In this document: in pieces, positions 1 through 64,000 of the stretch
Layout: the number at the start of each line of letters is the position of its first letter
How positions within the stretch are numbered: position 1 is the stretch's first letter
Origin: Effusibacillus dendaii
GTDB lineage: Bacteria; Bacillota; Bacilli; Tumebacillales; Effusibacillaceae
Direction of reading: 5' to 3'
DNA length: 64,000 nucleotides
NCBI RefSeq assembly: GCF_015097055.1
Contig: NZ_AP023366.1
Span: 1,550,001-1,614,000, forward strand
Notes under the pieces: generated by a model
Database searches by the model: none
The model's input: the letters and a program-made list of their open reading frames with translations, nothing else
Told to the model about the DNA's origin: nothing
Made by a program: the position numbers and the translations under genes

Positions 1-1124
<1,124 letters not shown>

Positions 1125-1448
1125 TGGATGATATACTCCGCGTTGCCAACAGGACGTTGGCGCTCTTAGCGGAGCCACCTCTGTGAATGGATCCCGTTCC
1201 GCAGGAATCGGGATTTCCTTAAGAATCCATCTGGCTCCCTACACGATTCAGTTTTCAAAGAACGACTGCCACCTTTGGTGGCTTAGCGTTGCTTGTGCCC
1301 CTCGGGTGCTTGTGCCCTTTGGGTACAAAGAACGACTCGTTGTGCTTCCCAAAAGCAGCGACAAACATGATCTTAACAGATTCAAACGCCCAAAACAAGT
1401 GGAAGTTTTTATCTTTTTTCGTGCCGCTCGCTCACGGCGACAAGGGAT
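1125..1448 (-). other. rRNA operon leader
   Basis: No coding frame is convincing here. Read on the minus strand, the region contains a CTTTGAAAACTGAA block near 1246-1262, which is common in Bacillota rRNA leaders. It also holds short GC-rich direct and inverted repeats around 1285-1330 (variants of TGCCC-N-GGGTGC). It lies between the promoter at 1449-1477 and the 16S gene, so it is read as transcribed leader. Confidence 0.7.
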
Positions 1449-1477
1449 ATAGTATCATGATCGACAGTTTGGATCAA
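1449..1477 (-). promoter_or_regulatory. Sigma-A promoter for the rRNA operon
   Basis: On the minus strand, TTGATC (-35, 1472-1477) and TACTAT (-10, 1449-1454) are separated by exactly 17 bases. This places transcription start near 1441, about 320 bases before the 16S 5' end. Orientation and position fit an rRNA promoter; additional promoters farther upstream cannot be excluded. Confidence 0.65.
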
Positions 1478-1737
1478 TCGTTTTTGCAAAACAAAGCGAA
1501 ACAAAATCTTGGCTTTAGATGCACGCATACAATTCAATCTCTGGATTTCTCCTTATTTCTTATCACTTTAAAGAGGCAGCATAATCAAAAAGTGACCCGG
1601 GCATCCTACTAAAACTAAGCTCAAGAGGGGCCGCGTGAAATTCCCGCGTACCCCATCCAATTTTCGCATCTATAAAACGGAGAACCAAAACGGAGAACGA
1701 CGAACAACACATATCTTCAATAAAAATAGTTTTTCCT
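1478..1737. other. Intergenic region without a gene
   Basis: About 260 bases between the rRNA promoter and the 3' end of the enoyl-CoA hydratase gene. No coding frame with a ribosome binding site was seen. It may hold further upstream rRNA promoter elements, but none matched a clear consensus. Confidence 0.5.
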
Positions 1738-1770
1738 TTCTAAAATAGGCTGTTTCCGAAAGCAGACTAT
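1738..1770 (-). terminator. Possible terminator after enoyl-CoA hydratase
   Basis: On the minus strand, ATAG-CTG-TTTC pairs with GGAAA-CAG-CTAT and is followed by TTTTAG. The stop codon of the hydratase lies within the stem. The hairpin has mismatches and the T-run is short, so this is a weak call. Confidence 0.4.
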
Positions 1771-2549
1771 CTCCCTTTGAAATTAGGCGATCTCTTTTCA
1801 ATAAACGCCTGCACACCTTCTTTATGATCTTCCGTTGTACGAATCATGGCTTGCGTCATCCGTTCCGTTTCCAAAATCGCCGCCAAATCAGCCATCAACG
1901 ATTTGTTTGCGATTTTCTTAATCATTCCGATCGAACGGCTGGGGCCATTCGCTAATTTTTGTGCATAACTCAGCGCCTCTTCCATCAATCGGTTGGCAGG
2001 ATACAATCGATTGACCATTCCCCAATTCAATGCGGTCTGGGCATCAATCGGTTCCGCATTGAAAAGCAGTTCTTTCGCCCGATACAATCCGATCGTACGG
2101 GGCAGGAAAAATAGGCCTCCGCCGTCCGCTATAAGACCTACCTTCGAGAAACTGAGCACAAATTTGCTGTCTTCCGCCGCTAAAATGTTGTCACAGGCCA
2201 GCGCCAAACAAACTCCCGCTCCTGCCGCATACCCATGAACCGCCGCTACAATCGGCACTTCCAGTTCGCTCATGGCTGTCACCAGTCGATTTAAACGCCC
2301 AACATGATCATATGTAAGCAGCGGCGTGCTCCCTTGGCCCATTCCTTTCACATCGCCGCCCGCACTGAAAGCACGTCCTGCACCGGACAATAAAACCGCT
2401 CGCACCCCTTCATTTTTTCTTGCATATTCCACCGCTTCCAACATGCCTTCCATCATATCCGGACTGAACGCATTTAAAGATTCCGGACGATTCAACGTAA
2501 GGCATAATACATTCCCATCTTGCTTTGCAATCAAATCTTGCCTCTTCAT
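1767..2549 (-). CDS. Enoyl-CoA hydratase/isomerase
   Basis: A 260-residue crotonase-family protein, the normal length. It hydrates 2-trans-enoyl-CoA or does related chemistry in fatty-acid or aromatic acyl-CoA degradation. The oxyanion-hole segments are visible as AFSAGGDVK and HGYAAGAGVCLALACD. The typical catalytic Glu after the second glycine-rich loop is not obvious (GLIADGGG), so isomerase or another crotonase activity is possible. The start at 2549 is chosen because AGAGGGGGG precedes it; an in-frame upstream extension lacks family similarity. A FadR-like inverted repeat overlaps the -10 region, suggesting control by the FadR encoded at 56 kb. Confidence 0.9.
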   Translation of the reverse strand: MKRQDLIAKQDGNVLCLTLNRPESLNAFSPDMMEGMLEAVEYARKNEGVRAVLLSGAGRAFSAGGDVKGMGQGSTPLLTYDHVGRLNRLVTAMSELEVPIVAAVHGYAAGAGVCLALACDNILAAEDSKFVLSFSKVGLIADGGGLFFLPRTIGLYRAKELLFNAEPIDAQTALNWGMVNRLYPANRLMEEALSYAQKLANGPSRSIGMIKKIANKSLMADLAAILETERMTQAMIRTTEDHKEGVQAFIEKRSPNFKGR

Positions 2550-2564
2550 TGTGATCCCCCCCTC

Positions 2565-2583
2565 TGAATACGTTTTCATTATA
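2565..2583 (-). promoter_or_regulatory. -10 element with FadR-like operator
   Basis: TATAAT on the minus strand (2578-2583) overlaps TGAATA-N6-CATTAT (2565-2582). The Bacillus FadR consensus is TGAATG-N6-CATTCA, so each half-site matches in its core. The -35 is weak. The link to FadR is inferred from this match and from the gene's acyl-CoA function. Confidence 0.45.
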
Positions 2584-2697
2584 GCGGAAATTTTCTGAAA
2601 ATAAAACGATCCTGTTTGACACTTCAAAATTCTTTCGAGAAGATGAATTTATAAAGAAGAAAGCTCTGCAAAAAGAAATTTGGGAGAAGGAGGCGAC

Positions 2698-2922
2698 ATG
2701 ATGGTCATTGAAATTTGTGAAACCAATGAAACACGAATGTGGATTCCGGACATCCGAGCGATGTTGCCAGACGCGGAAATTGTCGTTTATTCCTGTCTTG
2801 ACCACTGCAATGCCTGTTATCTCACGTTTTTCACTTATGTAGACGGCGAATTGCTGGAAGCCTATACACCTCAACACCTGCTGCAAAAACTGAAACACAT
2901 CGCGGATTCAACACCCCCCTAA
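2698..2922 (+). CDS. DUF1450 (YuzB-like) protein
   Basis: A 74-residue protein resembling the short YuzB/DUF1450 family of Bacillota. It has a conserved CLDHCNAC cysteine cluster in the middle (CxxxCxxC spacing, about residues 38-45), which suggests metal or Fe-S binding. The start is the first ATG of ATGATG, seven bases after GGAGG. The biochemical role of the family is not established. It stands alone between divergent and co-directional neighbours. Confidence 0.75.
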   Translation: MMVIEICETNETRMWIPDIRAMLPDAEIVVYSCLDHCNACYLTFFTYVDGELLEAYTPQHLLQKLKHIADSTPP

Positions 2923-2989
2923 AATCCCCCTAAACCTGCGGTTATTTTATGAACCGGCTTGTCATATGTTGTGACGAGGGGGAATCGCA

Positions 2990-3319
2990 ATGGATCGCTT
3001 TTTCTCAACGATTGTGCTTGATTTTTTTGTAGCGCTCGGACTTGTAATCGGCGGTTCACTGGTAGGAGCAGTGGGGGCGATGTTGACTCATCATCCGCCT
3101 ATGAAAACCATGCTGGATCTTGCCGACCAATTAAAAATATGGGCATTGGTGGCCGCCCTAGGCGGTTCGATGGACGCAATCAAAATCATCGGCGACGGCG
3201 TCTGGTACCTGAAATTCAACCCGGTCGTCAAACAGTTTGCCTATCTGATTGCTGCCTTCCTCGGCTGTCAGGTAGGATTTTATTTGGTAAAATGGATCGC
3301 TTCCGAACGGGGTATCTAA
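2990..3319 (+). CDS. ytrH: Sporulation membrane protein YtrH
   Basis: A 109-residue membrane protein matching the YtrH family. YtrH is made in the mother cell and is needed for efficient sporulation in Bacillus subtilis. Three hydrophobic segments are visible: residues 8-32, about 48-62 and 82-102. Its stop overlaps the start of the next gene (TAATG), so ytrH and ytrI are translationally coupled, as in B. subtilis. GAGGGGGAATCGCA precedes the ATG. Confidence 0.88.
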   Translation: MDRFFSTIVLDFFVALGLVIGGSLVGAVGAMLTHHPPMKTMLDLADQLKIWALVAALGGSMDAIKIIGDGVWYLKFNPVVKQFAYLIAAFLGCQVGFYLVKWIASERGI

Positions 3320-3768
3320 TGGAGCGCTTGGCATTGTTTCTGGTCGGAATGCTGTGCGGGGCCACACTGATTGTTGCCGTGAAGGGTCATGACATGGATC
3401 TTCTTTATCTGCAAATGGGGAAACTGCGCGCGGAGAACAACCAACTGCAAGAAGAAGTCGATACTTTGAAAAAAAGTTTGTTAGACAAACAGAAACAGAG
3501 CAAAGTTCATAAAATTGAGGTCACCGTAACAGCACCCGATGAGTTTACCAAGCTGGCCATCACAAAGTATGCGAAAGATCATCTGCGTATTCTGTTAGAC
3601 AGGGACTTAAACAGTTTGAAAGCGAACCCCCAACTGGTCATCGGACTTGTAGACGGCCGTTTTTTTACCATTGAAAACCAGTCCTATCAACTAAAAGTCC
3701 AAATCCTCGTCATTGACGAAACCATCCATATGTGGATAGAGGGGATCAAGCAAGCGGCTCCTACTTAA
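3319..3768 (+). CDS. ytrI: Sporulation membrane protein YtrI
   Basis: A 149-residue bitopic protein. It has one N-terminal transmembrane helix (residues 4-23), then a coiled coil (LRAENNQLQEEVDTLKKSL, about 36-56) and a soluble C-terminal domain. This is the layout of YtrI, the partner of YtrH in mother-cell sporulation membranes. The ATG overlaps the ytrH stop codon. The gene ends tail to tail with the minus-strand gerPD-like gene, sharing the TTAA at 3765-3768. Confidence 0.82.
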   Translation: MERLALFLVGMLCGATLIVAVKGHDMDLLYLQMGKLRAENNQLQEEVDTLKKSLLDKQKQSKVHKIEVTVTAPDEFTKLAITKYAKDHLRILLDRDLNSLKANPQLVIGLVDGRFFTIENQSYQLKVQILVIDETIHMWIEGIKQAAPT

Positions 3769-3911
3769 TCCCCCTCCCGATCCGTATCTTCCCACTCTGC
3801 TTCGTCATCGTCCGCCAAGCCAGGCGAATGCTGCATGACTCCGATCGTCAATGAACTCTGGTTCGTAAGCGAACCGATATGCAGGGTTCCAATCTGGTAT
3901 GTCACATTCAC
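3765..3911 (-). CDS. Small GerPD-like spore protein
   Basis: A 48-residue protein starting at GTG (3911), ten bases after GGAGG. The N-terminal half (IGTLHIGSLTNQSSLTIG) has the hydrophobic-G-hydrophobic / SS-x-x-x-IG pattern shared by GerPB, GerPD and GerPE. The C-terminal half is very acidic. The GTG overlaps the gerPC stop, so it is coupled to gerPC in an hsp20-gerPC-gerPD order. In gerP-containing bacilli these proteins make the coat permeable to germinants. The assignment to GerPD rather than PB or PE rests on position and size. Confidence 0.65.
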   Translation of the reverse strand: MNVTYQIGTLHIGSLTNQSSLTIGVMQHSPGLADDDEAEWEDTDREGD

Positions 3912-4300
3912 AGATGCAATACCTCCAAATAACGCACACGCTGCTCAAACGATTGGAGCTGCGCCTCAATGTCGCGCCAGCGCTGTTCCAAATTTTGCAG
4001 ACTGTCTCTCACCTCCTGCATATTTTGCTCTACCTGCTGGAGGCGTTGCTTGATTGATTTACGGCCTTCCCCGCCACCTCCCGCTTGATCACCGCTTGTT
4101 TGTATGCGAGTATCCATTTCGTCTCCCATATGAACCCCCAAATCCAAAATCCCGTTTTGAATGCTTTCCACTGTCAGATTTTCAATATAATATTCGATCG
4201 AACCGGACTTGCCGGATTGCTGCAATTTTTTTAGTTCCTCTTCGATCGTTTCGAGCCTTTTTTGAAGACTTAGAATTTCTTCGTACCACGCCGGATAGAT
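3908..4300 (-). CDS. gerPC: Spore germination protein GerPC, ATC start
   Basis: About 130 residues: an N-terminal aromatic patch (YPAWYEEIL), a coiled coil (LQKRLETIEEELKKL), a GSIEYYIENLTVESIQNG core and a second coiled coil near the end. This is the GerPC layout; GerPC helps coat permeability to germinants. An in-frame TGA lies three codons before ATC at 4300, and no ATG, GTG or TTG exists before the conserved N-terminus. GGGGTG stands seven bases before the ATC, so initiation at ATC is proposed. The alternative is the TTG at 4225, which would remove the first coiled coil. The gene follows the hsp20 stop by 17 bases. Confidence 0.72.
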   Translation of the reverse strand: MYPAWYEEILSLQKRLETIEEELKKLQQSGKSGSIEYYIENLTVESIQNGILDLGVHMGDEMDTRIQTSGDQAGGGGEGRKSIKQRLQQVEQNMQEVRDSLQNLEQRWRDIEAQLQSFEQRVRYLEVLHL

Positions 4301-4317
4301 GGCCGTTCACCCCCCAT

Positions 4318-4863
4318 CTATTCGAAATCGATCGGAATCGTATTGTCTTTCAAATCGGCATTTTGATCTGTATCTTTGATCATGCGAACTTCCAATATAC
4401 CCTGTCGATAGGCGGCTCTTACTTTGTTCGGAAGTACACGAACGGGCAGCTGAATCTCCCGTTCAAACGAACTTTGCCGTTCCGACATCAAAAATTGGTC
4501 CCGTGCCACCCCGGGATATCGGTTGCCTTGGTTTCCTTTTATATGAAGGCGATTCGATTCCACAGCGATTTTGACATCGGAGCTTTTTTCTATACCGGGC
4601 GCCTCAATTACGGCCACCAATTCGTTTTTGGACTGGTACAGATCGACGCGCGGGTAGCCGGAAGACATCCCGTTAAACATGTTTTGCATCGGAAACCCTG
4701 CATTCGGCATCAGAGGGTTTCCGTCAAACAGGTTGCCAAGATTGGGCATGTTGCCGTTTTGCGAACCCATTACAGTTTTCAGGAAATCCTCGCCGAACAT
4801 TTTTTGGAACTGTTCTCCCAGTTGTCCCAATTGACGCAACGAATCCATCGGATTTGTATTCAT
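4318..4863 (-). CDS. Hsp20/alpha-crystallin family protein
   Basis: A 181-residue small heat-shock-like protein. A long N-terminal arm rich in Met, Gly, Asn and Leu (residues 1-70) precedes an alpha-crystallin domain (about 72-178) with RVDLYQSKNELVAVIEAPG and the terminal strand GILEVRM. Such proteins act as holdases, and several are spore-coat components (CotM-like). The start at 4863 is chosen for GGGAG eight bases upstream. It is the first gene of hsp20-gerPC-gerPD, which argues for a spore-coat rather than a heat-shock role. Confidence 0.85.
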   Translation of the reverse strand: MNTNPMDSLRQLGQLGEQFQKMFGEDFLKTVMGSQNGNMPNLGNLFDGNPLMPNAGFPMQNMFNGMSSGYPRVDLYQSKNELVAVIEAPGIEKSSDVKIAVESNRLHIKGNQGNRYPGVARDQFLMSERQSSFEREIQLPVRVLPNKVRAAYRQGILEVRMIKDTDQNADLKDNTIPIDFE

Positions 4864-4952
4864 AGGCATCACTCCCTGCATTACAGTATGCAGGCGAACA
4901 TCTTGTTGTGATAAATGAATACACTGCAGAAAAACCGAAAGGAGGCGCCTGC

Positions 4953-5357
4953 ATGTTTTTCGCGATTACGCAATTGCTGCATCGTACACGAAACCTGCAG
5001 CGTTGGAATGAGACCGTGATTGCTTCGCTCCCCGCTGTTCCCAAAGAAATTACCGCTTCCAGCACACAGAGGGCAGCGTATTTAAGCGGCCGAAAACGGG
5101 TCTTCACCGATTTTGCCACAGCAGCCTCCAAGCTGGAACATGCGATCCTGCGTTCCGGATTCACTCTTTTTTCGCAACTCTCTTTTGAAGTACGCCATCT
5201 CGAATACCTGACGCTTCATGAAGTAAAGGAACTGTCCGACTATCTGGTTCGGCTGATTCGCCTCTACCCGTCGGTCAAACCCATCTATTCCCGATTGATT
5301 CAGACACTGACCCAGATTGCCGAAGAAATGCATGCTCACAACATAACGACCTCCTAA
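4953..5357 (+). CDS. Hypothetical protein, mostly helical
   Basis: A 134-residue protein of unknown function. AAAGGAGG stands nine bases before the ATG at 4953; an upstream in-frame ATG lacks a ribosome binding site. The sequence is predicted helical, with basic and leucine-rich stretches (ITQLLHRTRNLQRWNETV; LTHEVKEL-like segments) and no signal peptide or motif I recognise. It is transcribed divergently from the hsp20-gerPC operon, so a spore role is possible but not shown. Confidence 0.7.
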   Translation: MFFAITQLLHRTRNLQRWNETVIASLPAVPKEITASSTQRAAYLSGRKRVFTDFATAASKLEHAILRSGFTLFSQLSFEVRHLEYLTLHEVKELSDYLVRLIRLYPSVKPIYSRLIQTLTQIAEEMHAHNITTS

Positions 5358-5372
5358 TCAGGAGGCCGTCTG

Positions 5373-5591
5373 TCAAACGCGCGATTTTTTGATTTTGGAA
5401 AAGAATCCATTTACAAACAGCATCAGCAGAATATAGATGATCAGAAACGCAACCACCCATGGGGTATACAACCCAAACAGACCGGCCGTTCCGACGCCTC
5501 CTGAAAGAAACAGCATGAGAAGAACGAAAATAACCAAAAATACAATCATCCAACGCGCCAAATTAGAGAATCGCTGCGCCCGGTTCTTCAT
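5373..5591 (-). CDS. Small two-helix membrane protein
   Basis: A 72-residue protein with two hydrophobic helices (about 13-31 and 42-62) and basic ends (MKNRAQR..., FFSKIKKSR). AGAGGAGGAGGG precedes the ATG. The WxVxFLIIxxLLMLF pattern resembles the YjcZ-type spore peptides at 7478 and 8925 but doubled, so it may be a distant relative. No function can be assigned. Confidence 0.72.
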   Translation of the reverse strand: MKNRAQRFSNLARWMIVFLVIFVLLMLFLSGGVGTAGLFGLYTPWVVAFLIIYILLMLFVNGFFSKIKKSRV

Positions 5592-5770
5592 TCGCCCTCC
5601 TCCTCTTGATATGGACTTTTCCCCTCTGTCATCGTCCCTGTTATTGCTTCACTTTATGTTCCCGTTCCCGAAATCGAAACGGCGGTAAAGCGGAAAACAG
5701 GGATTCGTGGAATTCTCCCTCATCGCATATAGTAAGTAAACGAAGTTCTGCGATGGAAAAGAGGGATGTG

Positions 5771-6004
5771 ATGGCATACGATGATCCGTTTTACACCCTG
5801 CTTCCCGCACCACCATTAGGAAAATTTGATCCCTGCTACCAAACCTGGAAAAACACCTGCCGTTTGGCCTGGGAACGGGCAATGGTATGTCGAATGTACG
5901 GAGACGATTCACCCTCCTGCCAGGCCGCACAAGAACGCTATTTTGAAGCTGCCCGTCGGTATTCCGCTTGTTTGGACGACACATGGGGCCAAAACGAATT
6001 CTAA
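5771..6004 (+). CDS. Hypothetical cysteine-containing small protein
   Basis: A 77-residue protein with four cysteines (DPCYQTWKNTC, MVCRM, PSCQAA plus one near the end) and an aromatic-rich N-terminus. The start at 5771 follows GAGGG; an earlier in-frame ATG at 5753 is possible. It is unrecognised. Its place between spore genes and its Cys/aromatic composition would suit a coat or crust protein, which is inference only. Its 3' end overlaps that of gerPB by four bases on the other strand. Confidence 0.6.
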   Translation: MAYDDPFYTLLPAPPLGKFDPCYQTWKNTCRLAWERAMVCRMYGDDSPSCQAAQERYFEAARRYSACLDDTWGQNEF

Positions 6005-6306
6005 AAAACAGGTCCCGATGCAGGTGGAGAGGTAAAAAAGTTTCCGTTTGGCGGCGTTTCTTCCGTTGCCATTCCTTCCGGAACCTGTACGATCACATCG
6101 GCTGGAGAAGGAGCGGTTGGAACAGGCCCCTCAACCGCAGGCAAAGTCGGCACAACTGGCGCAGGCAGCACGGGAGGCGCCTCCGTAATATCATACGATT
6201 CGGCATACATTCGAATCAGTCCGCTGCTTCCGATTTGTACAACAGATGCGGTCCCAACCGTATTAATTGTCAAATGACCGATATGAATGTTCTGAACGAT
6301 TTTCAT
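6001..6306 (-). CDS. gerPB: Spore germination protein GerPB
   Basis: A 101-residue protein. The N-terminal 35 residues (QNIHIGHLTINTVGTASVVQIGSSG) match the GerPB signature of paired I-x-I-x-x-L/V strands followed by S-x-V-x-Q-I-G-S. The remainder is a Pro/Ala/Val-rich tail of a kind seen in other GerPB proteins. It lies 12 bases downstream of gerPA, as in the canonical gerPA-gerPB order. Role: a coat protein that helps germinants cross the coat (established for the B. cereus and B. subtilis gerP operons). Confidence 0.82.
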   Translation of the reverse strand: MKIVQNIHIGHLTINTVGTASVVQIGSSGLIRMYAESYDITEAPPVLPAPVVPTLPAVEGPVPTAPSPADVIVQVPEGMATEETPPNGNFFTSPPASGPVF

Positions 6307-6318
6307 TTCATTCCCTCA

Positions 6319-6537
6319 CTACAAACCGGCCACATTGGCATCCACCAAATCCTGGTCGTTCGTGTTCGTGGAACTGACCACATTGTACGTGGACGGAAAA
6401 TCCCCCGTGTTAAACGAACCGGAACCGGCATACGTTTTAGACGCCGCTTTTGGCGCTATGATGAGAACATCTCCTACATGAACCACACCGCTGCTCCCCA
6501 CGCTGATCACTTTTAGGGCGCCAAGGATTGCTGGCAT
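6319..6537 (-). CDS. gerPA: Spore germination protein GerPA/GerPF family
   Basis: A 72-residue protein with the family signature: MPAILG start, GVVHVGD (residues 17-23), IAPK, then SKTYAGSGSFNTGD and a C-terminal STNTNDQDLVD. Length and motifs are those of GerPA/GerPF. It is named gerPA because gerPB follows directly. CAAGGAGG precedes the start. It is divergent from the gerPF-like gene at 6660 and shares a 122-base promoter region with it. Confidence 0.85.
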   Translation of the reverse strand: MPAILGALKVISVGSSGVVHVGDVLIIAPKAASKTYAGSGSFNTGDFPSTYNVVSSTNTNDQDLVDANVAGL

Positions 6538-6602
6538 TTAAATTCCTCCTTGGGGCTCAATCGTGTTTTTATTCTAGTGTACGTAACAGTCTCCGCTTTT
6601 GT

Positions 6603-6630
6603 ACCGATTGGCAAGCGATTTCATATGATA
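6603..6630 (+). promoter_or_regulatory. Candidate sigma-K promoter for gerPF-gerPE-gerPD
   Basis: ACC at 6603-6605 (-35 core AC) is followed by CATATGATA at 6622-6630, which fits the sigma-K -10 consensus CATAnnnTA at normal spacing. gerP operons in Bacillus are transcribed late in the mother cell under sigma-K, so the match is biologically sensible. The CATATG is palindromic and may also serve the divergent gerPA gene. Confidence 0.55.
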
Positions 6631-6659
6631 AACCAAAAAACGAAAGGCGGAATATATCC

Positions 6660-6881
6660 ATGCCAGCACTTCTAGGCGGAATTCGCATCATAACCGTTTC
6701 CACTGCGGGAGTATTTCAGGTAGGAGATACGGCTGTCATTGCCCCCAAAGAAACGGGGAAACTGTATACCGGTTCGGGTACCTTCTCAACCGGTGATGGA
6801 GCGAGCACATTCACATTGTTCAGCAACACCAACACAAACGACCCTGACTTTGTCGATACGGATGTTTGGGGAGTGAAATAA
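6660..6881 (+). CDS. gerPF: Spore germination protein GerPF/GerPA family
   Basis: A 73-residue paralogue of the gerPA gene across the divergent promoter: MPALLGG start, GVFQVGD, IAPKETGKLYTGSGTFSTGD, SNTNTNDPDFVD. It starts eight or so bases after AAAGGCGGAA. It is the first gene of a three-gene unit with gerPE and a gerPD-like gene that overlap or nearly touch. The exact PA/PF naming is by position. Confidence 0.84.
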   Translation: MPALLGGIRIITVSTAGVFQVGDTAVIAPKETGKLYTGSGTFSTGDGASTFTLFSNTNTNDPDFVDTDVWGVK

Positions 6882-6886
6882 AAAAG

Positions 6887-7201
6887 ATGCCGCTTTTAAG
6901 AGACCGTCCAAAGATTACTCAAGTGCAGGGAATGAAAGTGACGCTGATTTTGCTGTCAGGAGTACTGCAAGTGGGAGACACCCGACTCGTGGAACCGTTT
7001 TATCAATCTTTCACTGCCGGGGGATCGCGCGGTGCAGCCAGTTTTATCACGCGTGCCCGTCACATCCATTCCGCCACCCGACTTCACTATAACAACCAGA
7101 CGGATCATCAAATTTCGGATGATAATCTGCTGAACGATCAATGGTATGACCAGATTTTAAAAGAGATCGAAGAGGAGAGCAAAAATGGCCGTCCAGATTA
7201 A
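6887..7201 (+). CDS. gerPE: Spore germination protein GerPE
   Basis: A 104-residue protein with a GerPE-like core (VTLILLSGVLQVGDTRLVEP), then a basic and polar C-terminus containing His/Asn-rich stretches. It lies five bases after gerPF; its end overlaps the next gene by 17 bases. ATG 6887 is used; a TTG at 6866 overlapping gerPF is an alternative because the ATG has only a distant GGGGAG. Part of the coat-permeability GerP set. Confidence 0.75.
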   Translation: MPLLRDRPKITQVQGMKVTLILLSGVLQVGDTRLVEPFYQSFTAGGSRGAASFITRARHIHSATRLHYNNQTDHQISDDNLLNDQWYDQILKEIEEESKNGRPD

Positions 7202-7385
7202 CATGCAGGTACAAAACGGCGACATTCAAGTCGGTTATATCAAAATAAACGCGGTTTCCAACTCGGCGGTTGTCATATTAGGCGATGCCGAGACAATCAC
7301 CCCCACCGCCATTGCTACTTCTCGCGGCGTTATAGGGCCGCTTTTGGCTCCAGTCGTGGCTCCTGGCGGCGGCCCTGTCGGGTAA
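7185..7385 (+). CDS. GerPB/GerPD-like spore germination protein
   Basis: A 66-residue protein with IQVGYIKINAVSNSAVVILGDAE near the N-terminus, matching the GerPD/GerPB pattern (xIGxIxIxxxSxSSVxxIGD), then a Gly/Pro/Val tail (VAPGGGPVG). AGAGGAG precedes the ATG and lies within the end of gerPE, so translation is coupled. With the gene at 3765-3911 the window holds two GerPD-type proteins. Confidence 0.75.
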   Translation: MAVQINMQVQNGDIQVGYIKINAVSNSAVVILGDAETITPTAIATSRGVIGPLLAPVVAPGGGPVG

Positions 7386-7477
7386 ATAGGTTGTTCCACA
7401 AAAATAGACAGATGTCCGTTTCTTCTCCTCCACCCTGCGCATTTACTGAAGTGAACAATCACAAAGGAGGAATTTTC

Positions 7478-7603
7478 ATGGACGGATACGGGGTTTTCGG
7501 AGGCTATACCCGGTGGGCAGTCGTGTTCTTGATTATCTTTGTACTGTTTATTCTGCTGGTACCGACCACTACCACCGTTTGCACGACGCAACCGGTTTAC
7601 TGA
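7478..7603 (+). CDS. YjcZ-family sporulation peptide
   Basis: A 41-residue peptide: a Gly/Tyr N-terminus (YGVFGGY), one hydrophobic helix WAVVFLIIFVLFILLV, and a Thr-rich end with one Cys. This is the YjcZ/SpoVM-like small membrane peptide family of spore formers. AAAGGAGG stands eight bases before the ATG. A close paralogue lies at 8797-8925 on the other strand. Location downstream of gerP genes supports a spore role. Confidence 0.85.
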   Translation: MDGYGVFGGYTRWAVVFLIIFVLFILLVPTTTTVCTTQPVY

Positions 7604-7666
7604 GAGCAAAATTTCACATGCGCCAGAGATCCGTTGATGCGGGTCTCTATTTGTATAAAAAGCAAA

Positions 7667-7693
7667 CCCGGTTAATCAAAACCGGGCCTTTTT
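7667..7693. terminator. Bidirectional terminator
   Basis: CCCGGTT-AATCAA-AACCGGG (7667-7686) is followed by CCTTTTTC on the plus strand and by TTTGCTTTTTA on the minus strand. It separates the YjcZ gene from the convergent GerP-like gene. Confidence 0.8.
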
Positions 7694-7704
7694 CTCATAT
7701 GGGG

Positions 7705-7941
7705 TTACACTTGCAGACTGCTAAAATTATTGTTGTCAAAACTTAAAGTATCAATCGCATCCAAATCCATAATGAAATAGGTGATGACCGGCAGACATAC
7801 GATACTGTCCGCGTAAACAGTATTTCCATTGTTCAATTTAGATTTGTTGGTGTTTTGGACAATATTGACGCCCAGTGCGATGGACGCGCCTTGTGCCACA
7901 GTGTTGGATGTGAGGAACCCTAACCAAATTCCGACCGCCAT
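7705..7941 (-). CDS. Divergent GerP-like spore protein, family member A
   Basis: A 78-residue protein of a five-member family in this window. Shared features are a hydrophobic N-terminus, G-x-N-[IV]-x-x-N (here GVNIVQN), then S-K-x-N-x-G, and a C-terminal N/D-x-D-x-x-D... FD-x-N-x-F block. GerPA/GerPF proteins share the order GD...SK...G...TN-x-D-x-D-x-x-D, so distant relationship is inferred. Two GGAGG blocks precede the ATG. It is convergent with the gerPF unit. Function is unknown; spore coat is the best guess. Confidence 0.72.
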   Translation of the reverse strand: MAVGIWLGFLTSNTVAQGASIALGVNIVQNTNKSKLNNGNTVYADSIVCLPVITYFIMDLDAIDTLSFDNNNFSSLQV

Positions 7942-8043
7942 GGCGATCCTCCTTGTACCCTTTGATTACCCTTGTCCTCCTGTAAGGTTTGGTGTATGGA
8001 TATTCGTTAATTCGATAAGTCTGTATACACGTTTACATGATTG

Positions 8044-8280
8044 TTAAAACGGCCCCAGTAAGAAATTATCCATCTGAAACGCAGGCGTATCCACCCAGTC
8101 AGGGTCGAAATTTGCCTTGACAATGCCGGGCATCCATGCGATCTTGCCGTTTGTACAGAGGGTCCCTTCGTTTATCTTGCGAATCGAACTGTTCGTTACA
8201 AAATTAACCCCTGTAGCAACCGTGGCATCTTGCGAACAGCGGTTGACCATAATCCCGCCGATTCGAACCCTTACATCCAT
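8044..8280 (-). CDS. Divergent GerP-like spore protein, family member D
   Basis: A 78-residue member of the same family: GVNFVTNSS, then RKINEG, and the C-terminal ANFDPDWVDTPAFQMDNF. AAAGGGGAG stands seven bases before ATG 8280. It lies upstream of member A on the same strand and divergent to member E, so A, D and E form a cluster beside the gerP genes. It has two cysteines, unlike members B and C. Confidence 0.7.
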   Translation of the reverse strand: MDVRVRIGGIMVNRCSQDATVATGVNFVTNSSIRKINEGTLCTNGKIAWMPGIVKANFDPDWVDTPAFQMDNFLLGPF

Positions 8281-8426
8281 TCCAGATCTCCCCTTTCACC
8301 ATTCCCCATATTGTATACTTCAATCGGCGGTTCTGTGTCGGTGAACCGATTGACGGACTCCCACATAGAATGACATGAGCCTATATCGAAACGAACGGAT
8401 CACATTCATGGGGAGGAGGTTGTCGG

Positions 8427-8672
8427 ATGAACGTATCGATCACGATCAATATCGGAACGATCAAAGTGATCTCGATGACAACGGCAAGTACCATTGCGAT
8501 CGGCAAAAGCGGCGTCTCCAACCGCAACAACAGCAAATCAAACACTGGGCCGACAACAACAACAGACGGTAATGTATATATGCCAGTCGGAACGCAAGTC
8601 AATTATGATCCGGATCACATGGACACTCCCGAATGGGGAGGAGACAACATTGTTAACGCTTCGGCACTTTAG
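8427..8672 (+). CDS. Divergent GerP-like spore protein, family member E
   Basis: An 81-residue protein that bridges the two groups. Its N-terminus (INIGTIKVISMTTASTIAIGKSG) is GerP-like, while NNSKSNTG and NYDPDHMDTPEWGGDN match the divergent family. GGGGAGGAGG precedes the ATG at 8427. It is divergent from member D and convergent with the YjcZ gene at 8797, with a shared terminator between them. Confidence 0.74.
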   Translation: MNVSITINIGTIKVISMTTASTIAIGKSGVSNRNNSKSNTGPTTTTDGNVYMPVGTQVNYDPDHMDTPEWGGDNIVNASAL

Positions 8673-8754
8673 ATAAACGGACATTTCACACTCGGTTTAC
8701 GAGCAGCGAATATGTAAGACAAACTTTTCCCATAGTCAGAGCAGCCTCATATAA

Positions 8755-8788
8755 GGCAAAAGACCGAAGATGTCTTCGGCCTTTTGCA
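8755..8788. terminator. Bidirectional terminator
   Basis: A near-perfect long stem: GCAAAAG-A-CCGAAGA, loop TG, TCTTCGG-C-CTTTTGC (8756-8787). It provides T-tracts in both directions between member E and the convergent YjcZ gene. Confidence 0.85.
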
Positions 8789-8796
8789 AAATTTGA

Positions 8797-8925
8797 TCAA
8801 TAGACTGGGACCGTTTTGCAAACTGTCGCAGCCCCTGCCCCATACGGAACCAACAGGAAGAACAATACAAAAATGATCAAGAATACAACTGCCCATTGCG
8901 TGTAATAACCAAACGTGCCGTACAT
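8797..8925 (-). CDS. YjcZ-family sporulation peptide, second copy
   Basis: A 42-residue peptide: MYGTFGYYTQ, hydrophobic helix WAVVFLIIFVLFFLLVP, and a small-residue tail with one Cys (TVCKTVPVY). It is clearly paralogous to the peptide at 7478-7603; helix and C-terminal TVC...PVY are conserved. AAGGAGG lies ten bases before the ATG at 8925. Such small hydrophobic peptides are made in the sporulating cell; the exact role is unknown. Confidence 0.85.
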   Translation of the reverse strand: MYGTFGYYTQWAVVFLIIFVLFFLLVPYGAGAATVCKTVPVY

Positions 8926-9047
8926 TGTTTATAACCTCCTTAGGGTGTTATGAAAAACCATCCACAGTTCTAGTTAATGCGGTCTGCAAGTCACTCGAAA
9001 CGGACAATAACCTACAGTAAAATAACCCATTTTATCCGCATTGCACA

Positions 9048-9785
9048 TCAAGACCGTCCGTTTTTCCTGCCCAGCAGCACCCCATAAGAAAGATACTTCG
9101 CACAACGGGACATAAGTCGCAGATTGCGTTCAAACATTTTTTTCACGTCAGGATCTCGATACACATCTTCGTCCACCTGTTGAAAAGGATCCGGGTAATC
9201 AAAACTCCCGGCTTTTACAAAATCGCCCGGTACCGCAACCGGTTTCCATACACCCGTGGTTTCAAAATCCGCATTTACGAGCAATTTGAGCCACTCCTTT
9301 TGCGTCGGAACCTGCTTGACTCCGTACAATTCCGAAATGGCCCGTTTGACCGGACGGGGCAACAATTTGTTGGCCATCATCTCTCGGTCATAGAGCCGGC
9401 CGCCCGGTCGCAATACACGTCGATATTCGGGGAGAGCCCGTTTGGCATCCACAAACACCGTAACCGATTCAAGCAAAAGGATATCGAACTGATTGGCCGG
9501 AAACGGCAGGTCGCAGGCATCTCCTTCCACCCATCGTACAAACACCCGCTGGCGCTGCGCCCGAAATCTCGCTTTCCGAAGCATCGCCGGACGAATATCC
9601 AACGCCGTCACATCATACCCTTGACCTGCCAAATAGCAGGCGGTTCTGCCCGTTCCGCAGCCCACCTCCAAAATCTTGCTGCCAGGTAAAAAAGAAACAT
9701 CTTTCAAAAAATCGATTGTTGCGGCAAATCCACCTGGATGCGCACTGCCGACTCCCTGTTTGGCTAATAAATCCTGATAATCCAT
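9048..9785 (-). CDS. Class I SAM-dependent methyltransferase
   Basis: A 245-residue methyltransferase. Motif I is ILEVGCGTGRTA (residues 38-49) and motif II/acidic loop is VTALDIRPAML. EGDACDLPFP and RVLRPGG are the later type-11 motifs. The C-terminal half is helical and may bind substrate. The substrate is not evident; ubiquinone/menaquinone or small-molecule methylation is possible. GAGAGGGGAG precedes the ATG. It appears monocistronic. Confidence 0.85.
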   Translation of the reverse strand: MDYQDLLAKQGVGSAHPGGFAATIDFLKDVSFLPGSKILEVGCGTGRTACYLAGQGYDVTALDIRPAMLRKARFRAQRQRVFVRWVEGDACDLPFPANQFDILLLESVTVFVDAKRALPEYRRVLRPGGRLYDREMMANKLLPRPVKRAISELYGVKQVPTQKEWLKLLVNADFETTGVWKPVAVPGDFVKAGSFDYPDPFQQVDEDVYRDPDVKKMFERNLRLMSRCAKYLSYGVLLGRKNGRS

Positions 9786-9976
9786 ATCCGCTCTCCCCTC
9801 TCGCTATCCGTCGCCCTTTTTTCTAATACATTCAAAAGCACAAATGCCCGTTACGGTCAGACGCCTAAGGCAAAACGCCTATCTTTGCCGATTCCTCAAA
9901 AAATCAGCACTAGCGGAACGCTTGGACATTTGTCCGTTCGTAGAATGATAGCAAACGATACCAAAGGAGGATTCGC

Positions 9977-10294
9977 ATGGCGGTCACGTATGAACACGCC
10001 CGGCAGTTTATCGGGCAGCCGGTTATAGCACATTGCCAATCGGGAAGATATTACGGAATTGTGCACAGAGTAACCCGTGACGGTATTTGGCTGCAGCCGC
10101 TGCCGCAAAGAGGAGTTCCGGTAAACGGAAGCGCGGCGGAACAAAATGCGGTTACAGCCGACCAACCTGACAAAACGGACTTCGAACAGGTGTATTACCC
10201 TTACTATGGGTATGGGTATTACAGACCTTTTGCCCCTTTGTTCTTTCTCCCATTTTTCACATTATTGGCGCTGGCGCCGTTCTTCTTGTGGTAA
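9977..10294 (+). CDS. Small-barrel protein with hydrophobic tail
   Basis: A 105-residue protein paralogous to the one at 40902-41282. The N-terminal 45 residues (AVTYEHARQFIGQPV, YYGIVHRVTRDGIWLQP) look like a small Sm-type beta barrel. A polar linker follows, then an aromatic YYPYYGYGYYRPF patch and a hydrophobic C-terminal helix (LFFLPFFTLLALAPFFLW). CAAAGGAGG precedes the ATG. No known function; a spore or surface role is inferred from the Tyr/Gly patch and its paralogue. Confidence 0.7.
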   Translation: MAVTYEHARQFIGQPVIAHCQSGRYYGIVHRVTRDGIWLQPLPQRGVPVNGSAAEQNAVTADQPDKTDFEQVYYPYYGYGYYRPFAPLFFLPFFTLLALAPFFLW

Positions 10295-10310
10295 AAAAAT
10301 CAGTTACAGG

Positions 10311-10359
10311 AAAAAAGACCAACGAAAGGCCTCATCTGGCTTCATTCGTCGGTCTTTTT
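10311..10359. terminator. Bidirectional terminator
   Basis: AAAAAGACC-ACGAA pairs with TTCGT-GGTCTTTTT around an 18-base loop. It lies between convergent genes and ends at the stop codon of mnmH, giving T-tracts both ways. Confidence 0.8.
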
Positions 10360-11407
10360 AAACCGTTATCAATTGGTTATGGATGATCTGCTTGACCTCT
10401 TCCTTGCAGATTTCCAGATCGGTTGCATCTATCCGCTGAAACGGACCGTGATACTGCTGCATCGAATGAGCATAGCGCGGATCGTAATATTTCACAAGGA
10501 GGATTTCGGCCAACTGATCGTACCGATACTCTTCAATGTACTGCCAAGCGAATTTACGGTCATCCGGCGGCAACTTTTTTTCAATCGATTGCAGAGCATG
10601 TGTTACTTTTTCATGAAAGTCCGGATCGTCGACCACATACTGGTCAAGCGTCCTCTCTACCCGAACAGACAAAGGCGCTTCCAGCAGAATATGCAGCCCC
10701 GCTTCTTTTGCCTCAACCAAAAAATCAGGCATATTGACACGGCCAATCCGCTTGCTTTCCGCTTCGATAATCAGATAGGGCGCGCCCTTCAATTCTTCAA
10801 GCCTGTCCAATAGCAAAGAGTCAAACATGCGCTGATTGCGTGGGTGTTCCCCAATAGAGCCGAAAGCGGAACCTTTATGCCCCGCCATTCCCTCCAGATC
10901 GACGACAGGTTCCCCATCATCCGCCAAACGTTTCAACAATTCCGTTTTCCCGGTGCCGGTCATGCCGTGGATCACCACACACCTTGCGCTCAGTTGAAAA
11001 TGGGCCAACCGTTCCGTCACTGTCTCCCGATACGCGCGATAGCCACCTTCCAAACGCAGGGCTGGGATTCCCAACAGGTCAAGAACCGTTGCAACGCTTT
11101 TGCTGCGCATGCCACCCCGCCAACAATAAACCACAGGCTGCGTATCAACGGCCGCTTGCTGAATCTGTTTGACCAGATCAGGAAGTTTGCTGGACACAAT
11201 TTGCAAACCCAACTCTTTTGCCTGCCCCTGGCCAACCTGCTTATAAACGGTTCCTACGCGGGCCCGTTCTTCATTATTCAAGAGTGGTATGTTTACAGCA
11301 CCCGGAATGTGCGACTCCTGGTACTCACCTTCCGAACGCACATCAATCAGGGTGATCCCCTGTCTTCGTTCAATATCTTCATACTTGACATCTCGCGACA
11401 ATGCCAT
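10358..11407 (-). CDS. mnmH: tRNA 2-selenouridine synthase
   Basis: A 349-residue MnmH/SelU (YbbB) enzyme. It converts 2-thiouridine at the wobble position of some tRNAs to 2-selenouridine, using selenophosphate through a geranylated intermediate. A rhodanese domain (residues 1-125) carries the catalytic Cys95 in YCWRGGMRS. A P-loop domain follows with GMTGTGKT (148-155). Length is normal for the family. Its presence implies a selenophosphate synthetase elsewhere in the genome. It is a single gene between convergent and divergent neighbours. Confidence 0.93.
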   Translation of the reverse strand: MALSRDVKYEDIERRQGITLIDVRSEGEYQESHIPGAVNIPLLNNEERARVGTVYKQVGQGQAKELGLQIVSSKLPDLVKQIQQAAVDTQPVVYCWRGGMRSKSVATVLDLLGIPALRLEGGYRAYRETVTERLAHFQLSARCVVIHGMTGTGKTELLKRLADDGEPVVDLEGMAGHKGSAFGSIGEHPRNQRMFDSLLLDRLEELKGAPYLIIEAESKRIGRVNMPDFLVEAKEAGLHILLEAPLSVRVERTLDQYVVDDPDFHEKVTHALQSIEKKLPPDDRKFAWQYIEEYRYDQLAEILLVKYYDPRYAHSMQQYHGPFQRIDATDLEICKEEVKQIIHNQLITV

Positions 11408-11528
11408 TCATCCCTTTATGTGTCTTTTCCCCATTATACCGAAATAACGACAAATTCCAACATCAGACTGGTACGCCTTGTCCCCCATTTTCATATCTTA
11501 TAGTACATCCCCGAAAGGAGGTCCCAAG

Positions 11529-12107
11529 TTGTTTTCATCCGAACGTTTGCTGAAAGCCGCTGTACTTCTGTACCTGCTTTCGGCGTTTATTGGCAGTTTC
11601 TTATTGATTCTCTTGCTGCGGATCGGGGTGTTCGATTACCAGCTTCGCGGATTGCCCGACATATATACATTGAAAAATTACTTCTGTTACGCCTTTTCCG
11701 GAGCAATTGGAGGAACGTTATATTGTCTGCGGCTGTTCTATTGGCATAATATCCAAGGGCTGTTAAATATCCGCAAATGGTGGATCTGGTATGGACTGCG
11801 TCCAATTATGAGCGCCGGAACAGCCGTTATGTTTGTTCTTTTGCTAAAAAGCGGACTGTTGTTTCTGCAAATTTCCGATTCAATAGCCCCGTCGATCGGC
11901 CTCGCCTTTCTCGTTGGATATGGATTCGGCAAAGTAATGGATAAGTTGGATGGTGTAACCGAAACACTGTTTAATGGTCACTCAACAACCACTCCGGTGA
12001 AAGAACCTTGCAGAGAGAACCCGATTCATGTTTCACCTACAACAAACACCGATTCCCCCGACCTCGACCAACCAATGGAACAACTGAAAGAGAAAGAAAA
12101 CCGTTAA
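11529..12107 (+). CDS. Hypothetical membrane protein
   Basis: A 192-residue protein with about four transmembrane helices (residues 8-28, 48-66, 83-104, 117-138). The hydrophilic C-terminal 50 residues are rich in Thr, Pro and Glu. The start is TTG at 11529, seven bases after AAAGGAGG, which is a strong ribosome binding site; upstream in-frame ATG 11478 has none. No family recognised and no functional motif seen. Confidence 0.72.
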   Translation: MFSSERLLKAAVLLYLLSAFIGSFLLILLLRIGVFDYQLRGLPDIYTLKNYFCYAFSGAIGGTLYCLRLFYWHNIQGLLNIRKWWIWYGLRPIMSAGTAVMFVLLLKSGLLFLQISDSIAPSIGLAFLVGYGFGKVMDKLDGVTETLFNGHSTTTPVKEPCRENPIHVSPTTNTDSPDLDQPMEQLKEKENR

Positions 12108-12117
12108 ACGGATTATT

Positions 12118-12528
12118 CTACTCAAAAAAACGTGCGATTTCCGCCAGTATCATTCGATCCGGATACTCAGCCGCCTGTTGCCGACAGAACTCGGTAAAAT
12201 CTTCGAATGACTCGGCGGGAATCGTCACTTTCACCTGTTTGTCCTCATCCTCCATATCTTCACCATAACGAATGACGAGCGTCTCCTCCCCATCCGTCAA
12301 ATCATCCCACCATTCTTTCCGAAACGCGATGTCAAATCCCCGTCCTTCGTGGCGCACCCCCATTATCACAAGCGGGCCTGTCCCGTCACGGCCTGCCGCC
12401 CAACGGATCGACAGTTCTTTGTACTCCGCCCCAAGGCCCAGCCATTTTTCGATAATGGCTGCCGCATCGGGAATCTGGATCACCAACTGGTCTTCTTCAT
12501 GCTTCAACTGTTTCGGGTATACCAACAT
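12118..12528 (-). CDS. Hypothetical protein
   Basis: A 136-residue acidic soluble protein. The N-terminal half has alternating hydrophobic strands, the middle is GRGFDIAFRKEWWDDLTDGEE, and the C-terminal half is helical (FEDFTEFCRQQAAEYPDRMILAE, described in pieces). ACAGGAGGG precedes ATG 12528; an in-frame upstream ATG lacks it. No family or motif recognised. It is convergent with the membrane protein at 11529. Confidence 0.68.
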   Translation of the reverse strand: MLVYPKQLKHEEDQLVIQIPDAAAIIEKWLGLGAEYKELSIRWAAGRDGTGPLVIMGVRHEGRGFDIAFRKEWWDDLTDGEETLVIRYGEDMEDEDKQVKVTIPAESFEDFTEFCRQQAAEYPDRMILAEIARFFE

Positions 12529-12630
12529 ACCAATCCCTCCTGTGCCAATCCTTTCCATTATAGAATACCCACCGGCATAGTGCTATAATAGCAATGACTG
12601 ACAGAAATCAACCGTACCGAGGTGACATTT

Positions 12631-12894
12631 GTGGCAAAGAAAAATCGGCCGCAAGCCTATCAGCCAAAGCCGCAAACAACCGATAAACCTGCTACCCTCA
12701 AGGATCTGCTGAACGAAGAAACGCTTGCCAAATTAAAAAGCCAACAGGCGGAACTGCAGGCAGAAGAAGACAGACGTCAAGCGGAAAAACGGCTGCAGGA
12801 AGAAGCTGCCCGCAAGGCGGAACAAAAGCGACTGGAAAACGATTTTGAATATCTTCTCAAAAACAGCAACCAAGATTGGCGCAAATATAAATAA
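12631..12894 (+). CDS. YqkE-like (DUF3886) charged helical protein
   Basis: An 87-residue, highly charged protein. Its centre is a long helix of Glu, Lys, Arg, Ala and Gln (KAEQKRLENDFEYLLKN and the segment before it), with a conserved end SNQDWRKYK. This fits the short YqkE/DUF3886 family of bacilli, whose function is unknown. The start is GTG at 12631, six bases after GAGGTGA; a GTG at 12622 lies inside that site and is rejected. It is followed 27 bases later by the HIT gene. Confidence 0.72.
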   Translation: MAKKNRPQAYQPKPQTTDKPATLKDLLNEETLAKLKSQQAELQAEEDRRQAEKRLQEEAARKAEQKRLENDFEYLLKNSNQDWRKYK

Positions 12895-12921
12895 TTCATT
12901 ACATAGGATAGGTGATATCAG

Positions 12922-13260
12922 ATGGATTGCATTTTTTGCAAAATTGTAAAGGGAGAAATCCCTTCCAAAAAAGTGTACGAGGACGAGCACGTGGTAGCGT
13001 TTCACGACATCAATCCAATCGCTCCGGTGCACATACTGACGATCCCGAAAAAACACATTTCGTCTCTGATGGCAATTGAGCCGGAAGACAAGGAACTGAT
13101 CGGGCACATTCATTTGGGATTGCAAAACGTAGCCAAAGAAATGGGTGTGGCTGAATCCGGATTCCGCGTCATTACGAACATTGGGACGCACGGACAGCAA
13201 ACTGTTTTTCACATTCACTATCACTTGATTGGTGGCCGCCAACTCGAATGGAAAGCGTAA
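12922..13260 (+). CDS. HIT family nucleotide-binding protein
   Basis: A 112-residue histidine-triad protein (Hint branch) with an N-terminal zinc-type CIFCKIV motif, the helix PVHILTIPKKHI and the catalytic H-x-H-x-H triad in VFHIHYHLIGG (about residues 97-103). Such proteins hydrolyse aminoacyl- or adenosine 5'-phosphoramidates. ATAGGTGATATCAG precedes the ATG. YqkE-like, HIT and YfhH genes lie in a row with small gaps and may be co-transcribed. Confidence 0.93.
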   Translation: MDCIFCKIVKGEIPSKKVYEDEHVVAFHDINPIAPVHILTIPKKHISSLMAIEPEDKELIGHIHLGLQNVAKEMGVAESGFRVITNIGTHGQQTVFHIHYHLIGGRQLEWKA

Positions 13261-13279
13261 ACAGAGGTTGACCGCAACT

Positions 13280-13606
13280 ATGGCGAGCGGAAAAATGCTG
13301 AGTCAAATGACTGTGGAAGAATTGAAAGAAGAAATGGATCGTCTGAAAGAACGCGGGCAACAATTGTTTGACGAGGGCGATTATAGCGAAGCGATGGTTG
13401 TTCGCACTCGCTGGTATCTGGCGGCTTCTTATCTGATGGATGCACAATCGATTGAAATTGGGGGCCAATTTTTTATTGAAGGAGAACCGGGCGGCGTATT
13501 TACCGTTTCCCATATTGACGGTGTCATGGCGCACGGCCGAATATCCAACAACCCATTCCCCGTGGCCTACCCGATTGCGATGCTGACGAAGGAGCCGCCT
13601 GTGTAA
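13280..13606 (+). CDS. yfhH: YfhH family (DUF1811) protein
   Basis: A 108-residue protein matching YfhH of bacilli in length and layout. An N-terminal helix (MTVEELKEEMDRLKERGQQL) and a second helix are followed by a small beta domain with GQFFIEGEPGGVFTVSHIDGVMAHG. Structural family members have a small-barrel C-terminal domain; function is unknown. GAGGTTG precedes ATG 13280. It follows the HIT gene by 19 bases. Confidence 0.82.
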   Translation: MASGKMLSQMTVEELKEEMDRLKERGQQLFDEGDYSEAMVVRTRWYLAASYLMDAQSIEIGGQFFIEGEPGGVFTVSHIDGVMAHGRISNNPFPVAYPIAMLTKEPPV

Positions 13607-13632
13607 CGGTGTAACAGCGTTCCAAAAACCAT

Positions 13633-13679
13633 AAACCGGTTCTCACGGCTGATTTTTGGCCACGATTGAGAGCCGGTTT
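13633..13679. terminator. Hairpin terminator between convergent genes
   Basis: AAACCGG-TCTCA pairs with TGAGA-CCGGTTT over a 21-base loop. On the minus strand it is followed by ATGGTTTTTGG. It lies between yfhH and the convergent GerP-like gene at 13690. Confidence 0.6.
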
Positions 13680-13689
13680 CTGCTTGAGT

Positions 13690-13932
13690 TTAAATTTGTA
13701 GTCCAGTAAAGTCATTCGCATCATAAGCGGGCAAATCGAAAAGATCAGAGTCCGCATTGATAAGATGTGAAATTCGGGTACCCGTGAATCCTCCTGATAC
13801 CGTCAAGGCGCCATTGTTTTGTTTGGTCGAATTCCGATTTTGGATGATGTTTATCCCCAGGCCCGTACATCCACCTTGCGTTATAGTATTTGATTTAACG
13901 AATCCAAACCACAAACTTACCGGGACCAGCAT
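13690..13932 (-). CDS. Divergent GerP-like spore protein, family member B
   Basis: An 80-residue protein. The core GINIIQNRNSTKQNNG is almost identical to member C (GQNVFQNRNSTKQNNG). The C-terminus NADSDLFDLPAYDANDFTGLQ keeps the D-x-D-x-x-D...D-x-N/D-F block. GAGGAG precedes ATG 13932. It forms a tandem pair with member C, 34 bases apart on the same strand, so recent duplication is likely. Confidence 0.75.
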   Translation of the reverse strand: MLVPVSLWFGFVKSNTITQGGCTGLGINIIQNRNSTKQNNGALTVSGGFTGTRISHLINADSDLFDLPAYDANDFTGLQI

Positions 13933-13966
13933 CCTATTCTCCTCGCTTTAACTATTTTTCATTTAC

Positions 13967-14203
13967 CTATACTTGTGGGCCGGCAAAGTCTTGCGCATCA
14001 AAGGTGGTCATATCTTGTGCGTCTTGATCTCCATTTAAATTCATACCGAACCCTATCCAGTTAACTCCATCACCAATCGTAATGCTGCCGTTGTTTTGTT
14101 TTGTCGAGTTCCGATTTTGAAATACGTTTTGTCCAAACCCGACTGAACTGCCTTGCGTAAGTTGATCGTTTTTAAAAAAACCGAATGTAAATAATGCCGG
14201 CAT
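13967..14203 (-). CDS. Divergent GerP-like spore protein, family member C
   Basis: A 78-residue protein starting MPALFTFGF, a start reminiscent of GerPA (MPAI-G). It then has QGSSVGFGQN, NRNSTKQNNGSITIGDG and NGDQDAQDMTTFDAQDF. The start at 14203 is chosen for GGGGGGAG five bases upstream. Tandem with member B. The MPA start, IGDG and D-x-D pattern support descent from GerPA/GerPF. Confidence 0.75.
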   Translation of the reverse strand: MPALFTFGFFKNDQLTQGSSVGFGQNVFQNRNSTKQNNGSITIGDGVNWIGFGMNLNGDQDAQDMTTFDAQDFAGPQV

Positions 14204-14344
14204 TGGTTCTCCCCCCAAGTCCCTTGTATAATATGCAAAACCAAGACTGTTCGCCCGTAATATTACACTTCATGGCTAACTTTTATCCCCAAAACTGAGG
14301 AAAGCAAACGATGGACGACCTTAGGTGGCTTAAAGCACAAAATC

Positions 14345-14676
14345 TTATACATTTGTATTTTTATGGCTCCCACCGGTTTGGTCAGCTTTAACTTTGCAGT
14401 CGTCAATCACCCGTTTTGGAATTATTTTTAAAGCGAACATGATACTTAACGGTACAATAATTGCATTATTCAGGGACCCCAAACGGGAATAAAGTCGGGA
14501 ATCAAATCAATCGGACTAAACGCATAAGCGACAACACAGACAGCGAAAAATTTTGCAAACCAAGGTGTGCGATTATCCTTATAAGCCAAATAAAGTACAA
14601 AAAGTTTCCTTTCTAACTGTTTCGCCCACGCCTTTAATTTACCAAACAAGAATTCCCCCACTCCTTGTATAGACAA
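14345..14676 (-). pseudogene. ykvA: YkvA/DUF1232 membrane protein, frameshifted
   Basis: The first 68 codons give a helical N-terminus and the DUF1232 signature AYAFSPIDLIPDFIPV, then stop prematurely at 14470. In another frame the family continues at once with NNAIIVPLSIMFALKIIPK and ends at 14345. One missing base in the TTTGGGG stretch (about 14483-14489) explains the break; restoring it would give VLGSLNNAIIVPL. The reading N-terminus is also odd: TTG 14676 abuts GGGGTGA, while ATA 14670 is seven bases after GGGGTG. A sequencing error in the homopolymer is possible. Confidence 0.8.
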
Positions 14677-14860
14677 TCACCCCCATTTTACTATGCGTTA
14701 CTGCCCGACCGTATTCCGGATATCACCTTTTTCCAATCCTTTTTTATAGAGGAATTTTTCGTTAGTGAGGGAGTTGGGCATTCTATAAGGATTCGAAGTG
14801 GACACTTCTGTGAGCCACGTTACTTCCATTTTAGCGTTCGCTCTCTAAAATGAAGTTCAG
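14677..14860. other. Intergenic region, nothing recognised
   Basis: Upstream of the ykvA remnant and of the 44-bp repeats. No coding frame with a ribosome binding site and no clear promoter was seen, apart from the GGGGTG at 14678-14683 that belongs to the ykvA remnant. Confidence 0.4.
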
Positions 14861-14958
14861 GCATAAGTCGTGCCAAGGCACCATAGGTGCCAGGTCACGC
14901 TATATACCCAGAGGGCATAAGTCGTGCCAAGGCACCATAGGTGCCAGGTCACGCTATA
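14861..14958. repeat. Two 44-bp direct repeats with internal palindrome
   Basis: Copies at 14861-14904 and 14915-14958 are identical, with a 54-base period. Each contains GGCACC-ATA-GGTGCC and the flanking GTGCCA...CACGC, so each can fold as a hairpin. The second copy ends directly at the ribosome binding site (AAAGGAG) of the LLM oxidoreductase gene. Related GGCA/TGCC palindromes occur at 19491-19620. Confidence 0.85.
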
Positions 14959-14973
14959 AAGGAGAATGTTTGG

Positions 14974-15927
14974 ATGACTCAAGCAATGAAGAATAGGGTA
15001 TTTCGTCGGATGTACGCCCCCGATCGACTCACCCTTGGTGTCTTTATGTCAATTGAGGCTTTCGATGGTGACCCTGCTTTGCAGGAGGATCAGGAACGAA
15101 TCGCGAAAATGGCGGATGAGAGCGGGTTTACTGCCCTGTGGGTTCAGGATGTGTCGTTGTGGGACCCAAACTTTGGAGATGTGCGGAATAAGTACGACTC
15201 TTTCGTGTACCTGACGTATTTGATGAGCCTGACAAAACGGACCGCGCTGGCCACCGCGTCTACTGTGCTTACCCACCGGCACCCACTGCGCCTGGCCAAA
15301 GAGACAAACACGTTGGACCAGCTTTCGGGCGGACGATTTGTGATGGGAATGTCTTCCGGCGACAGGCCGATTGACTTCGCCGGATACGGGTTGGATCCCG
15401 AGACACGAAGCGCCCGATTTCGTGACGCGTTCGATTTTTATAAGCGGCTCACCACACAGCCTTACACGGGTGTCTCTTCTCCGCTCGGAACAGTACCACC
15501 CGGCGAAATGGTTCCACAGGCGCTCTCCTACGTTCCTACCCTTGTCGTTGGACAGGCGCAGCAAACGATGGACTGGATTGCCGAACACAGTGACGGGTGG
15601 ATGAACTATGCGCGTCCGCTGTACATGCAGTCGCATGCAATCAAGGAGTTTCGCACGAAAGTCGAGCAATACGCGCCAGGCGTGTTCAAACCGTTTAGTC
15701 AGCCTTTATTTCTCAACCTGGTAGAAGATCCGAAAGCAGACCCGATCCCTATTCGTTTTGGCTTCACAACCGGGCGAGAGTTTCTGCTTGAACATTTGGA
15801 AGAAATGCGATCCGCCGGTATCAATCATGTGGTGATTGCTCCCCAGAAGGAAGCGACGCGGCCTGCGCTGGAAGTTCTGCAGGAGATTGCGGAAGAGGTT
15901 TTGCCTCATTTTCCTGCGCATGAGTAA
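14974..15927 (+). CDS. LLM-class flavin-dependent oxidoreductase
   Basis: A 317-residue bacterial-luciferase-like monooxygenase. Typical segments are MADESGFTALWVQDV, the conserved ATASTVLTHRHPLRLAKE region, TLDQLSGGRFVMGMSSG (phosphate-binding region) and a C-terminal barrel end AGINHVVIAPQ. It probably uses reduced flavin and oxygen on an unknown organic substrate. AAAGGAG precedes ATG 14974 by nine bases. The neighbouring msrAB gene might indicate a sulfur or oxidative-stress theme, but this is inference. Confidence 0.85.
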   Translation: MTQAMKNRVFRRMYAPDRLTLGVFMSIEAFDGDPALQEDQERIAKMADESGFTALWVQDVSLWDPNFGDVRNKYDSFVYLTYLMSLTKRTALATASTVLTHRHPLRLAKETNTLDQLSGGRFVMGMSSGDRPIDFAGYGLDPETRSARFRDAFDFYKRLTTQPYTGVSSPLGTVPPGEMVPQALSYVPTLVVGQAQQTMDWIAEHSDGWMNYARPLYMQSHAIKEFRTKVEQYAPGVFKPFSQPLFLNLVEDPKADPIPIRFGFTTGREFLLEHLEEMRSAGINHVVIAPQKEATRPALEVLQEIAEEVLPHFPAHE

Positions 15928-15993
15928 AATGCTACAATTGGAAAAGTGGGATTTGTGCATAAACAAAGAAACATGAAAAGGAGGTCGGTTTCG

Positions 15994-16971
15994 ATGAGCG
16001 ATAAAGAGAGCGCAGGACGTCGTGAGTTGGCGACGTTCGCCGGAGGATGCTTTTGGTGCATGGTCACACCATTTGAAGAACTGCCAGGGATTTATGGAAT
16101 CGTGTCCGGCTACACGGGCGGCCATACGGTAAACCCCACCTATGAAGAGGTGTGCTCCGAAACTACCGGGCATGCGGAAGCGGTGCAGATCACTTTTGAT
16201 CCTGATGTGTTTCCTTACCGCAAACTGCTCGACCTCTTCTGGCGGCAAATCGACCCTACCGATTCGGGGGGCCAGTTTTATGACCGGGGCGAGTCGTACC
16301 GTACGGCTATTTTTTACCACAACGAGGAACAAAAAAGGCTTGCAGAGAAGTCCAAACAGGAACTCAGCGAAAGCGGACGATTTGATAAACCGATTGTGAC
16401 GGAAATCGTACCCGCTGGACCTTTTTACCCAGCGGAAGAGTATCATCAGGATTTCCACCAAAAAAATCCAGCTCACTACAAAAGATACCGCCAGGGTTCC
16501 GGGCGAGACGCTTTTATCGAACGGCATTGGTCGCTGCGCAAAAACGAGCAGGAACTCCGCAAACGGCTGACACCCATGCAGTACGCGGTCACGCAAGAAA
16601 ATGCCACGGAGCCTCCTTTCCAAAATGAGTTTTGGAACCACAAACAGGAGGGCATCTACGTGGACATCGTCTCGGGCGAGCCGCTGTTCAGTTCTTTGGA
16701 CAAGTTTGATTCCGATTGCGGATGGCCCAGTTTTACCAAGCCGCTGCACAGTTCCAGCATCAAAGGACGAACGGATACCAGTCATGGCATGGTGCGGATG
16801 GAAGTGCGCAGCCAACAGGCCGACTCCCACCTCGGCCATGTATTTAACGACGGGCCCGGCCCGAATGGCCTGCGTTTTTGTATCAACTCCGCCGCTCTCC
16901 GTTTTATTCCGAAAGAAGATTTGGAGAAGGAAGGGTATGGGGAGTACGTGCACTTTTTTACACGTTCATGA
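15994..16971 (+). CDS. msrAB: Fused methionine sulfoxide reductase MsrA-MsrB
   Basis: A 325-residue fusion that repairs both S- and R-methionine sulfoxide in proteins. The MsrA domain (about 12-165) has the active GCFWCMV. The MsrB domain (about 185-325) has DCGWPSF, HLGHVF and the catalytic Cys in RFCINS. The zinc-binding CxxC pairs of many MsrB proteins are not seen, as in zinc-free MsrB types. AAAGGAGG stands seven bases before the ATG. No signal peptide, so cytosolic. Confidence 0.95.
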
Positions 16972-16975
16972 CAGG

Positions 16976-17008
16976 AAAGCTCCTTGCATCAACAGCAGGG
17001 AGTTTTTT
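16976..17008 (+). terminator. Terminator of msrAB
   Basis: AAGCTCCTTGC pairs with GCAGGGAG(TT) around ATCAACA and is followed by TTTTTTT. Confidence 0.85.
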
Positions 17009-17076
17009 TGTCCGGTTTTCTCTTCACCTCAGATGACTATTTTACCAAGGATGAAATCCGCTTTTTGAATGGTTTG

Positions 17077-17232
17077 TTAACGCTTCTCAACAAACAGTAA
17101 GATGAATGTCGCCAGGGGACCTAATAATAAAGAAAGCAAAAACCAATTGAGTCCGGTTCTATTCTTAGACTGGGCTAAACCTGCGTTAATTAGGGCCAAT
17201 GTCCCCCACCCAACAAAATATTGCTGCTCCAT
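17077..17232 (-). CDS. Small two-helix membrane protein
   Basis: A 51-residue protein: helix 1 [16 protein letters not shown], a polar turn [10 protein letters not shown], helix 2 [18 protein letters not shown], and a basic end EKR. GGGAGG precedes ATG 17232. This layout is common among short, uncharacterised bacterial membrane proteins. It lies just outside the right end of the IS remnant; the degenerate tnpB frame reads into it but is out of frame. Confidence 0.72.
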
Positions 17233-17246
17233 TTCGATTCCTCCCT

Positions 17247-17740
17247 TTGACACTCCACACGGCTAAAGCTGGGATTCTTGGTAGCATTCCCATACCTGGG
17301 AGTTCCGCCTTGCGGCTCCAAGCGATCCCCGTGTGTCCCACGGTTGAGTCCGCATAGGCGGACGTGCTGGGAAGGTGCAAGCCTTCGCGCAGGATGTTTC
17401 TCGCGGCGTTGACATCCCGATTATGGGTGGCGCCAAATTGTGGGCATGTCCATTCGCAGACAGACAAGTCCTTGGTCTCACTATTGCGGTGCCCGCATTG
17501 GGAGCAAAGCTGGCTCGACGGGAATGTGGGCGAAACGATTACCGCCTGCCGCCCGTACCATGCGGCTTTGTACTCCAACTGCCGCCGGAATTCCGACCAA
17601 CTGGCGTCGGCGATGCTTTTCGCCAGTCGGTGATTTTGCTGCATGTTCTGCACTCGCAAATCTTCCAAGCTGATCACTTGGTTCTCGCGAATCAGCCGGG
17701 TGGATAGCTTGTGCAGAAAATTCTGGCGGCAATAGCGCAC
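17247..17740 (-). pseudogene. tnpB: TnpB C-terminal fragment
   Basis: The C-terminal part of an IS605 OrfB/TnpB RNA-guided nuclease. It has RuvC-II Glu in [12 protein letters not shown], the zinc ribbon CSQCG...CPQFG and RuvC-III Asp in [13 protein letters not shown]. The fourth zinc Cys is replaced by Phe (CPQFG instead of CPxCG). The N-terminal half, including RuvC-I, is missing. The open frame continues past the element end to 17186. Non-functional. Confidence 0.88.
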
Positions 17741-18062
17741 TCACAAAAAATGAACGTGTCCATAAGCTGGGGAAATGTCTTAGATGCGAGAATTCACTTC
17801 GCAGTCGTCTGGATGTGACCCCCTTGATCTTCGCCATGATGCCAGATGGAGAATCCGTGGGGAGACAATGGAGATACAAATGAACATGATCCGGCATGAC
17901 TTCCATTCCGAGAATCAGCCAGTCGTTTTGCGCACAAATCTCGCTCACCAGTTCCTTGAATCGCAATTCGACCTGGCGAACGAGAACTCTTCGTCGGTAT
18001 CTCGGACTGAATACAAAATGATAGTGGATGAGCGATACGGTTGTTTTTGAATGACGATATTC
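17741..18062 (-). pseudogene. tnpA: TnpA Y1 transposase N-terminal fragment
   Basis: About 105 codons of an IS200-type transposase: HYHFVFSPRYRRRVL, the HUH motif in MPDHVHLYLHC, and [15 protein letters not shown]. Homology ends there; the catalytic tyrosine helix is deleted and the frame runs into tnpB sequence. No start codon remains: TAG lies directly before GAATATCGTCAT at 18062. Confidence 0.85.
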
Positions 18063-18140
18063 CTATCCCATACCATGATTATATCAGTCTAATCATGGAA
18101 CGGCAACGCGCTTCAGCCCACCCCTAAAGGAGTGGGTTCA

Positions 18141-18325
18141 ATATGGGCGTCTCTCCTCCGAAAAAGAATGGTAGATGCCCGTATTGTATCTGTTAGAGTA
18201 AACTGGAAGTCAAGCGTGCCAAACAAAAACTTTTCGTTACTATGATTGTGTCAGATGACCGTTTTGAATCAAATCTGGCATCTATTTACAGGAATCTTTT
18301 GCGTATTGTAGAATGTAGAATAAGG
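18141..18325. other. Intergenic region, nothing recognised
   Basis: Between the IS left end and the promoter of the cobalamin riboswitch. AT-rich toward the promoter; no coding frame or repeat noted. Confidence 0.4.
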
Positions 18326-18331
18326 TATAAT
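18326..18331 (+). promoter_or_regulatory. -10 element for the cobalamin-riboswitch transcript
   Basis: A perfect TATAAT about 25 bases before the aptamer. The -35 is weak (GTATTG at 18303-18308 with 17-base spacing). Confidence 0.55.
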
Positions 18332-18354
18332 TGTAGTCTACAACTTAATACAAG

Positions 18355-18512
18355 CAATCAGGTGCCTTTTCAGGCATAACAGGGAAATAGGTGAAATTCC
18401 TATACAGTCCCGCTACTGTGACCGAAGAGAGACTCCATAAAATACCACTTAGTTGAACTAGGGAAGGTTTGGAGAATCGATGACGCGGAAGTCAGGAGAC
18501 CTACCTGATTGA
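18355..18512 (+). promoter_or_regulatory. Cobalamin (B12) riboswitch
   Basis: The aptamer starts CAATCAGGTGCC and closes with CCTACCTGATTG, forming P1. Inside are AACAGGGAA, the TCCCGCTACTGTGACCG core and the B12 box GACGCGGAAGTCAGGAGACC. It is followed by a terminator at 18593 and then the Ni/Co permease. Adenosyl- or methylcobalamin binding would favour termination, lowering cobalt import when B12 is plentiful. Class and ligand follow from the box; direction of control is from family knowledge. Confidence 0.95.
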
Positions 18513-18592
18513 ATGAGCCAAAAACCTTCGAGGAAAGGTGGTGTATAATCCATAGTCATGGATGACTTCGTACATCTGGTATGGTGAATTTT

Positions 18593-18626
18593 CCCTCAAC
18601 AGGTTATTTGTTGAGGGTTTTATTTT
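18593..18626 (+). terminator. Terminator in the riboswitch expression platform
   Basis: CCCTCAACA-GGTTAT-TTGTTGAGGG followed by TTTTATTTTA. It lies 80 bases after the aptamer and 140 bases before the permease gene. Confidence 0.88.
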
Positions 18627-18675
18627 ATGTCGATAGACATCCATATTTTATCCTATCGGCATAAGGGCGATGGGG

Positions 18676-18735
18676 CCCTAACAAAGTGCCTGTCACTTTG
18701 TTGGGTGTAACTTTGGCTCGCCAAAGCCTTTGGCT
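18676..18735. repeat. Small inverted repeats before the permease gene
   Basis: AACAAAGTG-CCTGT-CACTTTGTT and CTTTGGC-TC-GCCAAAGCC lie in tandem between the terminator and the ribosome binding site. They have no T-run, so they are not classical terminators, and look like an inserted palindromic unit. Confidence 0.6.
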
Positions 18736-18766
18736 GGGCGAATTTTCTTTATAAAGAGGTGTTACT

Positions 18767-19489
18767 ATGGATTGGCATATTTTACTGAGCTTTGGTTTAG
18801 CCATCTTACTTGGCATCAGACATGGAGTAGACTGGGATCATATTGCGGCCATAACCGATCTTGTGGGAGTCGAAAAAAGTTCAAAACGAGGGATGCTTCT
18901 GGCTGCCATGTATTCCTTGGGGCACGGATTGGTTATTTTGATTCTCGGTTCGCTGGCTATCTTTTTCGGACGCGGTTTACCAGAATGGGTAGATTTCTGG
19001 ATGGAGAAACTCGTAGGATTCACGCTGGTTGCTTTAGGGATATGGTTATTCCTATCGTTATTTAGAAAACATGAAAGGCATATGGTCATGAGTCGCTGGA
19101 AGCTTATCTTTATCGGAGCTATACGGATTTATGAATGGATTTGTGCCAAGATTACGCGCACTCCTGTAAAAAGACGGGAGATCAATCTACAAGTCAGTAA
19201 TATTGGGGCATTTGCCGTTGGCATGATTCATGGATTTGGCGCGGAAACTCCTACACAAATTATTCTGTTTACCACAGCAGCCGGGTTAGGCAATCTGTTC
19301 GGCGGATTAACCGTTGTAATGTTTTTTGTCATCGGACTGATATTTTCCACGTCCATCATTGCTCTTTTCTCCACTTTAGGATACTTAAAGGTAAGAGCGA
19401 AAAGCAAACTGTTTACGGGCGTAATCAGCGCCACCTCGTTATACAGCCTGATCGTTGGATGTATCCTGATTGGTGGACATGTAACATAG
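18767..19489 (+). CDS. Nickel/cobalt permease (NiCoT-like)
   Basis: A 240-residue membrane protein with about six to seven helices. The signature GIRHGVDWDHIAAI corresponds to the H-x4-DH metal motif of HoxN/NixA-type permeases (usually RHAVDADHI). A second conserved loop is SLGHGLVIL, and HGFGAETPTQI is another typical segment. The length is short for NiCoT but fits the UreH/YcgT-like branch. The cobalamin riboswitch upstream indicates cobalt as the physiological substrate. AAAGAGGTG precedes the ATG. Confidence 0.88.
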   Translation: MDWHILLSFGLAILLGIRHGVDWDHIAAITDLVGVEKSSKRGMLLAAMYSLGHGLVILILGSLAIFFGRGLPEWVDFWMEKLVGFTLVALGIWLFLSLFRKHERHMVMSRWKLIFIGAIRIYEWICAKITRTPVKRREINLQVSNIGAFAVGMIHGFGAETPTQIILFTTAAGLGNLFGGLTVVMFFVIGLIFSTSIIALFSTLGYLKVRAKSKLFTGVISATSLYSLIVGCILIGGHVT

Positions 19490-19490
19490 C

Positions 19491-19620
19491 ACGACTTGGC
19501 ATCTTTGATGCCAAAGCGTGACTTGTGCCCCTTGGGTACTTGCCCCCATGCGGGGATCTGTACAACTACGGCAACAAGTTGCCAAGTTGTACATCATGCC
19601 CCTTGAGCGCTTGCCCCGTT
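19491..19620. repeat. Cluster of short palindromes after the permease gene
   Basis: Several hairpins in a row: GGCATC-TTT-GATGCC; TGCCCC...GGGTA and CCCCCATGCGGGG; and a perfect long one, TGTACAACT/GGCAAC pairing with GTTGCC/AGTTGTACA (about 19559-19592). The units recall the TGCCCnnnGGGTGC motifs at 1285-1330 and the GTGCCA...GGTGCC repeats at 14861. No gene lies here; part may act as a terminator. Confidence 0.7.
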
Positions 19621-19641
19621 TTTCTGATTCGATTTGTTATG

Positions 19642-21096
19642 TCACACCTGGCAGAAAAACAGATAGATAGGGAGTAATGCGCTTAAGATGAGCGAATACG
19701 CCAAATTCCAGCGGATCGACAACCGAAACACATCCACCTGGAGGAAAACGGATAGCAAATTGTTGACCGCCGTAGCCGGCGAAATCGTATTGGAAATCCC
19801 CCAGCTGCCCAATAACAGCAGCGCAAAATGTAGCGGCGTCATGCCAATGGAGGCAGGATTCACCCCCAAAATAAGAATCGTCATCAGGATAATCGGGTGG
19901 ATACCGAGGAGTGCTGTGATTAACGCCAACAACAAAGTGAAAACAGAGAACCAAACGGCAGCAGCCCCGTGAAAAAACGCCAACAGCTCCGGCACATAAT
20001 CCCCAACCTGCGACTGACCAATCGCACCGCTAAAAAACCCGGCTGCCAAAAACAGAACGATCTCCTTCCGCAAACCGGGCAGCGAAACATGTACATGACG
20101 ATGCAACCCTTCCCGGTAGTCTGCCAGCGAACCGGTCAATCGACACCAAATGAGCGGGTATAACACCGATACAAAACAGATAATGATCACGATCGGCAGC
20201 GACAAAAAAGTCTCTGGCAGCAGTACGAAAACGGTTGCGGACAGCAAATAAAAAGCCAGATGTCCTATCGGCCGCATCGAAACAGGAGAAGGTGGACGCA
20301 TCGTTTCGGGACGAGCCGCAGTTGCCAACTCTTCAACCGCACTGCCGTTTCTGTCATCAAACAACAGCTCAGTTTCAACCGCTTCCTCCCCAACCGTTCG
20401 CTTCGCGTTTGCCCACTCGATCAAAAAGCTGACCGTAAAGCTGATCCATACAAATCCAATCGCATAGGGAAACAGCTGCACCCATGCAACGCCCAAATTG
20501 GAAGTAACCAACGCCATTGCGGCAAAATAGGGCGACCAATAGAGCGACGTAGTGTACCCACGATTTAACGCGGCTGCCAGAAGTCGCTTCGAGCGAACCC
20601 TTGGATTCACAGAAGCCAGGTCATACACGACAGAAACGGTTCCGATATTCAGGACAACCCCCAACAAGTGTGTTAACAGTTGAGTACCCAGAAAAAAAGA
20701 ATTTTTCTTCCGAATGTGAGAGCGATACATTTCCTGCAGGGCATCGGCATACCTGCGGGAACGTACTGGAATGCCAAACAACGGAGCAAACACAAACAGC
20801 ATAACGATCGCCACATTAAGAGACAGCACTTTCGACCATGTGATTAGCGGAACATGCAAGTGAAGCAAAATGGCTGCTCCGCAAACCAGGAAAAGCAAAC
20901 TCAGAAAAAGTGTAATTCCGCGAGAAACAGTAAGAAATTTTACGATTACCAAAACAACAAGAACTCCCAGCGCCACCTGAAACGAAACCCATTCCGTTAG
21001 TTGGGACGTTATGTAGACAAGCGCAAGCAACATCAACAATCCCAAATCTACTCGACTTCCAACCGCTTCCATCTGTTCACCCGATTCATGAATCAA
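19642..21096 (-). CDS. Multi-pass permease, ion-transporter superfamily
   Basis: A 484-residue protein with about 11-12 transmembrane helices and a central polar loop (about 240-290). The layout, with two repeated halves and the late GSWGISNTISPATAVNNLL segment, suggests the ArsB/NhaD/SLC13-like superfamily. Substrate unknown; an anion or dicarboxylate is likely. The start may be ATG 21096 or ATG 21072 (after GGTGA). Monocistronic; the 3' end lies beside the palindrome cluster at 19491. Confidence 0.7.
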   Translation of the reverse strand: MIHESGEQMEAVGSRVDLGLLMLLALVYITSQLTEWVSFQVALGVLVVLVIVKFLTVSRGITLFLSLLFLVCGAAILLHLHVPLITWSKVLSLNVAIVMLFVFAPLFGIPVRSRRYADALQEMYRSHIRKKNSFFLGTQLLTHLLGVVLNIGTVSVVYDLASVNPRVRSKRLLAAALNRGYTTSLYWSPYFAAMALVTSNLGVAWVQLFPYAIGFVWISFTVSFLIEWANAKRTVGEEAVETELLFDDRNGSAVEELATAARPETMRPPSPVSMRPIGHLAFYLLSATVFVLLPETFLSLPIVIIICFVSVLYPLIWCRLTGSLADYREGLHRHVHVSLPGLRKEIVLFLAAGFFSGAIGQSQVGDYVPELLAFFHGAAAVWFSVFTLLLALITALLGIHPIILMTILILGVNPASIGMTPLHFALLLLGSWGISNTISPATAVNNLLSVFLQVDVFRLSIRWNLAYSLILSALLPIYLFFCQV

Positions 21097-21188
21097 CTGT
21101 CAATTTTGCTGTGCAATTTTATAAAATTCCCCAATCTGTCACATACTGGTGATGTTTGTTATTTAAAGGAGTCAATTGGAGGTTTTTC

Positions 21189-21758
21189 ATGCAACTGCAA
21201 AAGCTGGGACTGCTGTCCATTTTGTTGCTGACCGCTCTGGTTGTGCCCGATACTGTTTTGGCACCTCCTGCGCCGTTGGCGCCTGCCGTGATGGCACATG
21301 AAAATGGCAAATCCTCAGCGGTCAATGGAACTCCCATTCCAACAGATTTGTTTACATGGCCTGTTCCTGTAACAAAAGAAATTTCATCCGATTATGGATG
21401 GCGATTTATCAACGGACAGAAAGAATTTCACACCGGAATTGACGTGGCCGCCGATTACGGCGACCCAATCGATGCGTCCGCAGATGGTGTCGTGTTGTAT
21501 GCCGGTCCGGCAGAGGGGTTTGGCAACTGGATTGTGATTAAACACCGGCACGGTCTGATGACCATCTATGGCCATATGTACCGAAAGGATATTGAAGTAA
21601 AGCCCGGACAGGCTGTGAAAAAAGGGCAAGAGATCGGACGCGTGGGCGCTGCCGGTCAGTCGGACGGTCCGCACCTGCACTTTGGAATTGCGACCGGTAT
21701 CAAGGGGGATACGATGATAACCGTAAACCCGTGGAACTTTTTGCCTCACCTTCGCTAG
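21189..21758 (+). CDS. M23 family (LytM-type) peptidase, secreted
   Basis: A 189-residue protein with an N-terminal signal sequence (LGLLSILLLTALVVP) and a LytM domain from about residue 60. Zinc ligands are visible in FHTGIDVAADYGD (H, D) and HLHFG (H), with GHM as the second catalytic His. Probably a peptidoglycan endopeptidase or a LytM regulator at the cell or spore envelope. The start follows TTGGAGG. A short gap separates it from the enolase-superfamily gene. Confidence 0.9.
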   Translation: MQLQKLGLLSILLLTALVVPDTVLAPPAPLAPAVMAHENGKSSAVNGTPIPTDLFTWPVPVTKEISSDYGWRFINGQKEFHTGIDVAADYGDPIDASADGVVLYAGPAEGFGNWIVIKHRHGLMTIYGHMYRKDIEVKPGQAVKKGQEIGRVGAAGQSDGPHLHFGIATGIKGDTMITVNPWNFLPHLR

Positions 21759-21779
21759 GTCTCACTAAGGAGTTGTTTT

Positions 21780-22898
21780 ATGGAAATCGCAAAAGTGGAC
21801 ACGTTTCCTCTGCTGTACCGTCTTACCCATCCTTACGGGGACGCGAACGGATATAAAAAATACCGTTCCTGTTTCCTGATTCGCATCACCACCCGTTCCG
21901 GCATCGAGGGATGGGGCGAAGTGATCGACTGGCTGCCCGTTTTGGAAAAAGGGTTTCGGGAGCGCATTATCCCATTTTTGATCGGTAAAAAAGCAACCGA
22001 TCGTCTGTCGCTTGTCAAGATCATCAAAAAGTGGCACCAGCGGTCGGCTTCCGGCGTAAGTCAAGCGCTGACGGAAATCGCCGCCAAATCGGCCGGTTTT
22101 TCCATTTGTGAAATGTGGGGCGGGAGTTGGCGGTCCTCTATCCCTCTATATGCATCTTTCCAGTCGTACAGCGATACTCCCGACTGGATCAATCGTTCGC
22201 TTCATTTAGTGGAAAAAGCGGCAGCAGACGGATTCGACCAAATCAAAGTCAAAATAGGCGGCCGCTCTTTTGCCGAAGATCAATCACATATCCTGGCGCT
22301 GCAGCGTCAATTCGGCGGCACACTGCAAGTGGCGCTGGATGCCAATCAAAGCTATGATGCAGCAACTGCACGACAATGGGAGCGACTGTTTTCCGAATGG
22401 TCGAACTGGCTGTGGATAGAAGAGCCGATTCCCATGAACCAGGTGCAAGATTACAAGTTGCTGCGCGCTAGTCTGTCAGTTCCCGTGTCGGGTGGAGAGA
22501 ATCTGAAATCTGTTGCCGATTTTCTGCCGTTGTTGGAGACCCGCGCGATCGATATACTCAATCCGGACGTGATGCATATGGACGGGATCGACGGTTTTCG
22601 CGAATCGCTCCAGTTGGCCCGCCACTTCGGACTGCGGGTTTCCCCCCACTCCTATGACGGAGGACTGTGCCGCCTGTACACCTTGTTTGCGCAGGCTTGT
22701 CTGCCCGCCTGGAGCAAAATGAACGATGATAGTATCGAGCCGGTCGAATGGGACGTTATGGAAAATCCGTTTACATCGATCGTTCCTTTACAACCGGAAA
22801 ACGGTCATGTAACCCTGCCGCAAGGAATCGGCATTGGCATCGAACTTGATTTGTCCATCCTCGAAAAATACCGTTGGGACGGCCGAACATACGTATAA
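21780..22898 (+). CDS. Mandelate racemase/muconate lactonizing enzyme family
   Basis: A 372-residue enolase-superfamily protein. The capping domain comes first ([23 protein letters not shown]). The barrel has IKVKIGG (Lys base), ALDANQSYD (first metal Asp), WIEEPIP (Glu) and SGGENL, then [12 protein letters not shown] and SPHSYDGG. The family abstracts an alpha proton from a carboxylate; an acid-sugar dehydratase or racemase function is likely but not defined. AAGGAG precedes the ATG, 21 bases after the peptidase gene. Confidence 0.87.
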
Positions 22899-22942
22899 GT
22901 GCGAGAATCCGTCCCAACCGCTTTTCGTTACACGAATCAAAC

Positions 22943-23917
22943 TTAAATCCCAAAATTTTGTTGTGTACGCTGCAATGCCTGCTGCGCTTCCTGAACAATC
23001 CCGTCAATCAGCTGTTTGACAGACGGAACGTCGTGGATTAAGCCGACCGATTGCCCGCAAGACCAAATCCCGCCATCGTTCACATCGCCCTCGTTATACA
23101 CCTTCTTGCTGCGCTGTCCGGAAATATAAGGCAGCAGCTCTTGCAAGGTCGCTCCTTCTTTCTCCAGTTCATCCACTTTACGGCTTACGTTGTTCAACGC
23201 CACGCGAGAAGCAGAGCCGATCGCCCGTTGAATGACGATGGTCGAGTTTTCGTCCGATTCGACCATCCAACGTTTTACGTCCGGATGAATGGGAGCTTCT
23301 TTGGTCGCCATGAAACGGGTTCCCATGATGATCCCTTCTGCCCCTAAAGCCAGCGCCGCCAATAACCCCCGTCCGTCAGCAAAACCGCCGCCGGCAATTA
23401 CCGGTATTTTTACCTTTTCTGTCGCTTTAGCTACCATCACAAGTGTTCCCACATCGCTCATACCGGGGTGTCCGCCTGTTTCGTTGCCGACCACACAAAC
23501 CGCATCTACCCCGATTTTTTCGGCGGATGCTGCATATCGGGCACCCGGCACCTTATGAATCACAACCACGTTATTGTCTTTCAATCTTTGAATAATTGGC
23601 TCCGGGCTGCGACCGCTCGTTTCCACGATTCGCACGCCCTCTTCCAACAGCACATCGATATACTGGTCATTCGGCGTTTCGGTTGTGCTTGGGAACAGGT
23701 TCAGGTTGACAGCAAACGGTTTTTTCGTCAGTGACTTCACCTTTTGAATCTCTTTTCGCAAGTCTTCCACAGTGGGCTGCGTCTTCGACGTAATCGTGCC
23801 CAAGCCGCCCGCCTCCGAAACAGCAGCCGCCAGTTCGGCACGCCCCACCAGAAACATGCCGCCGCACATAATCGGATATTCAATGCCAAGCAGTTCTGTC
23901 ATTCTTGTTTTGATCAA
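22943..23917 (-). CDS. Nitronate monooxygenase-like flavoprotein
   Basis: A 324-residue NPD/FabK-type TIM barrel that binds FMN. Typical features are GIEYPIMCGGMF at the N-terminus, GGLGTI, HKVPGARYA, the catalytic-region ETGGHPG and PVIAGGGFADGRGL with LGAEGIIMGTRF (phosphate binding). It oxidises nitronates, or could act as an enoyl-ACP reductase, though the HPG motif fits the monooxygenase. The start is TTG 23917 after GGAGGGGAAG. It lies 20 bases downstream of the adenine deaminase gene. Confidence 0.88.
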   Translation of the reverse strand: MIKTRMTELLGIEYPIMCGGMFLVGRAELAAAVSEAGGLGTITSKTQPTVEDLRKEIQKVKSLTKKPFAVNLNLFPSTTETPNDQYIDVLLEEGVRIVETSGRSPEPIIQRLKDNNVVVIHKVPGARYAASAEKIGVDAVCVVGNETGGHPGMSDVGTLVMVAKATEKVKIPVIAGGGFADGRGLLAALALGAEGIIMGTRFMATKEAPIHPDVKRWMVESDENSTIVIQRAIGSASRVALNNVSRKVDELEKEGATLQELLPYISGQRSKKVYNEGDVNDGGIWSCGQSVGLIHDVPSVKQLIDGIVQEAQQALQRTQQNFGI

Positions 23918-23937
23918 TTTGCTTCCCCTCCACAGGC

Positions 23938-25650
23938 TTAGTTTCGGGTACGGGGCGGACGAATCACGTGACCGCTTTTTACATGCAGCACCCCGTCAGT
24001 CGTCAGGCGCACTTCCGGCAAATGAGTGGCCGATATGAACAACATCGTAAAAATCGGGTCATAATGCGTATGCCCCCGTTCCTTCAGCAGCCGAATTAGC
24101 GTTTGCACCTGAAGAATAAGCGGTTCCAACTCCTGTTCCGCCATCGCCCCGGCCAGCGGGAGTTCCATTTCAAAAAGGATCTGGCCATTCTCGACAATCA
24201 CGACACCGCCACCGATCTCAAGCACCCGGTTGACCGCTTGGGCCATGGATGCGCGATCACGGCCAAACGTGAAAATTCCAATTGAAGCCGTGTTCGAGCA
24301 GGCAAAACCGTCCATCCGATCCGCCATACCCGTCAAATTCGCTTCCACAATCGAATGCTCATTCACCAGCGCCGCATGCAGCACCGTGCGGTCCCCGGCA
24401 TCCTCCAACAGTCGGGTAATCGCCGGATTTTCCAAATGAATGATCGGCAAATTTTCTTCTCTTGTAAAATCGGATTCGGCAACACGCCAATTTACCTGCA
24501 ACTTGCCCATTCCGTTTGTCTGCCAATCCACTCCTGGCCAACTTTCCAGCAGATTGCCGGATCGTGCCACCCAGCGCCCTTCTGCCATCACTGCGATCGG
24601 CGTCGGTTCCCGGAGATCTTCCAGCACCAGAATATCGGCCAAACGCCCCGGCGCAATCCCCCCGATTTCACCGTCCAATCCATAATAAGTCGCCGGATTG
24701 ATCGTCACTGTTTGGTACGCCACGATCGGATCCATACCGTTGTTCATCGCCACCCGAAGCAGTTCGTCCGTAAATCCTTCCGCCAAAAAAGCAGGGGTTG
24801 AACCATCTGTTGTCATCATGATCCGTTTCGTATCACCGTGATACCCGGCCAGTCCCTGTACAATTTCGGGAAGATCCGGCCGCAGCGAACTGTAGCGCAG
24901 CGTCGTCCAATATCCAATTCGCAGCCGCCGGATGACTTCCTCCGCCGTCATCGCTTCATGTTCAGCCGTTAGCCCGCCAGCCGCCAGCATCGATAAGGTT
25001 TCCAGCGAAGCGCCCGGCAAATGCCCCTCAATCCGTTTTCCCATTTGCATCGTCTGCAGCAAGTTTTCAGCAATCTGTGTGTCTCCGTTTAACAACTGCG
25101 GCCAGGCGGTCAACTCACCGGCCTGTACCACTAAAGGATGGGCAAGCAGCCGTTTCATCCGTTCCGGCGCAAAAAACGGACGCAGATCTTCCGCCTCTGT
25201 TTGCGGGTCCACCCGCGCACTCCACAACATTTTGATCGGCCACGTTCCCATCTGTTCGATCAATTCCAAAAACCGGTCCAGTTCGACCCGCAAATACAAG
25301 CCCATATTATCGTTCACCATCGCTGTGGTGCCGCGCGGTAATACAAATCGGGCCAATGTGGTCGGGTTGTATGTATTAAATGGGTGGCAGTGCGGTTCGA
25401 TATAACCGGGACACAAAAAACGGCCCTCCAGATCCACCGTTTTCGTCTCAGGTCCAACCATCGCATCTGACATTCCCACGTAGGCGATATGCTTCCCTTT
25501 AACCGCCACGTTCACTTCCTGCAGTTCACCGGTATACACATTTATGACTGTTGCCCCTCGCAGGTATAAATCGGCTTTCACTTTTCCCTTTGCTACGCCA
25601 AGAATGGCAAAATACGCATCCGGCTCTACCGGACGAAGTCTCTGTTGCAT
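23938..25650 (-). CDS. Adenine deaminase (YerA-like)
   Basis: A 570-residue amidohydrolase. LYLRGATVINVYTGELQEVNV is the N-terminal beta domain; CPGYIEPHCHPF carries the metal His pair; EHEAMTAEE and TTDG are later metal sites; NPATYYGL, GGIAPGRLADIL and a C-terminal adenine-deaminase domain follow. It would convert adenine to hypoxanthine in purine salvage. Length matches YerA-type proteins, which are less well studied than AdeC, so substrate is somewhat uncertain. GGGGGGGCTATCG precedes the ATG. Likely co-transcribed with the flavoprotein gene. Confidence 0.87.
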   Translation of the reverse strand: MQQRLRPVEPDAYFAILGVAKGKVKADLYLRGATVINVYTGELQEVNVAVKGKHIAYVGMSDAMVGPETKTVDLEGRFLCPGYIEPHCHPFNTYNPTTLARFVLPRGTTAMVNDNMGLYLRVELDRFLELIEQMGTWPIKMLWSARVDPQTEAEDLRPFFAPERMKRLLAHPLVVQAGELTAWPQLLNGDTQIAENLLQTMQMGKRIEGHLPGASLETLSMLAAGGLTAEHEAMTAEEVIRRLRIGYWTTLRYSSLRPDLPEIVQGLAGYHGDTKRIMMTTDGSTPAFLAEGFTDELLRVAMNNGMDPIVAYQTVTINPATYYGLDGEIGGIAPGRLADILVLEDLREPTPIAVMAEGRWVARSGNLLESWPGVDWQTNGMGKLQVNWRVAESDFTREENLPIIHLENPAITRLLEDAGDRTVLHAALVNEHSIVEANLTGMADRMDGFACSNTASIGIFTFGRDRASMAQAVNRVLEIGGGVVIVENGQILFEMELPLAGAMAEQELEPLILQVQTLIRLLKERGHTHYDPIFTMLFISATHLPEVRLTTDGVLHVKSGHVIRPPRTRN

Positions 25651-25725
25651 CGATAGCCCCCCCTTGTCAATAGATTACCAGAAAAATCGGTAAAACGCCT
25701 ACAAAAATAGGACAGCCTGCTGGCT

Positions 25726-26745
25726 TTACCTTCTCAGTGTCCAATACCGATTTCCCCCCATAAAAAAACCAACCTTCCCGAATTGAGCTGCTTCCTCCAT
25801 CCGGTTGAAAGCTTGTTTAAATTGATTCAGCGGATACATTTGATCCAGTACCGGTTTAATTTGGTGAGCTTCCATAAACTGGAGCATTTCTTTATACTCT
25901 TCCGCACTGCCCATTGTCGAACCAAGGAGGTTATACTGCCCATAGAAAAACTTGCGAATATTGATTTGAATGTCATCTCCGGCTGATGCTCCAAAGGTAA
26001 CAACGGTACCTCCTGGACGCAGCTGATCGAGCGACTTATTGAACGTAGCGGCTCCAATGCTCTCAATCACGAGATCCACTTTTTCTCCACCAAGTGCTTG
26101 ATTCCAATCTTCATTGCTGTCAATCGCTTTGTCAGCTCCAAGTTCCAGGGCCCTCTTACATTTTTCTTGAGAACGGGAAGTAACATATACCGTTGCTTTT
26201 GCAGCTTTTGCAAATTGCAGTAAAAACGTCGCTACCCCGCTTCCAATTCCCGGAATAAGCACTGTCATACCGGCCCGCAGACGGCCTCTTGTGAACAATG
26301 CCCGGTAAGCAGTGAGGGCAGCCAATGAAAAAACGCCCGCTTCTTCCCAGTCTAGATATTGAGGTTTCTGTACCACATTGTCAGCGGGAACGACAACCTG
26401 TTCCGCAAACGTACCATGATCAGGAAGACCAAGAATCTCAAAACCTTCAGGCGGTGCATCGCTTTTTTCTTTCCATCCGATGCCGGGGTTAATCACCACT
26501 TCATCTCCAACTTGAACGTTCTGCACTCCTTCTCCCACGGCATCGATCACCCCCGCGCCGTCTGAACCGATAATTAACGGCGGGTCGGTTGGTTTGTGGC
26601 GGTTCAGGACAAATAAATCGCGATGATTCAAGCCTGCCGTTTTCAGTTTTACCCTTACCTCTCCTGCTTTTGGCAGTATATCCGGCATCTCGCGGTAAGA
26701 AAGTCCGTCAAAACCTGTTTTCTCTGTGTGGACCAGTGCCTTCAT
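25726..26745 (-). CDS. Zinc-type alcohol dehydrogenase-like oxidoreductase
   Basis: A 339-residue MDR-superfamily enzyme (quinone reductase/YogA-like). GroES-like domain with LNHRDLFVL and GSDGAGVIDAVGEGV; Rossmann domain with LIPGIGSGVATFLLQFAKA and VTSRSQEKCKRALELGADKAID. It lacks the four-Cys structural zinc loop. It probably reduces an enal, quinone or similar carbonyl with NADPH. GGGGTGATTCG precedes the ATG. Confidence 0.88.
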   Translation of the reverse strand: MKALVHTEKTGFDGLSYREMPDILPKAGEVRVKLKTAGLNHRDLFVLNRHKPTDPPLIIGSDGAGVIDAVGEGVQNVQVGDEVVINPGIGWKEKSDAPPEGFEILGLPDHGTFAEQVVVPADNVVQKPQYLDWEEAGVFSLAALTAYRALFTRGRLRAGMTVLIPGIGSGVATFLLQFAKAAKATVYVTSRSQEKCKRALELGADKAIDSNEDWNQALGGEKVDLVIESIGAATFNKSLDQLRPGGTVVTFGASAGDDIQINIRKFFYGQYNLLGSTMGSAEEYKEMLQFMEAHQIKPVLDQMYPLNQFKQAFNRMEEAAQFGKVGFFMGGNRYWTLRR

Positions 26746-26835
26746 CGAATCACCCCAATTTTTGATTGAGTAAATTTCTCACAATGAACCTCCCTATTTT
26801 CAAAAATGTGGAGGTTAATTTAGACGGTATTTGTG

Positions 26836-27364
26836 TCAACGGGAGATAAGAAGGCTCATCGCCGTTTGAAATTCCGTTGTGATTTGAACATTTTTCATGA
26901 TGGCCTGGGTTTCCAACAAAGTAATCACTTGCGCCAATATCGTCCGCACGTCTTTCTTCTCAAATTCAATAGCATGCGGCTTCGCAAGAATCAAAAGTTC
27001 ACTAAGAATTAATTCAATTCGCGAGATTTCAGACGACATAATATCAAAATACTCTTTTTTCACAACCAAGTCGGTTTTCATCAATTGAATGAATCCTTTT
27101 ATAGCTGTAATTGGATTCCGGATCTCGTGAGCGACTCCCGCAGCCAATTGTCCCACCACAGACAATTTTTGAGTGTTTTGAAGGAGTTCCTGGGCTTTCT
27201 TCCACTCGGTTCCTAAGTGTAACGGACCACCCATCAACATTCCCTTTTGCGTCTCGAACGGGGGAAACAGACAGCATTACATATACACTTTTCCCGTATA
27301 ATCTTCCCCTGAATATCAAAAATAAAATCGGATCCCCGTTGTATTCAATAAAGGGATATATCAT
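26836..27364 (-). pseudogene. Sensor histidine kinase remnant
   Basis: Two frames together give a kinase fragment. 27241-27364 encodes the end of a PAS domain (YVMLSVSPVRDAKGNVDGW). After a frameshift near 27225-27240 the other frame gives TEWKKAQELLQ and the HisKA domain LSVVGQLAAGVAHEIRNP, with the phospho-acceptor His. It ends at 26836 before any ATPase domain, and the N-terminal part is also missing. The HisKA resembles sporulation kinases (KinA/KinE type). Not functional. Confidence 0.82.
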
Positions 27365-27504
27365 TCCTTTTTTAAGAATTTTGGGATTATATAAACTGAC
27401 AGAATCGGGTGTTTGGTTATAGGCAAACAGGCCGGAGACATTCTCCGGCCCCTTCCTTAATGAAACGGTAAGCTACTTGCAAGCCTTGACCTTGGCCGTT
27501 TTAT
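27365..27504. other. Intergenic region with one hairpin
   Basis: It holds GGCCGGAGA-CAT-TCTCCGGCC at 27430-27450, a strong hairpin without a clear T-run in either direction. No gene is visible. Confidence 0.5.
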
Positions 27505-27535
27505 CCCTGCAGGTTCCATCGGCAATGTCAGCTTT
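27505..27535 (+). pseudogene. Fragment duplicated from the gene at 27753
   Basis: Thirty of 31 bases match positions 27947-27977 within the next gene (CCCTGCAGGTTCCATCG/G..CAATGTCAGCTTT). A stop codon follows directly (GTTAAG). It is read as the remnant of a decayed tandem paralogue. Confidence 0.75.
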
Positions 27536-27752
27536 GTTAAGTAAAGTCCGTAACCAAACAAAGAAGGGACCAGAGAAAATCCCAGCCATCCACTTTAACG
27601 CTGTATTGTATGTAGAGTGTTGCAAATAGGTGAGTGACGCAGCTAAAAAAATAATTCAATAGACTATAATGTTTGTCCCTTACAAAATTCTTCTAAAAGA
27701 ATAAAGTATAGTGAGGTTTAAATAGAACACCTCAGAGAGGGGGGGGGAAAAA

Positions 27753-28010
27753 ATGGGCGATTGCTTCTACGGTGACGGTTATGGTGGTGGCTTCCGTGGC
27801 CCGACATTCCGCCAACGTTTGCGCGGTCTTGCGCGGTCTTCTACTCTGGTTACGGTCAGTGTCAACGGACTTACATTTACAGGGCGTATTATAGCGGTCG
27901 ATATCGACAACTTCGAAATGGTTCTGACTACTGCTACCGCCGGTTTCCCTGCAGGTTCCATCGTCAATGTCAGCTTTAGAGAACTCAATGCAGTAGCGGT
28001 TGTAGTTTAA
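27753..28010 (+). CDS. Small DUF2642-like protein with Gly-rich N-terminus
   Basis: An 85-residue protein. A Gly/Tyr/Phe N-terminus (CFYGDGYGGGFRG) precedes an arginine-rich turn and a small beta domain: LVTVSVNGLTFTGRIIAVDIDNFEMVLT and GSIVNVSFRELNAVAVV. The beta part resembles short Sm-like DUF2642 proteins found in spore coats. A run of nine G precedes the ATG and includes the ribosome binding site. A broken paralogue lies 400 bases upstream. Spore association is inference. Confidence 0.7.
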   Translation: MGDCFYGDGYGGGFRGPTFRQRLRGLARSSTLVTVSVNGLTFTGRIIAVDIDNFEMVLTTATAGFPAGSIVNVSFRELNAVAVVV

Positions 28011-28037
28011 TCCCAACCAAACCCACATCTACTTTAA

Positions 28038-28068
28038 GGATCGAAGATTTCCTTCGATCCGTTTTATT
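28038..28068. terminator. Terminator after the DUF2642-like gene
   Basis: GGATCGAAG-ATTTC-CTTCGATCC followed by GTTTTATTT on the plus strand. It lies at the 3' edge of the convergent ywbE fragment. Confidence 0.88.
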
Positions 28069-28207
28069 TATGGATGATCCTCTTCACGCGCCCCACTCGG
28101 CCGTCGGTAAGCCGCACTTTAATCCCATGCGGATGCTGGGGCGACTTAGTCAAAATATCCTTTACGATTCCTCGGGTGAGATTACCCGTGGTCAGAGGGA
28201 CGGATTC
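28064..28207 (-). pseudogene. ywbE: YwbE (DUF2196) fragment, N-terminus lost
   Basis: An open frame of 47 codons ends with the YwbE core: GNLTRGIVKDILTKSP, HPHGIKVRLTDG and VGRVKRI. The usual 25-residue N-terminal part (KPGL-x-V-x-IVLKxDQRTG) is absent, a TAA stands directly upstream and no start codon exists. It lies 17 bases downstream of the resA-like stop codon, so a deletion probably removed its start. Confidence 0.75.
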
Positions 28208-28224
28208 TTATATTCTTCAGTATT

Positions 28225-28875
28225 TTATTTTTTCAGCAGATTTTGCATTACTTTCTCCATTTGATCCGCATTCATCGCCCCGGTAATACGATCAACGATC
28301 ATCCCGTCCGGATTGATTGAAACCGTTGTTGGAATGCCGAGGACCTGGTACAGATTGGACACCTGTCCTTCTTCATCCAGCAAAATTGGATATTTTACGT
28401 GAAATTCTTGTAAAAACGACTGCACGTCTTTTGCATCCGATTCACTCGAAGTCAAATTGATGCCGACAAACGTGATCTGATCTTTGTAGGTTTCCGATTT
28501 TTTTACCAAATCGGGCATTTCCTGACGACACGGTCCGCACCAGGAGGCCCAGAAGTTAATCAAAACCGGTTTGCCGCGTAAATCGCTCAAACGGACCGTC
28601 TGGCCCGCCATATCCCGCAAAGCAAAATCGGGAGCCATCTTACCCGGCTGCGGGGAAACTGCCGGTTGCGAAGTATTCGGTTGCCCGGCTGACTGCTGTT
28701 GCGTTGGCTGCTGAGCCGACTGTTGCGAATTCGACTGTTGACCAGCAGACGGTTGCATTTTTGATTCCGGTGTCTGTCCGGCGGTTGATTTCCCTTTTGT
28801 CGTTTGCGAAAACACGGTAAACACCACCAACCCCACCACCAACACGATGCTAAAAAGCAGCTTCCAATTTTTCAT
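28225..28875 (-). CDS. ResA/TlpA-like thiol-disulfide oxidoreductase
   Basis: A 216-residue membrane-anchored thioredoxin-like protein. It has an N-terminal helix (LLFSIVLVVGLVVFTVF), a Gln/Ser/Pro-rich linker (about 30-78) and a thioredoxin domain with FWASWCGPCRQEMP. The cis-Pro region is LGIPTTVSI. It would reduce apocytochrome c or other extracytoplasmic disulfides. ccdA upstream (29-base gap) supplies electrons. The long Q/S linker is unusual compared with B. subtilis ResA. Confidence 0.9.
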   Translation of the reverse strand: MKNWKLLFSIVLVVGLVVFTVFSQTTKGKSTAGQTPESKMQPSAGQQSNSQQSAQQPTQQQSAGQPNTSQPAVSPQPGKMAPDFALRDMAGQTVRLSDLRGKPVLINFWASWCGPCRQEMPDLVKKSETYKDQITFVGINLTSSESDAKDVQSFLQEFHVKYPILLDEEGQVSNLYQVLGIPTTVSINPDGMIVDRITGAMNADQMEKVMQNLLKK

Positions 28876-28904
28876 GTTCAGCCTCCTGCTGTTCGTTTCG
28901 TTCG

Positions 28905-29627
28905 CTATAACAAACTATTAAATCCAAATAGTTGAATCAAGTATTTGGTGATATCCGTCATTTTATTTGTGTACAATAAAACCCCCATCACAACCATGAT
29001 ACCGCCGCCGACTCGGGCAAGTGCGCCGGCGTATTTCATCAACCATCGAACGGAGCCCAGCGTAAAAGCCAAAATCAGGAACGGAATAGCAAATCCCAAC
29101 GAATACGCCACCATCATCCAGGCACTGTTTACCGGATCGGTCGCGGCAAGCAATATGACAGATGACAGAATCGGTCCGATGCAAGGCGTCCACCCTGCCG
29201 AAAAAGCAATTCCCACCAACACCGAGCCGAGATAACCGGCCGGTTTGTTCCGCATATGCCACTTCCTCTCTTTCATCAGGTACTCCCATTTGATAAAGCC
29301 GACCATGAATAGTCCCATTACGATAATCAATATCGCTCCAATTTGCCGGATCAGATCCTTATAATTATAGAACAATTGTCCAATGAAACCCGCACCGGTC
29401 CCCAATGCTACAAAGATAATCGAGAAACCAAGCACAAAGAAAAGCGAATGAACAAGCGCCGTTTTACGAACCCCAACCTGGTCCCGATCTCCCTGCATTT
29501 GATTGTAAGAGATACCTGTAATATACGAGATATAAGAAGGATATAAAGGCAGACAGCAGGGGGATAGAAAAGAAAGGAGTCCTGCCGCAAACGCGATCCA
29601 TACGTTCAAATTCGTTCCGTCCAACAC
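28905..29627 (-). CDS. ccdA: Cytochrome c biogenesis protein CcdA
   Basis: A 240-residue, six-helix membrane protein of the CcdA/DsbD-beta family. The two redox cysteines are seen in SFLSPCCLPLYPSY and GWTPCIGPIL. It moves reducing equivalents from cytosolic thioredoxin to ResA-type proteins. The start is GTG 29627 (or TTG 29624) behind GGGGTGA; an in-frame TTG at 29669 would add a polar extension without family support. Forms an operon with the resA-like gene. Confidence 0.9.
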   Translation of the reverse strand: MLDGTNLNVWIAFAAGLLSFLSPCCLPLYPSYISYITGISYNQMQGDRDQVGVRKTALVHSLFFVLGFSIIFVALGTGAGFIGQLFYNYKDLIRQIGAILIIVMGLFMVGFIKWEYLMKERKWHMRNKPAGYLGSVLVGIAFSAGWTPCIGPILSSVILLAATDPVNSAWMMVAYSLGFAIPFLILAFTLGSVRWLMKYAGALARVGGGIMVVMGVLLYTNKMTDITKYLIQLFGFNSLL

Positions 29628-29760
29628 AACAATCACCCCATCCGGTTTCCTGTTCCCATTATAAACCAACCATGGTGAATTTTCTGTGAAGATCCGCTCT
29701 TAAAATCCAGAACACCATATGTTTCAGCCGGTTGTATTTACTGGAAAAATCGGGGATGCT

Positions 29761-31056
29761 ATGGCACGAGGTGATTTTGTGCAGATCGCATCCCTTTCGT
29801 TTGGACGCCCCTTGTGGGTGTTGTTGAGCGGAATTTTATTTACCCATCTCGGCTATTATTTGATTTTGCCGCTGCTAACGATTATTTTAACCAATCAGAA
29901 AGGAATCTCCGTAAGCCAAGTGGGGCTGATACTGGGAACCGGCTCCGTTACCTATCTGATCGGCAGCCTTTTGGGCGGCTGGTTGAACGATCGGATCGGC
30001 CAACGACGGACATTGGTGCTGGGGCTTTTGCTGCGTGCAATCGGTCTGCTCGGCTACGGTTTTGTATCGACTCTCCCGCTCTTATTTATAGTGTCTACGA
30101 TTACCGGCATCGGCGGCGGGATATACACACCACCAGCCAAATCGGGGATTGCTCTTTACGCTTCAGGGGAAAACAAAACGACCGCCTTCTCATTCCGCGG
30201 CATTGCCGCCAATATTGGGGTGACAGCCGGCCCCCTGCTCGGTGCCTGGCTGGTTTCCGGGTCCACATTAAGTCTGTTTATCGCCGCATCAGTCATCTAT
30301 TTCGGTATGGCATTGTCCCATCAATTCCTGCTTCCGGCCGACATCGCCCGAGCAGATGCCAATCAAAGCGCAGGATTCTCAATCGAAATCCTGCAAGATC
30401 GCCCCTTCTTGTTGTTCAGCCTTGTGACCATTGTGACGTGGGCGCTTTACGCACAGTTTACTTTCTCAATCCCGCTGCGGGCGGCTGAAATCATGCCCAG
30501 TCCGCAAAAAGTGGCGCTCCTTTGGTCGATTACAAGCGTCCTGATTATTTTCCTGCAGGCGCCCATCACCCGTTACACGTCGCGGGTCTGGCATCCTCTC
30601 ACCGTGTTGGCAAACGGCATGCTGTTAATGGGGATCGGTTTAGGGAGCGTAATGTGGTCAAGCCAATTTTTCCATTTGTTGATCAGTGTTACGATTTTCA
30701 CGTTTGGTGAAATGCTGATCATGCCGACTGTCGATACGGTCGTATCCGAATTGGCCAAACCGGAAGCGATCGGCACCTATTTCGGCATCGCCTCGTTTGT
30801 CTGGGGAGCAGGAGAAGCATTGGGGAATATGGGCGGTGGCCAGATCATGACGCTCTCCAAAAACTGGAACGCCCCTTATCTGCCCTGGATTGTTTATGCG
30901 GCAGTTTGTGTCGGGACCGCCTTGGCCTACTACGTGCTGCGATCATGGCCTGCCCTTGCAGAGCCGCTGTCAGAAGCAGTCAAAGAACGGACGCACCCTA
31001 CACGTTCTCCGTCTGTGTCATGGCGGAAGAAAGAAAAGTTAAAGAGAAATGAATAG
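29761..31056 (+). CDS. MFS transporter
   Basis: A 431-residue major facilitator with about 12 helices. The A-motif between helices 2 and 3 is GGWLNDRIGQRRT, and FTHLGYYLILPLLTIIL is helix 1. It is probably a drug or metabolite exporter of the DHA1 type. The C-terminus is basic and cytosolic. The start at 29761 is chosen for GGGGATGCT upstream; an in-frame ATG at 29719 would add 14 residues. Divergent from ccdA. Confidence 0.85.
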   Translation: MARGDFVQIASLSFGRPLWVLLSGILFTHLGYYLILPLLTIILTNQKGISVSQVGLILGTGSVTYLIGSLLGGWLNDRIGQRRTLVLGLLLRAIGLLGYGFVSTLPLLFIVSTITGIGGGIYTPPAKSGIALYASGENKTTAFSFRGIAANIGVTAGPLLGAWLVSGSTLSLFIAASVIYFGMALSHQFLLPADIARADANQSAGFSIEILQDRPFLLFSLVTIVTWALYAQFTFSIPLRAAEIMPSPQKVALLWSITSVLIIFLQAPITRYTSRVWHPLTVLANGMLLMGIGLGSVMWSSQFFHLLISVTIFTFGEMLIMPTVDTVVSELAKPEAIGTYFGIASFVWGAGEALGNMGGGQIMTLSKNWNAPYLPWIVYAAVCVGTALAYYVLRSWPALAEPLSEAVKERTHPTRSPSVSWRKKEKLKRNE

Positions 31057-31067
31057 AATGAAAACAA

Positions 31068-31100
31068 GCCCCTCTCTAAGCCGACAACTTAAAGAGGGGC
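31068..31100. terminator. Terminator between MFS gene and glcF
   Basis: GCCCCTCT pairs with AGAGGGGC with an inner CTAAG/CTTA stem. On the minus strand TTGTTTTC follows, so it serves glcF; it may also serve the convergent MFS gene. Confidence 0.75.
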
Positions 31101-31107
31101 ATGCCCG

Positions 31108-32427
31108 TTATTCAACCGCTTCATACAACAGATCGGCGATATGGACAGCCCGCATTTGGCCTTCCAAACCGGCCCGTTGAATGCCGGCCCGCATCTGCAG
31201 CAGACAGCCCGGATTGGAAGTAACCACCAGATTCGCTTTGGTGCCTTCCACCTGTTTCATTTTGCCGTCCAGTATCTGCATCGACATGTCAAAATTGGTC
31301 AGGTTGTAAATGCCCGCCGAACCGCAGCAGCGATCCGCTTCCGGCAGTTCGACATATTCGATGCCGGGGATGCTTTGAATCAGTTCGCGCGGCTGCAGCC
31401 GTATCTTTTGGCCATGCGCCAGGTGGCAGGAGTCTTGATACGTAACCCGGTATGGCAGCGAGCGCATTTTCGGCACAGGCAGAGTCGCCAGCAATTCATT
31501 CATATCCCGCTGTGCGGCGACAAAACGCTCGGCCCGTTCCTCCCACTCCGGATCCCCGTGGAACCAGTGATGGTATTCTTTCAGGGCAGCCCCGCAGCCT
31601 CCCGCGTTGTTGATCAAGACATCAATCCCGGACTGTTCAAACGCTTCGATGTTCTGCTTGGCCAACTGTTTGGCTTCCTGTTTATCGCCCGCATGAGCGT
31701 GCAGAGCGCCGCAGCAGGTTTGTCCCTCCATATACACCACGTCGCAGCCGAACGCAGACAGCAATTTGGCGGTTGCTTCGTTCGTATCGAAAAACATGAC
31801 GTCCATCACGCAACCGGTAAACAGACCGACTGTCAGGCGTTTTTCGCCTTTGGCCGGCAGCATCCGTTTTCTTTCCTTACGGGCGGCAGGCGATGCCACT
31901 TCCGGCACCGCTTTTTCCATTTCCGCCATGCTTTTGGGCAGCAGCTTCATCAGTCCGCTGCTGCGAGCCAAGCGGCGCAATCCCGATCTTTGATAAAAAT
32001 AGAGCAGACGGCTGACCTGTTCCATTCGTTTCGCTTGCGGAATCAGTTTCTTCATCGCCACATGGCGGATAATGCGGGTAATCAGCGGACGTTTCCGGTT
32101 TTCTTCCACTACTTCGCGAGCGCCTTCCAAAAGCGTTCCGTATGGCACGCCCGCCGGACAGGCCGTTTCACAGGCGCGGCAGCCCAAACAGAAATACATA
32201 TCAGAATCAAACTTCTCGCTCACATCCAGTTGGCCAGTTGCCACCGCTTTCATCATCGCAATGCGACCGCGTGGCGATGCCGTTTCCCTGCCTGTCTCCC
32301 GGTAAGTGGGACAGGCCGACAGGCAGAATCCGCAGCGCATGCAGTTCAGGATATCGTCATAATGCATTGTCTCCATCATCTGGAGGATGCCGTTTTGACT
32401 TGCTGTTTCAACCTGCTGTGTGCTCAT
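31108..32427 (-). CDS. glcF: Glycolate oxidase iron-sulfur subunit
   Basis: A 439-residue protein with two 4Fe-4S motifs (CMRCGFCLSACP; CLGCRACETACPAG) and two CCG domains (TCCGALHAHAGD; RCCGSAGIYN). It passes electrons from the FAD subunit GlcD to the respiratory chain during oxidation of glycolate or D-lactate. ATG 32427 overlaps the end of glcD by 20 bases, indicating coupling; upstream in-frame ATGs within glcD are possible. No GlcE is present, as in other Bacillota. Confidence 0.92.
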   Translation of the reverse strand: MSTQQVETASQNGILQMMETMHYDDILNCMRCGFCLSACPTYRETGRETASPRGRIAMMKAVATGQLDVSEKFDSDMYFCLGCRACETACPAGVPYGTLLEGAREVVEENRKRPLITRIIRHVAMKKLIPQAKRMEQVSRLLYFYQRSGLRRLARSSGLMKLLPKSMAEMEKAVPEVASPAARKERKRMLPAKGEKRLTVGLFTGCVMDVMFFDTNEATAKLLSAFGCDVVYMEGQTCCGALHAHAGDKQEAKQLAKQNIEAFEQSGIDVLINNAGGCGAALKEYHHWFHGDPEWEERAERFVAAQRDMNELLATLPVPKMRSLPYRVTYQDSCHLAHGQKIRLQPRELIQSIPGIEYVELPEADRCCGSAGIYNLTNFDMSMQILDGKMKQVEGTKANLVVTSNPGCLLQMRAGIQRAGLEGQMRAVHIADLLYEAVE

Positions 32428-33892
32428 TGCATTCACATCCATTTCCATGCTGATGAGAAACCGATTGTTCGGCCGCCGCGCCTCCGCCAATCACCACGCG
32501 ACGTCTCGTATCCTTGGCAAATAACTTGCCCGGATTCATAATGTTTTGCGGATCAATTGCCTGTTTCAACGATTTCATCACTTCGATACCGGTTTCTCCC
32601 ACCTTCAGGGAGAGATAATTCATCTTGGCCATGCCGACACCATGCTCTCCGGTAATCGTGCCTCCCAGCTTGATGGCCGCCAGAAAAATCTCCTCAAACG
32701 CCTGCTCGACACGATGGATTTCTTCCTTATCCCGCTCGTCGGTCATACAGGTCGGATGCAGATTGCCGTCACCTGCATGGCCAAATGTGCAGATGTTAAC
32801 ACCATATTTTTTGGCAATCACGTTGACCTGTTCCACCATTTCCGCCAAACGGGCACGAGGCACCGTGGCATCTTCCAGGATCGTGGTGGGACTGATGCGA
32901 GCCAATGCAGACAACGCAAAGCGGCGGGCCTGCATCAATTTGGCACCTTCTTCCGGCGAGTTGGCGACGCTCACCTCAACCGCCCCTTCTTTCCGGCAGA
33001 TGTCCGCCATCCTTTGAATATCCCGCTCAACGACCGATTCCGGACCGTCCTGTTCAATCATCAAAATCGCACCCATATCAACCGGCAGACCGATTCGGGC
33101 AAAATCCTCCACCACCCGGATCGTGCCATTATCCAAAAATTCCATGGTAGCCGGAATGATCCGTTCCGCAATAATGCGTGACACGGCGCGCGCTGACCCG
33201 GTCAGATCACGGAAACTGGCCAGCATGGTACGTTTGCTTTCCGGCAATGGAATCAGTTTGGCAGTCGCTTCCGTAATAACGGCCAGCGTACCTTCCGATC
33301 CGACCAACAATTTCGTAAGATCGTAACCGGCCACATCTTTCGCCGACTTTCCGCCCGTTCGCAAAATCTCGCCGTTTGGCAAAACCGCCTGCAGTCCCAT
33401 AATATAATCTTTCGTCACACCATATTTCAGCCCGCGCAATCCGCCGGCGCATTCCGCAATATTGCCGCCGAGCGTAGAAACGTTCATGCTGCCGGGATCA
33501 GGCGGGTAGAAAAGGCCTAATTTTTCCACTTCTCGATGAAGATGAGCGGTAATCACGCCCGGCTCAAAAGTGGCGGTCAGATTATCCGAATCAATTTCCA
33601 CAATTTGATTCATTCGCGTCAGCACCACCACCAGCCCCCCTTCCACCGGCACCGTACCTGCCGACAGATTGGAACCGGACCCGCGCGAAACGATTTTGAT
33701 TCCTTCCCGCGCACAGACTTTAACAATCGCAGCCACTTCTTCCACCGTACCCGGCATCACCACTCCGTCTGGCATACTTTGGTAAAGCGGCGTAGCGTCA
33801 TACGAATAAGCCAGGCAATCCTCCGGTGTATCCAACAGCCAATTGCTTCCTACAATGGCTTTCAATTCTTTCGCAACCTGCGGTTTCAGCAT
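32408..33892 (-). CDS. glcD: Glycolate oxidase FAD subunit
   Basis: A 494-residue FAD-linked oxidase of the vanillyl-alcohol oxidase family. SRGSGSNLSAGTVPV and PPDPGSMNVSTLGGNIAECAGG bind FAD, VGSEGTLAVITEA is conserved, and GHAGDGNLHP and GEHGVGMAKM line the active site. It oxidises glycolate (or D-lactate) to the keto acid. AGGGAGG precedes ATG 33892. It leads the glcDF operon; the GntR regulator at 42201 may be a controller of such genes, but is distant. Confidence 0.93.
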   Translation of the reverse strand: MLKPQVAKELKAIVGSNWLLDTPEDCLAYSYDATPLYQSMPDGVVMPGTVEEVAAIVKVCAREGIKIVSRGSGSNLSAGTVPVEGGLVVVLTRMNQIVEIDSDNLTATFEPGVITAHLHREVEKLGLFYPPDPGSMNVSTLGGNIAECAGGLRGLKYGVTKDYIMGLQAVLPNGEILRTGGKSAKDVAGYDLTKLLVGSEGTLAVITEATAKLIPLPESKRTMLASFRDLTGSARAVSRIIAERIIPATMEFLDNGTIRVVEDFARIGLPVDMGAILMIEQDGPESVVERDIQRMADICRKEGAVEVSVANSPEEGAKLMQARRFALSALARISPTTILEDATVPRARLAEMVEQVNVIAKKYGVNICTFGHAGDGNLHPTCMTDERDKEEIHRVEQAFEEIFLAAIKLGGTITGEHGVGMAKMNYLSLKVGETGIEVMKSLKQAIDPQNIMNPGKLFAKDTRRRVVIGGGAAAEQSVSHQHGNGCECNEHTAG

Positions 33893-33984
33893 TCCGCATC
33901 CTCCCTGCTTATAATCTCTATAAAATAGAATATCATATTTGGCAGGAGATCGGATGACCTGATTTTTACAATGTAAAATAAAAC

Positions 33985-34031
33985 AAAAAACGTCTTTTGG
34001 AGCCTTTTTGCTTACAGCTCCAAAAGACGTA
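33985..34031 (-). terminator. Terminator of the ehu-ect operon
   Basis: ACGTCTTTTGGAGC pairs with GCTCCAAAAGACGT (33990-34030). On the minus strand TTTTTTGTTTTATTTT follows. It lies just after the ectD stop. Confidence 0.92.
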
Positions 34032-34044
34032 TACAAGCTTACAC

Positions 34045-34947
34045 CTACTGGCGTTCGGCGATAAAATCAGGACGTGACTTTTTGCCGTGGAACGGCTCTA
34101 CCAGCTTATTTTCAACACTGTTATAGACGAGAAACACGTTGCTTCTTGCAATCGGAGTAATATTGCTGTTTGATCCGTGCATGATATTGCAGTCAAACAA
34201 TAGAATCGATCCCGCTTTTCCTGTCGGCGTCTGAATGCCAAACTTCTGATAGAGCCACGTCAGGCTGTCCGGGTCGGGGACCCCATATTCCTGACGGCGC
34301 AAGGACTGTTTATAATGGTCGTCAGGCGTGTCTCCCACACACGAAACAAAATGTCGGTGCGAGCCCGGCATGACCATCAGCGGACCGTTCTGCTGATGAT
34401 TATCGGTCAGCGCGATCGAACAGCTTAGCGCTCTCATGCGGGGCATTCCGTCTTCCACATGCCAAGTCTCAAAATCCGAGTGCCAATAAAATTCCTTCCC
34501 CTTAAACCCCGGTTTAAAATTAATTCGGGATTGGTGGATATACACTTCACTGCCCAAAATTTGCCGCATGATATCCACCAATTTAGGTCCTTGCGCCAGT
34601 TCCCTAAACACCTGGTTGTTCCGGTGTACGGCAAACACGGAACGAACCTCTTCACTTTCCGGTTCCCGAATAATTTCCGGCGCATCCGAATGTTTGCCTG
34701 CCTCCCACACATTCTGCAATTCATCCCGAAAATACTGAACCTCTTCTCCTGAGAAGAAACCTTCCAGAAACAGATACCCGTGTTGATCATAAAATTGCAG
34801 TTGTTCGCGAGTTAACGGTCCTGGTGCGGAATCCCCGCCATGCAGCACCGCATCTTTCCGGTCCAAAATCTGCGGAGTACGGCTGACTCGTGAAGGATAC
34901 AGATCGATCATCCGCTGACGGTCGCCGGTCATCGCGTTTGAACTCAT
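34045..34947 (-). CDS. ectD: Ectoine hydroxylase
   Basis: A 300-residue non-haem Fe(II)/2-oxoglutarate dioxygenase that makes 5-hydroxyectoine. Iron ligands are His156 and Asp158 (YWHSDFETWH) and His257 (IMHGSN). QSRINFKPGFKGKEF is the ectoine-hydroxylase signature. Length is standard. It is the last gene of ectABCD, 27 bases after ectC, and is followed by a strong terminator. Hydroxyectoine suggests protection against heat and drying as well as salt. Confidence 0.97.
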   Translation of the reverse strand: MSSNAMTGDRQRMIDLYPSRVSRTPQILDRKDAVLHGGDSAPGPLTREQLQFYDQHGYLFLEGFFSGEEVQYFRDELQNVWEAGKHSDAPEIIREPESEEVRSVFAVHRNNQVFRELAQGPKLVDIMRQILGSEVYIHQSRINFKPGFKGKEFYWHSDFETWHVEDGMPRMRALSCSIALTDNHQQNGPLMVMPGSHRHFVSCVGDTPDDHYKQSLRRQEYGVPDPDSLTWLYQKFGIQTPTGKAGSILLFDCNIMHGSNSNITPIARSNVFLVYNSVENKLVEPFHGKKSRPDFIAERQ

Positions 34948-34974
34948 AGTTACCCCCCCTGTTCCCTTGTTTGT

Positions 34975-35376
34975 TCATGCCCCCGCTTCACTTTCATCGA
35001 GCGGATACGCGCCGTCCGCATCGTGCACTTCACGTCCTGTCAATGCCGGATTAAACACGCAGATGACCCGCATATCTCTCGTTGTTGCCCGTAAGTAATG
35101 TTTTTCATGGCCGTTTAACACATACATGGTTCCCGGTTGGATGTGGTAAATCGTGCCGTCCGCAATGACCTCCACTTCTCCTTCCCCGTCGATGCAGTAC
35201 ACCGCTTCGATATGATTTTTGTACCAAATCAATGTTTCGGTGCCCGCTTTAATGATCGTGTCATTCAAAGAAAATCCGACACCATCTTTTTTCAAAAGCA
35301 GCCGCCTGCTGTTCCATGTAGGCGTATCCACATCATGCTCCGTCCCGATAATATCCTTCAATTTCCTCACTATCAT
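34975..35376 (-). CDS. ectC: L-ectoine synthase
   Basis: A 133-residue cupin enzyme that cyclises N-gamma-acetyl-diaminobutyrate to ectoine. It starts MIVRKLKDIIGTEHDV and has TWNSRRLLLKKDGVGFS, the metal-site region HIEAVYCIDGEGE and LNGHEKHYLRA, all typical. Length is normal. GGAGAGGAGAATCG precedes the ATG. Gaps to ectB and ectD are 25 and 27 bases. Confidence 0.97.
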   Translation of the reverse strand: MIVRKLKDIIGTEHDVDTPTWNSRRLLLKKDGVGFSLNDTIIKAGTETLIWYKNHIEAVYCIDGEGEVEVIADGTIYHIQPGTMYVLNGHEKHYLRATTRDMRVICVFNPALTGREVHDADGAYPLDESEAGA

Positions 35377-35401
35377 ATCGATTCTCCTCTCCCCACCTCG
35401 T

Positions 35402-36694
35402 CTAGTTAACTGGCAAATCTCTCCGGCACTGTTCGAAACTGGCCGCTATAATCTGCAACCCCTTTTCCAATCCTTCGTTATCAATAATGAGGGGCGGCAG
35501 CAATTTAATCACTTCGCTGCTCGGCCCGGACGTTTCCATAATTAAACCTTTGTCAAACGCAGCCGCGCAGATTTTCTCAGCCAATCCGTCTACTCCAAGA
35601 GCGATTCCCTGGATCAACCCGCGACCGCGAACTTCTCCGCGCATTTCCGGATATCTCTCCACCAATTGCCGCAGGAAACGATTGACCTTCTCCCCTTTTT
35701 GCTGAATCTGTTTGCTGAACTGATCGGTTTCCCAGTACTGCAGGGCTTCCCTGCCAGCCACAAAGGCGAGGTTATGCCCGCGGAAAGTTCCGTTATGCTC
35801 GCCTGGTTCCCAGACATCATGTTCCGGTTTAATTAACGTCAGAGCCAGCGGAATGCCATATCCGCCGATTGATTTCGACAAGCAGATAATATCAGGTTGG
35901 ATGCCCGCCGGTTCAAAACTGAAAAAGGGACCCGTTCGGCCACATCCCACCTGCACATCATCAACGATCAGCAAAATCTCCCACCGACGACAAATACTTT
36001 CAATTTCTTTCAGCCATTCAAAACTGGCCGCGTTAATGCCACCTTCGCCTTGAACCGTCTCGAGGATAATGGCTGCAGGGAGAGAAACGCCGCTGCCATT
36101 GTCTTCGAGGAACCTCTCGATGTATTCTGCCGTGTTGACTTGGTTCCCCAGGTAGCCGTCAAATGGCATCGAGACCGTATTCGTCAGGGACATGCCGGCC
36201 CCCCTGCGCTTAAACTTGTTGCCGGTAACCGAAAGAGAGCCTACTGTCATACCATGAAACGCATTCGTGAAGCTCATGACTATTTCCCGTCCCGTCACCT
36301 TTCGAGCAAGTTTGAGGGCGCTTTCTACCGAATTGGTTCCTGTCGGACCGGGAAACATCACTTTGTAATTCAGCTTTCGAGGTTTCAGAATGACGTCGCG
36401 GAAACCGACCAATAGCTCTTCCTTCGCCTCTGTAGCCATATCCAGACTGTGTGTAATCCCATCCTTCATCAAATATTCGATCAGCTTCTGTTTGATTTTG
36501 GGATTGTTATGCCCGTAGTTGAGAGACCCGGCACCGGCAAAAAAGTCAATGTACTCCTTGCCTTTCCGATCCCATACCTTGTAGCCGCTGGACCTGCTGA
36601 ACACGGTCGGGAAACTCCGGCAATAGCTGCGCACCTCCGATTCCAACTGCTCAAACACATACAACGGGTTTGTCACTTCCTCCAAAATCTTCAT
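35402..36694 (-). CDS. ectB: Diaminobutyrate-2-oxoglutarate transaminase
   Basis: A 430-residue class III aminotransferase. It converts L-aspartate semialdehyde to L-2,4-diaminobutyrate with glutamate as donor, the first ectoine step. Features: [51 protein letters not shown] and the PLP Lys in [10 protein letters not shown]. The start at 36694 follows AAGGAGGAATGAG. A 75-base gap to ectA is the largest within the ect genes. Confidence 0.96.
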
Positions 36695-36769
36695 CTCATT
36701 CCTCCTTATCAATCTGACAGATTACAATTATTCTAGTAACCATTCATTCGGACAGCTTATGGGCGAAAC

Positions 36770-37264
36770 TCAACAGTTCAATTGTGAGAACGGACCAATC
36801 CGGAACAACATTTCCGCTTCATGCGCCCCATCTAAAAACAGCTCCACCGGGAAACATTCGGTAACCCTGCAGCCTGTCTTCCAATCCCTCGCAAAACCTC
36901 GAAACAAGGATTCGGAAGGACGGTTGGACGGGGAAATGGTCGTTTCCAGAAAACGCACTCCGCGACATACATCCCTTGTCATCAGAAAACGTAACAAGGA
37001 TTTTCCAATCCCTTTTCCCTGCTGCGTGTTTGCCACACCCACCTGCCAGACGAATATCGTGTCCGGCTTGCCGGGAGGCAGAAAAGCGGTGATAAATCCG
37101 CAGATTTTTCCATTGTATTCGGCAACCACACAGGTGTGAGGGAAGTATTTGCCCATCATTAAATAGGCATAGACCGAATTCACATCCAATACACCTGTTT
37201 CCTTTACAATGGTCCAAACGTCAGCTCCGTCCTGTTCGGTCATATTTCGGAACGTCAAGTGCAT
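36770..37264 (-). CDS. ectA: Diaminobutyrate acetyltransferase
   Basis: A 164-residue GNAT enzyme that acetylates diaminobutyrate at the gamma-amino group. EctA signatures: WTIVKETGVLDVNSVYAYL, FVWQVGVA and the acetyl-CoA loop QGKGIGKSLL, then ETTISPSNRPSESLFR. It begins five bases after the end of ehuA, so synthesis genes are joined directly to the uptake genes. Confidence 0.96.
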   Translation of the reverse strand: MHLTFRNMTEQDGADVWTIVKETGVLDVNSVYAYLMMGKYFPHTCVVAEYNGKICGFITAFLPPGKPDTIFVWQVGVANTQQGKGIGKSLLRFLMTRDVCRGVRFLETTISPSNRPSESLFRGFARDWKTGCRVTECFPVELFLDGAHEAEMLFRIGPFSQLNC

Positions 37265-37269
37265 GGCCT

Positions 37270-38091
37270 TTAGAATCCATTTGTCCGAAAACGATTAAGG
37301 AACATCTGCAGCCGGGGACTTTTCGGATTTTCAAAAATCTGTTTGGGGGAGCCCTCCTCAACAATTTTGCCGCCGTCCGTAAACAAAATACGATCTGCCA
37401 CATCACGCGCAAACTCCATTTCGTGTGTAATCAACAGCATCGCCATATCGCCTTCCGCCGCAATTTCTTTGATCACTGTCAACACCTCCCCAACCAATTC
37501 GGGATCCAAGGCAGATGTCGGTTCATCAAACAGCATCACTTTCGGCCGCATGACCAATGCTCTCGCAATCGCCACACGCTGTTTTTGACCACCCGACAGT
37601 TGGCCCGGATATTTGTCCAACTTATCCAACAGCCCGACTTTATCCAACATGATCTTGGCTCTCTCCACCGCCTCCTCTTTTGACAGACCGAGCACCCGAA
37701 TGGGCGCTTCCGTCACGTTGCGCAAAATGGTCATATGCGGAAACAGGTTAAAATGTTGAAACACCATGCCAATGCTGCCTCGCACACGATGCAGATGTTT
37801 TTCGTCCGCCCGCGTCAGTCTGCCTTTTACTCTCTTGTGCCACAGCAGTTCTCCATCCACTTCAATCGTGCCGGCCGTCGGTTCTTCCAGCGTCATCAGC
37901 AAACGGGCGAGTGTTGTTTTGCCGGATCCGCTCGGACCGATCACCGCCACCTTTTCCCCCGGATAGATATCCAGATCGATTTCCTTTAGTACCTGCAGAT
38001 CGCCATATGATTTGCTGATTTTCCGATAGCGGACAATCGGATTTCCCTCCACATTCTCATATCCCTCGTACAAACTGGACACATGGATCAT
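37270..38091 (-). CDS. ehuA: Ectoine/hydroxyectoine ABC transporter ATPase
   Basis: A 273-residue polar-amino-acid type ATPase. Walker A GPSGSGKTT, Q-loop QHFNLFPH, signature LSGGQKQR, Walker B VMLFDEPTSALD and the H-loop ITHEM are all intact. The start at 38091 gives normal spacing from GGGAGG; an ATG two codons earlier abuts it. It pairs with permeases EhuC and EhuD. Specificity for ectoines is inferred from the ect genes in the same operon and from the EhuBCDA gene set. Confidence 0.92.
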   Translation of the reverse strand: MIHVSSLYEGYENVEGNPIVRYRKISKSYGDLQVLKEIDLDIYPGEKVAVIGPSGSGKTTLARLLMTLEEPTAGTIEVDGELLWHKRVKGRLTRADEKHLHRVRGSIGMVFQHFNLFPHMTILRNVTEAPIRVLGLSKEEAVERAKIMLDKVGLLDKLDKYPGQLSGGQKQRVAIARALVMRPKVMLFDEPTSALDPELVGEVLTVIKEIAAEGDMAMLLITHEMEFARDVADRILFTDGGKIVEEGSPKQIFENPKSPRLQMFLNRFRTNGF

Positions 38092-38114
38092 GCTCATCCT
38101 CCCACTTCCTTTGC

Positions 38115-38765
38115 TTATTTTTGTTCAAGCCTCAATTCCATTCGGCGAACCCAAATGGCAGACAGATAACTTAACAGCAGGAACAGGAATCCGGCAATCG
38201 TGAACGCCTCCAGATAGCGAAACGACTGGGAACCGATCATTTTAGCGGTTTGCATCAGTTCTACTACCGTAATCGTAGAAAGAAGCGGCGTTTCTTTAAA
38301 CATCGTGATCAGGTAATTGCCCAAAACCGGCACAACTGGCCGAATGGCCTGCGGTAAAATAATCCGCATCCATGTCTGTGATCTGGAAAAGTTCAACGCA
38401 ATCGCCGCTTCCCATTGTCCGCGCGGCACATTTTCAATGCCGGCCCGGTACACTTCGGACAAATAGGTGCTGTAATGCAGACCCAATCCAATCACGCCCA
38501 CTGTGAAGGCGGGTAACGAAATACCGTAAAACGGAAGCGCGAAATATAAGAAATACAATTGAATCAAAAGCGGCGTGCTGCGGATAAACTCGACCACCAA
38601 ACCAGACGCCCATGCAATCGGCTTTCGCTTTGACCGGCGGCCAAAAGCCAACAGCATCCCTAACAAAGCGGCCAGTACGAAACCTGATAATGTGGCCTCA
38701 ATGGTCACATCAACCACTTTCAACAACTTCGGCAAAATCGAATATGCAAACTCCCAATCCCACAT
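38115..38765 (-). CDS. ehuD: Ectoine/hydroxyectoine ABC permease EhuD
   Basis: A 216-residue HisM-type permease with about five helices. The N-terminal segment is YSILPKLLKVVDVTIEATLSG, the FIRSTPLLIQLYFLYFALP motif is present, and the EAA loop is GQWEAAIALNFSRSQTWMRIILPQA. Partner of EhuC in the membrane. Its start lies three bases from the ehuC stop. Confidence 0.92.
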   Translation of the reverse strand: MWDWEFAYSILPKLLKVVDVTIEATLSGFVLAALLGMLLAFGRRSKRKPIAWASGLVVEFIRSTPLLIQLYFLYFALPFYGISLPAFTVGVIGLGLHYSTYLSEVYRAGIENVPRGQWEAAIALNFSRSQTWMRIILPQAIRPVVPVLGNYLITMFKETPLLSTITVVELMQTAKMIGSQSFRYLEAFTIAGFLFLLLSYLSAIWVRRMELRLEQK

Positions 38766-38768
38766 CTT

Positions 38769-39416
38769 TTACACCCTCCCTGCGGAAACTCTCCGTTCCA
38801 ACCAACGCACAACAAGAGTCAGGGAGTACGCAAGAACAAAGTAAATGACAAGAATAAGCCCCAATATCTCCGGCGTTCTGGCAATGTTTGCGGTTCGCAT
38901 CAGCATACCGGTAAACGTCAAATCGGATAATGTGATCAGCGAAACAAGCGATGTGCCTTTTAAAAGTTCAATCAACAGATTTCCGAAAGCGGGCAGCATC
39001 AGAGTAAACGCTTGCGGGAGGATCACGCTCCGCATCCGCTGAAACGAGGTCAGGTTCAACGCGATTGCAGCTTCCGTCTGCCCTTTTGGAATCGCCTGAA
39101 TCGAACTACGGACAATCTCCGAACCGTAAGCGCCATAGTTCAGTCCTAACGCCAGAACACCTGTTGTCATCGGCTCCAGTTCAATTCCCAATATTGGCAA
39201 AGCGAAAAACAGCCAAAACATTTGCACCAGCAATGAAGTACCCCGAAAAAATTCCACATATACGGCTGCAGCCATTCGCACCCATGCCCATTTTGACAAA
39301 CGACACAACCCAGCGGTGAATGAAAGGAGCAAAGCTGCAACCGCAGAACAGGCCATTACTTGCAGAGTCACTTCTACCCCGTGCAGAAGGGGTGTAAACA
39401 GGTCAGTCGGAAAAAT
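38769..39416 (-). CDS. ehuC: Ectoine/hydroxyectoine ABC permease EhuC, ATT start
   Basis: A HisM-type permease of 215 residues if started at ATT 39416. The N-terminus FPTDLFTPLLHGVEVTLQVM aligns with the EhuD N-terminus, and the EAA loop is GQTEAAIALNLTSFQRMRSVILPQA. The first standard start in frame is GTG 39371, which would cut off the periplasmic start of helix 1. ATT stands seven bases after GGGGTG and 18 bases after the ehuB stop, so initiation at ATT is preferred. CTG 39401 is a less likely alternative. Confidence 0.85.
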   Translation of the reverse strand: MFPTDLFTPLLHGVEVTLQVMACSAVAALLLSFTAGLCRLSKWAWVRMAAAVYVEFFRGTSLLVQMFWLFFALPILGIELEPMTTGVLALGLNYGAYGSEIVRSSIQAIPKGQTEAAIALNLTSFQRMRSVILPQAFTLMLPAFGNLLIELLKGTSLVSLITLSDLTFTGMLMRTANIARTPEILGLILVIYFVLAYSLTLVVRWLERRVSAGRV

Positions 39417-39434
39417 GGTTCTGCACCCCTTTCC

Positions 39435-40340
39435 TTATTTCAATAATTCTTCTGCCGTTTTACCGCCCGGCAGTTCCTGCTTGGTAAATCCGAACGGGCT
39501 TAGAATGTTCAGAAGTTCGCCTGAATCCTCCAGTTTTTTCAATTCCTCGTTATACGCTTGCCGGAAATCATCGTCCCCTTGGCGGAAAACGGCAGCCCCA
39601 TAACCGCGTATACTTTTACCATCGATCACCGGCTGTTCGAAATCCATGACCCTCTCAATCGAAGGATCTTTCGCTGAATCCATCACTGCCTGCAAAGAAG
39701 GACCGGTCATTGTAATGGCGTTTACACGTCCGGCCTGCAGAGCGTTGATGGCAGAAGGCTGATCGGATACAATCACGATTTGGCTATCCGACACCCCGCT
39801 CTTTTTCAGATAATCGATCTCGATGGCGCCCCCCATTACACCAACTTTCACTTCTGAATTGGCGGCAATATCCTTATAACTGTGAAGATTCATCGGATTC
39901 CCCTTCTTAACGGCAATCGCTTCCCCAATACTGTATTCAGGATTGGCAAAATCGACCTGCTTCGCCCGCTCCGGCGTAATATACATACCCGCCGTAATGA
40001 TGTCGAAACGTTTTGCTTTCAGCCCCGGAATCAACGACCCGAATTCGGTCAATACACCGTTTACTTCTTTGATCCCAAGGTTTTTCAGAACGGCGCGCGC
40101 GACCTCAACCGCTTCACCTGTCAATTTGCCGTCCGGGGCCGCATAGGCGTATGGTTTTTCGTTGGCAAAACCGACTGTCACATACCCCTGCCGTTTTGCT
40201 TTTTCAAACGCAGTTTCCTGTTTGCCGGAATCTTGCGCCGACCCGCTTGTGCTGCCGCCGCATCCTGCCAATAAAAGCCCGGCAGCCAGAACACCGGTCA
40301 ACATCGCAGCCCATTTTGATTGCAAAGTTTTGCTTTTCAT
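39435..40340 (-). CDS. ehuB: Ectoine/hydroxyectoine substrate-binding lipoprotein
   Basis: A 301-residue solute-binding protein. The signal peptide ends in the lipobox LLAGCGG (Cys about residue 27). The mature part is a family 3 polar amino-acid binding fold: YVTVGFANEKPYAYA, GEAVEVARAVLKNLG, LIPGLKAKRFDIITAGMYITPER. This EKPYAY signature is typical of EhuB. The start at 40340 follows AAAGGAG. First gene of the ehuBCDA-ectABCD unit; the c-di-AMP riboswitch and a terminator lie upstream. Confidence 0.94.
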   Translation of the reverse strand: MKSKTLQSKWAAMLTGVLAAGLLLAGCGGSTSGSAQDSGKQETAFEKAKRQGYVTVGFANEKPYAYAAPDGKLTGEAVEVARAVLKNLGIKEVNGVLTEFGSLIPGLKAKRFDIITAGMYITPERAKQVDFANPEYSIGEAIAVKKGNPMNLHSYKDIAANSEVKVGVMGGAIEIDYLKKSGVSDSQIVIVSDQPSAINALQAGRVNAITMTGPSLQAVMDSAKDPSIERVMDFEQPVIDGKSIRGYGAAVFRQGDDDFRQAYNEELKKLEDSGELLNILSPFGFTKQELPGGKTAEELLK

Positions 40341-40387
40341 TTCATTTCTCCTTTCTGATCTCATCTCGCACATCCAGGCCATGCAAC

Positions 40388-40449
40388 AAAAAAGACCGGT
40401 GCTGCTTTTTCACGGAACCGAAGTTCCAAGAAAAAGTCTGCACCGGTCT
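40388..40449 (-). terminator. Riboswitch-controlled terminator before ehuB
   Basis: On the minus strand GACCGGTGC (40440-40448) pairs with GCACCGGTC (40394-40402). The loop holds a second hairpin (CTTTTTC-TTGGAAC-TTCG-GTTCC-GTGAAAAAG). TTTTTT follows. It lies 48 bases before the ehuB start. Confidence 0.9.
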
Positions 40450-40544
40450 GACGCGCGCATCACCAAAAGATGAATACAACGACCGAATCCGCGACCTGGC
40501 AAAAGCGGCAGAAAAAGAAAATAGTCTGCATCCCGCCGATTTGC

Positions 40545-40670
40545 AATCTTGGATCTTCCCTGCGTTAGCTTACGAGGTTAGCTGTCGGGTAGGATGGCAG
40601 AGAAGTTTCTCACATCCCTCCTGGCATAGCCAGGATTAACCCCAGGAACTTGGTTCCCCCGCTTCCATAC
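40545..40670 (-). promoter_or_regulatory. c-di-AMP riboswitch (ydaO/yuaA class)
   Basis: Minus-strand sequence contains the class signature in order: GAAGCGGGGGAACCA, TGGGGTTAATCC, the variable hairpin with CCAGG/GGATG, CCTACCCGACAGCTAACCTC with GTAAGC, and GCAGGGAAG. Then follow the long terminator at 40388-40449 and ehuB. ydaO riboswitches bind c-di-AMP and turn genes off; they commonly control osmolyte and potassium transport. Here the regulated unit is ectoine uptake plus synthesis. Exact 5' and 3' limits are estimated. Confidence 0.88.
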
Positions 40671-40901
40671 AATGGAATTCAGCCTGTTTGTTTAATAATA
40701 AATACGTTGAATGAATAAACCATTCATTTATTTGTTGTACTTATGATAACACATTCGATTTTTTCCATTCACCCCGGAAATATTCTGATTATTTCAGCTG
40801 AGACTGTCTCTCCCCATATCAGCCGGAATTATCAGTTATATCCAGACTTTTCCTCCCAAATCCTGCCCTGTCTGCTCCTCAAATCCGGTCATTCGCGATT
40901 G
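40671..40901. other. Promoter region of the ehu-ect operon
   Basis: On the minus strand TATTAT (about 40697-40702) can serve as -10. An inverted repeat TGAATG-N7-CATTCA at about 40711-40729 resembles a FadR-type half-site pair but with a seven-base spacer. No gene is seen up to the GY-rich gene. Confidence 0.4.
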
Positions 40902-41282
40902 TCACCACCAATAACCTCCACCGTACCCGTACGGTGCTCCATACCCATAACCATAAGGCCTACCGAATCCATACGGTCTGCCGTACCCGTATCCGTATGG
41001 TGTGCCATACCCTCCATATGCGCCCAGCGAAAATAAAGTGGTAAGCGGAAGCAAGAAAGGCAGGAACACCGTTTCCGCATCCATCGCAGCCGGTCGATCC
41101 GCCGTTGTAAAGTCAACCTGGCTGTCTTTACGGTTCGCCGAAGCATGTACCGGGATCGGCTGCAGCAATATTCCTTTTCGGCTTACCCGTTGCACGATGC
41201 CATAATGTTTTTGGTGCCCTTTGCATTCCGCACATACAGGCTTCCCCAAAAATCGCAGCGCTTCTTGATAGGTAACCGCCAA
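40902..41282 (-). CDS. Small-barrel protein with Gly/Tyr-rich tail
   Basis: A 126-residue paralogue of the protein at 9977. The N-terminal barrel is AVTYQEALRFLGKPV and HYGIVQRVSRKGILLQP. A linker and a short hydrophobic segment (FLPFLLPLTTLFSLG) follow, and then a Gly/Tyr/Pro-rich repeat tail (YGYGRPYGFGRPYGYGYG) ending in GGGYWW. The start is TTG 41282, eight bases after GGGAG, matching the ATG-AVTY start of the paralogue; upstream in-frame ATGs give unrelated sequence. The CxxC-like AECKGH is unique to this copy. Spore-surface role is inferred. Confidence 0.75.
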   Translation of the reverse strand: MAVTYQEALRFLGKPVCAECKGHQKHYGIVQRVSRKGILLQPIPVHASANRKDSQVDFTTADRPAAMDAETVFLPFLLPLTTLFSLGAYGGYGTPYGYGYGRPYGFGRPYGYGYGAPYGYGGGYWW

Positions 41283-41519
41283 ATTGTTCTCTCCCTTCCT
41301 GTTATGGCTTCCTCTCATCGTACGGGAATGATCGCGGAAAAGCTCTCCGCAGACGCTCATTTTCCCCCTCCCTATCCGGCACAATACACAAACTGCCGTG
41401 GATCCATTCACGCATTTGAACGATTGGGACAGAAAAAAACATCCTCCCGTGAGAAATGCCCGTACCAAAAACTTCTGACTCTGAATGAAATAAAAAAAAG
41501 TCTGTCGGGGAGGTGAACT

Positions 41520-42167
41520 ATGGTTTTCTATACGGCATTAGGAGATTCCATTACGGTAGGAAAAAGTGCCACCTCCCCTTTATACGGATATACGGAGCGC
41601 ATCGCGAGCTATCTTCGACATCGAAACATTCCCGTTTCCGTACTTCGTCTCGCCCACTCCGGTTGGACCAGCCATGCGCTGTTAAATGCGGTTGTTAGCA
41701 ATGACCCGCTTCCTTTGCAAAAGGCGACCACGATCAGCCTTTGGATTGGTGGCAACGATTTGATTTTACACGCGATCCGTTCACAGCGAATTACGCCCCA
41801 GACCGTCAGACGAGCCGCGGCCACGTACGAACAAAATGTCCATCAATTGATTGTCTATATCCGCAAATGGAGCACAGCCCCTATTGTGATTTGCACACAA
41901 TATAATCCTTTTCCCAATACTCCGTTGGCTGTCGAAGCGGTTGGAATTTTAAACGAAGCCATTCATCTCGCGGCAGCCCGCCACCAACTACAAATCGCTC
42001 CAACCGATACCTGGTTTTCCGGAAACGAACCGCAACTGATCGCCGGTTATCGAACAGGTCGGCTGGAAGATCTGTATCGCCGAATTCCGTTTGGTCCCTA
42101 TCCGATCCACCCAAACAATCAAGGCCATCTTTTGATTGCCCAAAATCTGCTGCCTTATATGCAGTGA
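41520..42167 (+). CDS. SGNH/GDSL-type hydrolase
   Basis: A 215-residue esterase-like protein. Block I is ALGDSITVG with the nucleophile Ser, block II Gly is in LAHSGWTSHA, block III is IGGND, and block V is HPNNQGH with the catalytic His (D/N before it). No signal peptide. YpmR/spore-type SGNH proteins in bacilli have this size. GGGGAGGTGAACT precedes the ATG. Confidence 0.9.
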   Translation: MVFYTALGDSITVGKSATSPLYGYTERIASYLRHRNIPVSVLRLAHSGWTSHALLNAVVSNDPLPLQKATTISLWIGGNDLILHAIRSQRITPQTVRRAAATYEQNVHQLIVYIRKWSTAPIVICTQYNPFPNTPLAVEAVGILNEAIHLAAARHQLQIAPTDTWFSGNEPQLIAGYRTGRLEDLYRRIPFGPYPIHPNNQGHLLIAQNLLPYMQ

Positions 42168-42169
42168 AA

Positions 42170-42196
42170 ATCCCCTGCCGATGTAGGTCAGGGGAT
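42170..42196. terminator. Bidirectional terminator
   Basis: ATCCCCTG-CCGATGTAGGT-CAGGGGAT between convergent genes; short T- and A-tracts flank it. Confidence 0.7.
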
Positions 42197-42200
42197 CTCC

Positions 42201-42887
42201 TTATTTCAGACTGGTTTTGATACGCTTGGTCACATTATCGATATGTTCGTACATACGGTGGCTGGCCCGTTCCGCGTTGCCGCTCTCAATTTCCCGGTAA
42301 ATATAAATATGTTCCTGGATCAGGTCGCGCGGGGAACCCGAAATCGAACGGGAACGCAGCATTGCACTTTCCATCGTCGGCGCGATCGTGCGAATCAGTG
42401 AATACAGCATCGAATTGCCTGCCGCTTTGGCGATTGCCAAATGAAAACGAAAATCTGCCTCGACACTTTCTTTTTCCGACTCCTGATGTGCAGCCATGAT
42501 ATCAAGCGCCTGCCGCATGTCTTCCAAATCGCTTTCCGTTCGATTCAGCGCAGACAATTCTGCTGCCCCAACCTCCAAAATCTTGCGCACTTCCAGCAAC
42601 TCGAGCAAATCCTTGCCTTTCAAAAGAGCAATATTCATCGGTTCCTGAAAATTCTTCAGGTCGATACTCCGGATGAAAGACCCTTCGCCATGCCGAATCT
42701 CGATAAGTCCCTTCGCCTGTAAAGCGGAAAATGCCTCCCGTACAGTGGCCCGTCCCACACTCAGCATTTCCGAGATTTCCAGTAATGTTGGCAGCTTGTC
42801 GCCTGGTTTGTACACGCCCTGCAAAATCTGTTTTTGGATATAGTCCGCTACTTGTTCATACGCTTTTTGCGTCTTCAGCTTCTGCAT
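42201..42887 (-). CDS. GntR/FadR-family transcription regulator
   Basis: A 228-residue regulator. The N-terminal winged helix has GVYKPGDKLPTLLEISEMLSVGRATVREAFSALQAKGLIE. The C-terminal FCD domain is all helical (about 90-228) with metal/ligand residues such as DFRFHLAIAKAAGN. The FadR subgroup often controls oxidation of lactate, glycolate or other acids, so glcDF is a possible target, but no operator was matched. It is convergent with the SGNH gene. Confidence 0.88.
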   Translation of the reverse strand: MQKLKTQKAYEQVADYIQKQILQGVYKPGDKLPTLLEISEMLSVGRATVREAFSALQAKGLIEIRHGEGSFIRSIDLKNFQEPMNIALLKGKDLLELLEVRKILEVGAAELSALNRTESDLEDMRQALDIMAAHQESEKESVEADFRFHLAIAKAAGNSMLYSLIRTIAPTMESAMLRSRSISGSPRDLIQEHIYIYREIESGNAERASHRMYEHIDNVTKRIKTSLK

Positions 42888-42949
42888 GTTTCCACCCCGT
42901 TACGCGAGGTTATTCGATAGCTTCACTATATCACATTTGACAGCTGCGG

Positions 42950-43822
42950 TCACCGCTTGCTGAGATCCGACTCCGTCATGTGGATCAGTTCAACCGATTT
43001 ATTTGTCGCTGGCACAGCAATCAAATCAAAAGGTGTGACAATGATTTGTGGGTACATGAAACCAGGTTTCGGATTTGCAAGGGTGACATCCAGCCGGATT
43101 TTTTGATCTGTTTCCAACGCTTGACGAATCACGACTTGATAGCCGGGGTTTGGCATTTCGCCCCGTGAAACGAGGATGTACGTTTTGCCGTCAACCGTTT
43201 TGGAATAAAGACCAGCCGCCGATTTCACTTGGTTGACCCATTCCTTCACAGCAGTTCCTGCCGTTGCCAGATCGACTTTTTCCGCCTGTATCGCTTTTCC
43301 TCCCGTTTCACTCGAGATGCGATCCATAACCCGCTCGATCAGGGCGGCTGTTTCCGCTCTCGTCAAATAATCGTCAGGACGGAACGAACCGCTATCCCCC
43401 AGCATGATGCCCAAATGATACAGTTGAGAAATGGCCTGTTGCTCTTCTTTCGTCAATCCGTTCGTATCGGTAAACGGCGCATTCAGACCGCCCGCAATAC
43501 CTGTATTCATCGGCGGAAGAATATGGGACAGCCAAACGGCCGCCTGTTTTCTTGTCACAAAGAGGCCCGACCCGGTCTGGTCCTCTACAGGCATTCCCGT
43601 TACACGCAACAACAAACCGAAGAACTGTTCTTTCGTAACAAAATCATCCGGCGCAAACCTGCCGTCTCCGACTCCATGCAAAATGCCCGCTTGCTGAAGT
43701 CTGGTAATGCAAGACGCCGCCCAGTGGGATTCAATATCGGTAAAAACCGGCTGCGCCTGCGCCGTCCCGATGCTTCCCGCCACAAGCCCGGCCATAAAGG
43801 ATACAACCACCTGTTTTCTCAT
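42950..43822 (-). CDS. SLH-domain protein with PrcB-like C-terminus
   Basis: A 290-residue secreted protein. A signal peptide (VVVSFMAGLVAGSIGTAQA) precedes S-layer homology repeats (FTDIESHWAASCITRLQQAGI; FTDTNGLTKEEQQAISQLYHLGI; FRPDDYLTRAE). The C-terminal 100 residues (KTYILVSRGEMPNPGYQVVI...) look like the PrcB C-terminal domain. SLH repeats bind pyruvylated wall polymers. Probably a cell-surface protein of unknown job. GGAGGGATTTGC precedes the ATG. Confidence 0.85.
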   Translation of the reverse strand: MRKQVVVSFMAGLVAGSIGTAQAQPVFTDIESHWAASCITRLQQAGILHGVGDGRFAPDDFVTKEQFFGLLLRVTGMPVEDQTGSGLFVTRKQAAVWLSHILPPMNTGIAGGLNAPFTDTNGLTKEEQQAISQLYHLGIMLGDSGSFRPDDYLTRAETAALIERVMDRISSETGGKAIQAEKVDLATAGTAVKEWVNQVKSAAGLYSKTVDGKTYILVSRGEMPNPGYQVVIRQALETDQKIRLDVTLANPKPGFMYPQIIVTPFDLIAVPATNKSVELIHMTESDLSKR

Positions 43823-43911
43823 GCAAATCCCTCCATTCCAGAGAAAAGGAGCTCACCTTATACTTTACGGTTTACTCGATTAGACGTAATGGAATGGAAA
43901 TCAGTTACACG

Positions 43912-44853
43912 TTACTTTGCCCGATGTGTCGGCAGAAGTTTGTCCAGGTTTACCGTACGTTTTTTTTGCCAAGTAGCCGGGTTATCCGGATCAAACTGTT
44001 CCAGCCAATCCGTCACTTCTTTCGTAATGGGAGTTGGCGTGGACGCACCTGATGTGACCCCCACCACTTTTTTACCGATCAGCCACTGCGGATCGATTTC
44101 TGTCACATCCGCCACCCGATAGGCAGGCACTCCAGCCAGTTCCTGCGCCACTTGGGCCAGACGGTTTGAATTGTTGCTGCGGGGATCGCCTACTACAATG
44201 ACCAAATCGGTGTTTGTCGCCTGCTCTGCCACCGCCTCCTGGCGAATCTGTGTAGCAAGGCAGATTTCATTGTGAATTTCCGCCTGCGGATAGATCTCCA
44301 AAATCTTGTTCATCAACTCTTTGACATCCCACTGACTCATCGTCGTTTGGTTCGTGACCAGGATTTTGCGGCCTTTGATAGGGATGGCCGAAAGATCTTC
44401 AATTCGTTCCACCAGATGCACATGATCCGGCGCAACGCCAATCGCTCCCTCAGGCTCGGGATGACCTTGCTTTCCGATATACAGCACCTCATAACCGTTC
44501 GCCGTTTTTTCACGGATGAGGTCATGTGTTTTGGTTACATCCGGACAAGTCGCATCCACGATGGTAAGTCCTTTTTCGACTGCCCGCCGCCGCACTTCCG
44601 GTGAAACTCCGTGTGCGGTGAACACGACCGTGCCTGTTTCGATCCCTTCTAACAAATCCAGGCGGTTTTTGCCGTCTAAGGTGATAATCCCTTGTTTTTC
44701 GAATGCCTCCACCACATGGCGGTTGTGTACAATCATGCCGAGTATATAAATGGGGCGCGGCAAATTAAGGTCCTTGACCGCCTGCTGGGCAAGCACCATG
44801 GCATCAACGACCCCGTAACAATATCCTCTTGGCGTAATTTTTAAGATTTCCAT
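43912..44853 (-). CDS. ispH: 4-hydroxy-3-methylbut-2-enyl diphosphate reductase
   Basis: A 313-residue IspH/LytB, the last enzyme of the MEP isoprenoid route, with a 4Fe-4S cluster. Cluster cysteines are Cys12 (RGYCYGV), the [12 protein letters not shown] Cys and the [11 protein letters not shown] Cys. HNRHVV, HGVSPE and [10 protein letters not shown] are conserved. ATG 44853 sits directly after the T-run of a hairpin that contains its only purine-rich ribosome binding site (GGGAGG). It lies downstream of trxA. Confidence 0.95.
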
Positions 44854-44860
44854 TAAAAAA

Positions 44861-44898
44861 GACCTCCCTGAATAAAATCAGGCAGGTCTAGTATACCA
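44861..44898 (-). promoter_or_regulatory. trxA-ispH hairpin with extended -10
   Basis: On the minus strand TGGTATACT (44890-44898) is an extended -10 element. Directly after it GACCTGCCTGA pairs with TCAGGGAGGTC (44861-44888) and TTTTTT follows, then the ispH ATG. The hairpin looks like the trxA terminator, yet its 3' arm holds the ispH ribosome binding site. Both termination and control of ispH translation are plausible. Confidence 0.7.
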
Positions 44899-44902
44899 TA
44901 CA

Positions 44903-45208
44903 TTACGATAATGCTTCCTTCAGTTGCCCTTCTCCGTGATAGCCGACCATTGTTTTTTGCAATTGGCCATTTTCAAAAATGAGCAGTGTGGGAATACTCA
45001 TAATTCCAAACCGCTGAGCCAGTTCCGCTTCATCATCCACATTGACTTTTGTAAACGTAACATCCGGCATCTCTTCTGCAAGCTTTTCGACAACCGGCGT
45101 CTGCATACGGCAAGGACCGCACCACGTGGCCCAAAAATCGACCAGTACTTTTCCCTGCCGGATGGTTTCCTCAAATGTATCTTTCGTTAACGATTTAACG
45201 TTTGCCAT
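44903..45208 (-). CDS. trxA: Thioredoxin
   Basis: A 101-residue cytosolic thioredoxin. The active site is FWATWCGPCRMQTP, the cis-Pro region MSIPTLLIF and the end GYHGEGQLKEALS. Length is standard. The start at 45208 follows GGGGTGGAAGCT; an in-frame ATG three codons earlier overlaps that site. Confidence 0.95.
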   Translation of the reverse strand: MANVKSLTKDTFEETIRQGKVLVDFWATWCGPCRMQTPVVEKLAEEMPDVTFTKVNVDDEAELAQRFGIMSIPTLLIFENGQLQKTMVGYHGEGQLKEALS

Positions 45209-45349
45209 AGCTTCCACCCCTTTTTTAATTGTATGTTCAGTATATATTCGGTAATATCGAATTTCTGTGATTTAGTTTACAATTGAGACAGGAACGGGCA
45301 GACTGAATCGTATGTTTTACTCTTCAGGAAAAAGGTGCACATCATCCAT

Positions 45350-46792
45350 ATGAAAAATATTGATTGGCAGTTTTATCTTACCCTTGTTTATTTTCTATGG
45401 TTTACGATGATTGCCGTTTTGCTGGTGATGGAAAAGCGAAATCCGTCCAAAACGTTGGCATGGTTGATGGTGTTGGCTGCTTTCCCGGTTGTGGGATTTC
45501 TCTTTTATTTGATGTTTGGGCAGAAATATCGAAAACATCGCAGATTGCAATCGAAAACCCTGCCGGAGGAGTTTTCACAAGCGCTTCATATGCATGCGGC
45601 CCGTCATGTCAAACGGACAGATGAACTGGCGGCAGGTACTACCAACCAAAAAAAATGGATGCGTTTGCTGTTTGCTAATTCCCATTCGCCGATTACAGAG
45701 AATAATCGGATTGAACTATATGCGGACAGCAAGCAAGCGTTCGCATCGATATTAAGTGCCTTGCGGCAGGCCCAGTCGCATATTCATTTGGAATATTACA
45801 TCCTGAAAAATGATCAGATTGGCACCGAAGTGCAAAAAATTCTGATTGAAAAAGCGCGGCAAGGCGTTCATGTGCGGGTGATCTATGACGGAATAGGAAG
45901 CCGTAAACTAAAACCGTCATATATAAAAAATCTGCAGCAAGCAGGTGTTCAAATCACTTCTTTTTTGCCAGTCTACTTTCCCTGGTTAACGAGCCGGATC
46001 AATTTTCGCAACCACCGAAAACTGATCGTCATCGATGGCAAAATCGGTTTTACAGGCGGGTTAAACATCGGAGACGAATATCTTGGCAAAGGTCCGCTTG
46101 GACATTGGCAGGATACGCATATTCGGCTCGAAGGCGAATCGGTCTATTATTTGCAGCTTATTTTTCTGCGGGACTGGTATGTAGCCTACAACGAATATAT
46201 TTCGGAAGCCGAATATTTTCCGCAGCAGGACTCATTCGGAAAAATTCCCATTCAGATTGCGGCCAGCGGCCCTGACTCCGATTGGGAAGCGATCTGGCAG
46301 GCGCATTTTAGCATGTTCGCATCTGCACGCCGAAAAATCTATATTGTGACTCCCTATCTGATCCCGGATGAAAGTATTTTGATGGGATTGAAAACGTCCG
46401 CCTTAAGCGGTCTTGACGTGCGCATTATCCTTCCGGCCAAACCGGACTATTATATCGTTCATTTGGCCACCCGGTCTTATTTTGAGGAACTGCTGCGGGC
46501 CGGTGTGCGAATTTATGAGTACCAAAACGGATTTATCCATGCCAAAACGATTGCCGTCGATGGAGAAGCAGCTTCTGTAGGCACGGCCAATCTGGATGTT
46601 CGCAGTTTTCAATATAATTTTGAAGTGAATGCGTTGATCTACGAACCGGCTGTGGTAAGCCAATTGGAGCAGATTATGCAGCAGCACATGGCAGACAGCC
46701 GGGAGATTACACTGGATGATTACTTGGCCAATCGCAAGATCATCAGTAAATTTTTGGAATCGTCCGCGCGCCTGCTTTCACCTTTGTTATAA
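45350..46792 (+). CDS. cls: Cardiolipin synthase
   Basis: A 480-residue phospholipase D-superfamily enzyme that joins two phosphatidylglycerols into cardiolipin. Two N-terminal helices (LTLVYFLWFTMIAVLLVM; LAAFPVVGFLFYLMFG) anchor it. HKD motifs are HRKLIVIDGKIGFTGGLN and HAKTIAVDGEAASVGTANLD. Length is standard. ATG 45350 is preferred; a GTG at 45335 overlaps the GGTG. It overlaps the 3' end of the convergent radical SAM gene by six bases. Confidence 0.93.
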   Translation: MKNIDWQFYLTLVYFLWFTMIAVLLVMEKRNPSKTLAWLMVLAAFPVVGFLFYLMFGQKYRKHRRLQSKTLPEEFSQALHMHAARHVKRTDELAAGTTNQKKWMRLLFANSHSPITENNRIELYADSKQAFASILSALRQAQSHIHLEYYILKNDQIGTEVQKILIEKARQGVHVRVIYDGIGSRKLKPSYIKNLQQAGVQITSFLPVYFPWLTSRINFRNHRKLIVIDGKIGFTGGLNIGDEYLGKGPLGHWQDTHIRLEGESVYYLQLIFLRDWYVAYNEYISEAEYFPQQDSFGKIPIQIAASGPDSDWEAIWQAHFSMFASARRKIYIVTPYLIPDESILMGLKTSALSGLDVRIILPAKPDYYIVHLATRSYFEELLRAGVRIYEYQNGFIHAKTIAVDGEAASVGTANLDVRSFQYNFEVNALIYEPAVVSQLEQIMQQHMADSREITLDDYLANRKIISKFLESSARLLSPLL

Positions 46793-47713
46793 AGCGAACG
46801 ATAACTGCTCCGGGGAACGTGTGTCACTCAAAAAATCGGATTCATCATGAGCAGCGGCCGACAGCTGCGTTTTCCCGTAGCCATACTGCTCCAAAAGCGG
46901 ATTCAATTTTTCGCGAAATGATTTGGCGTACCGTTCATCCACATAAGTGCCCGCATAAAGCGAACGGTACAGAGGAACCCGATCGGGGAAACAGTTCTGC
47001 AACTGTGCAAAAAACCATGTTTTGACTTCCGGTTTCAATCGCAGCAAAGAAACCGAGATAAACGAAGCATCCGCTTTCCTCGCGGATTGCAGCAGCGATT
47101 CCAAGACGGTCTGTTCATCTGTGAGAAAAGGCAGGACGGGCGCAATAAAAACACCCGTATCAATGCCAGCTGCCCGCAGTTTGCCAACCGTATCAAAACG
47201 TTCTTTCGGATGCGGAGATTCCGGTTCGATCGCCCGCCAGACGTTTACATCCAACGTATTGACTGAAATGTTGACCGAACAGCGGGTATAGCGGTTCAGT
47301 TCCTGCAATAGATCGATATCCCGCAGCACCAGAGGCGAACGTGTTGTAACAGTTGCTGGAATACGGTACAACGCCAAAACTTCCAAAATTCCACGTGTAA
47401 TTCGCTGCTGTTTCTCAAGCGGTTGATAAGGGTCTGTGGCCGTACCGATAGCTACCGAGCCGCCTTTCCATTTTCCTTTCGACAGCTCTCTCCGCAAAAC
47501 AGCCGGTGCATCCTCTTTTACAAACAAATGCGTTCGAAACGTGTCGTCCGCTCGCATTCCAATGTAGGAATGGGTGCCGCGCGCGTAGCAAAACGCACAG
47601 CCGTGTGCACACCCGCGATACGGATTAATCGACCAGACAAACGGCATAACGGGCGTTGTTACCCGATTCAGCACCGTTTTGCTTTTCATTCGGAGTATGT
47701 GTCGTTTTATCAT
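46787..47713 (-). CDS. Radical SAM protein (SplB-related, Rv2578c type)
   Basis: A 308-residue radical SAM enzyme with the cluster motif GCAHGCAFCYAR (C-x3-C-x2-C) after INPYRG. IGTATDPYQPLEKQ and ISVNTLDVNVWRAIEP with a predicted TIM barrel are typical of the Rv2578c/spore-photolyase-related group. The reaction of this group is not established; DNA repair has been suggested by similarity to SplB, but the extra catalytic Cys is not evident here. GGGGGCGACTTT precedes the ATG. Confidence 0.87.
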   Translation of the reverse strand: MIKRHILRMKSKTVLNRVTTPVMPFVWSINPYRGCAHGCAFCYARGTHSYIGMRADDTFRTHLFVKEDAPAVLRRELSKGKWKGGSVAIGTATDPYQPLEKQQRITRGILEVLALYRIPATVTTRSPLVLRDIDLLQELNRYTRCSVNISVNTLDVNVWRAIEPESPHPKERFDTVGKLRAAGIDTGVFIAPVLPFLTDEQTVLESLLQSARKADASFISVSLLRLKPEVKTWFFAQLQNCFPDRVPLYRSLYAGTYVDERYAKSFREKLNPLLEQYGYGKTQLSAAAHDESDFLSDTRSPEQLSFAL

Positions 47714-47834
47714 AAAGTCGCCCCCAAATCAGATTGCGCCAACCTTGATTGCCTCCAGGCTCCATCGGCCTCATTCCTGTAAAAAAACGCGAATATTCGT
47801 TCGCAATATCCATTATACCACACATACGTTCGCA

Positions 47835-47850
47835 TGTGATCAAGATCACA
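47835..47850. promoter_or_regulatory. CRP/FNR-type palindrome
   Basis: TGTGATCAAGATCACA is a perfect palindrome with the TGTGA-N6-TCACA arrangement. It lies between the divergent radical SAM gene and the remnant of a CRP/FNR-family regulator, where an autoregulatory site would be expected. Confidence 0.65.
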
Positions 47851-47857
47851 TAGAATG

Positions 47858-48358
47858 CTTGAAGGTTTGTTATTCTTGATTTACAGGGGGAATTTATATT
47901 TCGCGAGGGGGAATCGTCAGACACTCTGTACCTTATCAGCCAGGGTGTAGTGAAACTCACCAAACTGTCTCCTGCCGGAAAGGAGCAAATCATACGCTTT
48001 CTGTTCCGGGAGATTTTTTCGGGCATTTTTCTTTTCTGCAGGAAAAAAACCACTATGCAAACGCAGAAACACTTGAGAACGCCACTGTTTCTCTGATTCA
48101 CAAAAGGGACTTCAAGTCTGTTCTGGAAACCAACCCTGACACGACCTACCGCTTTCTGCTGGCTATGAGCGAGAAACTATACCAGTCCGATGAATGGATT
48201 GGCGCCCTCAGCCGAAAACTTGCCCATTTTGAAACATTGAAACTTCTGAAAATGGATGATCGAAAGAAAATGCGAATCCTCGATCCGGCCGGGTTAAGTC
48301 AACTCGCCAAAAAGTTAAGGGCCACTCTGAAACGCCTATCCCGCCCCATTTCAATAGA
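47858..48358 (+). pseudogene. CRP/FNR-family regulator, broken
   Basis: First frame: GEFIFREGESSDTLYLISQGVVKLTKLSPAGKEQIIRF (cNMP-binding barrel, given in two parts). After a missing base near 48002-48008 (TTCCGGGAG) the next frame gives PGDFFGHFSFLQEKNHYAN, the dimer helix and LLKMDDRKKMRIL. The start and first 20 residues are lost, and the C-terminal helix-turn-helix is degraded (LSQLAKKLRATLKRLSRPI, then antisense sequence). It overlaps the 3' end of the V4R pseudogene. Not functional. Confidence 0.82.
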
Positions 48359-48768
48359 ACGTGACCTCGTATTCGCAATGCTCATCTCCATTCACATTGC
48401 ATTTCACTTCCCAGACTGTAACCTGCTTACCCGGAATTTTTCTGAGCGCTCCCTCCATGATGGAGCCTTCCAGATCGCAAACCATCTTTCCTTCGAATAC
48501 AGGCAACCCCTCACAAGACCAATCTTCGACGTCAATTCTCACACCGTTGGCATCCTGACGAATGATCTTTTATGAAGTCCTCAATCGAACTTACGGGCAT
48601 ATTTTCGCCGATTGTACGCCCTACGGTAGCGGTGGTGGCTTTCCCGCCCATAGGCAGGCCCTGATACATGCCAATCAAACGAATGGCCCGAAATAGTTCG
48701 AGCGGGACTTGATTTCCCAACTTGCTTCGTTTGACTTGTTTCATATCTTTAAATGTAAACTCTGCCAT
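48351..48768 (-). pseudogene. V4R/4-vinyl-reductase domain protein, frameshifted
   Basis: The N-terminal frame (48532-48768) runs FRAIRLIGMYQGLPMGGKA and GRTIGENMPVSSIEDFIKD, then stops. The second frame (48351-48560) continues IIRQDANGVRIDVEDWSCEG and ends with CNVNGDEHCEYEVTFY, typical of V4R ligand-binding domains. One indel near AAAAGAT (about 48563) separates them. Joined, the protein would be about 139 residues. It is convergent with the broken CRP/FNR gene; both may be parts of one abandoned sensor system. Confidence 0.8.
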
Positions 48769-48853
48769 ACGGTTCTCCTCCCTGTCGCTGTTTGATTATC
48801 CCTCCTTCACTGTCCCTCATTCGGCTGATTGATGAATTGACGCAGATCAAGTT

Positions 48854-49450
48854 TTATTTTTTATTTATCTCTATGAATTGCTGAAAGGACAGCCTGTCCA
48901 CGAAAAACCACTTTCGCCCGGATTCCGATTTCCCACAGTAGGTCGCGGCCTCAAATACCATATCTGTTGCGGCGGGGTTGGCTGCGTCAACCGCCGCCCC
49001 CGTAACAGATGATGCGGCTGCCTCAACAAGATCGGTCGGCACCAATTGTTCAGGCAAGTCTTCTGCGTAGGGCAGTTTCTTCGCCGCCCTGACAGACCGC
49101 AGATTGTTTTCACTGATACACAAATAGACTTTTTTAACGGCAGGATGCTCTGCAAATATCAATTGCAAAAAGGCGTCTTTCGCCAAGCGATTGACGCCCG
49201 TTCCCCACACGGAAGGATGCAACCAGGTGCCAAGCAGGCCATAGCCCTTTTCCACATCAAGTTTGCTTAATCGGATCAGCCCGACAATCTTTTTATTTAG
49301 ACAAACAAATCGCGAAATTGACCATCCGAACAGTTCTTCCGCCAAATAGCCCTGCAGGACTTGATGGTTGACCTGCAGCAGACAATCGGCCGCCTCCACC
49401 AACCGATGATCCAGATCCAACAGACAAATTCCATCACGAAATCTAGGCAA
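48854..49450 (-). CDS. GNAT family N-acetyltransferase
   Basis: A 198-residue acetyltransferase-like protein. The core is FVCLNKKIVGLIRLS, YGLLGTWLHPSVWGTGVNRLAKDAFL (acetyl-CoA binding) and KVYLCISENNLRSVRAAKKL. A C-terminal extension (about 135-198) is Ala-rich, then FFVDRLSFQQFIEINK. Start is TTG 49450 after GGGGGAT. Substrate unknown; RimJ-like proteins share the layout. Confidence 0.8.
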   Translation of the reverse strand: MPRFRDGICLLDLDHRLVEAADCLLQVNHQVLQGYLAEELFGWSISRFVCLNKKIVGLIRLSKLDVEKGYGLLGTWLHPSVWGTGVNRLAKDAFLQLIFAEHPAVKKVYLCISENNLRSVRAAKKLPYAEDLPEQLVPTDLVEAAASSVTGAAVDAANPAATDMVFEAATYCGKSESGRKWFFVDRLSFQQFIEINKK

Positions 49451-49481
49451 ACGGCTATCCCCCTAATTCACCGACAGCTCC

Positions 49482-50582
49482 CTAATTAGACGGCGGATTT
49501 TTTTTGCAATCCACGCCCAGGATCGCATGAAACGCCTGTACTTTGATCAGTGATTGGAATGTCAGCAGGATAAAAGGGGCCAGCAGCAATCCGATAAATC
49601 CGGCAGCCGTATAACCTGCGTACATGACAACAATCATGGACAGAGGATCGACACCAAGCGTCCCTGCCAAGATGCGAGGTTCCAACAACTGACGGACGAC
49701 CAGGACAAATCCATACAAAATCAACAGCCCTATCCCCAACTTGAAATCTCCCGAAATCAAAGAAAACAGAATCCAGGGAACGAACAATGTACCGGTTCCC
49801 AGCAGCGGTAAAATATCAAGAAAAGCGGCCAAAAGCGCCAGAGAAAACGCGTAGGGCACCCGCAAAATCAACAATCCGGCCAAAACCTGTACAGCCGTAA
49901 TCGTAATCAAAATCGTCTGTCCTCGAATATAACCGCCGATGGCAGCCATCAAATCGCCATAAACAACCTGCCCTTTCTCCCTGACATCAACCGAGACAAA
50001 CGTACGGAGTTTCCGCTTGAAATGAAGAAAATCTTTACTGATAAAGTAACTGATAAACAGCGATAGCAGCAGAATGACCAACAAATTCGGAATGGAACTG
50101 ATTGCCTGCAGCGCCGACTGCGCAATCGATACACCGATCCGTCCCACTGATTCGCCAAGTGTCATCAGATTTTGATTGATTTTCGTTCTTAGTTCTTCGC
50201 CTAAATTGTTATTGTACAGAATAATCCAATTCATAACGTCACCGTAGAACCGATTGACCATATAATTAACCCAATCCGGAATTTGCCTGATCAGGGCCGC
50301 GAGTTCAATGACCAGTTTTGCACTGACTACGACAAGCAGTGCAAGTCCACCACCGCACACCAACAGAAGTGCGATTAGGCTTGAAATCCAGCGCGGGATA
50401 CGAATGGTCCTGTGCAAAAACCGAACCAGAGGTTCGATCAGAAGGGCAACCAAAATGCCAATCAACAAAGGCAGAATAAATGGAAGAAACCACTTCAACA
50501 GTAAATAGATCAGGAACACAGCTGCCAGAAACAAAGCGAAATTGATTAATTGAATTCGGTACTTCATTATAAAATCAAGCAC
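49482..50582 (-). CDS. ytvI: AI-2E family membrane protein YtvI
   Basis: A 366-residue multi-pass protein of the AI-2E/PerM superfamily. The sporulation protein YtvI of bacilli has this length and start (LINFALFLAAVFLIYLLLKW). The conserved late segment is LAAFLDILPLLGTGTLFVPW, and GDFKLGIGLLILYGFVLVVRQLLEPRI follows. It probably acts in the sporulating cell or as an export-type exchanger. GGAGGGGATACA precedes the GTG start. Confidence 0.85.
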   Translation of the reverse strand: MLDFIMKYRIQLINFALFLAAVFLIYLLLKWFLPFILPLLIGILVALLIEPLVRFLHRTIRIPRWISSLIALLLVCGGGLALLVVVSAKLVIELAALIRQIPDWVNYMVNRFYGDVMNWIILYNNNLGEELRTKINQNLMTLGESVGRIGVSIAQSALQAISSIPNLLVILLLSLFISYFISKDFLHFKRKLRTFVSVDVREKGQVVYGDLMAAIGGYIRGQTILITITAVQVLAGLLILRVPYAFSLALLAAFLDILPLLGTGTLFVPWILFSLISGDFKLGIGLLILYGFVLVVRQLLEPRILAGTLGVDPLSMIVVMYAGYTAAGFIGLLLAPFILLTFQSLIKVQAFHAILGVDCKKNPPSN

Positions 50583-50716
50583 TGTATCCCCTCCAAAACA
50601 GGCAGATGCAAATGGGTTATCAACAATATATCAGATGGAATCTATCAATTTCCAGTCTTCACCAAATTTCAGAGATACAAACTCGTGATGCCACTTTCGC
50701 AGGTATAACTTTAGCT

Positions 50717-50744
50717 GGCTTGCGCCCAGGGCTTGGCGTAAGCC
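50717..50744. repeat. Isolated palindrome GGCTTGCGCC/GGCGTAAGCC
   Basis: Ten-base arms with one mismatch around AGGGCTT-like loop, lacking a T-run. It lies in the region upstream of ytvI and resembles the other short palindromes of the window. Confidence 0.6.
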
Positions 50745-50776
50745 AAGTTTCTTTCAAGTTTTCTTTATAGTATACG

Positions 50777-50825
50777 AAAAAAACGGCCTGGTAGAATAAG
50801 CCTGCAACAGCGTCCCTACCAAGCC
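50777..50825 (-). terminator. Terminator of suhB
   Basis: On the minus strand GGCTTGGTAG pairs with CTACCAGGCC and GTTTTTTTC follows. Confidence 0.82.
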
Positions 50826-50841
50826 TGCCCAAAAATTTTCC

Positions 50842-51672
50842 CTATCGAATACCCGTCGCATCTGCCTGCTGCAAAATGTGAATCAACGGACTGTGAATTT
50901 TCCCATTGCTGGCTGCAATATGCCGCACGTGCAGCGTGTAGGGTTCACCTTCCGTATCGGTCACCATGCCGCCTGCTTCCTGTACCAGCAGACTGCCTGC
51001 CGCCAAATCCCAGGCGTTCAGGTCAATCTCCCAAAATCCGCTTAATCGCCCGGATGCCACATACGCCAGGTGCAATGCGGCAGAACCGGCCGCCCGTATG
51101 TTTCGACAGACCGGACTTAACGCGTTGATTCCTCTTAGATTGACAGCCCGTGCCCACTGTTTGTCACCTGGAAATCCAGTCGCCAACAAGCTCACATCAA
51201 GCGTTTCTTCATCAGAAACAGCAATCGGTTCACCGTTCAACGTCGCACCGCCGTTTCGTTTGGCCGAAAACATTTCATCCCGGAACGGATCATAAATCAC
51301 CCCGGCGATCACTTCTTCTTTATGAACCAGAGCGATTGATACCGTGCAGACGGGAAATCCGTGCACAAAATTGGTTGTTCCATCAATCGGATCGACAATC
51401 CAGAGATATTCGGCAGATAGAGATTTCGAAAGCGCTTCCGCCGATGCTTGCGAACCGGGTGCCACACCTTCCTCGCCAAGAATTTTATGTTCCGGAAAAG
51501 CGGCCAGCAGCTCCGTACGGATCACCGCTTCCGATTGCTTGTCCACTTCTGTGACCAGATCAACATTCGACGTTTTCTCACCGACTACTGTCGCTTTTCC
51601 AATTTTATCAAGGATCAAATTTCCAGCCTCGCGGGCGGCCTGCTCCGCTACGGCGACAAACCGGTCATACAT
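50842..51672 (-). CDS. suhB: Inositol monophosphatase family protein
   Basis: A 276-residue Mg-dependent phosphatase. Motifs: DLVTEVDKQSE, GEEG, WIVDPIDGTTNFVHGFP (metal site) and the late WDLAAGSLLVQEAGG. It dephosphorylates inositol monophosphate or related sugar phosphates or pAp. The name suhB is a family label. GGAGGCTGGAAGCG precedes the ATG. The phosphotyrosine phosphatase gene lies 13 bases upstream on the same strand. Confidence 0.9.
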   Translation of the reverse strand: MYDRFVAVAEQAAREAGNLILDKIGKATVVGEKTSNVDLVTEVDKQSEAVIRTELLAAFPEHKILGEEGVAPGSQASAEALSKSLSAEYLWIVDPIDGTTNFVHGFPVCTVSIALVHKEEVIAGVIYDPFRDEMFSAKRNGGATLNGEPIAVSDEETLDVSLLATGFPGDKQWARAVNLRGINALSPVCRNIRAAGSAALHLAYVASGRLSGFWEIDLNAWDLAAGSLLVQEAGGMVTDTEGEPYTLHVRHIAASNGKIHSPLIHILQQADATGIR

Positions 51673-51685
51673 CGCTTCCAGCCTC

Positions 51686-52198
51686 CTAATTCTGCCTGTC
51701 GATTCGCAGTCCGTGCCGGTCTATTAGCATATGCAGCAGCTTCCGACAAGAACGCTCGATGATCATATACGTTTCTTCAAACGCGTCATCACCCAAACTC
51801 CACGGATCCGGCACATCAAAATCGGACTCTTCCGTCCGCAGCTCTGGGTCAAACTCACGCAGCAACAGCAGTTTCGCTGTTCCCTTGCCCAGCCGTTCTA
51901 TGTTGCGGCGGTTCGATCGATCCATCGCAATGACATAATCAAATTCTTCCAAATCTTTACTGCTGATTTGGCGTGCCCGTTGATCGTCAATCGAATAACC
52001 CCTTCGCTGTGCCGCCCGCCGCGATCCGGGATCGGGCAGACTGCCCGTATGATACCCGGCTGTTCCGGCTGAATCGACTACAAAACGGTCTTCCAGTCCC
52101 TGCTCCCGAATCAACTGTTTAAAAATCCCTTCCCCTAACGGAGAGCGGCAGATGTTTCCTAAACAGACAAACAGAATACGTATTGGGGATTTGTTCAT
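51686..52198 (-). CDS. Low-molecular-weight protein tyrosine phosphatase
   Basis: A 170-residue phosphatase. The P-loop VCLGNICRSP (C-x5-R-S) is at residues 11-20 and the acid Asp lies in VPDPWSLGDD. It dephosphorylates protein tyrosine or arginine residues; YwlE-type protein-arginine phosphatases share this fold and cannot be excluded. GGAGTTGAACGTATA precedes the ATG. Probably co-transcribed with suhB. Confidence 0.9.
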   Translation of the reverse strand: MNKSPIRILFVCLGNICRSPLGEGIFKQLIREQGLEDRFVVDSAGTAGYHTGSLPDPGSRRAAQRRGYSIDDQRARQISSKDLEEFDYVIAMDRSNRRNIERLGKGTAKLLLLREFDPELRTEESDFDVPDPWSLGDDAFEETYMIIERSCRKLLHMLIDRHGLRIDRQN

Positions 52199-52331
52199 TA
52201 TACGTTCAACTCCCAGATTATTCCAAACAAACCATTACTCTTATTATACACAACAAAACCGTCTTTTCGGAGTAATAAAGTTTGCAGTTTGCGAATTTTA
52301 TGCTAATGTTCTGTACGAGGAGGTTACGTAC

Positions 52332-53060
52332 ATGAAACAAAAGACCGTATGGTTCACAACAATTTCTGCTTTACTTGGTATTACCCTGCTCGTCGGGTGC
52401 GGTACTCAAAATCAGAACACCGGGACACCTGACCAAAACAAACAGAACACATCCCAATCGGACCCAAACAACCAAACGAATACGCAGCAAGGACAAGCTC
52501 CCAACCAAACGGCGCCGACGGCTAACAAAAATAACAAGTACAAAGAAGCGCCCAAAATGACAATCGATCCAAAGAAGTCGTATACGGCTACAGTGAAGAC
52601 AACAAAAGGGGATTTCCAGATCCAATTATACGCCAATGAAACACCTGTTACCGTGAACAATTTTGTGTTTTTGGCACGTGACCATTTTTATGACGGAATT
52701 CGTTTTCACCGTATTGTAAAGACCTTCATGATCCAAACAGGCGACCCTCTGGGAACCGGAACCGGCGGACCGGGTTATGAGTTCAATGATGAACTGCCGC
52801 CCAAACACCCCTACGAACCGGGTGTTGTGGCCATGGCAAACGCAGGTCCCAATACAAACGGCAGCCAGTTCTTTATCGGCACTGGCGATGATGTTAAAAG
52901 CCTGAACCAATCGCCTAATTACACCGTATTTGGAAAAGTGATCTCTGGAATGGACGTGGTACAGAAAATCGCTTCTGTTCCGGTCGGCGTGAAAAACGGA
53001 GAAATGAGCGACCCGAGAGAAGAAGTGACAATTCAATCGATCCAGATCGAAGAAAAATAA
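52332..53060 (+). CDS. Peptidyl-prolyl isomerase lipoprotein (cyclophilin)
   Basis: A 242-residue secreted cyclophilin. The signal peptide ends in the lipobox LLVGCG; a Gln/Asn/Thr-rich linker (about 22-72) follows; then a short cyclophilin domain with FYDGIRFHRIVKTFMIQTGD, GVVAMANAGPNTNGSQFFI and YTVFGKVISGMDVVQKI. It helps fold proteins outside the membrane. GGAGG is ten bases before ATG 52332; upstream in-frame ATGs lie in the divergent promoter. Confidence 0.93.
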   Translation: MKQKTVWFTTISALLGITLLVGCGTQNQNTGTPDQNKQNTSQSDPNNQTNTQQGQAPNQTAPTANKNNKYKEAPKMTIDPKKSYTATVKTTKGDFQIQLYANETPVTVNNFVFLARDHFYDGIRFHRIVKTFMIQTGDPLGTGTGGPGYEFNDELPPKHPYEPGVVAMANAGPNTNGSQFFIGTGDDVKSLNQSPNYTVFGKVISGMDVVQKIASVPVGVKNGEMSDPREEVTIQSIQIEEK

Positions 53061-53092
53061 CTTTCTGCAATCGAGAAGATTCTGCAACCCCA

Positions 53093-53130
53093 AAAACGCT
53101 GCTTTGCAACAGGGCAAAGCAGCGTTTTTT
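53093..53130. terminator. Terminator of the cyclophilin gene
   Basis: AAAAACGCTGCTTTGC-AACAG-GGCAAAGCAGCGTTTTTT, a long perfect stem with T-tracts on both strands; it also faces the convergent mini-flagellin gene. Confidence 0.93.
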
Positions 53131-53141
53131 CGATTCTTACC

Positions 53142-53504
53142 TTAAAATAAGGAGACCGATTTTGCAAAATCGTTTTTATAATCGGTAGTTTTCCGCATGG
53201 CAGGATACCCAAAACCGTTTGAACCTTTTGAATCACCCGTTGTTTGCAGCAATTCCTTAATGTAATCTCGATTGTAATGCAGTTCATTCGAGAACAACTG
53301 GTTCACATTCGATAAGAGGAGCTTCGTTTTCACAAATTCAACCGCCATTCGGGCCATATCCACATCTTCTATGCGAGATACGGCAGGATCGTCAGCAGCG
53401 GACAAAATTCGTTTTCCCGTAGCCAGAGAAGCGAATTGCTGGTTTTGCGCAGCAAACAGTCTACTCCAATTTCTATAGAAAAAACTTCCATCTTGAATTC
53501 TCAC
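53142..53504 (-). CDS. Mini-flagellin: flagellin ends without a centre
   Basis: A 120-residue protein. The N-terminal part (MRIQDGSFFYRNW, then QQFASLATGKRILSAADDPA) matches the D0/D1 start of flagellin and FlgL. It is followed at once by VSRIEDVDMARMAVEFVKTK and LLLSNVNQLFSNELHYNRDY, the flagellin C-terminal D0 helix. The usual 150 or more central residues are absent. A polar tail ends it. The start is GTG 53504, five bases after GGGG. It could cap, regulate or be a relic; no other flagellar gene is nearby. Confidence 0.7.
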   Translation of the reverse strand: MRIQDGSFFYRNWSRLFAAQNQQFASLATGKRILSAADDPAVSRIEDVDMARMAVEFVKTKLLLSNVNQLFSNELHYNRDYIKELLQTTGDSKGSNGFGYPAMRKTTDYKNDFAKSVSLF

Positions 53505-53509
53505 AGGTT

Positions 53510-53554
53510 CCCCAACCCCCAAAATACATCCCCAAAATACTTTCCCCAAAGTAC
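53510..53554 (-). repeat. G-rich tandem repeat before the mini-flagellin
   Basis: On the minus strand three copies of GTAYTTTGGGG at about 14-base spacing, then GTTGGGG, lie directly before the GTG start. The four G-runs could form a G-quadruplex or offer several ribosome binding sites. Copy number could vary. Confidence 0.7.
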
Positions 53555-53615
53555 TTCTCACAAAAAAAGCTTATTAAATTCTTCCCACAATATCCTTGAA
53601 TTTTCTAATAAATTC

Positions 53616-53644
53616 AAAAAAAAAAAAAAATGCAAGTCCCCCCC
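53616..53644. repeat. Homopolymer pair A15 and C7
   Basis: A run of 15 A (53616-53630) and a run of seven C (53638-53644) lie upstream of the mini-flagellin gene. On its strand they read as G7 and T15, positions where slippage would change promoter spacing. Confidence 0.75.
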
Positions 53645-53705
53645 AAAACACCTCTTACAAAAATTGTAAGCCGATATCATTTACTGACGACAAATAATCT
53701 ATATG

Positions 53706-53737
53706 AAAAAAACGACCCTACCTGGTTTGGTAGGATC
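53706..53737 (-). terminator. Terminator of the fadR-etfBA operon
   Basis: On the minus strand GATCCTACC-AAACCA-GGTAGGGTC followed by GTTTTTTT, 22 bases after the etfA stop. Confidence 0.93.
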
Positions 53738-53758
53738 GCGTTCGTACTATGAATCGGA

Positions 53759-54739
53759 TTACTCCGCCAATACTTTCTTCAACTCTTCCGTCAGTACCGG
53801 TACAACTTCAAACAGATCGCCAACGATTCCGTAATCCGCCACTTTGAAAATCGGCGCTTCCGGATCCTTGTTGATCGCTACAATTACTTTCGAGTTGGAC
53901 ATACCAGCCAAGTGTTGAATTGCGCCAGAAATACCGCAAGCAATGTACAAGTCAGGTGTTACAACTTTACCGGTTTGACCAATCTGCAGCGCGTAATCGC
54001 AGTAACCGGCATCACATGCACCGCGCGAAGCCCCAACAGCCGCCCCCAATGTATCTGCCAATTCCTGCAGCGGTTTGAATCCATCCGCACTTTTTACACC
54101 GCGACCGCCGGAGACAATAATTTTGGCTTCCGAAAGGTCGACGCCACCGGTCGTTTTCTTGACCACTTCTTTAATGAAGGAACGAAGCGAGTCAGCCGGA
54201 ATATCCACCGATACATTGACTACGTTCGCACTGCGTCCCGCCCCCGGCTCGGACGCCGGCAGGTTGTTCGGACGAATTGTCGCAAACACAACTCCCTCGT
54301 TAATCACATTTTTAGTAAACGCTTTACCGGCATAGATCGGACGAGTGAACACCAGTTTTCCGCCCTCGATCTGTACATCGATAATGTCGGATACTTGAGC
54401 AGCTTCCAGCCTTGCTGCCACTTTCGGCGCCAAATCACGTCCAATTGCCGAATGAGCGAGGAATACCACATCCGGGTTGGATTCTTTAATTACCGTTTCC
54501 AGCGCTTTGGCATAAGCATCGGGCACATAGTTGCCAAGCGCTTCGTTTTCCACTACAAACACTTTGTCTGCTCCGTATTGAGCCAAAGAATCAGCCGCAC
54601 CGCTGACGTTTTTACCAAGCAATGCACCGTACACTTCGCCGCCTTCCGAAATCTTGCGAGCGGCGCTAAGCGCTTCAAACGTTACATTGCGGACCTTATC
54701 GTGTCTGATATCTGCAAGTACAAGTACTTTCCGTGCCAT
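53759..54739 (-). CDS. etfA: Electron transfer flavoprotein alpha subunit
   Basis: A 326-residue EtfA that holds FAD and takes electrons from acyl-CoA dehydrogenases. The FAD-binding C-terminal part shows SGGRGVKSADGF, LGAAVGASRGACDAGY, IGQTGKVVTPDLYIACGISGAIQHLAGM and INKDPEAPIFKVADYGIVGD (each typical). It follows etfB by 34 bases. Confidence 0.96.
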   Translation of the reverse strand: MARKVLVLADIRHDKVRNVTFEALSAARKISEGGEVYGALLGKNVSGAADSLAQYGADKVFVVENEALGNYVPDAYAKALETVIKESNPDVVFLAHSAIGRDLAPKVAARLEAAQVSDIIDVQIEGGKLVFTRPIYAGKAFTKNVINEGVVFATIRPNNLPASEPGAGRSANVVNVSVDIPADSLRSFIKEVVKKTTGGVDLSEAKIIVSGGRGVKSADGFKPLQELADTLGAAVGASRGACDAGYCDYALQIGQTGKVVTPDLYIACGISGAIQHLAGMSNSKVIVAINKDPEAPIFKVADYGIVGDLFEVVPVLTEELKKVLAE

Positions 54740-54773
54740 TGAGTTCGTCCCCTTTTCTCCCCGGTCGGGTTTA

Positions 54774-55532
54774 TTAGATTACTTTATCATTCGAGCGAAG
54801 CGCTGAAATCAGTTCTTTTACGCGGTCGACAGTTTCCCCTTCAAGAATGCGTCCGCCCGTTTTTTCCTTCGGCAAGAACGTTTCTACAATTTCACTCTTG
54901 GCATTGGCGGAAACGTTGAGATCAGCAGCCGTTACCACATTCAACGGGATTTTGTTTGCTTTGCGAATTCCCAGCAAAGACGGATAACGCGGTTCATTCA
55001 GGCCTTGCTGCGCCGTGAATACGGCAGGCAAAGTGGTCTCTACAATTTCCTGATCGCCTTCCGCATCACGATGAGCGGTTACTTTGGTGCCATCGATTTC
55101 GATTTTTACTACAGTCGAGACATGCGGAATGCCAAGCAGTTCAGCCACACGAACGGCAACCTGACCGGAACCGTCATCAACTGCCTGTACACCCCCGAGA
55201 ATAATGTCGTATGGCTTGGTTTTGATATATTCAGCCAGCGTTTTGGCGACTTTATATTCGTCTCCGAACAGCGCCGGATCGTTAATGTGCACGCCGTGAT
55301 CAGCCCCCATCGCGAGCGCCTTCCGCAAAGCCTCTTCCGCCCGATCGGGACCGACTGTAATGACAGTCACTTCCCCGCCAAAGTTGTCGCGCATCACAAG
55401 CGCTTCTTCAATCGCATACTCATCGTACGGGTTAATAATGTACTGCACGCCGTCCTCTTTGATTTTTCCGCCGTCGAGAACAATTTTCTCTTCGGTGTCG
55501 AACGTTTGCTTCATCAGTACCAAAATGTTCAT
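54774..55532 (-). CDS. etfB: Electron transfer flavoprotein beta subunit
   Basis: A 252-residue EtfB, partner of EtfA and binding AMP. Motifs: MNILVLMKQTFDTEEKI, NPYDEYAIEEALVM, VGPDRAEEALRKALAMGAD and the recognition loop EPRYPSLLGIRKANK. GAGAGGGGATTCC precedes the ATG. It lies 37 bases after fadR, the same order as in B. subtilis except that fadB is absent here. Confidence 0.96.
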   Translation of the reverse strand: MNILVLMKQTFDTEEKIVLDGGKIKEDGVQYIINPYDEYAIEEALVMRDNFGGEVTVITVGPDRAEEALRKALAMGADHGVHINDPALFGDEYKVAKTLAEYIKTKPYDIILGGVQAVDDGSGQVAVRVAELLGIPHVSTVVKIEIDGTKVTAHRDAEGDQEIVETTLPAVFTAQQGLNEPRYPSLLGIRKANKIPLNVVTAADLNVSANAKSEIVETFLPKEKTGGRILEGETVDRVKELISALRSNDKVI

Positions 55533-55569
55533 TTTGGAATCCCCTCTCTTGAAAATTAAACTGCCGACG

Positions 55570-56157
55570 CTACTTTTTCATCGCATGCACCAGCAGGTCC
55601 ACAACCGGTTCAATCAATCCCTGCAAGTCGTACTTCGCTCCTGTCAGCACCCAGGCGGTGATCGTTTCATCCATGGTACCAAAAATCATTCTCCGCGCGA
55701 TCCGATGATCGATGGTCGGGCGGAAGATGCCTTTGTCGATCCCGTCTTGAATAATATGGTCAATCAGTTGGTAATAAGGACGGATGATGTCCCCAATCTG
55801 TCGCCTCATCGCCTGGTCCGCTTGCCGCAGATGAATCTGCGTGACCGCTGCCAAACTTTTGTTATGAGCAAGCCCTTCAAAGTAAACCGTTACCAAATGA
55901 TGCAGTTTGCGGATAGGGTCGGTTTCCGTTTGGAATCTGGCTTCGATTTCCGTCCGTATACGGCCAATCGCTTCACTTAATATGGATATCAGAACGTCTT
56001 CCTTATTCTTGAAGTACAGGTAAACCGTTCCGTCCGCTACACCCGCTTCCCGTGCAATTCGAGAAATTGGCGCATTGTGGTAACCAGCCTGCCCGATTAC
56101 ATTAATGGCCGCAGCAAGAATTGCCTCATACTTATCCGGGTCTTTTTTTTGAGCGAT
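55570..56157 (-). CDS. fadR: TetR-family fatty-acid regulator FadR, ATC start
   Basis: A TetR repressor of 195 residues. The helix-turn-helix is ISRIAREAGVADGTVYLYFKNKED, preceded by KYEAILAAAINVIGQAGYHN. The C-terminal ligand domain runs to HAMKK. Acyl-CoA would release it from DNA. Upstream of the conserved N-terminus an in-frame TGA is met (GGGTGACCC) and no ATG, GTG or TTG exists until codon 88. ATC 56157 lies seven bases after GGGGTG (ATT 56160 four bases), so non-standard initiation is proposed. A perfect TGAATGATCATTCA operator lies just upstream. Confidence 0.88.
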   Translation of the reverse strand: MAQKKDPDKYEAILAAAINVIGQAGYHNAPISRIAREAGVADGTVYLYFKNKEDVLISILSEAIGRIRTEIEARFQTETDPIRKLHHLVTVYFEGLAHNKSLAAVTQIHLRQADQAMRRQIGDIIRPYYQLIDHIIQDGIDKGIFRPTIDHRIARRMIFGTMDETITAWVLTGAKYDLQGLIEPVVDLLVHAMKK

Positions 56158-56182
56158 AATGGGTCACCCCCGGAACCAAAAA

Positions 56183-56196
56183 TGAATGATCATTCA
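56183..56196. promoter_or_regulatory. FadR operator
   Basis: TGAATGATCATTCA is a perfect palindrome that keeps the TGAATG and CATTCA half-sites of the Bacillus FadR consensus with a shortened centre. It is 25 bases before the fadR start and probably mediates autorepression. Confidence 0.7.
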
Positions 56197-56347
56197 GTTT
56201 TTATTCTACGCATAACCATTATCCCTGTCAACCAGTATGCCAGAAAATTGGGCAAAAAACAAAACGGAAAGATTTCGGCTGCCATACCGTCACTTTCCGT
56301 TTTATTTCAATCTGTGCGGGTTTTGTTTCCGTCGCTTTTCGTATTGT

Positions 56348-56896
56348 TTACAAACTTGTCACAATCAAATCCAACTCGCCCGTCACCTGAAACCCGCCCA
56401 ACGTTGCAGGAAGCAGACAGTGGTCACCGCTTGTGAAGCTCGATTGTCCGTTTTCCCAAAACAGCTTTCCGGATCCTTTCACTCCTGACAGCAGTAAAAA
56501 CGAATCTGGCGAAACGGCGTATTCCGCCACCCCTTTCACCCGCCACCCGCACATCGAAAAATATGGGTTTTTCAAGTATCGGAAGCGTTAAACCAGGCTT
56601 CCGTTTTTCCCGAATCGGTCAGCCCGTTCTGTTTTGTGTACTCGTCGTTCGGATGCACCTGCACCGAAAGGTCCTGCCAAGGTTCGATCCATTTAACAAG
56701 CAGGGGAAACGACTGCAACGAATTGTCACCAAAAAGCTTCCTTTCCGTCTGCCAAATCTCCGGCCGCGTTTTACCGGACAGTTCCCCGTTACGTGCTGGC
56801 GTAAGCGCGTCCGGATGAAAGGAAATCGCCCAATATTCATATCCCCAGATCCGTTCTTTCCGAATCGGCTCAAAAAAAAAGCGGATACGGCCTCAC
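56348..56896 (-). pseudogene. manA: Mannose-6-phosphate isomerase, broken
   Basis: The start GTG-AGG-CCG-TAT-CCG would give MRPYPLFFEPIRKERIWG, but a run of nine T (eight needed) shifts the frame. The next frame encodes EPIRKERIWGYEYWAISFHP, FPLLVKWIEPWQDLSVQVHPND and GKTEAWF, then stops at 56586. About 150 central residues are missing before the C-terminal piece NPYFSMCGWRVKG and SFTSGDHCLLPATLGGF, which ends at 56348. Hence a frameshift plus an internal deletion. Confidence 0.85.
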
Positions 56897-57204
56897 CCGC
56901 AATTGCCACCCCCAAGACATAGGAATTTTCCAACCGGATCCGAACCGTCATTACTGAATTTGAATTCGGCTCTGGCAGTCCAAATTCAATGGGAGGCAAG
57001 AAATTTGTTCCAAAACGGAGGAAATTGCCAAAAAATAGGATAAAGCTATTCAAAGGCCTTGACGGAATATTTTTTAAGTGGTATGATTCCCTTAAAGTTT
57101 GTATGATCTTATCAAAAACGCAGGCTGTATTTTTTATCATGATTGTTTTAAAGAAAAGCTATTAAATGAAGAAGTTAAAACTTTACTAAAGGTAGACTGT
57201 TCAA
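56897..57204. other. Intergenic, AT-rich transition
   Basis: Sequence becomes distinctly AT-rich from about 57.0 kb. No coding frame with a ribosome binding site was accepted. It probably holds the promoter of the dab transcript, but no consensus pair was clear. Confidence 0.4.
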
Positions 57205-57299
57205 AAAACCAATTTTGGTTAGTTGATAGTAAACCGACAATTTTTAGAATGCAATGGTTTTGAAAATGACCATTATATTCTGGATTTGTCGGTTTTTTT
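57205..57299 (+). promoter_or_regulatory. Structured leader and terminator before dabB
   Basis: AACCAATTTTGGTT (57207-57220) is a first small hairpin. Then AAACCGACAA (57231-57240) pairs perfectly with TTGTCGGTTT (57286-57295), enclosing an inner ATGGT/ACCAT hairpin, and TTTTTTT follows. It looks like an attenuator placed 70 bases before dabB. No known riboswitch class was recognised. Confidence 0.65.
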
Positions 57300-57366
57300 G
57301 TTGGAAGAATACAAATCTTATGTAACAGAAATGTTGGTTAAATCATTTCGATTGGGGGGATACTGG

Positions 57367-58902
57367 ATGTTAGCTGTTCTGGATTTTTTGTCGCTACCGA
57401 TAGCATTTTTTGTATCACTTGTGGTTTCAGCGTTCAGCGCGTTATTTATGTTACATCCACGTGTTCCTTTGAATTTTGTTCGTATTCACGTCGGCATATG
57501 TGGGTTTCCCCCATTAATTGCTCTGTTGAATCTTGTCACTAAAAAAACGAATGAGATTTTCGGTCCATGGCACCTTGATCCCTTAGCTTGGTTGACAGCG
57601 TTATTTGTTCTTACAATCGGTTTTATAGTACAGCGCTACTCCATACGTTACTTACTTGGTGATCGTAATTATCGAAAATACTTTGCGCTCTTGACACTCA
57701 CTACGGGTGCTGCATCAGTTGCTTGGTTAAGTGATGACCTCCGCCTTATGTTGGTGTGTTGGGGTACTACACTTCTAGGGATGACATTGCTTATAGGGTT
57801 AAATAGAGAGTGGAAAGTGGCAAGAACTGCATCTGCACGTTCTGGTCGACTGTTTGCACTAAGTTGGCTTATTTTGTTGTTAGCCATAACCTGGCTAACG
57901 CAAGTCACCGGACACTGGCAGTTATCACTTGTGCTTTACAAAGGCAGTCTGTTGAAACTTGGTTCATGGGAGAGGACCGGCATAAATCTGCTAATGGTAG
58001 TTGCAGTGGTGATTCCAGCTGCACAGTATCCTTTCCACCGCTGGTTGTTAGACTCGGTAGTTGCTCCCACGCCCGTTTCCGCGGTGATGCACGCGGGTAT
58101 AGTGAATGCTGGCGGAATTATACTGACCCGTTTCGCACCACTATTTAGTGGCGATTTTACCCAAATTTTTTTAATCGTTCTTTCTAGTTTTTCAGTCTTG
58201 CTCGGGACTGGAATTATTTTGGTCCAAGTTGACTATAAACGTCAGTTAGTTGGCTCTACGATTGCGCAGATGGGCTTCATGCTAATTCAGTGTGCATTAG
58301 GTGCTTATTTAGCAGCAATTATTCATGCCGTATTACATGGTCTGTTTAAATCCGCCCTTTTCTTACAGGCGGGCTCAGCGGTACATCACAACGAGCTAAA
58401 GACACGTACAACCCCACTACCATCATTTTTATGGAGAATTGCAGGGGGTGTTTTCGGACTATTAATGGGGGGTGGTTTTTGGTTAATTACTAATGGAAAG
58501 GGTGACGAATTAATTAGTGCATTACTCCTGGGATGGTCAATTTCATTCGCTTGGACACAGCTAGTGGCTTTGGGTTACGGGCGTATTGGGCGTATTATGG
58601 GATTTTCCCTAATAGCAGGAGCGGTAATCGTGTTCACCGCCATCCTTACCACTTTCAATGGACTGTTACATAGAACCGTTCAGCTTGGAATTCAACCACC
58701 TACATCGGTGGTCATTTTGGTTCTATCAGTCTTGTTGTCCGCTAGTGCTATAGGTGCTTGGTTAACTCGCCATCATTCTTCTACTTCCTTTGCTGTATTG
58801 TATCTTTGGCTCATACGATTGGGTGAGCCCCATCCTGATTCGGTCGAATCCCATCCAAAGTATCTGGCATTCAGTCTGTCTCAAGGAGGGAATAAACGAT
58901 GA
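57367..58902 (+). CDS. dabB: DabB, proton-channel subunit of inorganic-carbon pump
   Basis: A 511-residue membrane protein of the NuoL/MrpA family with about 13-14 helices. Conserved NuoL-type segments are WLLDSVVAPTPVSAVMHAGIVNAGG (in pieces) and AAIIHAVLHGLFKSALFLQAG with the channel Lys and His residues. Next to dabA such a protein forms the DAB system, in which a cation gradient drives CO2 hydration and bicarbonate trapping. The start at 57367 follows GGGGGGATACTGG; an upstream in-frame GTG extension is not family-like. Its stop overlaps the dabA start. Confidence 0.9.
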   Translation: MLAVLDFLSLPIAFFVSLVVSAFSALFMLHPRVPLNFVRIHVGICGFPPLIALLNLVTKKTNEIFGPWHLDPLAWLTALFVLTIGFIVQRYSIRYLLGDRNYRKYFALLTLTTGAASVAWLSDDLRLMLVCWGTTLLGMTLLIGLNREWKVARTASARSGRLFALSWLILLLAITWLTQVTGHWQLSLVLYKGSLLKLGSWERTGINLLMVVAVVIPAAQYPFHRWLLDSVVAPTPVSAVMHAGIVNAGGIILTRFAPLFSGDFTQIFLIVLSSFSVLLGTGIILVQVDYKRQLVGSTIAQMGFMLIQCALGAYLAAIIHAVLHGLFKSALFLQAGSAVHHNELKTRTTPLPSFLWRIAGGVFGLLMGGGFWLITNGKGDELISALLLGWSISFAWTQLVALGYGRIGRIMGFSLIAGAVIVFTAILTTFNGLLHRTVQLGIQPPTSVVILVLSVLLSASAIGAWLTRHHSSTSFAVLYLWLIRLGEPHPDSVESHPKYLAFSLSQGGNKR

Positions 58903-61550
58903 ACGGAAGCTCAACATTACCCGATCAAGTAGATTTGCAAAAGGAAATTTTAATACCTGATTATCCAGATCAAAATCTTAATCTTTCCCCTGTCCCTGAT
59001 ATTAACGATTTGGTGAGATCCGCCAGCCGAGTCATTGCACCGCTTGGACCTATTGCCACGTTTGCGGCACGTAATCCTTGGATGGGACTTGAAGGACAAT
59101 CATTTGAACAAGTTGCACGCTGGCTCAAAGATATTCGCGATGTAGATATATGTCCTAGTGCTTCTATACTGCTGGATGCGAAGAATCGAGGCGAGATTCA
59201 TCAGGATTTTCTCGAAGAAAGGCTTCAACATTGGCTTGATGTACAGTCTCTTGATTTGTCACGTGACGTTGCTGAGCGATTCTGTCGGGCTGCACTTAAG
59301 CTAGATGATCTACCTCCCAATCTGTTGGCAGCACCTAAGTTAAAGGGTTTGGCAGAGAAACTGAGCGGTCTAAAATTGAAGACTATTGAGAGACATCCGA
59401 TGAAAACCTTGAGTCTTCGTTTGGAACAGCAGGTTTGTGAGAGGGTGGCTCATGATCTTGATCGCCACGTAATTAAATGGTGTAAGCTGTTCTTGGATGA
59501 GTCCCAGGCAGCTTGGTCATTGCCAAATAAGGAGGAAGGTTTCTATCGTGCGTGGCGCCGGCTGGTTCAGTACGACCCAGCACTTAGTCATTCGCAACGC
59601 CGGCGATTAAAAGATTGTCCGCAAGAGGCAGATGCTGCTTTAAAAGAAGCATTGTCGGCACTTGAAATTCCAGAGTGGCAGATACAAGACTATCTTGAGG
59701 CTCATTTGCTTTCCTTGCCAGGGTGGGCAGGAATGATGCTTTGGCGATCGCAACAATCAACCCGAGAAAATTCACTTCTAACCGAATATTTGGCTGTTCG
59801 GATTTCCTTGGAGTGGGCTCTGATCAAACCTTATCTGCCCTTACCTGAGCAAAAAACCGATGATCAATCACTTCTTGTTCCACTGATTGCAGCTTGGGTT
59901 CATTGGGGTGAAATGCCAATTGAAGCTTGGTCACAGTTATCTTCTTCGGAGCAAAAGGCACGCTTGAATCTCGCCCACCGTTTTGATCATTTGCTTCGCA
60001 AGCGGCTTTGGTTGGAAGCCTGGGAGCAAACATACGAAGAAAGATTAAAAGAGATGATTACATCGAACCAGTTTAAATCAGACGAGATAAAGCCTATGTT
60101 GGCACAATTTGCCTTTTGTATTGATGTACGTTCAGAGCCCTTTCGCCGTGAGCTTGAAAAAGCAGGTCCTTTTAAGACATATGGGGTTGCCGGTTTTTTC
60201 GGATTGCCTATTGAGACATGTGAACTTGGCAGTCAACATAGCCATTCCTCCTTACCGGTTATGCTCAAACCGAAACATAAAGTAAAAGAGTTTTCTTCTG
60301 AGTTTGAATTCAAAACATATCAACAGCGTCGACAGGTGGCAAATTCACTTAATCGTACGTTTAAAACGATGAAACAAAACATGCTTACCAGCTTATTGTT
60401 GCCAGAGTTAAGTGGTCCTTGGCTTAGTCTACAAATGTTGGTACGAAGCTTTTTCCCACGTTGCGGTGGTCGTACCTTCCGACAGCTCCAACAATTATGG
60501 CTGCGTAAACCGTCTACGGAACTCTCGTTAGATCACAAGCATACGGAAGCGGAATTGCCTGTTGGTTTTTCTGAAGAAGAAAAAGTATACTATGTACGAC
60601 AGGCACTGAAAATGATGGGTTTAACAAATAATTTCGCTCCATTAGTTGTGATTTGTGGGCATGGAAGTCACAGCACTAACAATCCCTATTCCGCTGCTTT
60701 AGACTGTGGAGCTTGCGGAGGGGCTTCGGGTGGTTTTAATGCGCGGGTTCTAGCAGCTTTGTGTAACCTTCCAAAAGTAAGGAAGAACTTGGCAAATGAA
60801 GGGATTTCAATCCCAGAAGATACGGTTTTTACGGCTGCAGAGCATATAACGACGCTTAATCAATTACGTTGGCTGTATGTTCCCAAACTTTCAGAAACAG
60901 CACAAGAAGCATTTGAACAAATCTGTGCCACATTGCCAAATGTTAGTGATTGTGTAAATAAAGAGCAATTAGCGCGATTACCTAATCTCAGCTCTCGTTC
61001 AAAAAACCCGAAGACTGATATGCAACGTTTTGCGGAAGATTGGAGTGAGGTACGCCCGGAATGGGGGCTAGCGCGTAACGCCGCATTTATCATTGGTGAC
61101 CGTTTGCTTACTCAGGGGTGCAATTTGGATGGAAGAGTTTTTTTACACAATTATGATTGGAAGAAGGATCAAGATGGTATTCTGCTTTCTAACATTATCG
61201 CTGGTCCAGCGACGGTGGCTCAATGGATAAACCTACAGTATTACGCATCAACCGTCGCACCTCATTATTATGGCAGCGGTAATAAAGCTACCCAAACAGT
61301 CACTGCAGGTCTTGGTGTAATGCAGGGGAACGCAAGTGATTTGTTAACTGGGCTTCCCTGGCAGTCCGTAATGAAATCGGATCAAGAGGTTTATCATGCT
61401 CCTCTGCGGTTGCTGGTGCTCATCCAAGCACCAAGAGAGTATGTGGAACGATTGTTAGCTCACGATTCCGCGTTCCACCAAAAAGTTCATAACGGTTGGA
61501 TTCGGCTTGCGACCATTGATCCAGAAGGATACTGGGAGAGTTGGTCATAA
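58899..61550 (+). CDS. dabA: DabA (DUF2309), zinc subunit of inorganic-carbon pump
   Basis: An 883-residue protein with a beta-carbonic-anhydrase-like zinc site. The ligand set is intact: Cys407 and Asp409 in FCIDVRSE, His588 in CGHGSHS and Cys603 in DCGACGG. The 2- and 15-residue spacings equal those of characterised DabA. FAARNPWMGLE near the N-terminus is typical. It lies in the cytosol bound to DabB and hydrates CO2 in one direction. GGAGGG precedes the ATG, which overlaps dabB by four bases. Codon use is more AT-rich than neighbours. Confidence 0.95.
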   Translation: MNGSSTLPDQVDLQKEILIPDYPDQNLNLSPVPDINDLVRSASRVIAPLGPIATFAARNPWMGLEGQSFEQVARWLKDIRDVDICPSASILLDAKNRGEIHQDFLEERLQHWLDVQSLDLSRDVAERFCRAALKLDDLPPNLLAAPKLKGLAEKLSGLKLKTIERHPMKTLSLRLEQQVCERVAHDLDRHVIKWCKLFLDESQAAWSLPNKEEGFYRAWRRLVQYDPALSHSQRRRLKDCPQEADAALKEALSALEIPEWQIQDYLEAHLLSLPGWAGMMLWRSQQSTRENSLLTEYLAVRISLEWALIKPYLPLPEQKTDDQSLLVPLIAAWVHWGEMPIEAWSQLSSSEQKARLNLAHRFDHLLRKRLWLEAWEQTYEERLKEMITSNQFKSDEIKPMLAQFAFCIDVRSEPFRRELEKAGPFKTYGVAGFFGLPIETCELGSQHSHSSLPVMLKPKHKVKEFSSEFEFKTYQQRRQVANSLNRTFKTMKQNMLTSLLLPELSGPWLSLQMLVRSFFPRCGGRTFRQLQQLWLRKPSTELSLDHKHTEAELPVGFSEEEKVYYVRQALKMMGLTNNFAPLVVICGHGSHSTNNPYSAALDCGACGGASGGFNARVLAALCNLPKVRKNLANEGISIPEDTVFTAAEHITTLNQLRWLYVPKLSETAQEAFEQICATLPNVSDCVNKEQLARLPNLSSRSKNPKTDMQRFAEDWSEVRPEWGLARNAAFIIGDRLLTQGCNLDGRVFLHNYDWKKDQDGILLSNIIAGPATVAQWINLQYYASTVAPHYYGSGNKATQTVTAGLGVMQGNASDLLTGLPWQSVMKSDQEVYHAPLRLLVLIQAPREYVERLLAHDSAFHQKVHNGWIRLATIDPEGYWESWS

Positions 61551-61730
61551 ATACACATACGTGATGTGTGCACGATGCGCTAGCCAGGTTTAGACCGAAA
61601 CGATTCGTTCGATCCCTCGTCTTCTTGAATAGATTATTTACACATGTAGAAAAACTGTTTTTCGGTAAGTATGGAAGATAATGTTTATCCTAAATAATTT
61701 GAAATTAAACTTCTAAAAAGGAAAAAAATC
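61551..61730. other. Intergenic region between dabA and the DUF2294 gene
   Basis: It contains a short inverted repeat ACACATACGTGATGTGT just after dabA, not followed by a T-run. A separate weak promoter for the DUF2294 gene is possible. Confidence 0.35.
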
Positions 61731-62099
61731 ATGATGAATAAATCAAAGGGGACTATTGAATCTGAAATAAGTAAAGCTTTAACTCATTGGGAGAAAGATT
61801 ATCTTGGCCGTGGCTCTTTAATAGTTAAATCAGACATTTTACGGGATATGATTATCGTTACCTTACGTGGTATTTTAACACCTGCTGAATATTCACTTTG
61901 TAAAGAAAAAGAAGGATTGTTGTCAATAAAAAGGATTCGAACAAGTTTGGTGGAATCAGGTATAGAACATCTAAAGGAAATTATTTTAAACATAACTGGC
62001 GAAGAAGTCGTGAGTTTTCACACCGATCTTAGTACACGTACCGGAGAGCGGATTATAGTCTTTAGGATGTCAAGTGATTTATCACGCAAGTTTTCATAA
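61731..62099 (+). CDS. DUF2294 family protein
   Basis: A 122-residue protein matching the DUF2294 family (ISKALTHWEKDYLGRGSLIVKSDILRDMIIV..., with the conserved Y-x-G-RGP-like turn and the end SFHTDLSTRTGERIIVFRM). DUF2294 genes are often found beside dabBA and other inorganic-carbon genes, but the function is unknown. AAAAAGGAAAAAAATC precedes the ATGATG start. Confidence 0.85.
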   Translation: MMNKSKGTIESEISKALTHWEKDYLGRGSLIVKSDILRDMIIVTLRGILTPAEYSLCKEKEGLLSIKRIRTSLVESGIEHLKEIILNITGEEVVSFHTDLSTRTGERIIVFRMSSDLSRKFS

Positions 62100-62308
62100 T
62101 TATGGGACGTCTTTAAAACATGATTTTACTGTTTAAATAATTATTTGTAATCGGAATGGATCACAAATTGGTGTTACAACCATTCGTCATCATCCGTTGA
62201 TGCCATCTGATGTTAGGGTCCTAAGAAACCATTAATGTTGAGCTAAAAACGCCATGAATTTATCTCCGAATTCCCCCAAAAGATCAATGTTGTACATACA
62301 TTGATCCA
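62100..62308. other. Intergenic region, nothing recognised
   Basis: AT-rich; no coding frame, repeat or promoter was accepted. Confidence 0.35.
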
Positions 62309-62354
62309 GCCTGTAGACAAAGTTCCGCAAGGAACAAGGTCTACAGGCTTTTTT
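62309..62354 (+). terminator. Strong terminator after the dab region
   Basis: GCCTGTAGAC pairs with GTCTACAGGC, with an inner TTCC/GGAA stem, followed by TTTTTT. Upstream 150 bases hold no gene. Confidence 0.9.
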
Positions 62355-62393
62355 GTTGAATTGATCAGTAAGCCATTTCTTGGGGGGAGTAGT

Positions 62394-62480
62394 ATGTTAA
62401 GTAAAAATCGCGAAGAAGGACGTCATCAGGTATCCTTTTTCTCTTTAGACCAACTAGTTCCTAAAGAACGTCTTGAGCCA
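62394..62480 (+). pseudogene. IS1182-type transposase N-terminal scrap
   Basis: GGGGGGAGTAGT precedes an ATG, then the typical start LSKNREEGRHQVSFFSLDQL and VPKERLE. After about 28 codons the family similarity ends abruptly at the junction with the IS256 fragment. Confidence 0.8.
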
Positions 62481-62733
62481 GGTGCCAAAATCGTCTCAAG
62501 CCATGGTATCGTCGATTGTACGAACCATATTCGCTCAACCTACACAAGAGACGACGAAAGAGCAGCTTGCTGTTGTGGTAGAGCAACTGAAGAATCGTTT
62601 TCCCAAAGCGATGGAGATCCTGCAGCGTGCCGAGGAGGATGTACTGGCTTATATAGCGTTTCCGAAGGAGCACTGGCGCCAAATTTGCTCAACGAATCCA
62701 TTGGAGCGTCTCAACCGTGAAATTCGACGCCGC
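62470..62733 (+). pseudogene. IS256-type transposase C-terminal scrap
   Basis: In the 62473 frame: SQVPKSSQAMVSSIVRTIFA, EQLKNRFPKAMEILQRAEED and HWRQICSTNPLERLNREIRR are the C-terminal part of an IS256-family DDE transposase, including the last catalytic Glu region. It stops being transposase after REIRRR and continues in frame into carbonic anhydrase sequence. Confidence 0.88.
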
Positions 62734-63220
62734 ATGGTAATTTTGACCTGCATGGATACACGACTGGTCGAATTGTTGAAAAAGCAATGGGAATCTCGCA
62801 GGGAGAAGCAAAAAACATCCGTGTGGCAGGCGCCCAGGTTCATCATCCGTCTGGTTCGGTTATGTACTCTATTTTGATCGCGGTTCATATGTTGGAAGCA
62901 GATGAGGTTAGTGGTTGTCGCACATCATGATTGCGGCATGCAGAGCGTGGAAAAAGACCTGTTTGTAAAAAAATTATTAGACCGGGGCATTTCCGCCCAA
63001 ACGATCGAGATGATGGAATATGCAGGGGATCGATCTGAAGGAATGGCTGCACAAATTCGACAATGTGTACGACAGTGTTAAAAACACCGTTCATAACATC
63101 AGAAACCATCCATTTCTTGCAGAAGTAGGCATCCCTGTGCACGGACTTGTGATCGATCCGCAGACAGGAAAACTGGAACTGGTAGTCAATGGATACCAAG
63201 CGGCGGAGGCGGAAGCATAA
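62734..63220 (+). pseudogene. Beta-carbonic anhydrase, truncated and frameshifted
   Basis: MVILTCMDTRLVELL carries the first zinc Cys and the Asp-Arg dyad. A shift in AAAAAG leads to KAMGISQGEAKNIRVAGAQV and SVMYSILIAVHMLEADEV. A second shift gives VVVAHHDCGMQSVEKDLF with the zinc His and Cys. A third, in GGGG, gives NHPFLAEVGIPVHGLVIDPQ and the end. The first about 25 residues are replaced by the IS256 scrap. Three indels and a lost start make it a pseudogene. Confidence 0.88.
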
Positions 63221-63225
63221 AACCA

Positions 63226-63254
63226 TTGCCAAGCCAAACATGTCATGCTATAAT
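63226..63254 (+). promoter_or_regulatory. Sigma-A promoter of the Mn-riboswitch transcript
   Basis: TTGCCA (63226-63231), 17-base spacer, TATAAT (63249-63254). Transcription would begin about 30 bases before the aptamer. Confidence 0.85.
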
Positions 63255-63289
63255 GACCCCATCAGGTAAGTATCCAATATTAAGTTATT

Positions 63290-63393
63290 CCAAGGGGAGT
63301 AGCTAACCGGATCAGGTCCGGTCGATATATCGTCATTACGGCAGTTTTTCTGCCCGGTATGTCGGACCCGTTACTATGGGTAAGCAAGACCTT
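63290..63393 (+). promoter_or_regulatory. Manganese riboswitch (yybP-ykoY class)
   Basis: It opens with AAGGGGAGTAGC and closes with TAAGCAAGACCTT, the paired hallmarks of this class. In between lie CGTCATTACGG, CCCGGTATGTC and GGACCC, matching the order CGTCA / CCGG / ACATAC-type of the B. subtilis yybP element. These riboswitches bind Mn2+ and usually turn expression on. Confidence 0.92.
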
Positions 63394-63421
63394 CATGCAC
63401 ATGCTGCGTGAAGGTCTTTTT
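63387..63421 (+). terminator. Terminator of the Mn riboswitch
   Basis: AAGACCTTCA-GCA pairs with TGC-TGAAGGTCTT, followed by TTTTTT. Its 5' arm overlaps the aptamer end (GCAAGACCTT), so ligand binding can prevent its formation. Confidence 0.92.
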
Positions 63422-63456
63422 TAATACTCACTCAAATCTTTAAAGGAGGATTTTAC

Positions 63457-64000
63457 ATGATGGGATTTCTGTACCTCTTAACCTTGCTTGCATTTGGACT
63501 TTCCATTTGGGCGCAATTTAAGGTCAAGGGAAACTTTAATCGATGGTCAGAAGTGCCCGCTTCGTCCGGTATGACGGGCGCGCAAGCAGCCCGCACGCTG
63601 CTTGACCGGCAAGGACTTTACGATGTGCCGGTAGAACCAATTGCCGGGCGGCTGACCGACCATTACGACCCGATTTCCCGTGTCGTTCGCTTGTCAGAGC
63701 CGGTTTATTACGGAACGTCAATCGCTGCTCTATCCGTTGCCTGCCACGAGGTGGGGCACTCCATCCAGCATAAGGTTCACTATCCGATGCTGGTGCTGAG
63801 ACATCGGATGTTTCCGGTCGTCAATTTTGCTTCCGGGGTAGCACCGTTTCTGCTGATGGGCGGTTTCCTGTTACATGCTCTGAACCTGATTGGATTAGGC
63901 ATTATTCTGTTCTCGGCCGCGGTTGCCTTCCAATTGGTTACCCTTCCGGTCGAGTTCAACGCAAGCTCCCGCGCCAAACGGCTGATGGTCGCGGAAGGAT
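63457..64000 (+). CDS. YugP-like membrane zinc metallopeptidase, 3' truncated
   Basis: The first 181 codons of a membrane protein cut by the window end. Helix 1 (FLYLLTLLAFGLSIWAQ), then GMTGAQAARTLLDRQGL, LTDHYDPISRVVRLSEPVYYGTSIAALSVACHEVGHSIQH with the HEVGH zinc motif, and two further helices. This is the YugP/neutral zinc metallopeptidase family, whose substrate is unknown. GGAGG precedes ATG 63457 by seven bases. Control by a manganese riboswitch suggests a role in metal homeostasis or membrane protein quality under Mn excess. Confidence 0.9.
   Translation, partial: MMGFLYLLTLLAFGLSIWAQFKVKGNFNRWSEVPASSGMTGAQAARTLLDRQGLYDVPVEPIAGRLTDHYDPISRVVRLSEPVYYGTSIAALSVACHEVGHSIQHKVHYPMLVLRHRMFPVVNFASGVAPFLLMGGFLLHALNLIGLGIILFSAAVAFQLVTLPVEFNASSRAKRLMVAEG

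Follow-up and report, generated by a model that had tools for sequence, protein, structure and literature searches.

The gene of initiation factor IF3, infC, starts with AUU, AUC or AUA and is autoregulated by IF3, and it is the textbook example of an IF3-sensitive gene. Outside infC, conserved AUC starts have to our knowledge rarely been described. Rare starts are present in Staphylococcus aureus at ccpN (AUA), cvfC1 (AUU) and citZ (AUA), where they carry extended Shine-Dalgarno sequences (SDs). In poor medium, output from AUU and AUA amounted to about 10% of that from AUG, and in rich medium one of them reached up to 30% (PMC13009471). Where the start is weak, the SD tends to compensate for it (PMC5622118). 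Streptomyces sigR begins with GTC and is repressed by IF3 (PMC5472188), and for Listeria rnhC an ATC start has been confirmed experimentally (PMC13068326).

Here we describe gerPC, a probable spore-germination gene of the soil bacterium Effusibacillus skT53. Like infC it appears to have a near-cognate AUH start behind an extended SD with the GGRGGTGA-N6 spacing, but it is a different gene to which IF3 autoregulation does not apply, and it uses AUC where infC uses AUU. The rare start, the extended SD and the conservation among relatives are shared with ccpN and cvfC1, with the difference that the S. aureus starts were established with ribosome profiling and reporter assays (PMC13009471), whereas gerPC and the second gene described below, fadR, are read from the sequence alone. 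Also sigR has a conserved noncanonical start, behind the SD AGGAGGTG, and in sigR as in gerPC of one sister genome (G001) a canonical codon inside the SD makes a tempting wrong annotation; in contrast to gerPC the codon is GTC and not ATC, and the role of the rare start has been shown by mutants (PMC5472188). The fixed ATC start in a Bacilli gene is common to rnhC and gerPC, although rnhC is a different gene from a different family and its start was confirmed by experiment (PMC13068326). Conserved near-cognate starts behind extended SDs are of a kind already known; of interest here are how deep the conservation reaches, especially in fadR, and how the layout matches that of infC. Our literature search found no paper on gerPC, fadR or ehuC with an AUC- or ATC-type start, and the phrases used for such starts led mostly to mitochondrial genomes.

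The gerPC frame and its surroundings

The window, i.e. the whole stretch of 64,000 nucleotides that was analysed, comprises positions 1,550,001-1,614,000 of the one-contig skT53 genome with 3,454,394 bases (Table 1). Its minus strand reads GGGGGG-TGA-ACG-GCC-ATC-TAT-CCG-GCG-TGG from position 4315, and the stop-to-stop frame of gerPC covers 3908-4306. The initial annotation had described a GGGGTG-N7-ATC, a TGA three codons before the ATC and a frame free of ATG, GTG and TTG up to the TTG of codon 26, and all of this is literally present. The TGA within the extended SD doubles as the in-frame stop. Read from the ATC, the predicted N-terminus is (Met)-YPAWYEEILSLQK.

Table 1: Features of the window that are discussed in the text (positions are counted from the first base of the window).
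Feature	Positions	Strand	Basis
gerPC CDS read from ATC	3908..4300	-	130 codons and stop; open frame, orthologues in 4/4 genus genomes, Pfam GerPC match
gerPC ATC start codon	4298..4300	-	ATC in 4/4 genus genomes; ATG aligned in G004
gerPC extended Shine-Dalgarno GGGGGGTGA	4307..4315	-	pairing -18.0 kcal/mol; anti-SD present in the genome
Hsp20-family gene upstream of gerPC	4318..4881	-	PF00011 HSP20
small GerPB-like gene downstream of gerPC	3765..3911	-	weak GerPB match, E 0.036
ehuC read from ATT	38769..39416	-	start 39414-39416; SD AAAGGGGTG just upstream
fadR read from ATC	55570..56157	-	start 56155-56157; SD GGGGGTGA 56164-56171; ATC in 17/17 genomes

The name gerPC proposed in the same annotation is reasonable, but the profile behind it scores weakly, with 18.4 bits for the skT53 frame against the PF10737 cut-off of 22.4. 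Four orthologues were scanned as well and gave 20.2 (G001), 22.6 (G002) and 21.9 bits (G004) and no match (G003), G002 being the only one of them above the cut-off. Despite these scores we accept GerPC as the likely identity of the frame. Its neighbours are an Hsp20-family gene, whose stop codon TAG lies 17 nt before the ATC, and a GerPB-like gene with a GTG start that overlaps the gerPC stop. As read by eye, an Hsp20-like C-terminus precedes gerPC also in the three sister genomes and in the outgroup G004. Genes of the gerPA/GerPB type are located at 6,001-6,881, 2-4 kb from gerPC, and the region 6001-8672 is a dense cluster of small gerPA-, GerPB- and GerPE-like genes on both strands. For two small genes of this cluster (7705-7941 and 8044-8280), which look similar to each other, there was no Pfam match at E 0.01. 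Directly after the Hsp20 stop skT53 has an out-of-frame ATG that opens a frame of 15 codons across the gerPC start (4270-4317, minus strand), and the sister sequences do not have this ATG.

The gerPC start in related genomes

In order to compare the start position we used the four genomes of the genus (skT53, G001, G002 and G003), which are also the whole family set. All of them possess a gerPC orthologue with ATC at the start position and an SD upstream, the contexts being GGGGGGTGA-ACGGCC in skT53, GGGGGTGA-CGGCT in G001, GGGAGGGGATCGTT in G002 and GAGGAGGTGG-TCGGCC in G003. Between the upstream stop and the ATC there is no canonical start in skT53, G002 and G003, and G001 has only one canonical codon there, a GTG that belongs to the SD. 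The outgroup G004 from the sister family, the one such outgroup, reads GAGGAGGACTGCTTC-ATG-GTA-GAT-CCC-TGG, and its methionine aligns without gaps to the isoleucine encoded by the ATC (MVDPWNFELIAIKKRL versus IYPAWYEEILSLQKRL). From 14 genomes of the order eight gave a match; the G005 contig ends within gerPC, weak matches in G006 (two) and G011 gave no usable start, and the comparison rests on five informative genomes, four from the genus and one outgroup. A search of 151 genomes of the class at E 1e-6 returned the same five genomes only, and no relative was found when the genome contigs were scanned with the gerPC protein.

It is extremely unlikely that GerPC begins at the TTG of codon 26 with the frame upstream of it being incidental. 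This TTG is the first canonical start in the skT53 frame and is preceded by a weak SD (-6.3 kcal/mol), but the three sister species have CTT, CTG and CTG at the aligned codon, and W5, E8, I9 and other residues that are invariant in gerPC stand before it. Moreover, the match to the Pfam GerPC profile sets in some eight residues behind the ATC, i.e. before codon 26, and the nearest outgroup has an ATG exactly at the ATC position. The orthologues therefore argue against the TTG, and together with the strong SD they bear out the claim of the initial annotation that gerPC starts with ATC.

Outside the start, six isoleucine columns of gerPC and 16 of fadR are invariant in the four genomes. An identical codon is kept in one and two of them, respectively (3/22 together), and ATC is found in all four genomes at none of these columns in gerPC and at two in fadR. 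The start codon ATC is invariant across the four genomes in both genes. For codons 2-26 of gerPC we counted 68 non-synonymous versus 39 synonymous changed codons in pairwise comparisons, and the difference rates at the three codon positions are 0.46, 0.19 and 0.55 in gerPC and 0.10, 0.02 and 0.62 in fadR. The coding signal near the start is weaker in gerPC than in fadR because the N-terminus of gerPC evolves fast. As all four genomes show ATC, G004 shows ATG, TTG-26 is not conserved and internal isoleucine codons switch freely, the ATC is almost certainly the gerPC start codon and is fixed within the genus.

Initiation upstream of the ATC, or read-through or frameshifting from the Hsp20 gene, is very unlikely as well. 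It might be suggested by the in-frame GTG three codons before the ATC in G001 and by the Hsp20 TAG, which is in frame with gerPC in G001 and G002. However, this GTG sits inside the SD, the two codons before the ATC are not conserved (ACG GCC, ACG GCT, ATC GTT, TCG GCC), and skT53 has only two sense codons (ACG and GCC) between the TGA and the ATC and an Hsp20 stop that is out of frame. The chance of an assembly or sequencing error in skT53 is practically negligible, even if a run of six G lies just upstream of the start, as the same ATC in the assemblies of three further genus members excludes it. We also considered an indel in this run, but a longer or shorter run gives no in-frame ATG since the in-frame TGA lies between the run and the ATC.

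The anti-SD CTGGATCACCTCCTTTCT is found at seven places in the skT53 genome. Its pairing with the gerPC SD amounts to -18.0 kcal/mol in skT53, -14.3 in G001, -16.3 in G002 and -21.8 in G003, the SDs of G001 and G002 being outside the strict pattern. For comparison we picked 40 canonical genes of the window by eye and scored each at its start with the best SD, a choice that favours strong SDs and thus works against the following result. Only one of these genes has an SD as strong as that of gerPC, the other 39 having weaker ones (median of the 40 -11.95 kcal/mol), while 7/40 are as strong as the fadR SD (-14.3 kcal/mol) and 5/40 as strong as the ehuC SD (-15.0 kcal/mol). The strength of all three agrees with the extended SDs of published rare starts (PMC13009471). 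The predicted fold buries the gerPC start codon in three of the four genomes (unpaired probability 0.04-0.09), which would further lower initiation. A hairpin at the start that couples gerPC to the Hsp20 gene was considered too, as folds of 80 nt suggest that the Hsp20 stop region pairs with the start codon. We do not claim it because short folds have weak z-scores (-1.07, -1.95, -0.06 and -0.49) and the species do not share one pairing register.

The infC layout and the starts of fadR and ehuC

The infC start is ATT in all 14 genomes of the order and stands behind GGRGGTGA-N6. Exactly this layout, GGRGGTGA-N6-ATH, is common to gerPC in skT53 and to fadR in skT53, G001 and G002. Scanning the four genomes for GGRGGTG-N7-ATH gave 100 sites (23, 31, 26 and 20, against 12, 27, 11 and 9 in reversed controls), and with 23 sites in the 3.45 Mb of skT53 against 12 in its control the layout exceeds chance there, as had been proposed initially. 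From the 100 sites, all of which were read, 18 come with an ORF of 50 or more codons whose upstream stop is no more than 25 codons away, and 14 of the 18 are without a canonical start between the stop and the ATH. The recurring genes were infC (four times), fadR (twice, and once more with an ATG just before) and gerPC (twice) only. The second scan, for RGGTGA-N6-ATH in skT53, resulted in 141 sites against 61 in the reversed control. We read 101 of the 141 contexts, 16 of them with ORFs of 60 or more codons, and infC, fadR and gerPC were again the only convincing ATH starts; the other ORFs of this length appeared non-coding by eye or have a canonical start. Of these three genes, fadR and gerPC are located in the window. 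SDs that are weaker or built differently, as at ehuC, escape both patterns. We reject a genome-wide laxity in start codons, as the two scans recover only these three genes, and ATH starts are thus rare, selected exceptions.

The layout GGGGTG-N7-ATH had been noted initially also at fadR, where it indeed recurs. The window copy is a FadR equivalog of NCBIfam (257.9 bits, cut-off 200) that matches from residue 8, with a TetR_N domain at residues 13-57, and the first canonical codon downstream of the ATC is codon 88, beyond the DNA-binding domain. The ATC is present in all 17 scored genomes from Effusibacillus, Tumebacillus and Alicyclobacillus. These are 12/12 best matches of the order, where G005 and G006 (of 14) were left out as they have only distant TetR relatives, and five genomes from the named collection, namely three named Alicyclobacillus species, one Alicyclobacillus MAG and one Bacillota MAG. 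Three other invariant isoleucine columns of fadR have mixed codons over the 17 genomes. As the difference rates given above show, changes in codons 2-26 of fadR fall nearly all on third positions, so that the coding signal is clear from the ATC onwards. No canonical start stands between the stop and the ATC in 7/17 genomes. The other ten have an ATG or GTG ahead of the ATC, several within the SD or within a repeat ATGAATG...CATTCA that resembles an operator. At L029 and L036 the ATG directly precedes the ATC and could therefore be the start there. Among the 80 named fadR loci, L065, L068, L093 and L114 were dropped as they have no motif, L056 is a duplicate of G012, and five ATC cases were scored; among the remaining 70, those read by eye show an ATG, TTG or GTG within a few codons after the position of the ATC.

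The layout GGGGTG-N7-ATH recurs at ehuC too, as noted initially, with ATT. Read from this codon, the protein is an EhuC equivalog of NCBIfam (254.1 bits) with a match that begins at residue 5. The other three genomes of the genus have only relatives of 32-48% identity, and the two closest homologues (G126 and G034) carry ATG at the aligned start position. The class search passed 1e-40 in 19 of 151 genomes, and 17 of 20 loci were scored, as L237 and L239 are without a motif and L250 is a second copy. For 8/17 including skT53, an ATC or ATT at or adjoining this aligned position has the strongest SD among the listed candidates, for example -17.4 against -7.6 at the upstream GTG in G065, and G080 has GTA where others carry this GTG. 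The other 9/17 have a canonical codon at the aligned position or are undecided. An ATH start of ehuC is therefore suggestive and less secure than those of gerPC and fadR. The ATC or ATT with the best SD was observed at L235, L242, L243, L244, L245, L246 and L248 (near position 1501 of each locus), from several other families of Bacilli; at these loci a GTG or TTG that might tempt a gene caller sits inside the SD, and L246 has GTA instead. A c-di-AMP riboswitch (79.5 bits) at 40551-40694 on the minus strand immediately precedes the run of ectoine-uptake (ehu) genes to which this ehuC belongs.

Possible mechanism and role of the AUC start

Initiation of Effusibacillus gerPC at AUC, with anchoring by the extended SD, inefficient pairing of fMet-tRNA and an expected discrimination by IF3, is very probably the best explanation of the sequence data. 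The GGRGGTGA-like SD would anchor the 30S subunit with 8 or 9 bases from its GGAGG core to the start and could hold it long enough for some initiation at the AUC. The initiator tRNA reads AUC with a mismatch at the third position. fMet-tRNA would thus pair with the first two bases and mispair at the third, which should make initiation inefficient, and IF3 is expected to discriminate against it. The amino acid inserted would be methionine, and the output from AUC is presumably lower than from AUG. A modulation of gerPC initiation by IF3 is presumed by analogy to the layout of infC.

The AUC might serve to hold GerPC below the other GerP and coat proteins made in sporulation, and at fadR it would hold the repressor low relative to its target promoters. 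Possible, but on balance improbable, is that the AUC start is real and has no regulatory role, being an old change from ATG to ATC that was tolerated under the strong SD. This reading concerns the purpose and not the start, and its probability overlaps with that of AUC initiation. It would fit if GerPC were needed in small amounts only. In a published deletion study of the gerP genes, losing almost any one of them impaired germination to a similar degree, so that GerPC is needed, at whatever dose (PMC2817736). On the other side ATC, and not ATT, ATA or a reverted ATG, has been kept in 4/4 genus genomes and for fadR in 17/17, and switches to AUH starts are extremely rare, with one to AUU among 61,358 ancestral AUG starts in published counts (PMC5622118).

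Returning to a regulatory AUC, we consider it doubtful, though worth mentioning, that in Tumebacillales and Alicyclobacillus-like bacteria a tiny translational regulon responds to IF3 through the infC-like module, i.e. the extended SD GGRGGTGA followed after six bases by AUH, with infC, fadR, gerPC and a variant at ehuC as its members. If true, it would tie a spore-permeability protein and a repressor of beta-oxidation to the level of an initiation factor. Across the divergence of species and families, AUC appears to have been kept in one gene of sporulation and in that of a metabolic repressor, and ehuC suggests further AUH starts in Bacilli. Gene callers restricted to ATG, GTG and TTG miss conserved AUC starts. 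With gerPC, fadR and ehuC there is now a ready test of whether the IF3 level controls genes other than that of IF3 in spore formers.

Elsewhere in the window, a cobalamin riboswitch (121.5 bits) lies at 18343-18522 on the plus strand upstream of a transporter-like gene at 18755. At 17186-18062 (minus strand) an IS200-type transposase gene adjoins a TnpB-like frame (PF01797, PF07282) that appears truncated. The window edge cuts a 16S rRNA gene at 1-1185 (minus strand), and a match to the Bacillaceae-1 RNA (39.8 bits) is found beside it at 1119-1185.

Follow-up and report, generated by a model that had tools for sequence, protein, structure and literature searches.

A conserved AUC start codon is likely for fadR in two groups of Bacilli

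Introduction

Can an intact bacterial gene open at AUC or AUU, and would such a start belong to a few particular genes or betray a general laxity in start-codon choice? The question arose from a window of 64,000 nucleotides, the whole stretch of DNA analyzed here (C1 1550001-1614000), in a genome consisting of a single contig of 3,454,394 bases. The window has a G+C content of 48.4%, as obtained from base counts; this value, together with the presence of Tumebacillus avium in the same order, points to Effusibacillus and perhaps to E. dendaii (48.2 mol%; PMC8502169). A preliminary description of it had listed four genes in which GGGGTG is followed, seven bases on, by an ATH codon (ATA, ATC or ATT; AUH in the mRNA), and had proposed that start selection is relaxed genome-wide, for example through an altered IF3 or 16S rRNA.

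Rare start codons have precedents, for which we draw on the accessible text of three papers. Initiation at codons other than ATG, GTG and TTG is repressed by IF3, and infC and sigR (GTC) are under IF3 control of this type; the sigR GTC is found in 32 of 34 Streptomyces, the other two having GTT (PMC5472188). In S. aureus, infC, cvfC1, ccpN and citZ start with AUA or AUU, and extended Shine-Dalgarno sequences (SDs) are tied to the first three of these (PMC13009471). The corresponding S. aureus reporters yielded approximately 10% of the AUG level in poor medium, and in rich medium ccpN reached as much as 30% (PMC13009471). In Listeria, fixed non-canonical starts were described for 6 of 2,265 core genes, including infC (ATT) and rnhC (ATC) (PMC13068326).

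Results

Three genes of the window follow the shared motif

On the minus strand, GGGGTG-N7-ATC/ATT was confirmed 5' of fadR (56170..56155), a gerPC-like gene (4313..4298) and ehuC (39429..39414). At all three sites the SD is good and the frame lacks a canonical start on its upstream side; the next ATG, GTG or TTG lies 87 codons downstream in fadR, 25 in the gerPC-like gene and 15 in ehuC. We take GGGGTG to be an ordinary extended SD, namely GAGGTG with one G-U pair. In GGGGTGA of fadR and of the gerPC-like gene, the last three bases form a stop in frame with the ATC, from which two codons separate it, and in this genome the ATH is the sole plausible in-frame start of both genes; the case for ehuC is weaker. 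The fourth site of the preliminary description, an ATA at 14670 before a ykvA/DUF1232 remnant, did not hold up. Canonical codons surround this ATA at positions -2, +3 and +7, and since the TTG at +7 (14649) comes after AAGGAG, the remnant is read from that TTG (14470..14649, minus strand) and an ATA start is unnecessary.

The fadR gene (55570..56157, minus strand) comprises 195 codons from the ATC at 56155..56157, plus a stop. Its product, a TetR-family regulator of fatty-acid metabolism, matched the FadR equivalog model NCBIfam NF053878 from residue 8 with 257.9 bits (cut-off 200) and contains Pfam TetR_N at residues 13-57; this equivalog score, together with the TetR_N and YsiA C-terminal domains, identifies it as a Bacillus-type FadR. 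The SD, GGGGTGA (56164..56170), includes the TGA stop and has a predicted duplex energy of -14.3 kcal/mol. On its 5' side lies a palindrome, TGAATGATCATTCATT (56181..56196), which resembles the FadR operator consensus and may be a FadR operator. Two genes follow fadR on the same strand: an etfB-like gene (54774..55532; Pfam ETF), which NCBIfam ETF beta models match with scores below their cut-offs, and 3' of it an etfA-like gene (53759..54739; Pfam ETF and ETF_alpha), whose NCBIfam match is likewise below cut-offs.

The probable AUH start codon of fadR is shared by 37 genomes

We compared the aligned first codon of fadR among relatives. The order, which comprises Tumebacillus and this genome, was sampled with 14 genomes, two of which (G005 and G006) had no fadR match at 1e-30; the remaining 12 of 12 carry ATC. 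In the family of Alicyclobacillus pomorum, FadR was matched at 1e-25 in 34 of 41 genomes, and 24 of the 30 fadR loci examined have ATH at this position (23 ATC, 1 ATT). One further metagenome-assembled genome (MAG) also has ATC. Pooled as distinct genomes, with named duplicates excluded, these amount to 37 genomes from two groups of Bacilli, with 36 ATC and 1 ATT at one position. Five other loci (L178, L181, L210, L219 and L241) have ATH at the first column and a canonical codon two codons on, and were counted as canonical.

If the start had been misassigned, another canonical codon would be used and the ATC would be internal or untranslated. At least one in-frame canonical codon does occur upstream of the ATH in 23 of the 37 genomes, each with a weaker SD, and in two of them (G002 and G008, with SDs of -13.8 and -8.9, respectively) an ATG lies immediately 5' of the ATC. 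An ATG precedes the ATC by two codons in six loci of the Alicyclobacillus family (L359, L370, L372 and L374-L376) and by three in L174, so that the ATH is less certain to be the only start in the 8-9 of 37 relatives with a close upstream ATG. In seven genomes of the order (L045-L051) an ATG farther upstream falls within a TGAATG...TCATTCA stretch that likewise resembles the FadR operator consensus. Against misassignment, in 14 of the 37, the window's genome included, the frame contains no canonical codon from the preceding stop to the ATH. The first canonical codon downstream is 13-20 codons away (87 in the window's fadR), within TetR_N or beyond, and its use would truncate the DNA-binding domain. 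Moreover, the codon preceding the ATC varies, while the ATC itself hardly does. We therefore consider a misassigned start improbable, and a real, gene-specific AUC start of fadR very likely.

The constancy of the codon exceeds that of isoleucine codons elsewhere in the gene. Among the other Ile codons of 19 of these fadR genes, 224 of 376 are ATC, as against 36 of 37 in the start column; a naive binomial calculation, which ignores relatedness, gave 1e-7 (n=37) and 7e-4 (n=19) for the excess, and related species are not independent observations. Where an internal column has Ile in 17 or more of the 19 genes, no more than 14 of the codons are ATC, compared to 18 of 19 in column 1. The SDs are also stronger, with a median duplex of -11.5 kcal/mol (n=37) versus -8.0 in 82 further fadR loci that start canonically (ATG 53, TTG 22, GTG 7); in these the calculation used whichever canonical codon close to the start was best.

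In a tree of 64 FadR sequences, built without the first 8 residues, the 37 AUH-started genes form one clade (support 100/98); an earlier tree with 65 rows had likewise placed 19 of 19 AUH genes together (100/100). Outside this clade is a divergent FadR, 43-45% identical, in six Alicyclobacillus-family genomes examined (L377-L382), which has an ATG a few codons upstream, after a GAGGTGA SD. This ATG type may be either a replacement or a separate lineage. A single start-codon switch in fadR, in whichever direction, is the simplest history, and its spread among the relatives makes the ATC an old feature of the gene. Thus the position of the fadR start, its one-clade depth of 37 genomes and its stronger SDs are each supported at the level of sequence.

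The gerPC-like gene and ehuC

The gerPC-like gene (3908..4300, minus strand; 130 codons from the ATC at 4298-4300) has the strongest SD of the three, GGGGTG at 4308..4313 with a duplex of -15.2 kcal/mol. Its three congeneric orthologs, 56-60% identical, have ATC at the same position, so that the codon is ATC in 4 of 4 members of the genus; the G002 ortholog has an in-frame GTG inside the SD. At the corresponding position the more distant gene of G007 (34% identical) carries an ATG preceded by AGGAGG. A search of eight genomes (six Alicyclobacillus, the L174 MAG and Tumebacillus avium) returned one weak partial match only. The name itself is weakly supported, as PF10737 scored 18.5 bits against a cut-off of 22.4, while the G001 ortholog scored 22.6. 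A gene for an HSP20-domain protein (4318-4881, minus strand) lies directly 5' of the gerPC-like gene.

Sequencing error or a fresh mutation, with ATG really present at these sites, would be another explanation of the rare codons, but nothing was found in its favor. As other genomes share the codon in both fadR and the gerPC-like gene, this explanation is practically refuted for both.

The ectoine ABC permease gene ehuC (38769..39416, minus strand) has 215 codons from the ATT at 39414-39416, which is preceded by the SD GGGGTG at 39424..39429 (-9.6 kcal/mol). Six codons, none of them canonical, separate the ATT from an in-frame TAA on its 5' side, and EhuC matched NCBIfam TIGR03004 with 254.1 bits, above the equivalog cut-off, from residue 5 at profile position 2. 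The ATT is present in one genome, and a GTG 15 codons downstream has an SD of -6.4. No close ortholog was found in the congeners, where the best E values were 1e-26 to 1e-28; G006 and G007 gave 1e-75 to 1e-79, and these closest orthologs have canonical codons near the start, so conservation of the ATH start in relatives was not found. We regard ehuC as plausible and as the weakest of the three cases. Both it and the gerPC-like gene start 17-18 bases past the stop of the upstream gene, and because of this proximity translational coupling may help both. The gene is part of a consecutive ehuB-ehuC-ehuD-ehuA set for ectoine uptake (37270-40382, minus strand). Since the closest EhuC among the 31 genomes searched belongs to G006 and G007 and not to the congeners, gain or loss of ehu is suggested.

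AUH starts are rare in the genome as a whole

The preliminary description had attributed the sites to relaxed start-codon selection across the genome, at a rate far above that known. We conducted a census of the window and 72 stretches of 20 kb, totaling 1,504,000 bases (12,500 of them N) or 43.5% of the genome, which contained 1,127 coding frames, 52 of them in the window. Its thresholds were a coding score of at least 8, an SD of -8 kcal/mol or stronger and a first canonical codon at least 10 codons downstream, the last two being chosen after a looser pass. Six ATH sites emerged: fadR, the gerPC-like gene, ehuC, infC, ccpN and what is left of a decayed manA gene. The census thus recovered infC and ccpN unprompted. 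The five intact genes represent 0.44% of the 1,127 frames (95% interval 0.14-1.03%), a lower bound because the census misses genes with a near canonical codon. When 18 other codons were put through the same census, two hits clear of the ATH sites were obtained, CTG (L297) and ACT (L296); the remaining hits were neighboring codons of the ATH sites.

The SD duplexes of fadR (-14.3), the gerPC-like gene (-15.2) and infC (-14.1 kcal/mol) are stronger than the 5% quantile of the 1,127 frames (-13.2), and those of ehuC (-9.6) and ccpN (-10.4) are about the median (-10.0).

The sixth site belongs to a decayed mannose-6-phosphate isomerase gene, manA (56572-56886, minus strand), upstream of fadR, whose first piece of 104 codons retains an SD and an ATC close to the expected start. 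It was left out of the five as a decayed gene whose counterparts are mostly canonical: of 17 other manA loci, 14 have a canonical codon no more than 5 codons 5' of the aligned start and in one the nearest is 22 codons away on that side, while masked sequence covers the region in another and the last was unaligned.

Pattern searches gave a similar picture. GGGGTG-N7-ATH occurs at 54 sites genome-wide versus 29 for the reversed pattern, an imprecise control because its codons differ; of the 54, just four (fadR, the gerPC-like gene, ehuC and infC) head frames with a positive coding score and no adjacent canonical alternative. For GRGGTGA-N6-ATH the corresponding count is 3 of 27 sites (fadR, the gerPC-like gene and infC). 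A 461-codon frame (L111/L257) with GGGGTG-N7-ATT was rejected on account of an ATG immediately before the ATT. Enrichment of the bare DNA pattern was discarded as evidence, as GGGGTG-N5-9-ATH has 7 matches in the window against 7.85 expected by chance. An SD-anchored trinucleotide census of 464 kb, which has low power, revealed no clear excess of ATH.

The clustering of the genes is what speaks for relaxed selection: three lie in one 64-kb window, giving 3 of 52 frames there versus 2 of 1,075 elsewhere (Fisher p 0.0009), but the window had been selected for them. The overall rate of 5 in 1,127 does not differ from the 6 in 2,265 core genes given for Listeria in the accessible text of PMC13068326 (p 0.52). 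An altered translation apparatus is not indicated by the sequences either. An exact pattern search, which altered copies would escape, yielded seven 16S 3' ends, all of them GGCTGGATCACCTCCTT and normal. The one infC found is intact, an open frame of 174 codons that is 85-91% identical to those of three congeners and starts with GGGGTGA-CTCACT-ATT. Together with retention of the fadR start across relatives, these observations make genome-wide relaxation very improbable. What stands of the preliminary reading is an AUH start in fadR and the gerPC-like gene, by conservation, with ehuC as a plausible addition.

ccpN shares the rare start

The ccpN gene of this genome starts with ATC after AAGGTGGTG (L288:680-1318, minus strand, equivalent to G000:C1:1150680-1151318) and has no in-frame canonical codon upstream. 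At the aligned codon, 19 genomes with an N-terminus, this one included, have ATC (17), ATA (1) or ATG (1). In the other genomes, 17 ATH-type ccpN genes have an in-frame canonical codon upstream, mostly a GTG inside a GGTGGTG SD, and their ATH start therefore rests on the published case, namely the non-canonical ccpN starts of S. aureus (AUA) and B. subtilis (accessible text of PMC13009471).

Discussion

The members of the FadR and CcpN families are transcriptional repressors of metabolism. We propose that translation of fadR probably begins at AUC after a good, often extended SD, and that the gerPC-like gene (AUC) and ehuC (AUU), for which the evidence is thinner, are read in the same manner. 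The rare codon, placed at a short and suitable distance past the SD, would make a gene-specific weak start and not reflect general laxity. IF3 would reject AUH in the P site, so that few initiation complexes would survive, and a strong SD would offset part of the loss. FadR would thereby be kept low and would probably be sensitive to IF3 and to initiation capacity. The weak start might perhaps be compounded by autorepression, with FadR acting at the operator-like palindrome next to the SD.

From precedent we infer the functional part of this proposal, that is, actual initiation at the ATC, its control by IF3, its low yield and its purpose, as well as autorepression. One parallel is ccpN, which also encodes a metabolic repressor and has an extended SD and an AUH start (accessible text of PMC13009471), although it belongs to another protein family and has another regulon. 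Given the CcpN precedent, and as FadR is also a metabolic repressor, we read the fadR AUC as selected, low-yield and probably IF3-sensitive. The infC gene resembles fadR and the gerPC-like gene in that its SD overlaps an in-frame TGA that is followed by six bases and then AUH; however, IF3 regulates itself, whereas FadR is not a translation factor and would close no direct feedback loop. Streptomyces sigR shares with fadR a regulatory product, a rare start, an extended SD and conservation in many species, but its codon is GTC instead of AUC, and the IF3 effect that is experimental for sigR is inferred for fadR (accessible text of PMC5472188). In Listeria, too, each genome has a few genes whose non-canonical start is fixed; the main text of that paper contains no mention of FadR or CcpN (PMC13068326).

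The rare start might instead simply lower FadR output without making it respond to the level of IF3. Weaker starts are indeed common in fadR, since 22 TTG and 7 GTG were counted among the 82 other loci. Yet ATC, rather than TTG or GTG, is nearly fixed (36 of 37 genomes), and AUH is among the codons repressed by IF3 according to the accessible text of PMC5472188. We give the output-only explanation an appreciable but lesser probability; if the AUC start is real, comparison with the known cases makes IF3 sensitivity of fadR somewhat the likelier outcome.

Our literature searches, with most subscription journals outside their coverage, gave no account of fadR starting at a codon other than AUG among the papers listed. 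The kind of start is already known; fadR as the gene, and the depth of its conservation, appear to be new. Gene finders, which usually admit only ATG, GTG and TTG, would be expected to deprive fadR of these genomes of part of its DNA-binding domain or to make it look broken, and a simple screen for coding frames whose sole start is an AUH after a strong SD suggests itself. That AUC has been kept across two groups of Bacilli suggests selection on weak initiation itself. Tentatively, and with considerable doubt, infC and the AUH-started repressors ccpN and fadR may make up a set of genes under IF3 control in the Alicyclobacillus family and in the order of Tumebacillus and this genome, kept since a single switch in the fadR ancestor. 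Such a set would tie the breakdown of carbon sources and fatty acids to the cell's capacity for initiation. With both fadR and ccpN in hand, a metabolic regulon sensitive to IF3 becomes a testable idea.

Follow-up and report, generated by a model that had tools for sequence, protein, structure and literature searches.

The window analysed in this study, a stretch of 64,000 nucleotides from Effusibacillus dendaii, carries ehuB, ehuC, ehuD, and ehuA as one operon on the same strand, and each of the four genes scores above the cut-off of its NCBIfam model (Table 1). They are followed on the same strand by ectA and ectB, both also above cut-off, and the next two ORFs resemble ectC and ectD by eye (window 34045–37264, minus strand); ectoine uptake and synthesis seem to share one gene cluster. 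The ORF upstream of ehuB (window 40902–41468, minus strand), whose tail is strongly enriched in Gly, Tyr, and Pro (GYGYGRPYGFGRPYG...), gave no NCBIfam match.

Table 1. Features of the ehu operon and of the ehuC start region (positions in the window).
Feature	Position	Strand	Remarks
ehuC	38769–39416	−	215 residues from ATT; predicted ectoine/hydroxyectoine ABC permease subunit; TIGR03004 254.1 bits (cut-off 196.95)
Proposed ehuC start codon ATT (residue 1)	39414–39416	−	Sole start-like in-frame codon at Shine-Dalgarno distance; ATC, ATT, ATA, ATG, GTG, TTG, or CTG at the equivalent site of orthologues
Extended Shine-Dalgarno (SD) AAAGGGGTG	39424–39432	−	Duplex with the 16S tail, −15.0 to −15.6 kcal/mol
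GTG within the SD, out of frame with ehuC	39424–39426	−	7-codon ORF; start candidate only given one wrong or lost base; frame analysis by hand
GTG, first in-frame standard start codon (residue 16)	39369–39371	−	
ehuB, substrate-binding protein	39435–40340 (ATG 40340)	−	TIGR02995 303 bits (cut-off 191), scanned from the longer ORF start at 40382
ehuD, second permease subunit	38115–38765	−	TIGR03003 319 bits (cut-off 205); ATG 3 bases past the ehuC stop
ehuA, ATP-binding subunit	37270–38097	−	TIGR03005 373 bits (cut-off 345)

Start Region of ehuC

On the minus strand, the ehuB stop codon TAA (39437–39435) is followed by GGAAAGGGGTGCAGAACC and then by ATT (39416–39414), with 18 bases between TAA and ATT and seven between the end of GGGGTG and ATT; both distances had been given by an earlier, sequence-only reading of this DNA and were read again here. 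The ehuC frame opens directly past the ehuB stop, which lies in the same frame, and a scan from that stop found no ATG, GTG, or TTG until GTG 39371, in agreement with the earlier statement that this is the only standard in-frame start. Three near-cognate codons stand in frame near the start, namely ATT 39416 (residue 1), CTG 39401 (residue 6), and CTG 39386 (residue 11); therefore, the presence of some ATT is unremarkable in itself, and the ehuC ATT is rated above chance because of the comparison with orthologues.

The 16S tail GGATCACCTCCTTTC used for the duplex calculation occurs 7 times in the genome. The aligned spacing of ATT is 5 or 9, depending on the extent of the duplex, and the nearest in-frame standard codon stands at 50; for calibration, the spacing was measured in 223 strong-SD ORFs of this genome that begin with ATG, with a mode of 7 and values mostly of 5–10. 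It is highly improbable that another in-frame near-cognate, such as CTG 39401 or CTG 39386, is used instead: CTG is likewise a weak start, and a single orthologue (L253) has CTG at SD distance, but these two codons lie 15 and 30 bases farther from the SD than ATT in a genome whose common spacing is 5–10. RNA folding of the start region was unremarkable (z −0.80). The SD sequence AAGGGGTG is perfectly complementary over 8 bases to CACCCCTT in ehuC codons 8–10 (window 39388–39432, minus strand), and pairing of the two might mask the SD; this pairing is absent from the minimum-energy fold that gave the same z-score.

The TIGR03004 match to EhuC begins at residue 5. In an AlphaFold2 model, residues 4–39 form one helix of 36 residues (mean pLDDT of the model 91.4, residues 1–10 only 72), and the glycine at position 13 (G13) is invariant in 18/18 aligned sequences. 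A start at GTG 39371 would give an EhuC of 200 residues without the first 15, and we regard this as very unlikely. Although GTG 39371 is the first in-frame standard codon, has GGGG nearby, and would be picked by a gene finder restricted to ATG, GTG, and TTG, a strong SD lies 50 nt upstream of it, and in the model the truncated protein would lack 12 of the 36 first-helix residues, a third, including G13, much as the sequence-only reading had anticipated when it stated that this start would clip the first helix.

Start Codons of ehuC Orthologues

TIGR03004 searches of overlapping sets of 14, 398, 42, and 261 genomes yielded 47 EhuC above cut-off, the window included, of which 46 were counted; the very divergent L274 was excluded, since its frame scored nearer ehuD. 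Four loci (L276, L277, L279, and L280) duplicate others, and three (L281–L283) under the family cut-off were left uncounted. For each gene, the best pairing between the 16S tail and the sequence upstream was computed, followed by the distance to every in-frame codon, with 4–12 nt taken as the SD window.

Among these 46 Bacilli genes, the SD window held an AUH codon (AUC, AUU, or AUA) and no standard start in 24, a standard start in 15, CTG in 1, and nothing in 3, and the SD was weak in the remaining 3. The AUH codons of the 24 were ATC in 17, ATT in 6, and ATA in 1. The same script gave different profiles for the neighbouring genes (n = 46 each): ehuD had AUH 4, standard 33, CTG 1, and none 8; ehuA had AUH 0, standard 25, none 9, and weak SD 12; and ehuB had AUH 1, standard 17, none 12, and weak SD 16. 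Fisher tests of ehuC against ehuD (p = 9e-6) and against ehuA (2e-9) ignore relatedness and serve as a rough guide only, the AUH counts being not independent because the species are related. The mean SD duplex was strongest before AUH, at −16.3 for AUH-start ehuC compared with −11.7 for other ehuC and −14.1 for ehuD.

Several controls bear on these counts. For 41 ehuC genes, AUH was found in the SD window in frame in 25/41 and in the other two frames in 4/41 and 3/41. A near-identical script called AUH in 28/30 Bacilli for infC, the positive control, and in 0/26 paralogous permeases (3/29 paralogues were skipped, and the 26 rows contain three duplicates, L003/L004, L020/L230, and L034/L231). 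Within 864 kb of this genome, 7/845 ORFs were AUH-only, ehuC being one of them and alone in having its AUH fewer than 20 codons from the frame opening; the other six, with AUH at 20–55 codons, are taken as chance. In the same genome, the start region of infC, GGGGGTGACTCACTATTAGT, has seven bases between GGGGTG and ATT, a layout identical to that of ehuC. The ATT start of infC (L226 1483–1485) stands behind GGGGGTGA.

The sequence-only reading had treated the ATT as a lone oddity, which does not hold, as AUC, AUU, or AUA occupies this site in the ehuC of many Bacilli. Judged from these orthologue sequences, an AUH start with an extended SD is conserved among the relatives of ehuC, though the trait is not universal (15/46 standard). 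In four of the 24, the AUH is free of any earlier standard codon in the open frame: the window, L245 (ATA), L250 (ATC after AAAGGGGTG), and L255 (ATT). A standard codon occupies the start place within the same layout in L239 (GTG), L248 and L254 (TTG), and L284 (ATG), and L253 (G031) has CTG there, with its ATG and GTG nearer to or within the SD. The search of the other 3 genomes of the genus found no ehuC above the TIGR03004 cut-off, and a plasmid search returned EhuC that was only distant (301 records, all <60% identity).

The reading of ATT as the ehuC start could have been overturned by relatives beginning at the place of GTG 39371. An ATG or GTG lies exactly at residue 16 in five orthologues (L234, L241, L251, L265, and L269), at 46–67 nt from the SD, and no orthologue has an SD-supported start there. 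SD-supported starts, among them the annotated EhuC start of S. meliloti, cluster 12–16 residues before the invariant glycine, and the window ATT stands 12 before it. The earlier proposal of ATT as the start is the best-supported reading.

Close coupling to ehuB was considered as a general reason for AUH and rejected, as the distance from the ehuB stop to AUH ranges over 18–139 nt across the 20 AUH loci listed, with the value 18 only in the window.

A tree of 57 EhuC, with the first 15 residues removed, was built quickly and has many weak forks; with five ambiguous rows omitted, at least 7 changes between the AUH and standard states, in either direction, were counted on it. On this tree, the AUH genes occupy several places: a clade of 14 genes, L267 together with L269, L245 together with L250, the window together with L237, and L255. 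Within the clade of 14, every gene has ATC in the start column, and 0/8 other Ile-rich columns (≥11 Ile) use a single codon. These data suggest that the ehuC start codon has shifted among ATG, GTG, TTG, CTG, ATT, ATC, and ATA at a single fixed site.

GTG Within the SD

In 20/24 AUH-only ehuC, a standard codon stands in frame at the AUH position or upstream of it, and in 18 of these it is a GTG within the SD itself (AAAGGATGTGAT...); L228 (ATG), L265 (GTG), and L272 (TTG), three of the 20, are plainly ambiguous. It could be argued that in Bacilli with an SD-internal GTG this codon is the true start, and that AUH starts are limited to the few genes without it. The number of such genes, 18 of the 24, speaks for this, as does the observation by eye that all 14 genes of the ATC clade keep the GTG as GTG; if ribosomes can use an SD-internal GTG, those genes have no AUH starts. 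We nevertheless consider this rather unlikely. The aligned spacing to the SD-internal GTG is −1 to −4, against the usual 5–10, and SD pairing extends through and beyond the GTG, reaching −23.2 kcal/mol in L256. The codon-uniform ATC start column, set against the mixed codons of the other Ile columns, argues in the same direction. In Streptomyces sigR, according to the available text of PMC5472188, the annotated GTG sits in AGGAGGTG and proved a wrong annotation, the real start being a GTC downstream.

Natural variants are also informative. L254 has TGA in frame at the place of the GTG and starts at TTG, either at the AUH site or two codons earlier. L268, which is outside the 24 and has a weak SD (−7.3), carries GTA in place of the GTG found in L269, of the same genus, and keeps its ATT. 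L239 shows the seven-base step of the window from the SD GTG, with a GTG start at the place. As far as sequence comparison can indicate, these variants agree with the SD-internal GTG not being the start.

Possibility of a One-Base Error

A one-base assembly error was suspected at the ehuC start because the ribosome-binding site contains a GTG that is out of frame. With a one-base indel just after the SD, arising in the assembly or in the strain, the true start would be GTG 39426–39424, which is now out of frame. The frame from ATT to this GTG is off by one base, and in frame the GTG would be residue −2, a position at which L007 has ATG and both L009 and L010 have GTG. Further, the assembly carries at least one apparent one-base error: in a frameshift survey covering 139 kb of conserved sequence, one of 5 raw candidates was judged clear, in fumarate hydratase. 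The frame of this class I (alpha-type) enzyme is split at a nine-T run (G000:C1 ~1326190–1326227, L171, outside the window) and is intact in a genus relative; the split looks like either an indel of the assembly or a genuine mutation in a core enzyme. The available text of PMC8502169 describes PacBio RSII sequencing and FALCON assembly for E. dendaii skT53, the strain inferred here, and names no short reads or other platform. The G+C content of the genome, 48.0–49.2% in three pieces, agrees with the 48.2% published for that strain.

Against this explanation, GTG 39426 lies within the SD, the T run at the ehuC site is only five long, and in L239 a GTG start follows the corresponding GTG at an equal seven-base step. 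The separate assemblies of L245, L250, and L255 repeat the AUH layout without any standard start. We therefore hold an indel at this site to be distinctly unlikely. A programmed +1 frameshift from GTG 39426 into ehuC (TTT-T slip) was inspected by hand and rejected, as there is no slow codon or stop after the slip and the orthologues are without it.

Discussion

Based on this evidence, ehuC of this genome is most likely translated from ATT 39416, as the local form of a conserved Bacilli arrangement. The strong extended SD, seven bases before ATT, would position the ribosome, and the initiator tRNA would read AUU. More generally, ehuC of Bacilli would start at AUC, AUU, or AUA, with GTG, TTG, ATG, or CTG in some lineages, at 12–13 residues before the invariant glycine of the first helix.

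In 43/45 loci, the ehuD start falls within an interval from 4 bases upstream to 8 bases downstream of the ehuC stop; therefore, translation of ehuD is probably dependent on that of ehuC. IF3 may discriminate against the AUU of ehuC as it does at infC, and the weak start codon probably limits the amount of EhuC and, through coupling, that of EhuD, as far as the gene arrangement indicates. The permease would then be less abundant than EhuB, which has its own ATG; an excess of binding protein is generally required. In S. aureus reporters in poor medium, AUH codons gave about 10% of the AUG output, according to the available text of PMC13009471. It is conceivable, though we put this forward only tentatively and with some doubt, that the conserved AUH (mostly AUC), combined with SD pairing among the longest known, forms a dedicated throttle, in which IF3 discrimination sets the levels of EhuC, of the coupled EhuD, and of the permease relative to the binding protein, perhaps tracking growth or osmotic state.

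These findings have a practical side, as the N terminus of EhuC is probably misannotated in many genomes, at the SD-internal GTG or, as here, far downstream. The ehuC family also offers a natural series for following the trade-off between start codon and SD strength and the use of IF3 discrimination. Our search of open-licence PMC papers found nothing on the ehuC start codon, and the paper PMC11497404 contained no information on AUU or AUC.

Conserved non-canonical starts are known for only a small number of bacterial genes, each found singly. One of these genes, infC, starts at AUU, AUC, or AUA, and its product IF3 discriminates against this codon of its own gene, resulting in autoregulation. 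The ehuC gene is like infC in the GGGGTG-N7-ATT arrangement within the same genome, whereas the autoregulatory loop of infC has no evident counterpart for ehuC. The view of the sequence-only reading that AUU initiation is known mainly for infC and pcnB is outdated, as cvfC1, ccpN, Borrelia pncA, and, with GUC, Streptomyces sigR are on record.

Conserved AUH starts with an extended SD were reported in 2026 for cvfC1, ccpN, and infC, and Kohl et al. 2026 described AUU for cvfC1 and AUA for ccpN in Staphylococcus aureus and relatives (PMC13009471, available text). The ehuC gene is comparable with cvfC1 and ccpN in having a conserved AUH behind a strong extended SD in Bacillota, and its AGGGGT fits the AGGNGT motif given there (PMC13009471). 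The starts of cvfC1 and ccpN were proven by retapamulin ribosome profiling and reporters in the same source, whereas that of ehuC is proposed from sequence. Unlike these two genes, ehuC encodes a transporter permease, has mostly AUC in its relatives, and uses standard codons in some lineages.

In the available text of PMC5472188, sigR resembles the ehuC relatives, with an annotated GTG in the ribosome-binding site, a non-canonical start just downstream, and a coupled gene next; it differs from ehuC in its GTC, in belonging to a regulatory gene pair of Actinomycetota, and in that its start was proven experimentally, through mutation, the use of IF3 mutants, and the N terminus of the protein after purification. 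Similarly, pncA (BBE22) of Borrelia burgdorferi has an AUU missed by annotation and a database protein without its N terminus, although the gene and the phylum are unrelated to those of ehuC and its start was shown by genetics, biochemistry, and structure (PMC13398362, available text). Taken together, the best reading of the sequence comparison is that ehuC joins infC, ccpN, and cvfC1 in the small group of genes that combine a conserved non-canonical start with a strong extended SD.

Follow-up and report, generated by a model that had tools for sequence, protein, structure and literature searches.

The fatty-acid repressor gene fadR starts at a conserved AUC codon in Effusibacillus dendaii and its relatives

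The fatty-acid metabolism repressor gene fadR of Effusibacillus dendaii begins at an ATC codon, and ATC or ATT occupies the same conserved position in all 52 of its close orthologues. The gene lies on the minus strand of the 64,000-nucleotide stretch of genome analysed here (the window). A sequence-only reading of this DNA had proposed a start at ATC or ATT, naming orthologue comparison as a check and a sequencing error that restores an ATG as grounds for rejection. That comparison has now been made; it settles on the ATC at 56157 and excludes such an error. The unusual start is confirmed as real, being neither an error nor an oddity of a single strain. We hold with considerable confidence that this AUC is initiated by fMet-tRNA with the help of a strong Shine-Dalgarno (SD) site, was acquired once, and has been retained by selection for a low dose of repressor. 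To our knowledge, very few chromosomal genes keep a start other than AUG, GUG or UUG by selection. The features concerned, all on the minus strand, are:

56203..56231 (-): predicted sigma-A promoter, TTGACA-17-TAGAAT, from a consensus scan (11/12 matches; a consensus match is not proof)
56183..56196 (-): predicted FadR-type operator TGAATGATCATTCA at the inferred +1, from sequence
56164..56171 (-): SD site GGGGGTGA, a match to GGAGGTGA; duplex with the 16S tail, -14.3 kcal/mol
56155..56157 (-): ATC start codon of fadR (ATC/ATT in 52/52 orthologues; two third-base changes on the clade tree)
55570..56157 (-): fadR, TetR-family fatty-acid metabolism repressor, 195 aa, identified by NCBIfam, domains and structures
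54774..55532 (-): etfB, ATG start, second gene of the operon (ETF domain)
53759..54739 (-): etfA, ATG start, third gene of the operon (ETF and ETF_alpha domains)
53712..53739 (-): putative intrinsic terminator, 11-bp stem and T6, from a consensus scan

Read from the ATC, the fadR product scores 257.9 bits against the NCBIfam FadR equivalog NF053878, above the cut-off of 200, and contains a complete TetR_N helix-turn-helix (PF00440) together with a YsiA-type TetR_C_4 domain (PF08359). Its nearest solved relatives include the FadR-type structures 5gp9, 1vi0 and 3whb, the chain of the last carrying the name fatty acid metabolism regulator protein. No ATG, GTG or TTG precedes codon 88 counted from the ATC. 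The stop-to-stop frame (55570..56163, minus strand, 197 codons) holds a single ORF with such a start, 55570..55896, which opens at the TTG of codon 88 and encodes 108 residues of the C-terminal domain only; the whole TetR_N helix-turn-helix is encoded before it. The ORF list and the domain search thus bear out what had been noticed from the letters, namely that the DNA-binding domain lies upstream of the first standard start. The minus strand at this point reads CCGGGGGTGACCC ATT ATC GCT CAA AAA AAA GAC CCG. The codons follow in the order TGA (56166-56164), CCC, ATT (56160-56158) and ATC (56157-56155), in agreement with the earlier placement of a TGA two codons ahead of ATT-ATC, and GGGGTG ends seven bases upstream of the ATC, also as reported.

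To compare start codons, 168 distinct FadR loci from public genomes were aligned on a conserved Lys-Tyr that lies eight to nine codons into the gene. In the close orthologues the start codon is ATC in 47 and ATT in 5 (n = 52), with ATG, GTG, TTG or ATA in none, and it sits exactly nine codons before the conserved Tyr in every case. These orthologues span six families in at least two orders: f1, f2 and f5 of the window's own order, f25, and f11 and f34 of the order of genome G059, apparently the one that includes Alicyclobacillus. Among the named species are Tumebacillus flagellatus, T. permanentifrigoris, Alicyclobacillus pomorum and A. contaminans. The codon just 5' of the start encodes 14 different residues among the 52, and the next one 5' is equally free. 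The adjacent ATT (56160-56158) was ruled out as the start codon on the same grounds, as it is variable in relatives (GAT, GCG, ATG, ACG, GAG and others). Next to the start, comparable constraint is confined to the SD and the opening bases of the following codon, with G at +4 in 51 of the 52. The base at -1 is C in 21, G in 18 and T in 13 of the 52 sequences, and never A. Two orthologues, L091 and L100, carry an ATG directly before the ATC with usable spacing and may start there instead. In almost all of the remaining FadR genes, about 115 in number, ATG, GTG or TTG stands at the homologous place or close to it, such that the canonical-type N-terminus MAKRTGEKY aligns to I-AQKKDPEKY of the ATC type. 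In L153, L204 and L205 a canonical start is needed a few codons further upstream, and the most distant gene, L041, was left unassigned. Judged from these sequences, automated pipelines would cut some orthologues short and lengthen others as far as an ATG within the FadR box. In all these lineages, gene callers limited to ATG, GTG and TTG would annotate the DNA-binding end of FadR wrongly.

In a maximum-likelihood tree of 167 FadR proteins, from which the start codon itself was left out, the 52 orthologues with ATC or ATT form one clade (SH-aLRT 100) with no canonical start inside; the program flags long branches close to some of the outer rows, and support for the ATC clade itself is 100. On a tree of the clade alone, two changes account for the third base of the start codon. 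The third bases of three other invariant Ile codons of fadR changed 10, 17 and 15 times, with ATA occurring at two of the three, and fourfold-degenerate third bases changed about 20 times, often to G. A single substitution would give ATG, yet no member of the clade has it, so the weak start is under purifying selection and the one-step return to ATG is selected against. Separately, a subgroup of genus g12 in the order of G059 (L153-L161) has a distant FadR-type gene before etfB, with about 39% identity and an ATG or TTG start. These genes group away from the ATC clade, and in this subgroup replacement of the ATC orthologue seems to have taken place.

Initiation at AUC by fMet-tRNA leaves a mismatch at the third base and therefore needs a strong SD. 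The ATC of fadR follows the SD core of GGGGGTGA by nine bases, the same spacing as in infC. Across the survey the SD is stronger in the ATC/ATT clade than in canonical-start fadR (median duplex energies -12.5 versus -10.35 kcal/mol; Mann-Whitney p = 3e-10, uncorrected for relatedness). RNA folding at the fadR start in the window revealed nothing conserved or unusual (z-scores 0.09 and -0.30). A search with the pattern GGGCTNATAACCC returned two initiator tRNAs, both with anticodon CAT, and an initiator with another anticodon was rejected within the scope of that pattern alone, none being among its matches. The AUC at 56157 would thus be read by the ordinary fMet initiator tRNA, guided by the strong and correctly spaced SD, and the first residue of FadR is predicted to be (f)Met, giving M-A-Q-K-K-D and so on.

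The leader reads, on the minus strand, TTGACA-17-TAGAAT-AAAAAC-TGAATGATCATTCA-TTTTTGGTTCC-GGGGGTGA-CCC-ATT-ATC-GCT-CAA-AAA-AAA-GAC, and the gene order is fadR-etfB-etfA, followed by the strong terminator-like hairpin at 53739-53712. A FadR box is present at the operon looked at, fadR's own, and in its orthologues: a palindrome like TGAATGATCATTCA lies 14-32 nt ahead of the start in 50 of the 52. Autorepression of the operon is suggested by the promoter-like site together with the palindrome at the expected +1. Such an anatomy poses a stoichiometry problem, the first gene of the operon being its own repressor, which a weak start would solve. The weak start would hold the yield of FadR to a small fraction of that of etfB and etfA, which share its mRNA and start with ATG. 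An autoregulated repressor placed first in a strong operon would have to be far scarcer than EtfBA, presumably the reason for selection, and scarce FadR would leave acyl-CoA able to lift repression. On this proposal the start was gained once in the ancestor of the clade and has been held by selection since. A FadR kept low in this way would fit both the operon anatomy and the published ccpN parallel (PMC13009471). In other families, an ATG-type fadR can also be an autoregulated gene adjoining etfB (e.g. L104, L169 and L180), so adjacency to etfB was rejected as the sole cause of the AUC. Operon order alone does not explain the start, and another property of this clade must contribute, such as the strength of the promoter or the affinity of the repressor. 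Close to the fadR promoter, on its upstream side, 56572..56892 (-) encodes part of a type I phosphomannose isomerase (PF20511, 42.5 bits) and seems to be a broken manA-like gene. The region 57223..61550 (+) encodes an NADH-quinone-oxidoreductase/Mrp-type membrane subunit and then DabA, a DAB inorganic carbon transporter pair.

Other explanations of the start differ in how far the data reach them. An extra A in the A8 run could have cut the frame off from the GTG at 56167, given that A7 would open GTG-ACC-CAT-TAT-CGC-TCA in frame, and the broken manA-like gene next door could hint at a decaying locus. The orthologues refute both: independent genomes have the same start without the A8 run and invariant residues are kept along the whole protein in 52 species. 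The Ile codon could instead be internal, each species starting at a canonical codon upstream, such as an ATG within the FadR box or a GTG at the third codon before it. Indeed, 35 of the 52 orthologues have some in-frame ATG, GTG or TTG upstream, e.g. the GTG at -3 in Tumebacillus. However, none occurs before the nearest stop in the other 17, among them the window's own gene and those of two out of three congeners, and for these 17 this explanation is refuted. The upstream codons neither align nor are conserved as protein, the GTG at -3 belongs to the SD and lacks an SD of its own, and a conserved internal Ile would not freeze the third base. Taken across the clade, an internal Ile is very improbable.

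The remaining alternatives accept the AUC start and differ over why it persists. A functionless historical accident, in which an early loss of ATG was tolerated since a strong SD compensates, accords with the single origin and with the strength of the SD, but a single C-to-G change restores ATG and none is found in the clade, although free third bases changed about 20 times, often to G; we therefore consider an accident unlikely. A sensor has somewhat more in its favour: initiation would drop with a change in IF3 or growth conditions, making FadR synthesis track the translation state, as with infC and ccpN. IF3 disfavours third-base mismatches in vitro, lowering the product from such starts (PMC10158994), the AUA start of ccpN is medium-dependent (PMC13009471), and infC in this order has the same layout as fadR. 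Against this, the AUU start of Staphylococcus cvfC1 is without a medium effect (PMC13009471), and we see the sensor as possible but not probable. Its fuller form is more doubtful still, whereby the AUC, tuned by IF3 or growth state, would couple fatty-acid breakdown to translation capacity and would have been selected since an Alicyclobacillus/Tumebacillus/Effusibacillus-like ancestor.

A low repressor dose set by a weak start, the reading we prefer, belongs to a kind already known, namely a conserved non-canonical start with a strong SD in a dosage or regulatory gene (infC, pcnB, ccpN and cvfC1). The textbook ATT-start gene is infC. In infC (AUU/AUC/AUA), as in fadR, a perfect or nearly perfect SD precedes the non-canonical start at the same spacing, and both genes occur in this genome; infC is autoregulated through IF3, which it encodes, whereas fadR encodes a metabolic repressor. 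In Staphylococcus, AUU and AUA starts with an extended SD give about 10% of the AUG yield in poor medium, and they include that of the repressor ccpN, conserved in B. subtilis (PMC13009471). The starts of ccpN (AUA) and cvfC1 (AUU) in Staphylococcus and Bacillus resemble that of fadR in their conservation and extended SD (PMC13009471), and ccpN is likewise a metabolic repressor, but these genes belong to another protein family and use AUA or AUU rather than AUC. Moreover, the conservation of the fadR start, unlike theirs, is traced through 52 genomes and six families with a rate test. The AUU start of E. coli pcnB is inefficient and limits translation (Binns and Masters 2002, as cited in PMC13009471), in this case for an RNA-processing enzyme of another phylum. 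The fadR start shares two features with infC and ccpN, being an AUU, AUC or AUA codon conserved between species behind a strong, properly spaced SD. Bacillus FadR (YsiA) belongs to the same NCBIfam equivalog family and has the same operator type, but Bacillus-type fadR starts with ATG, GTG or TTG. Our literature search, with most subscription journals outside its reach, found no report on fadR start codons in Alicyclobacillus; work on AUC starts concerned mostly mitochondria, with no report for fadR. The fadR gene appears to be a new example of a non-canonical start, conserved unusually well and using AUC in place of AUU or AUA. Here a metabolic repressor keeps a weak start clade-wide with a measurable signature, a frozen third base and a strengthened SD, making weak starts as dosage control directly testable in culturable bacteria.

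An SD-aware scan covering 278 coding ORFs in 464 kb of the window's genome yielded five candidates for non-canonical starts: fadR, infC, ehuC (good) and two weak ones. So few candidates suggest that the genome does not use such starts freely and that the fadR case goes beyond chance. The ehuC-like ectoine ABC permease gene (38769..39416, minus strand; TIGR03004, 254 bits) is without a canonical start with an SD, and has AAGGGGTG followed by ATT TTT CCG ACT GAC nine bases past the GGGG core, a second candidate ATT start. This site is not conserved, with a differing sequence in the two nearest relatives. Two of the three strongest candidates are fadR and infC, and in ten genomes of the same order infC has GGAGGTGA or GGGGGTGA, six bases and then ATT.
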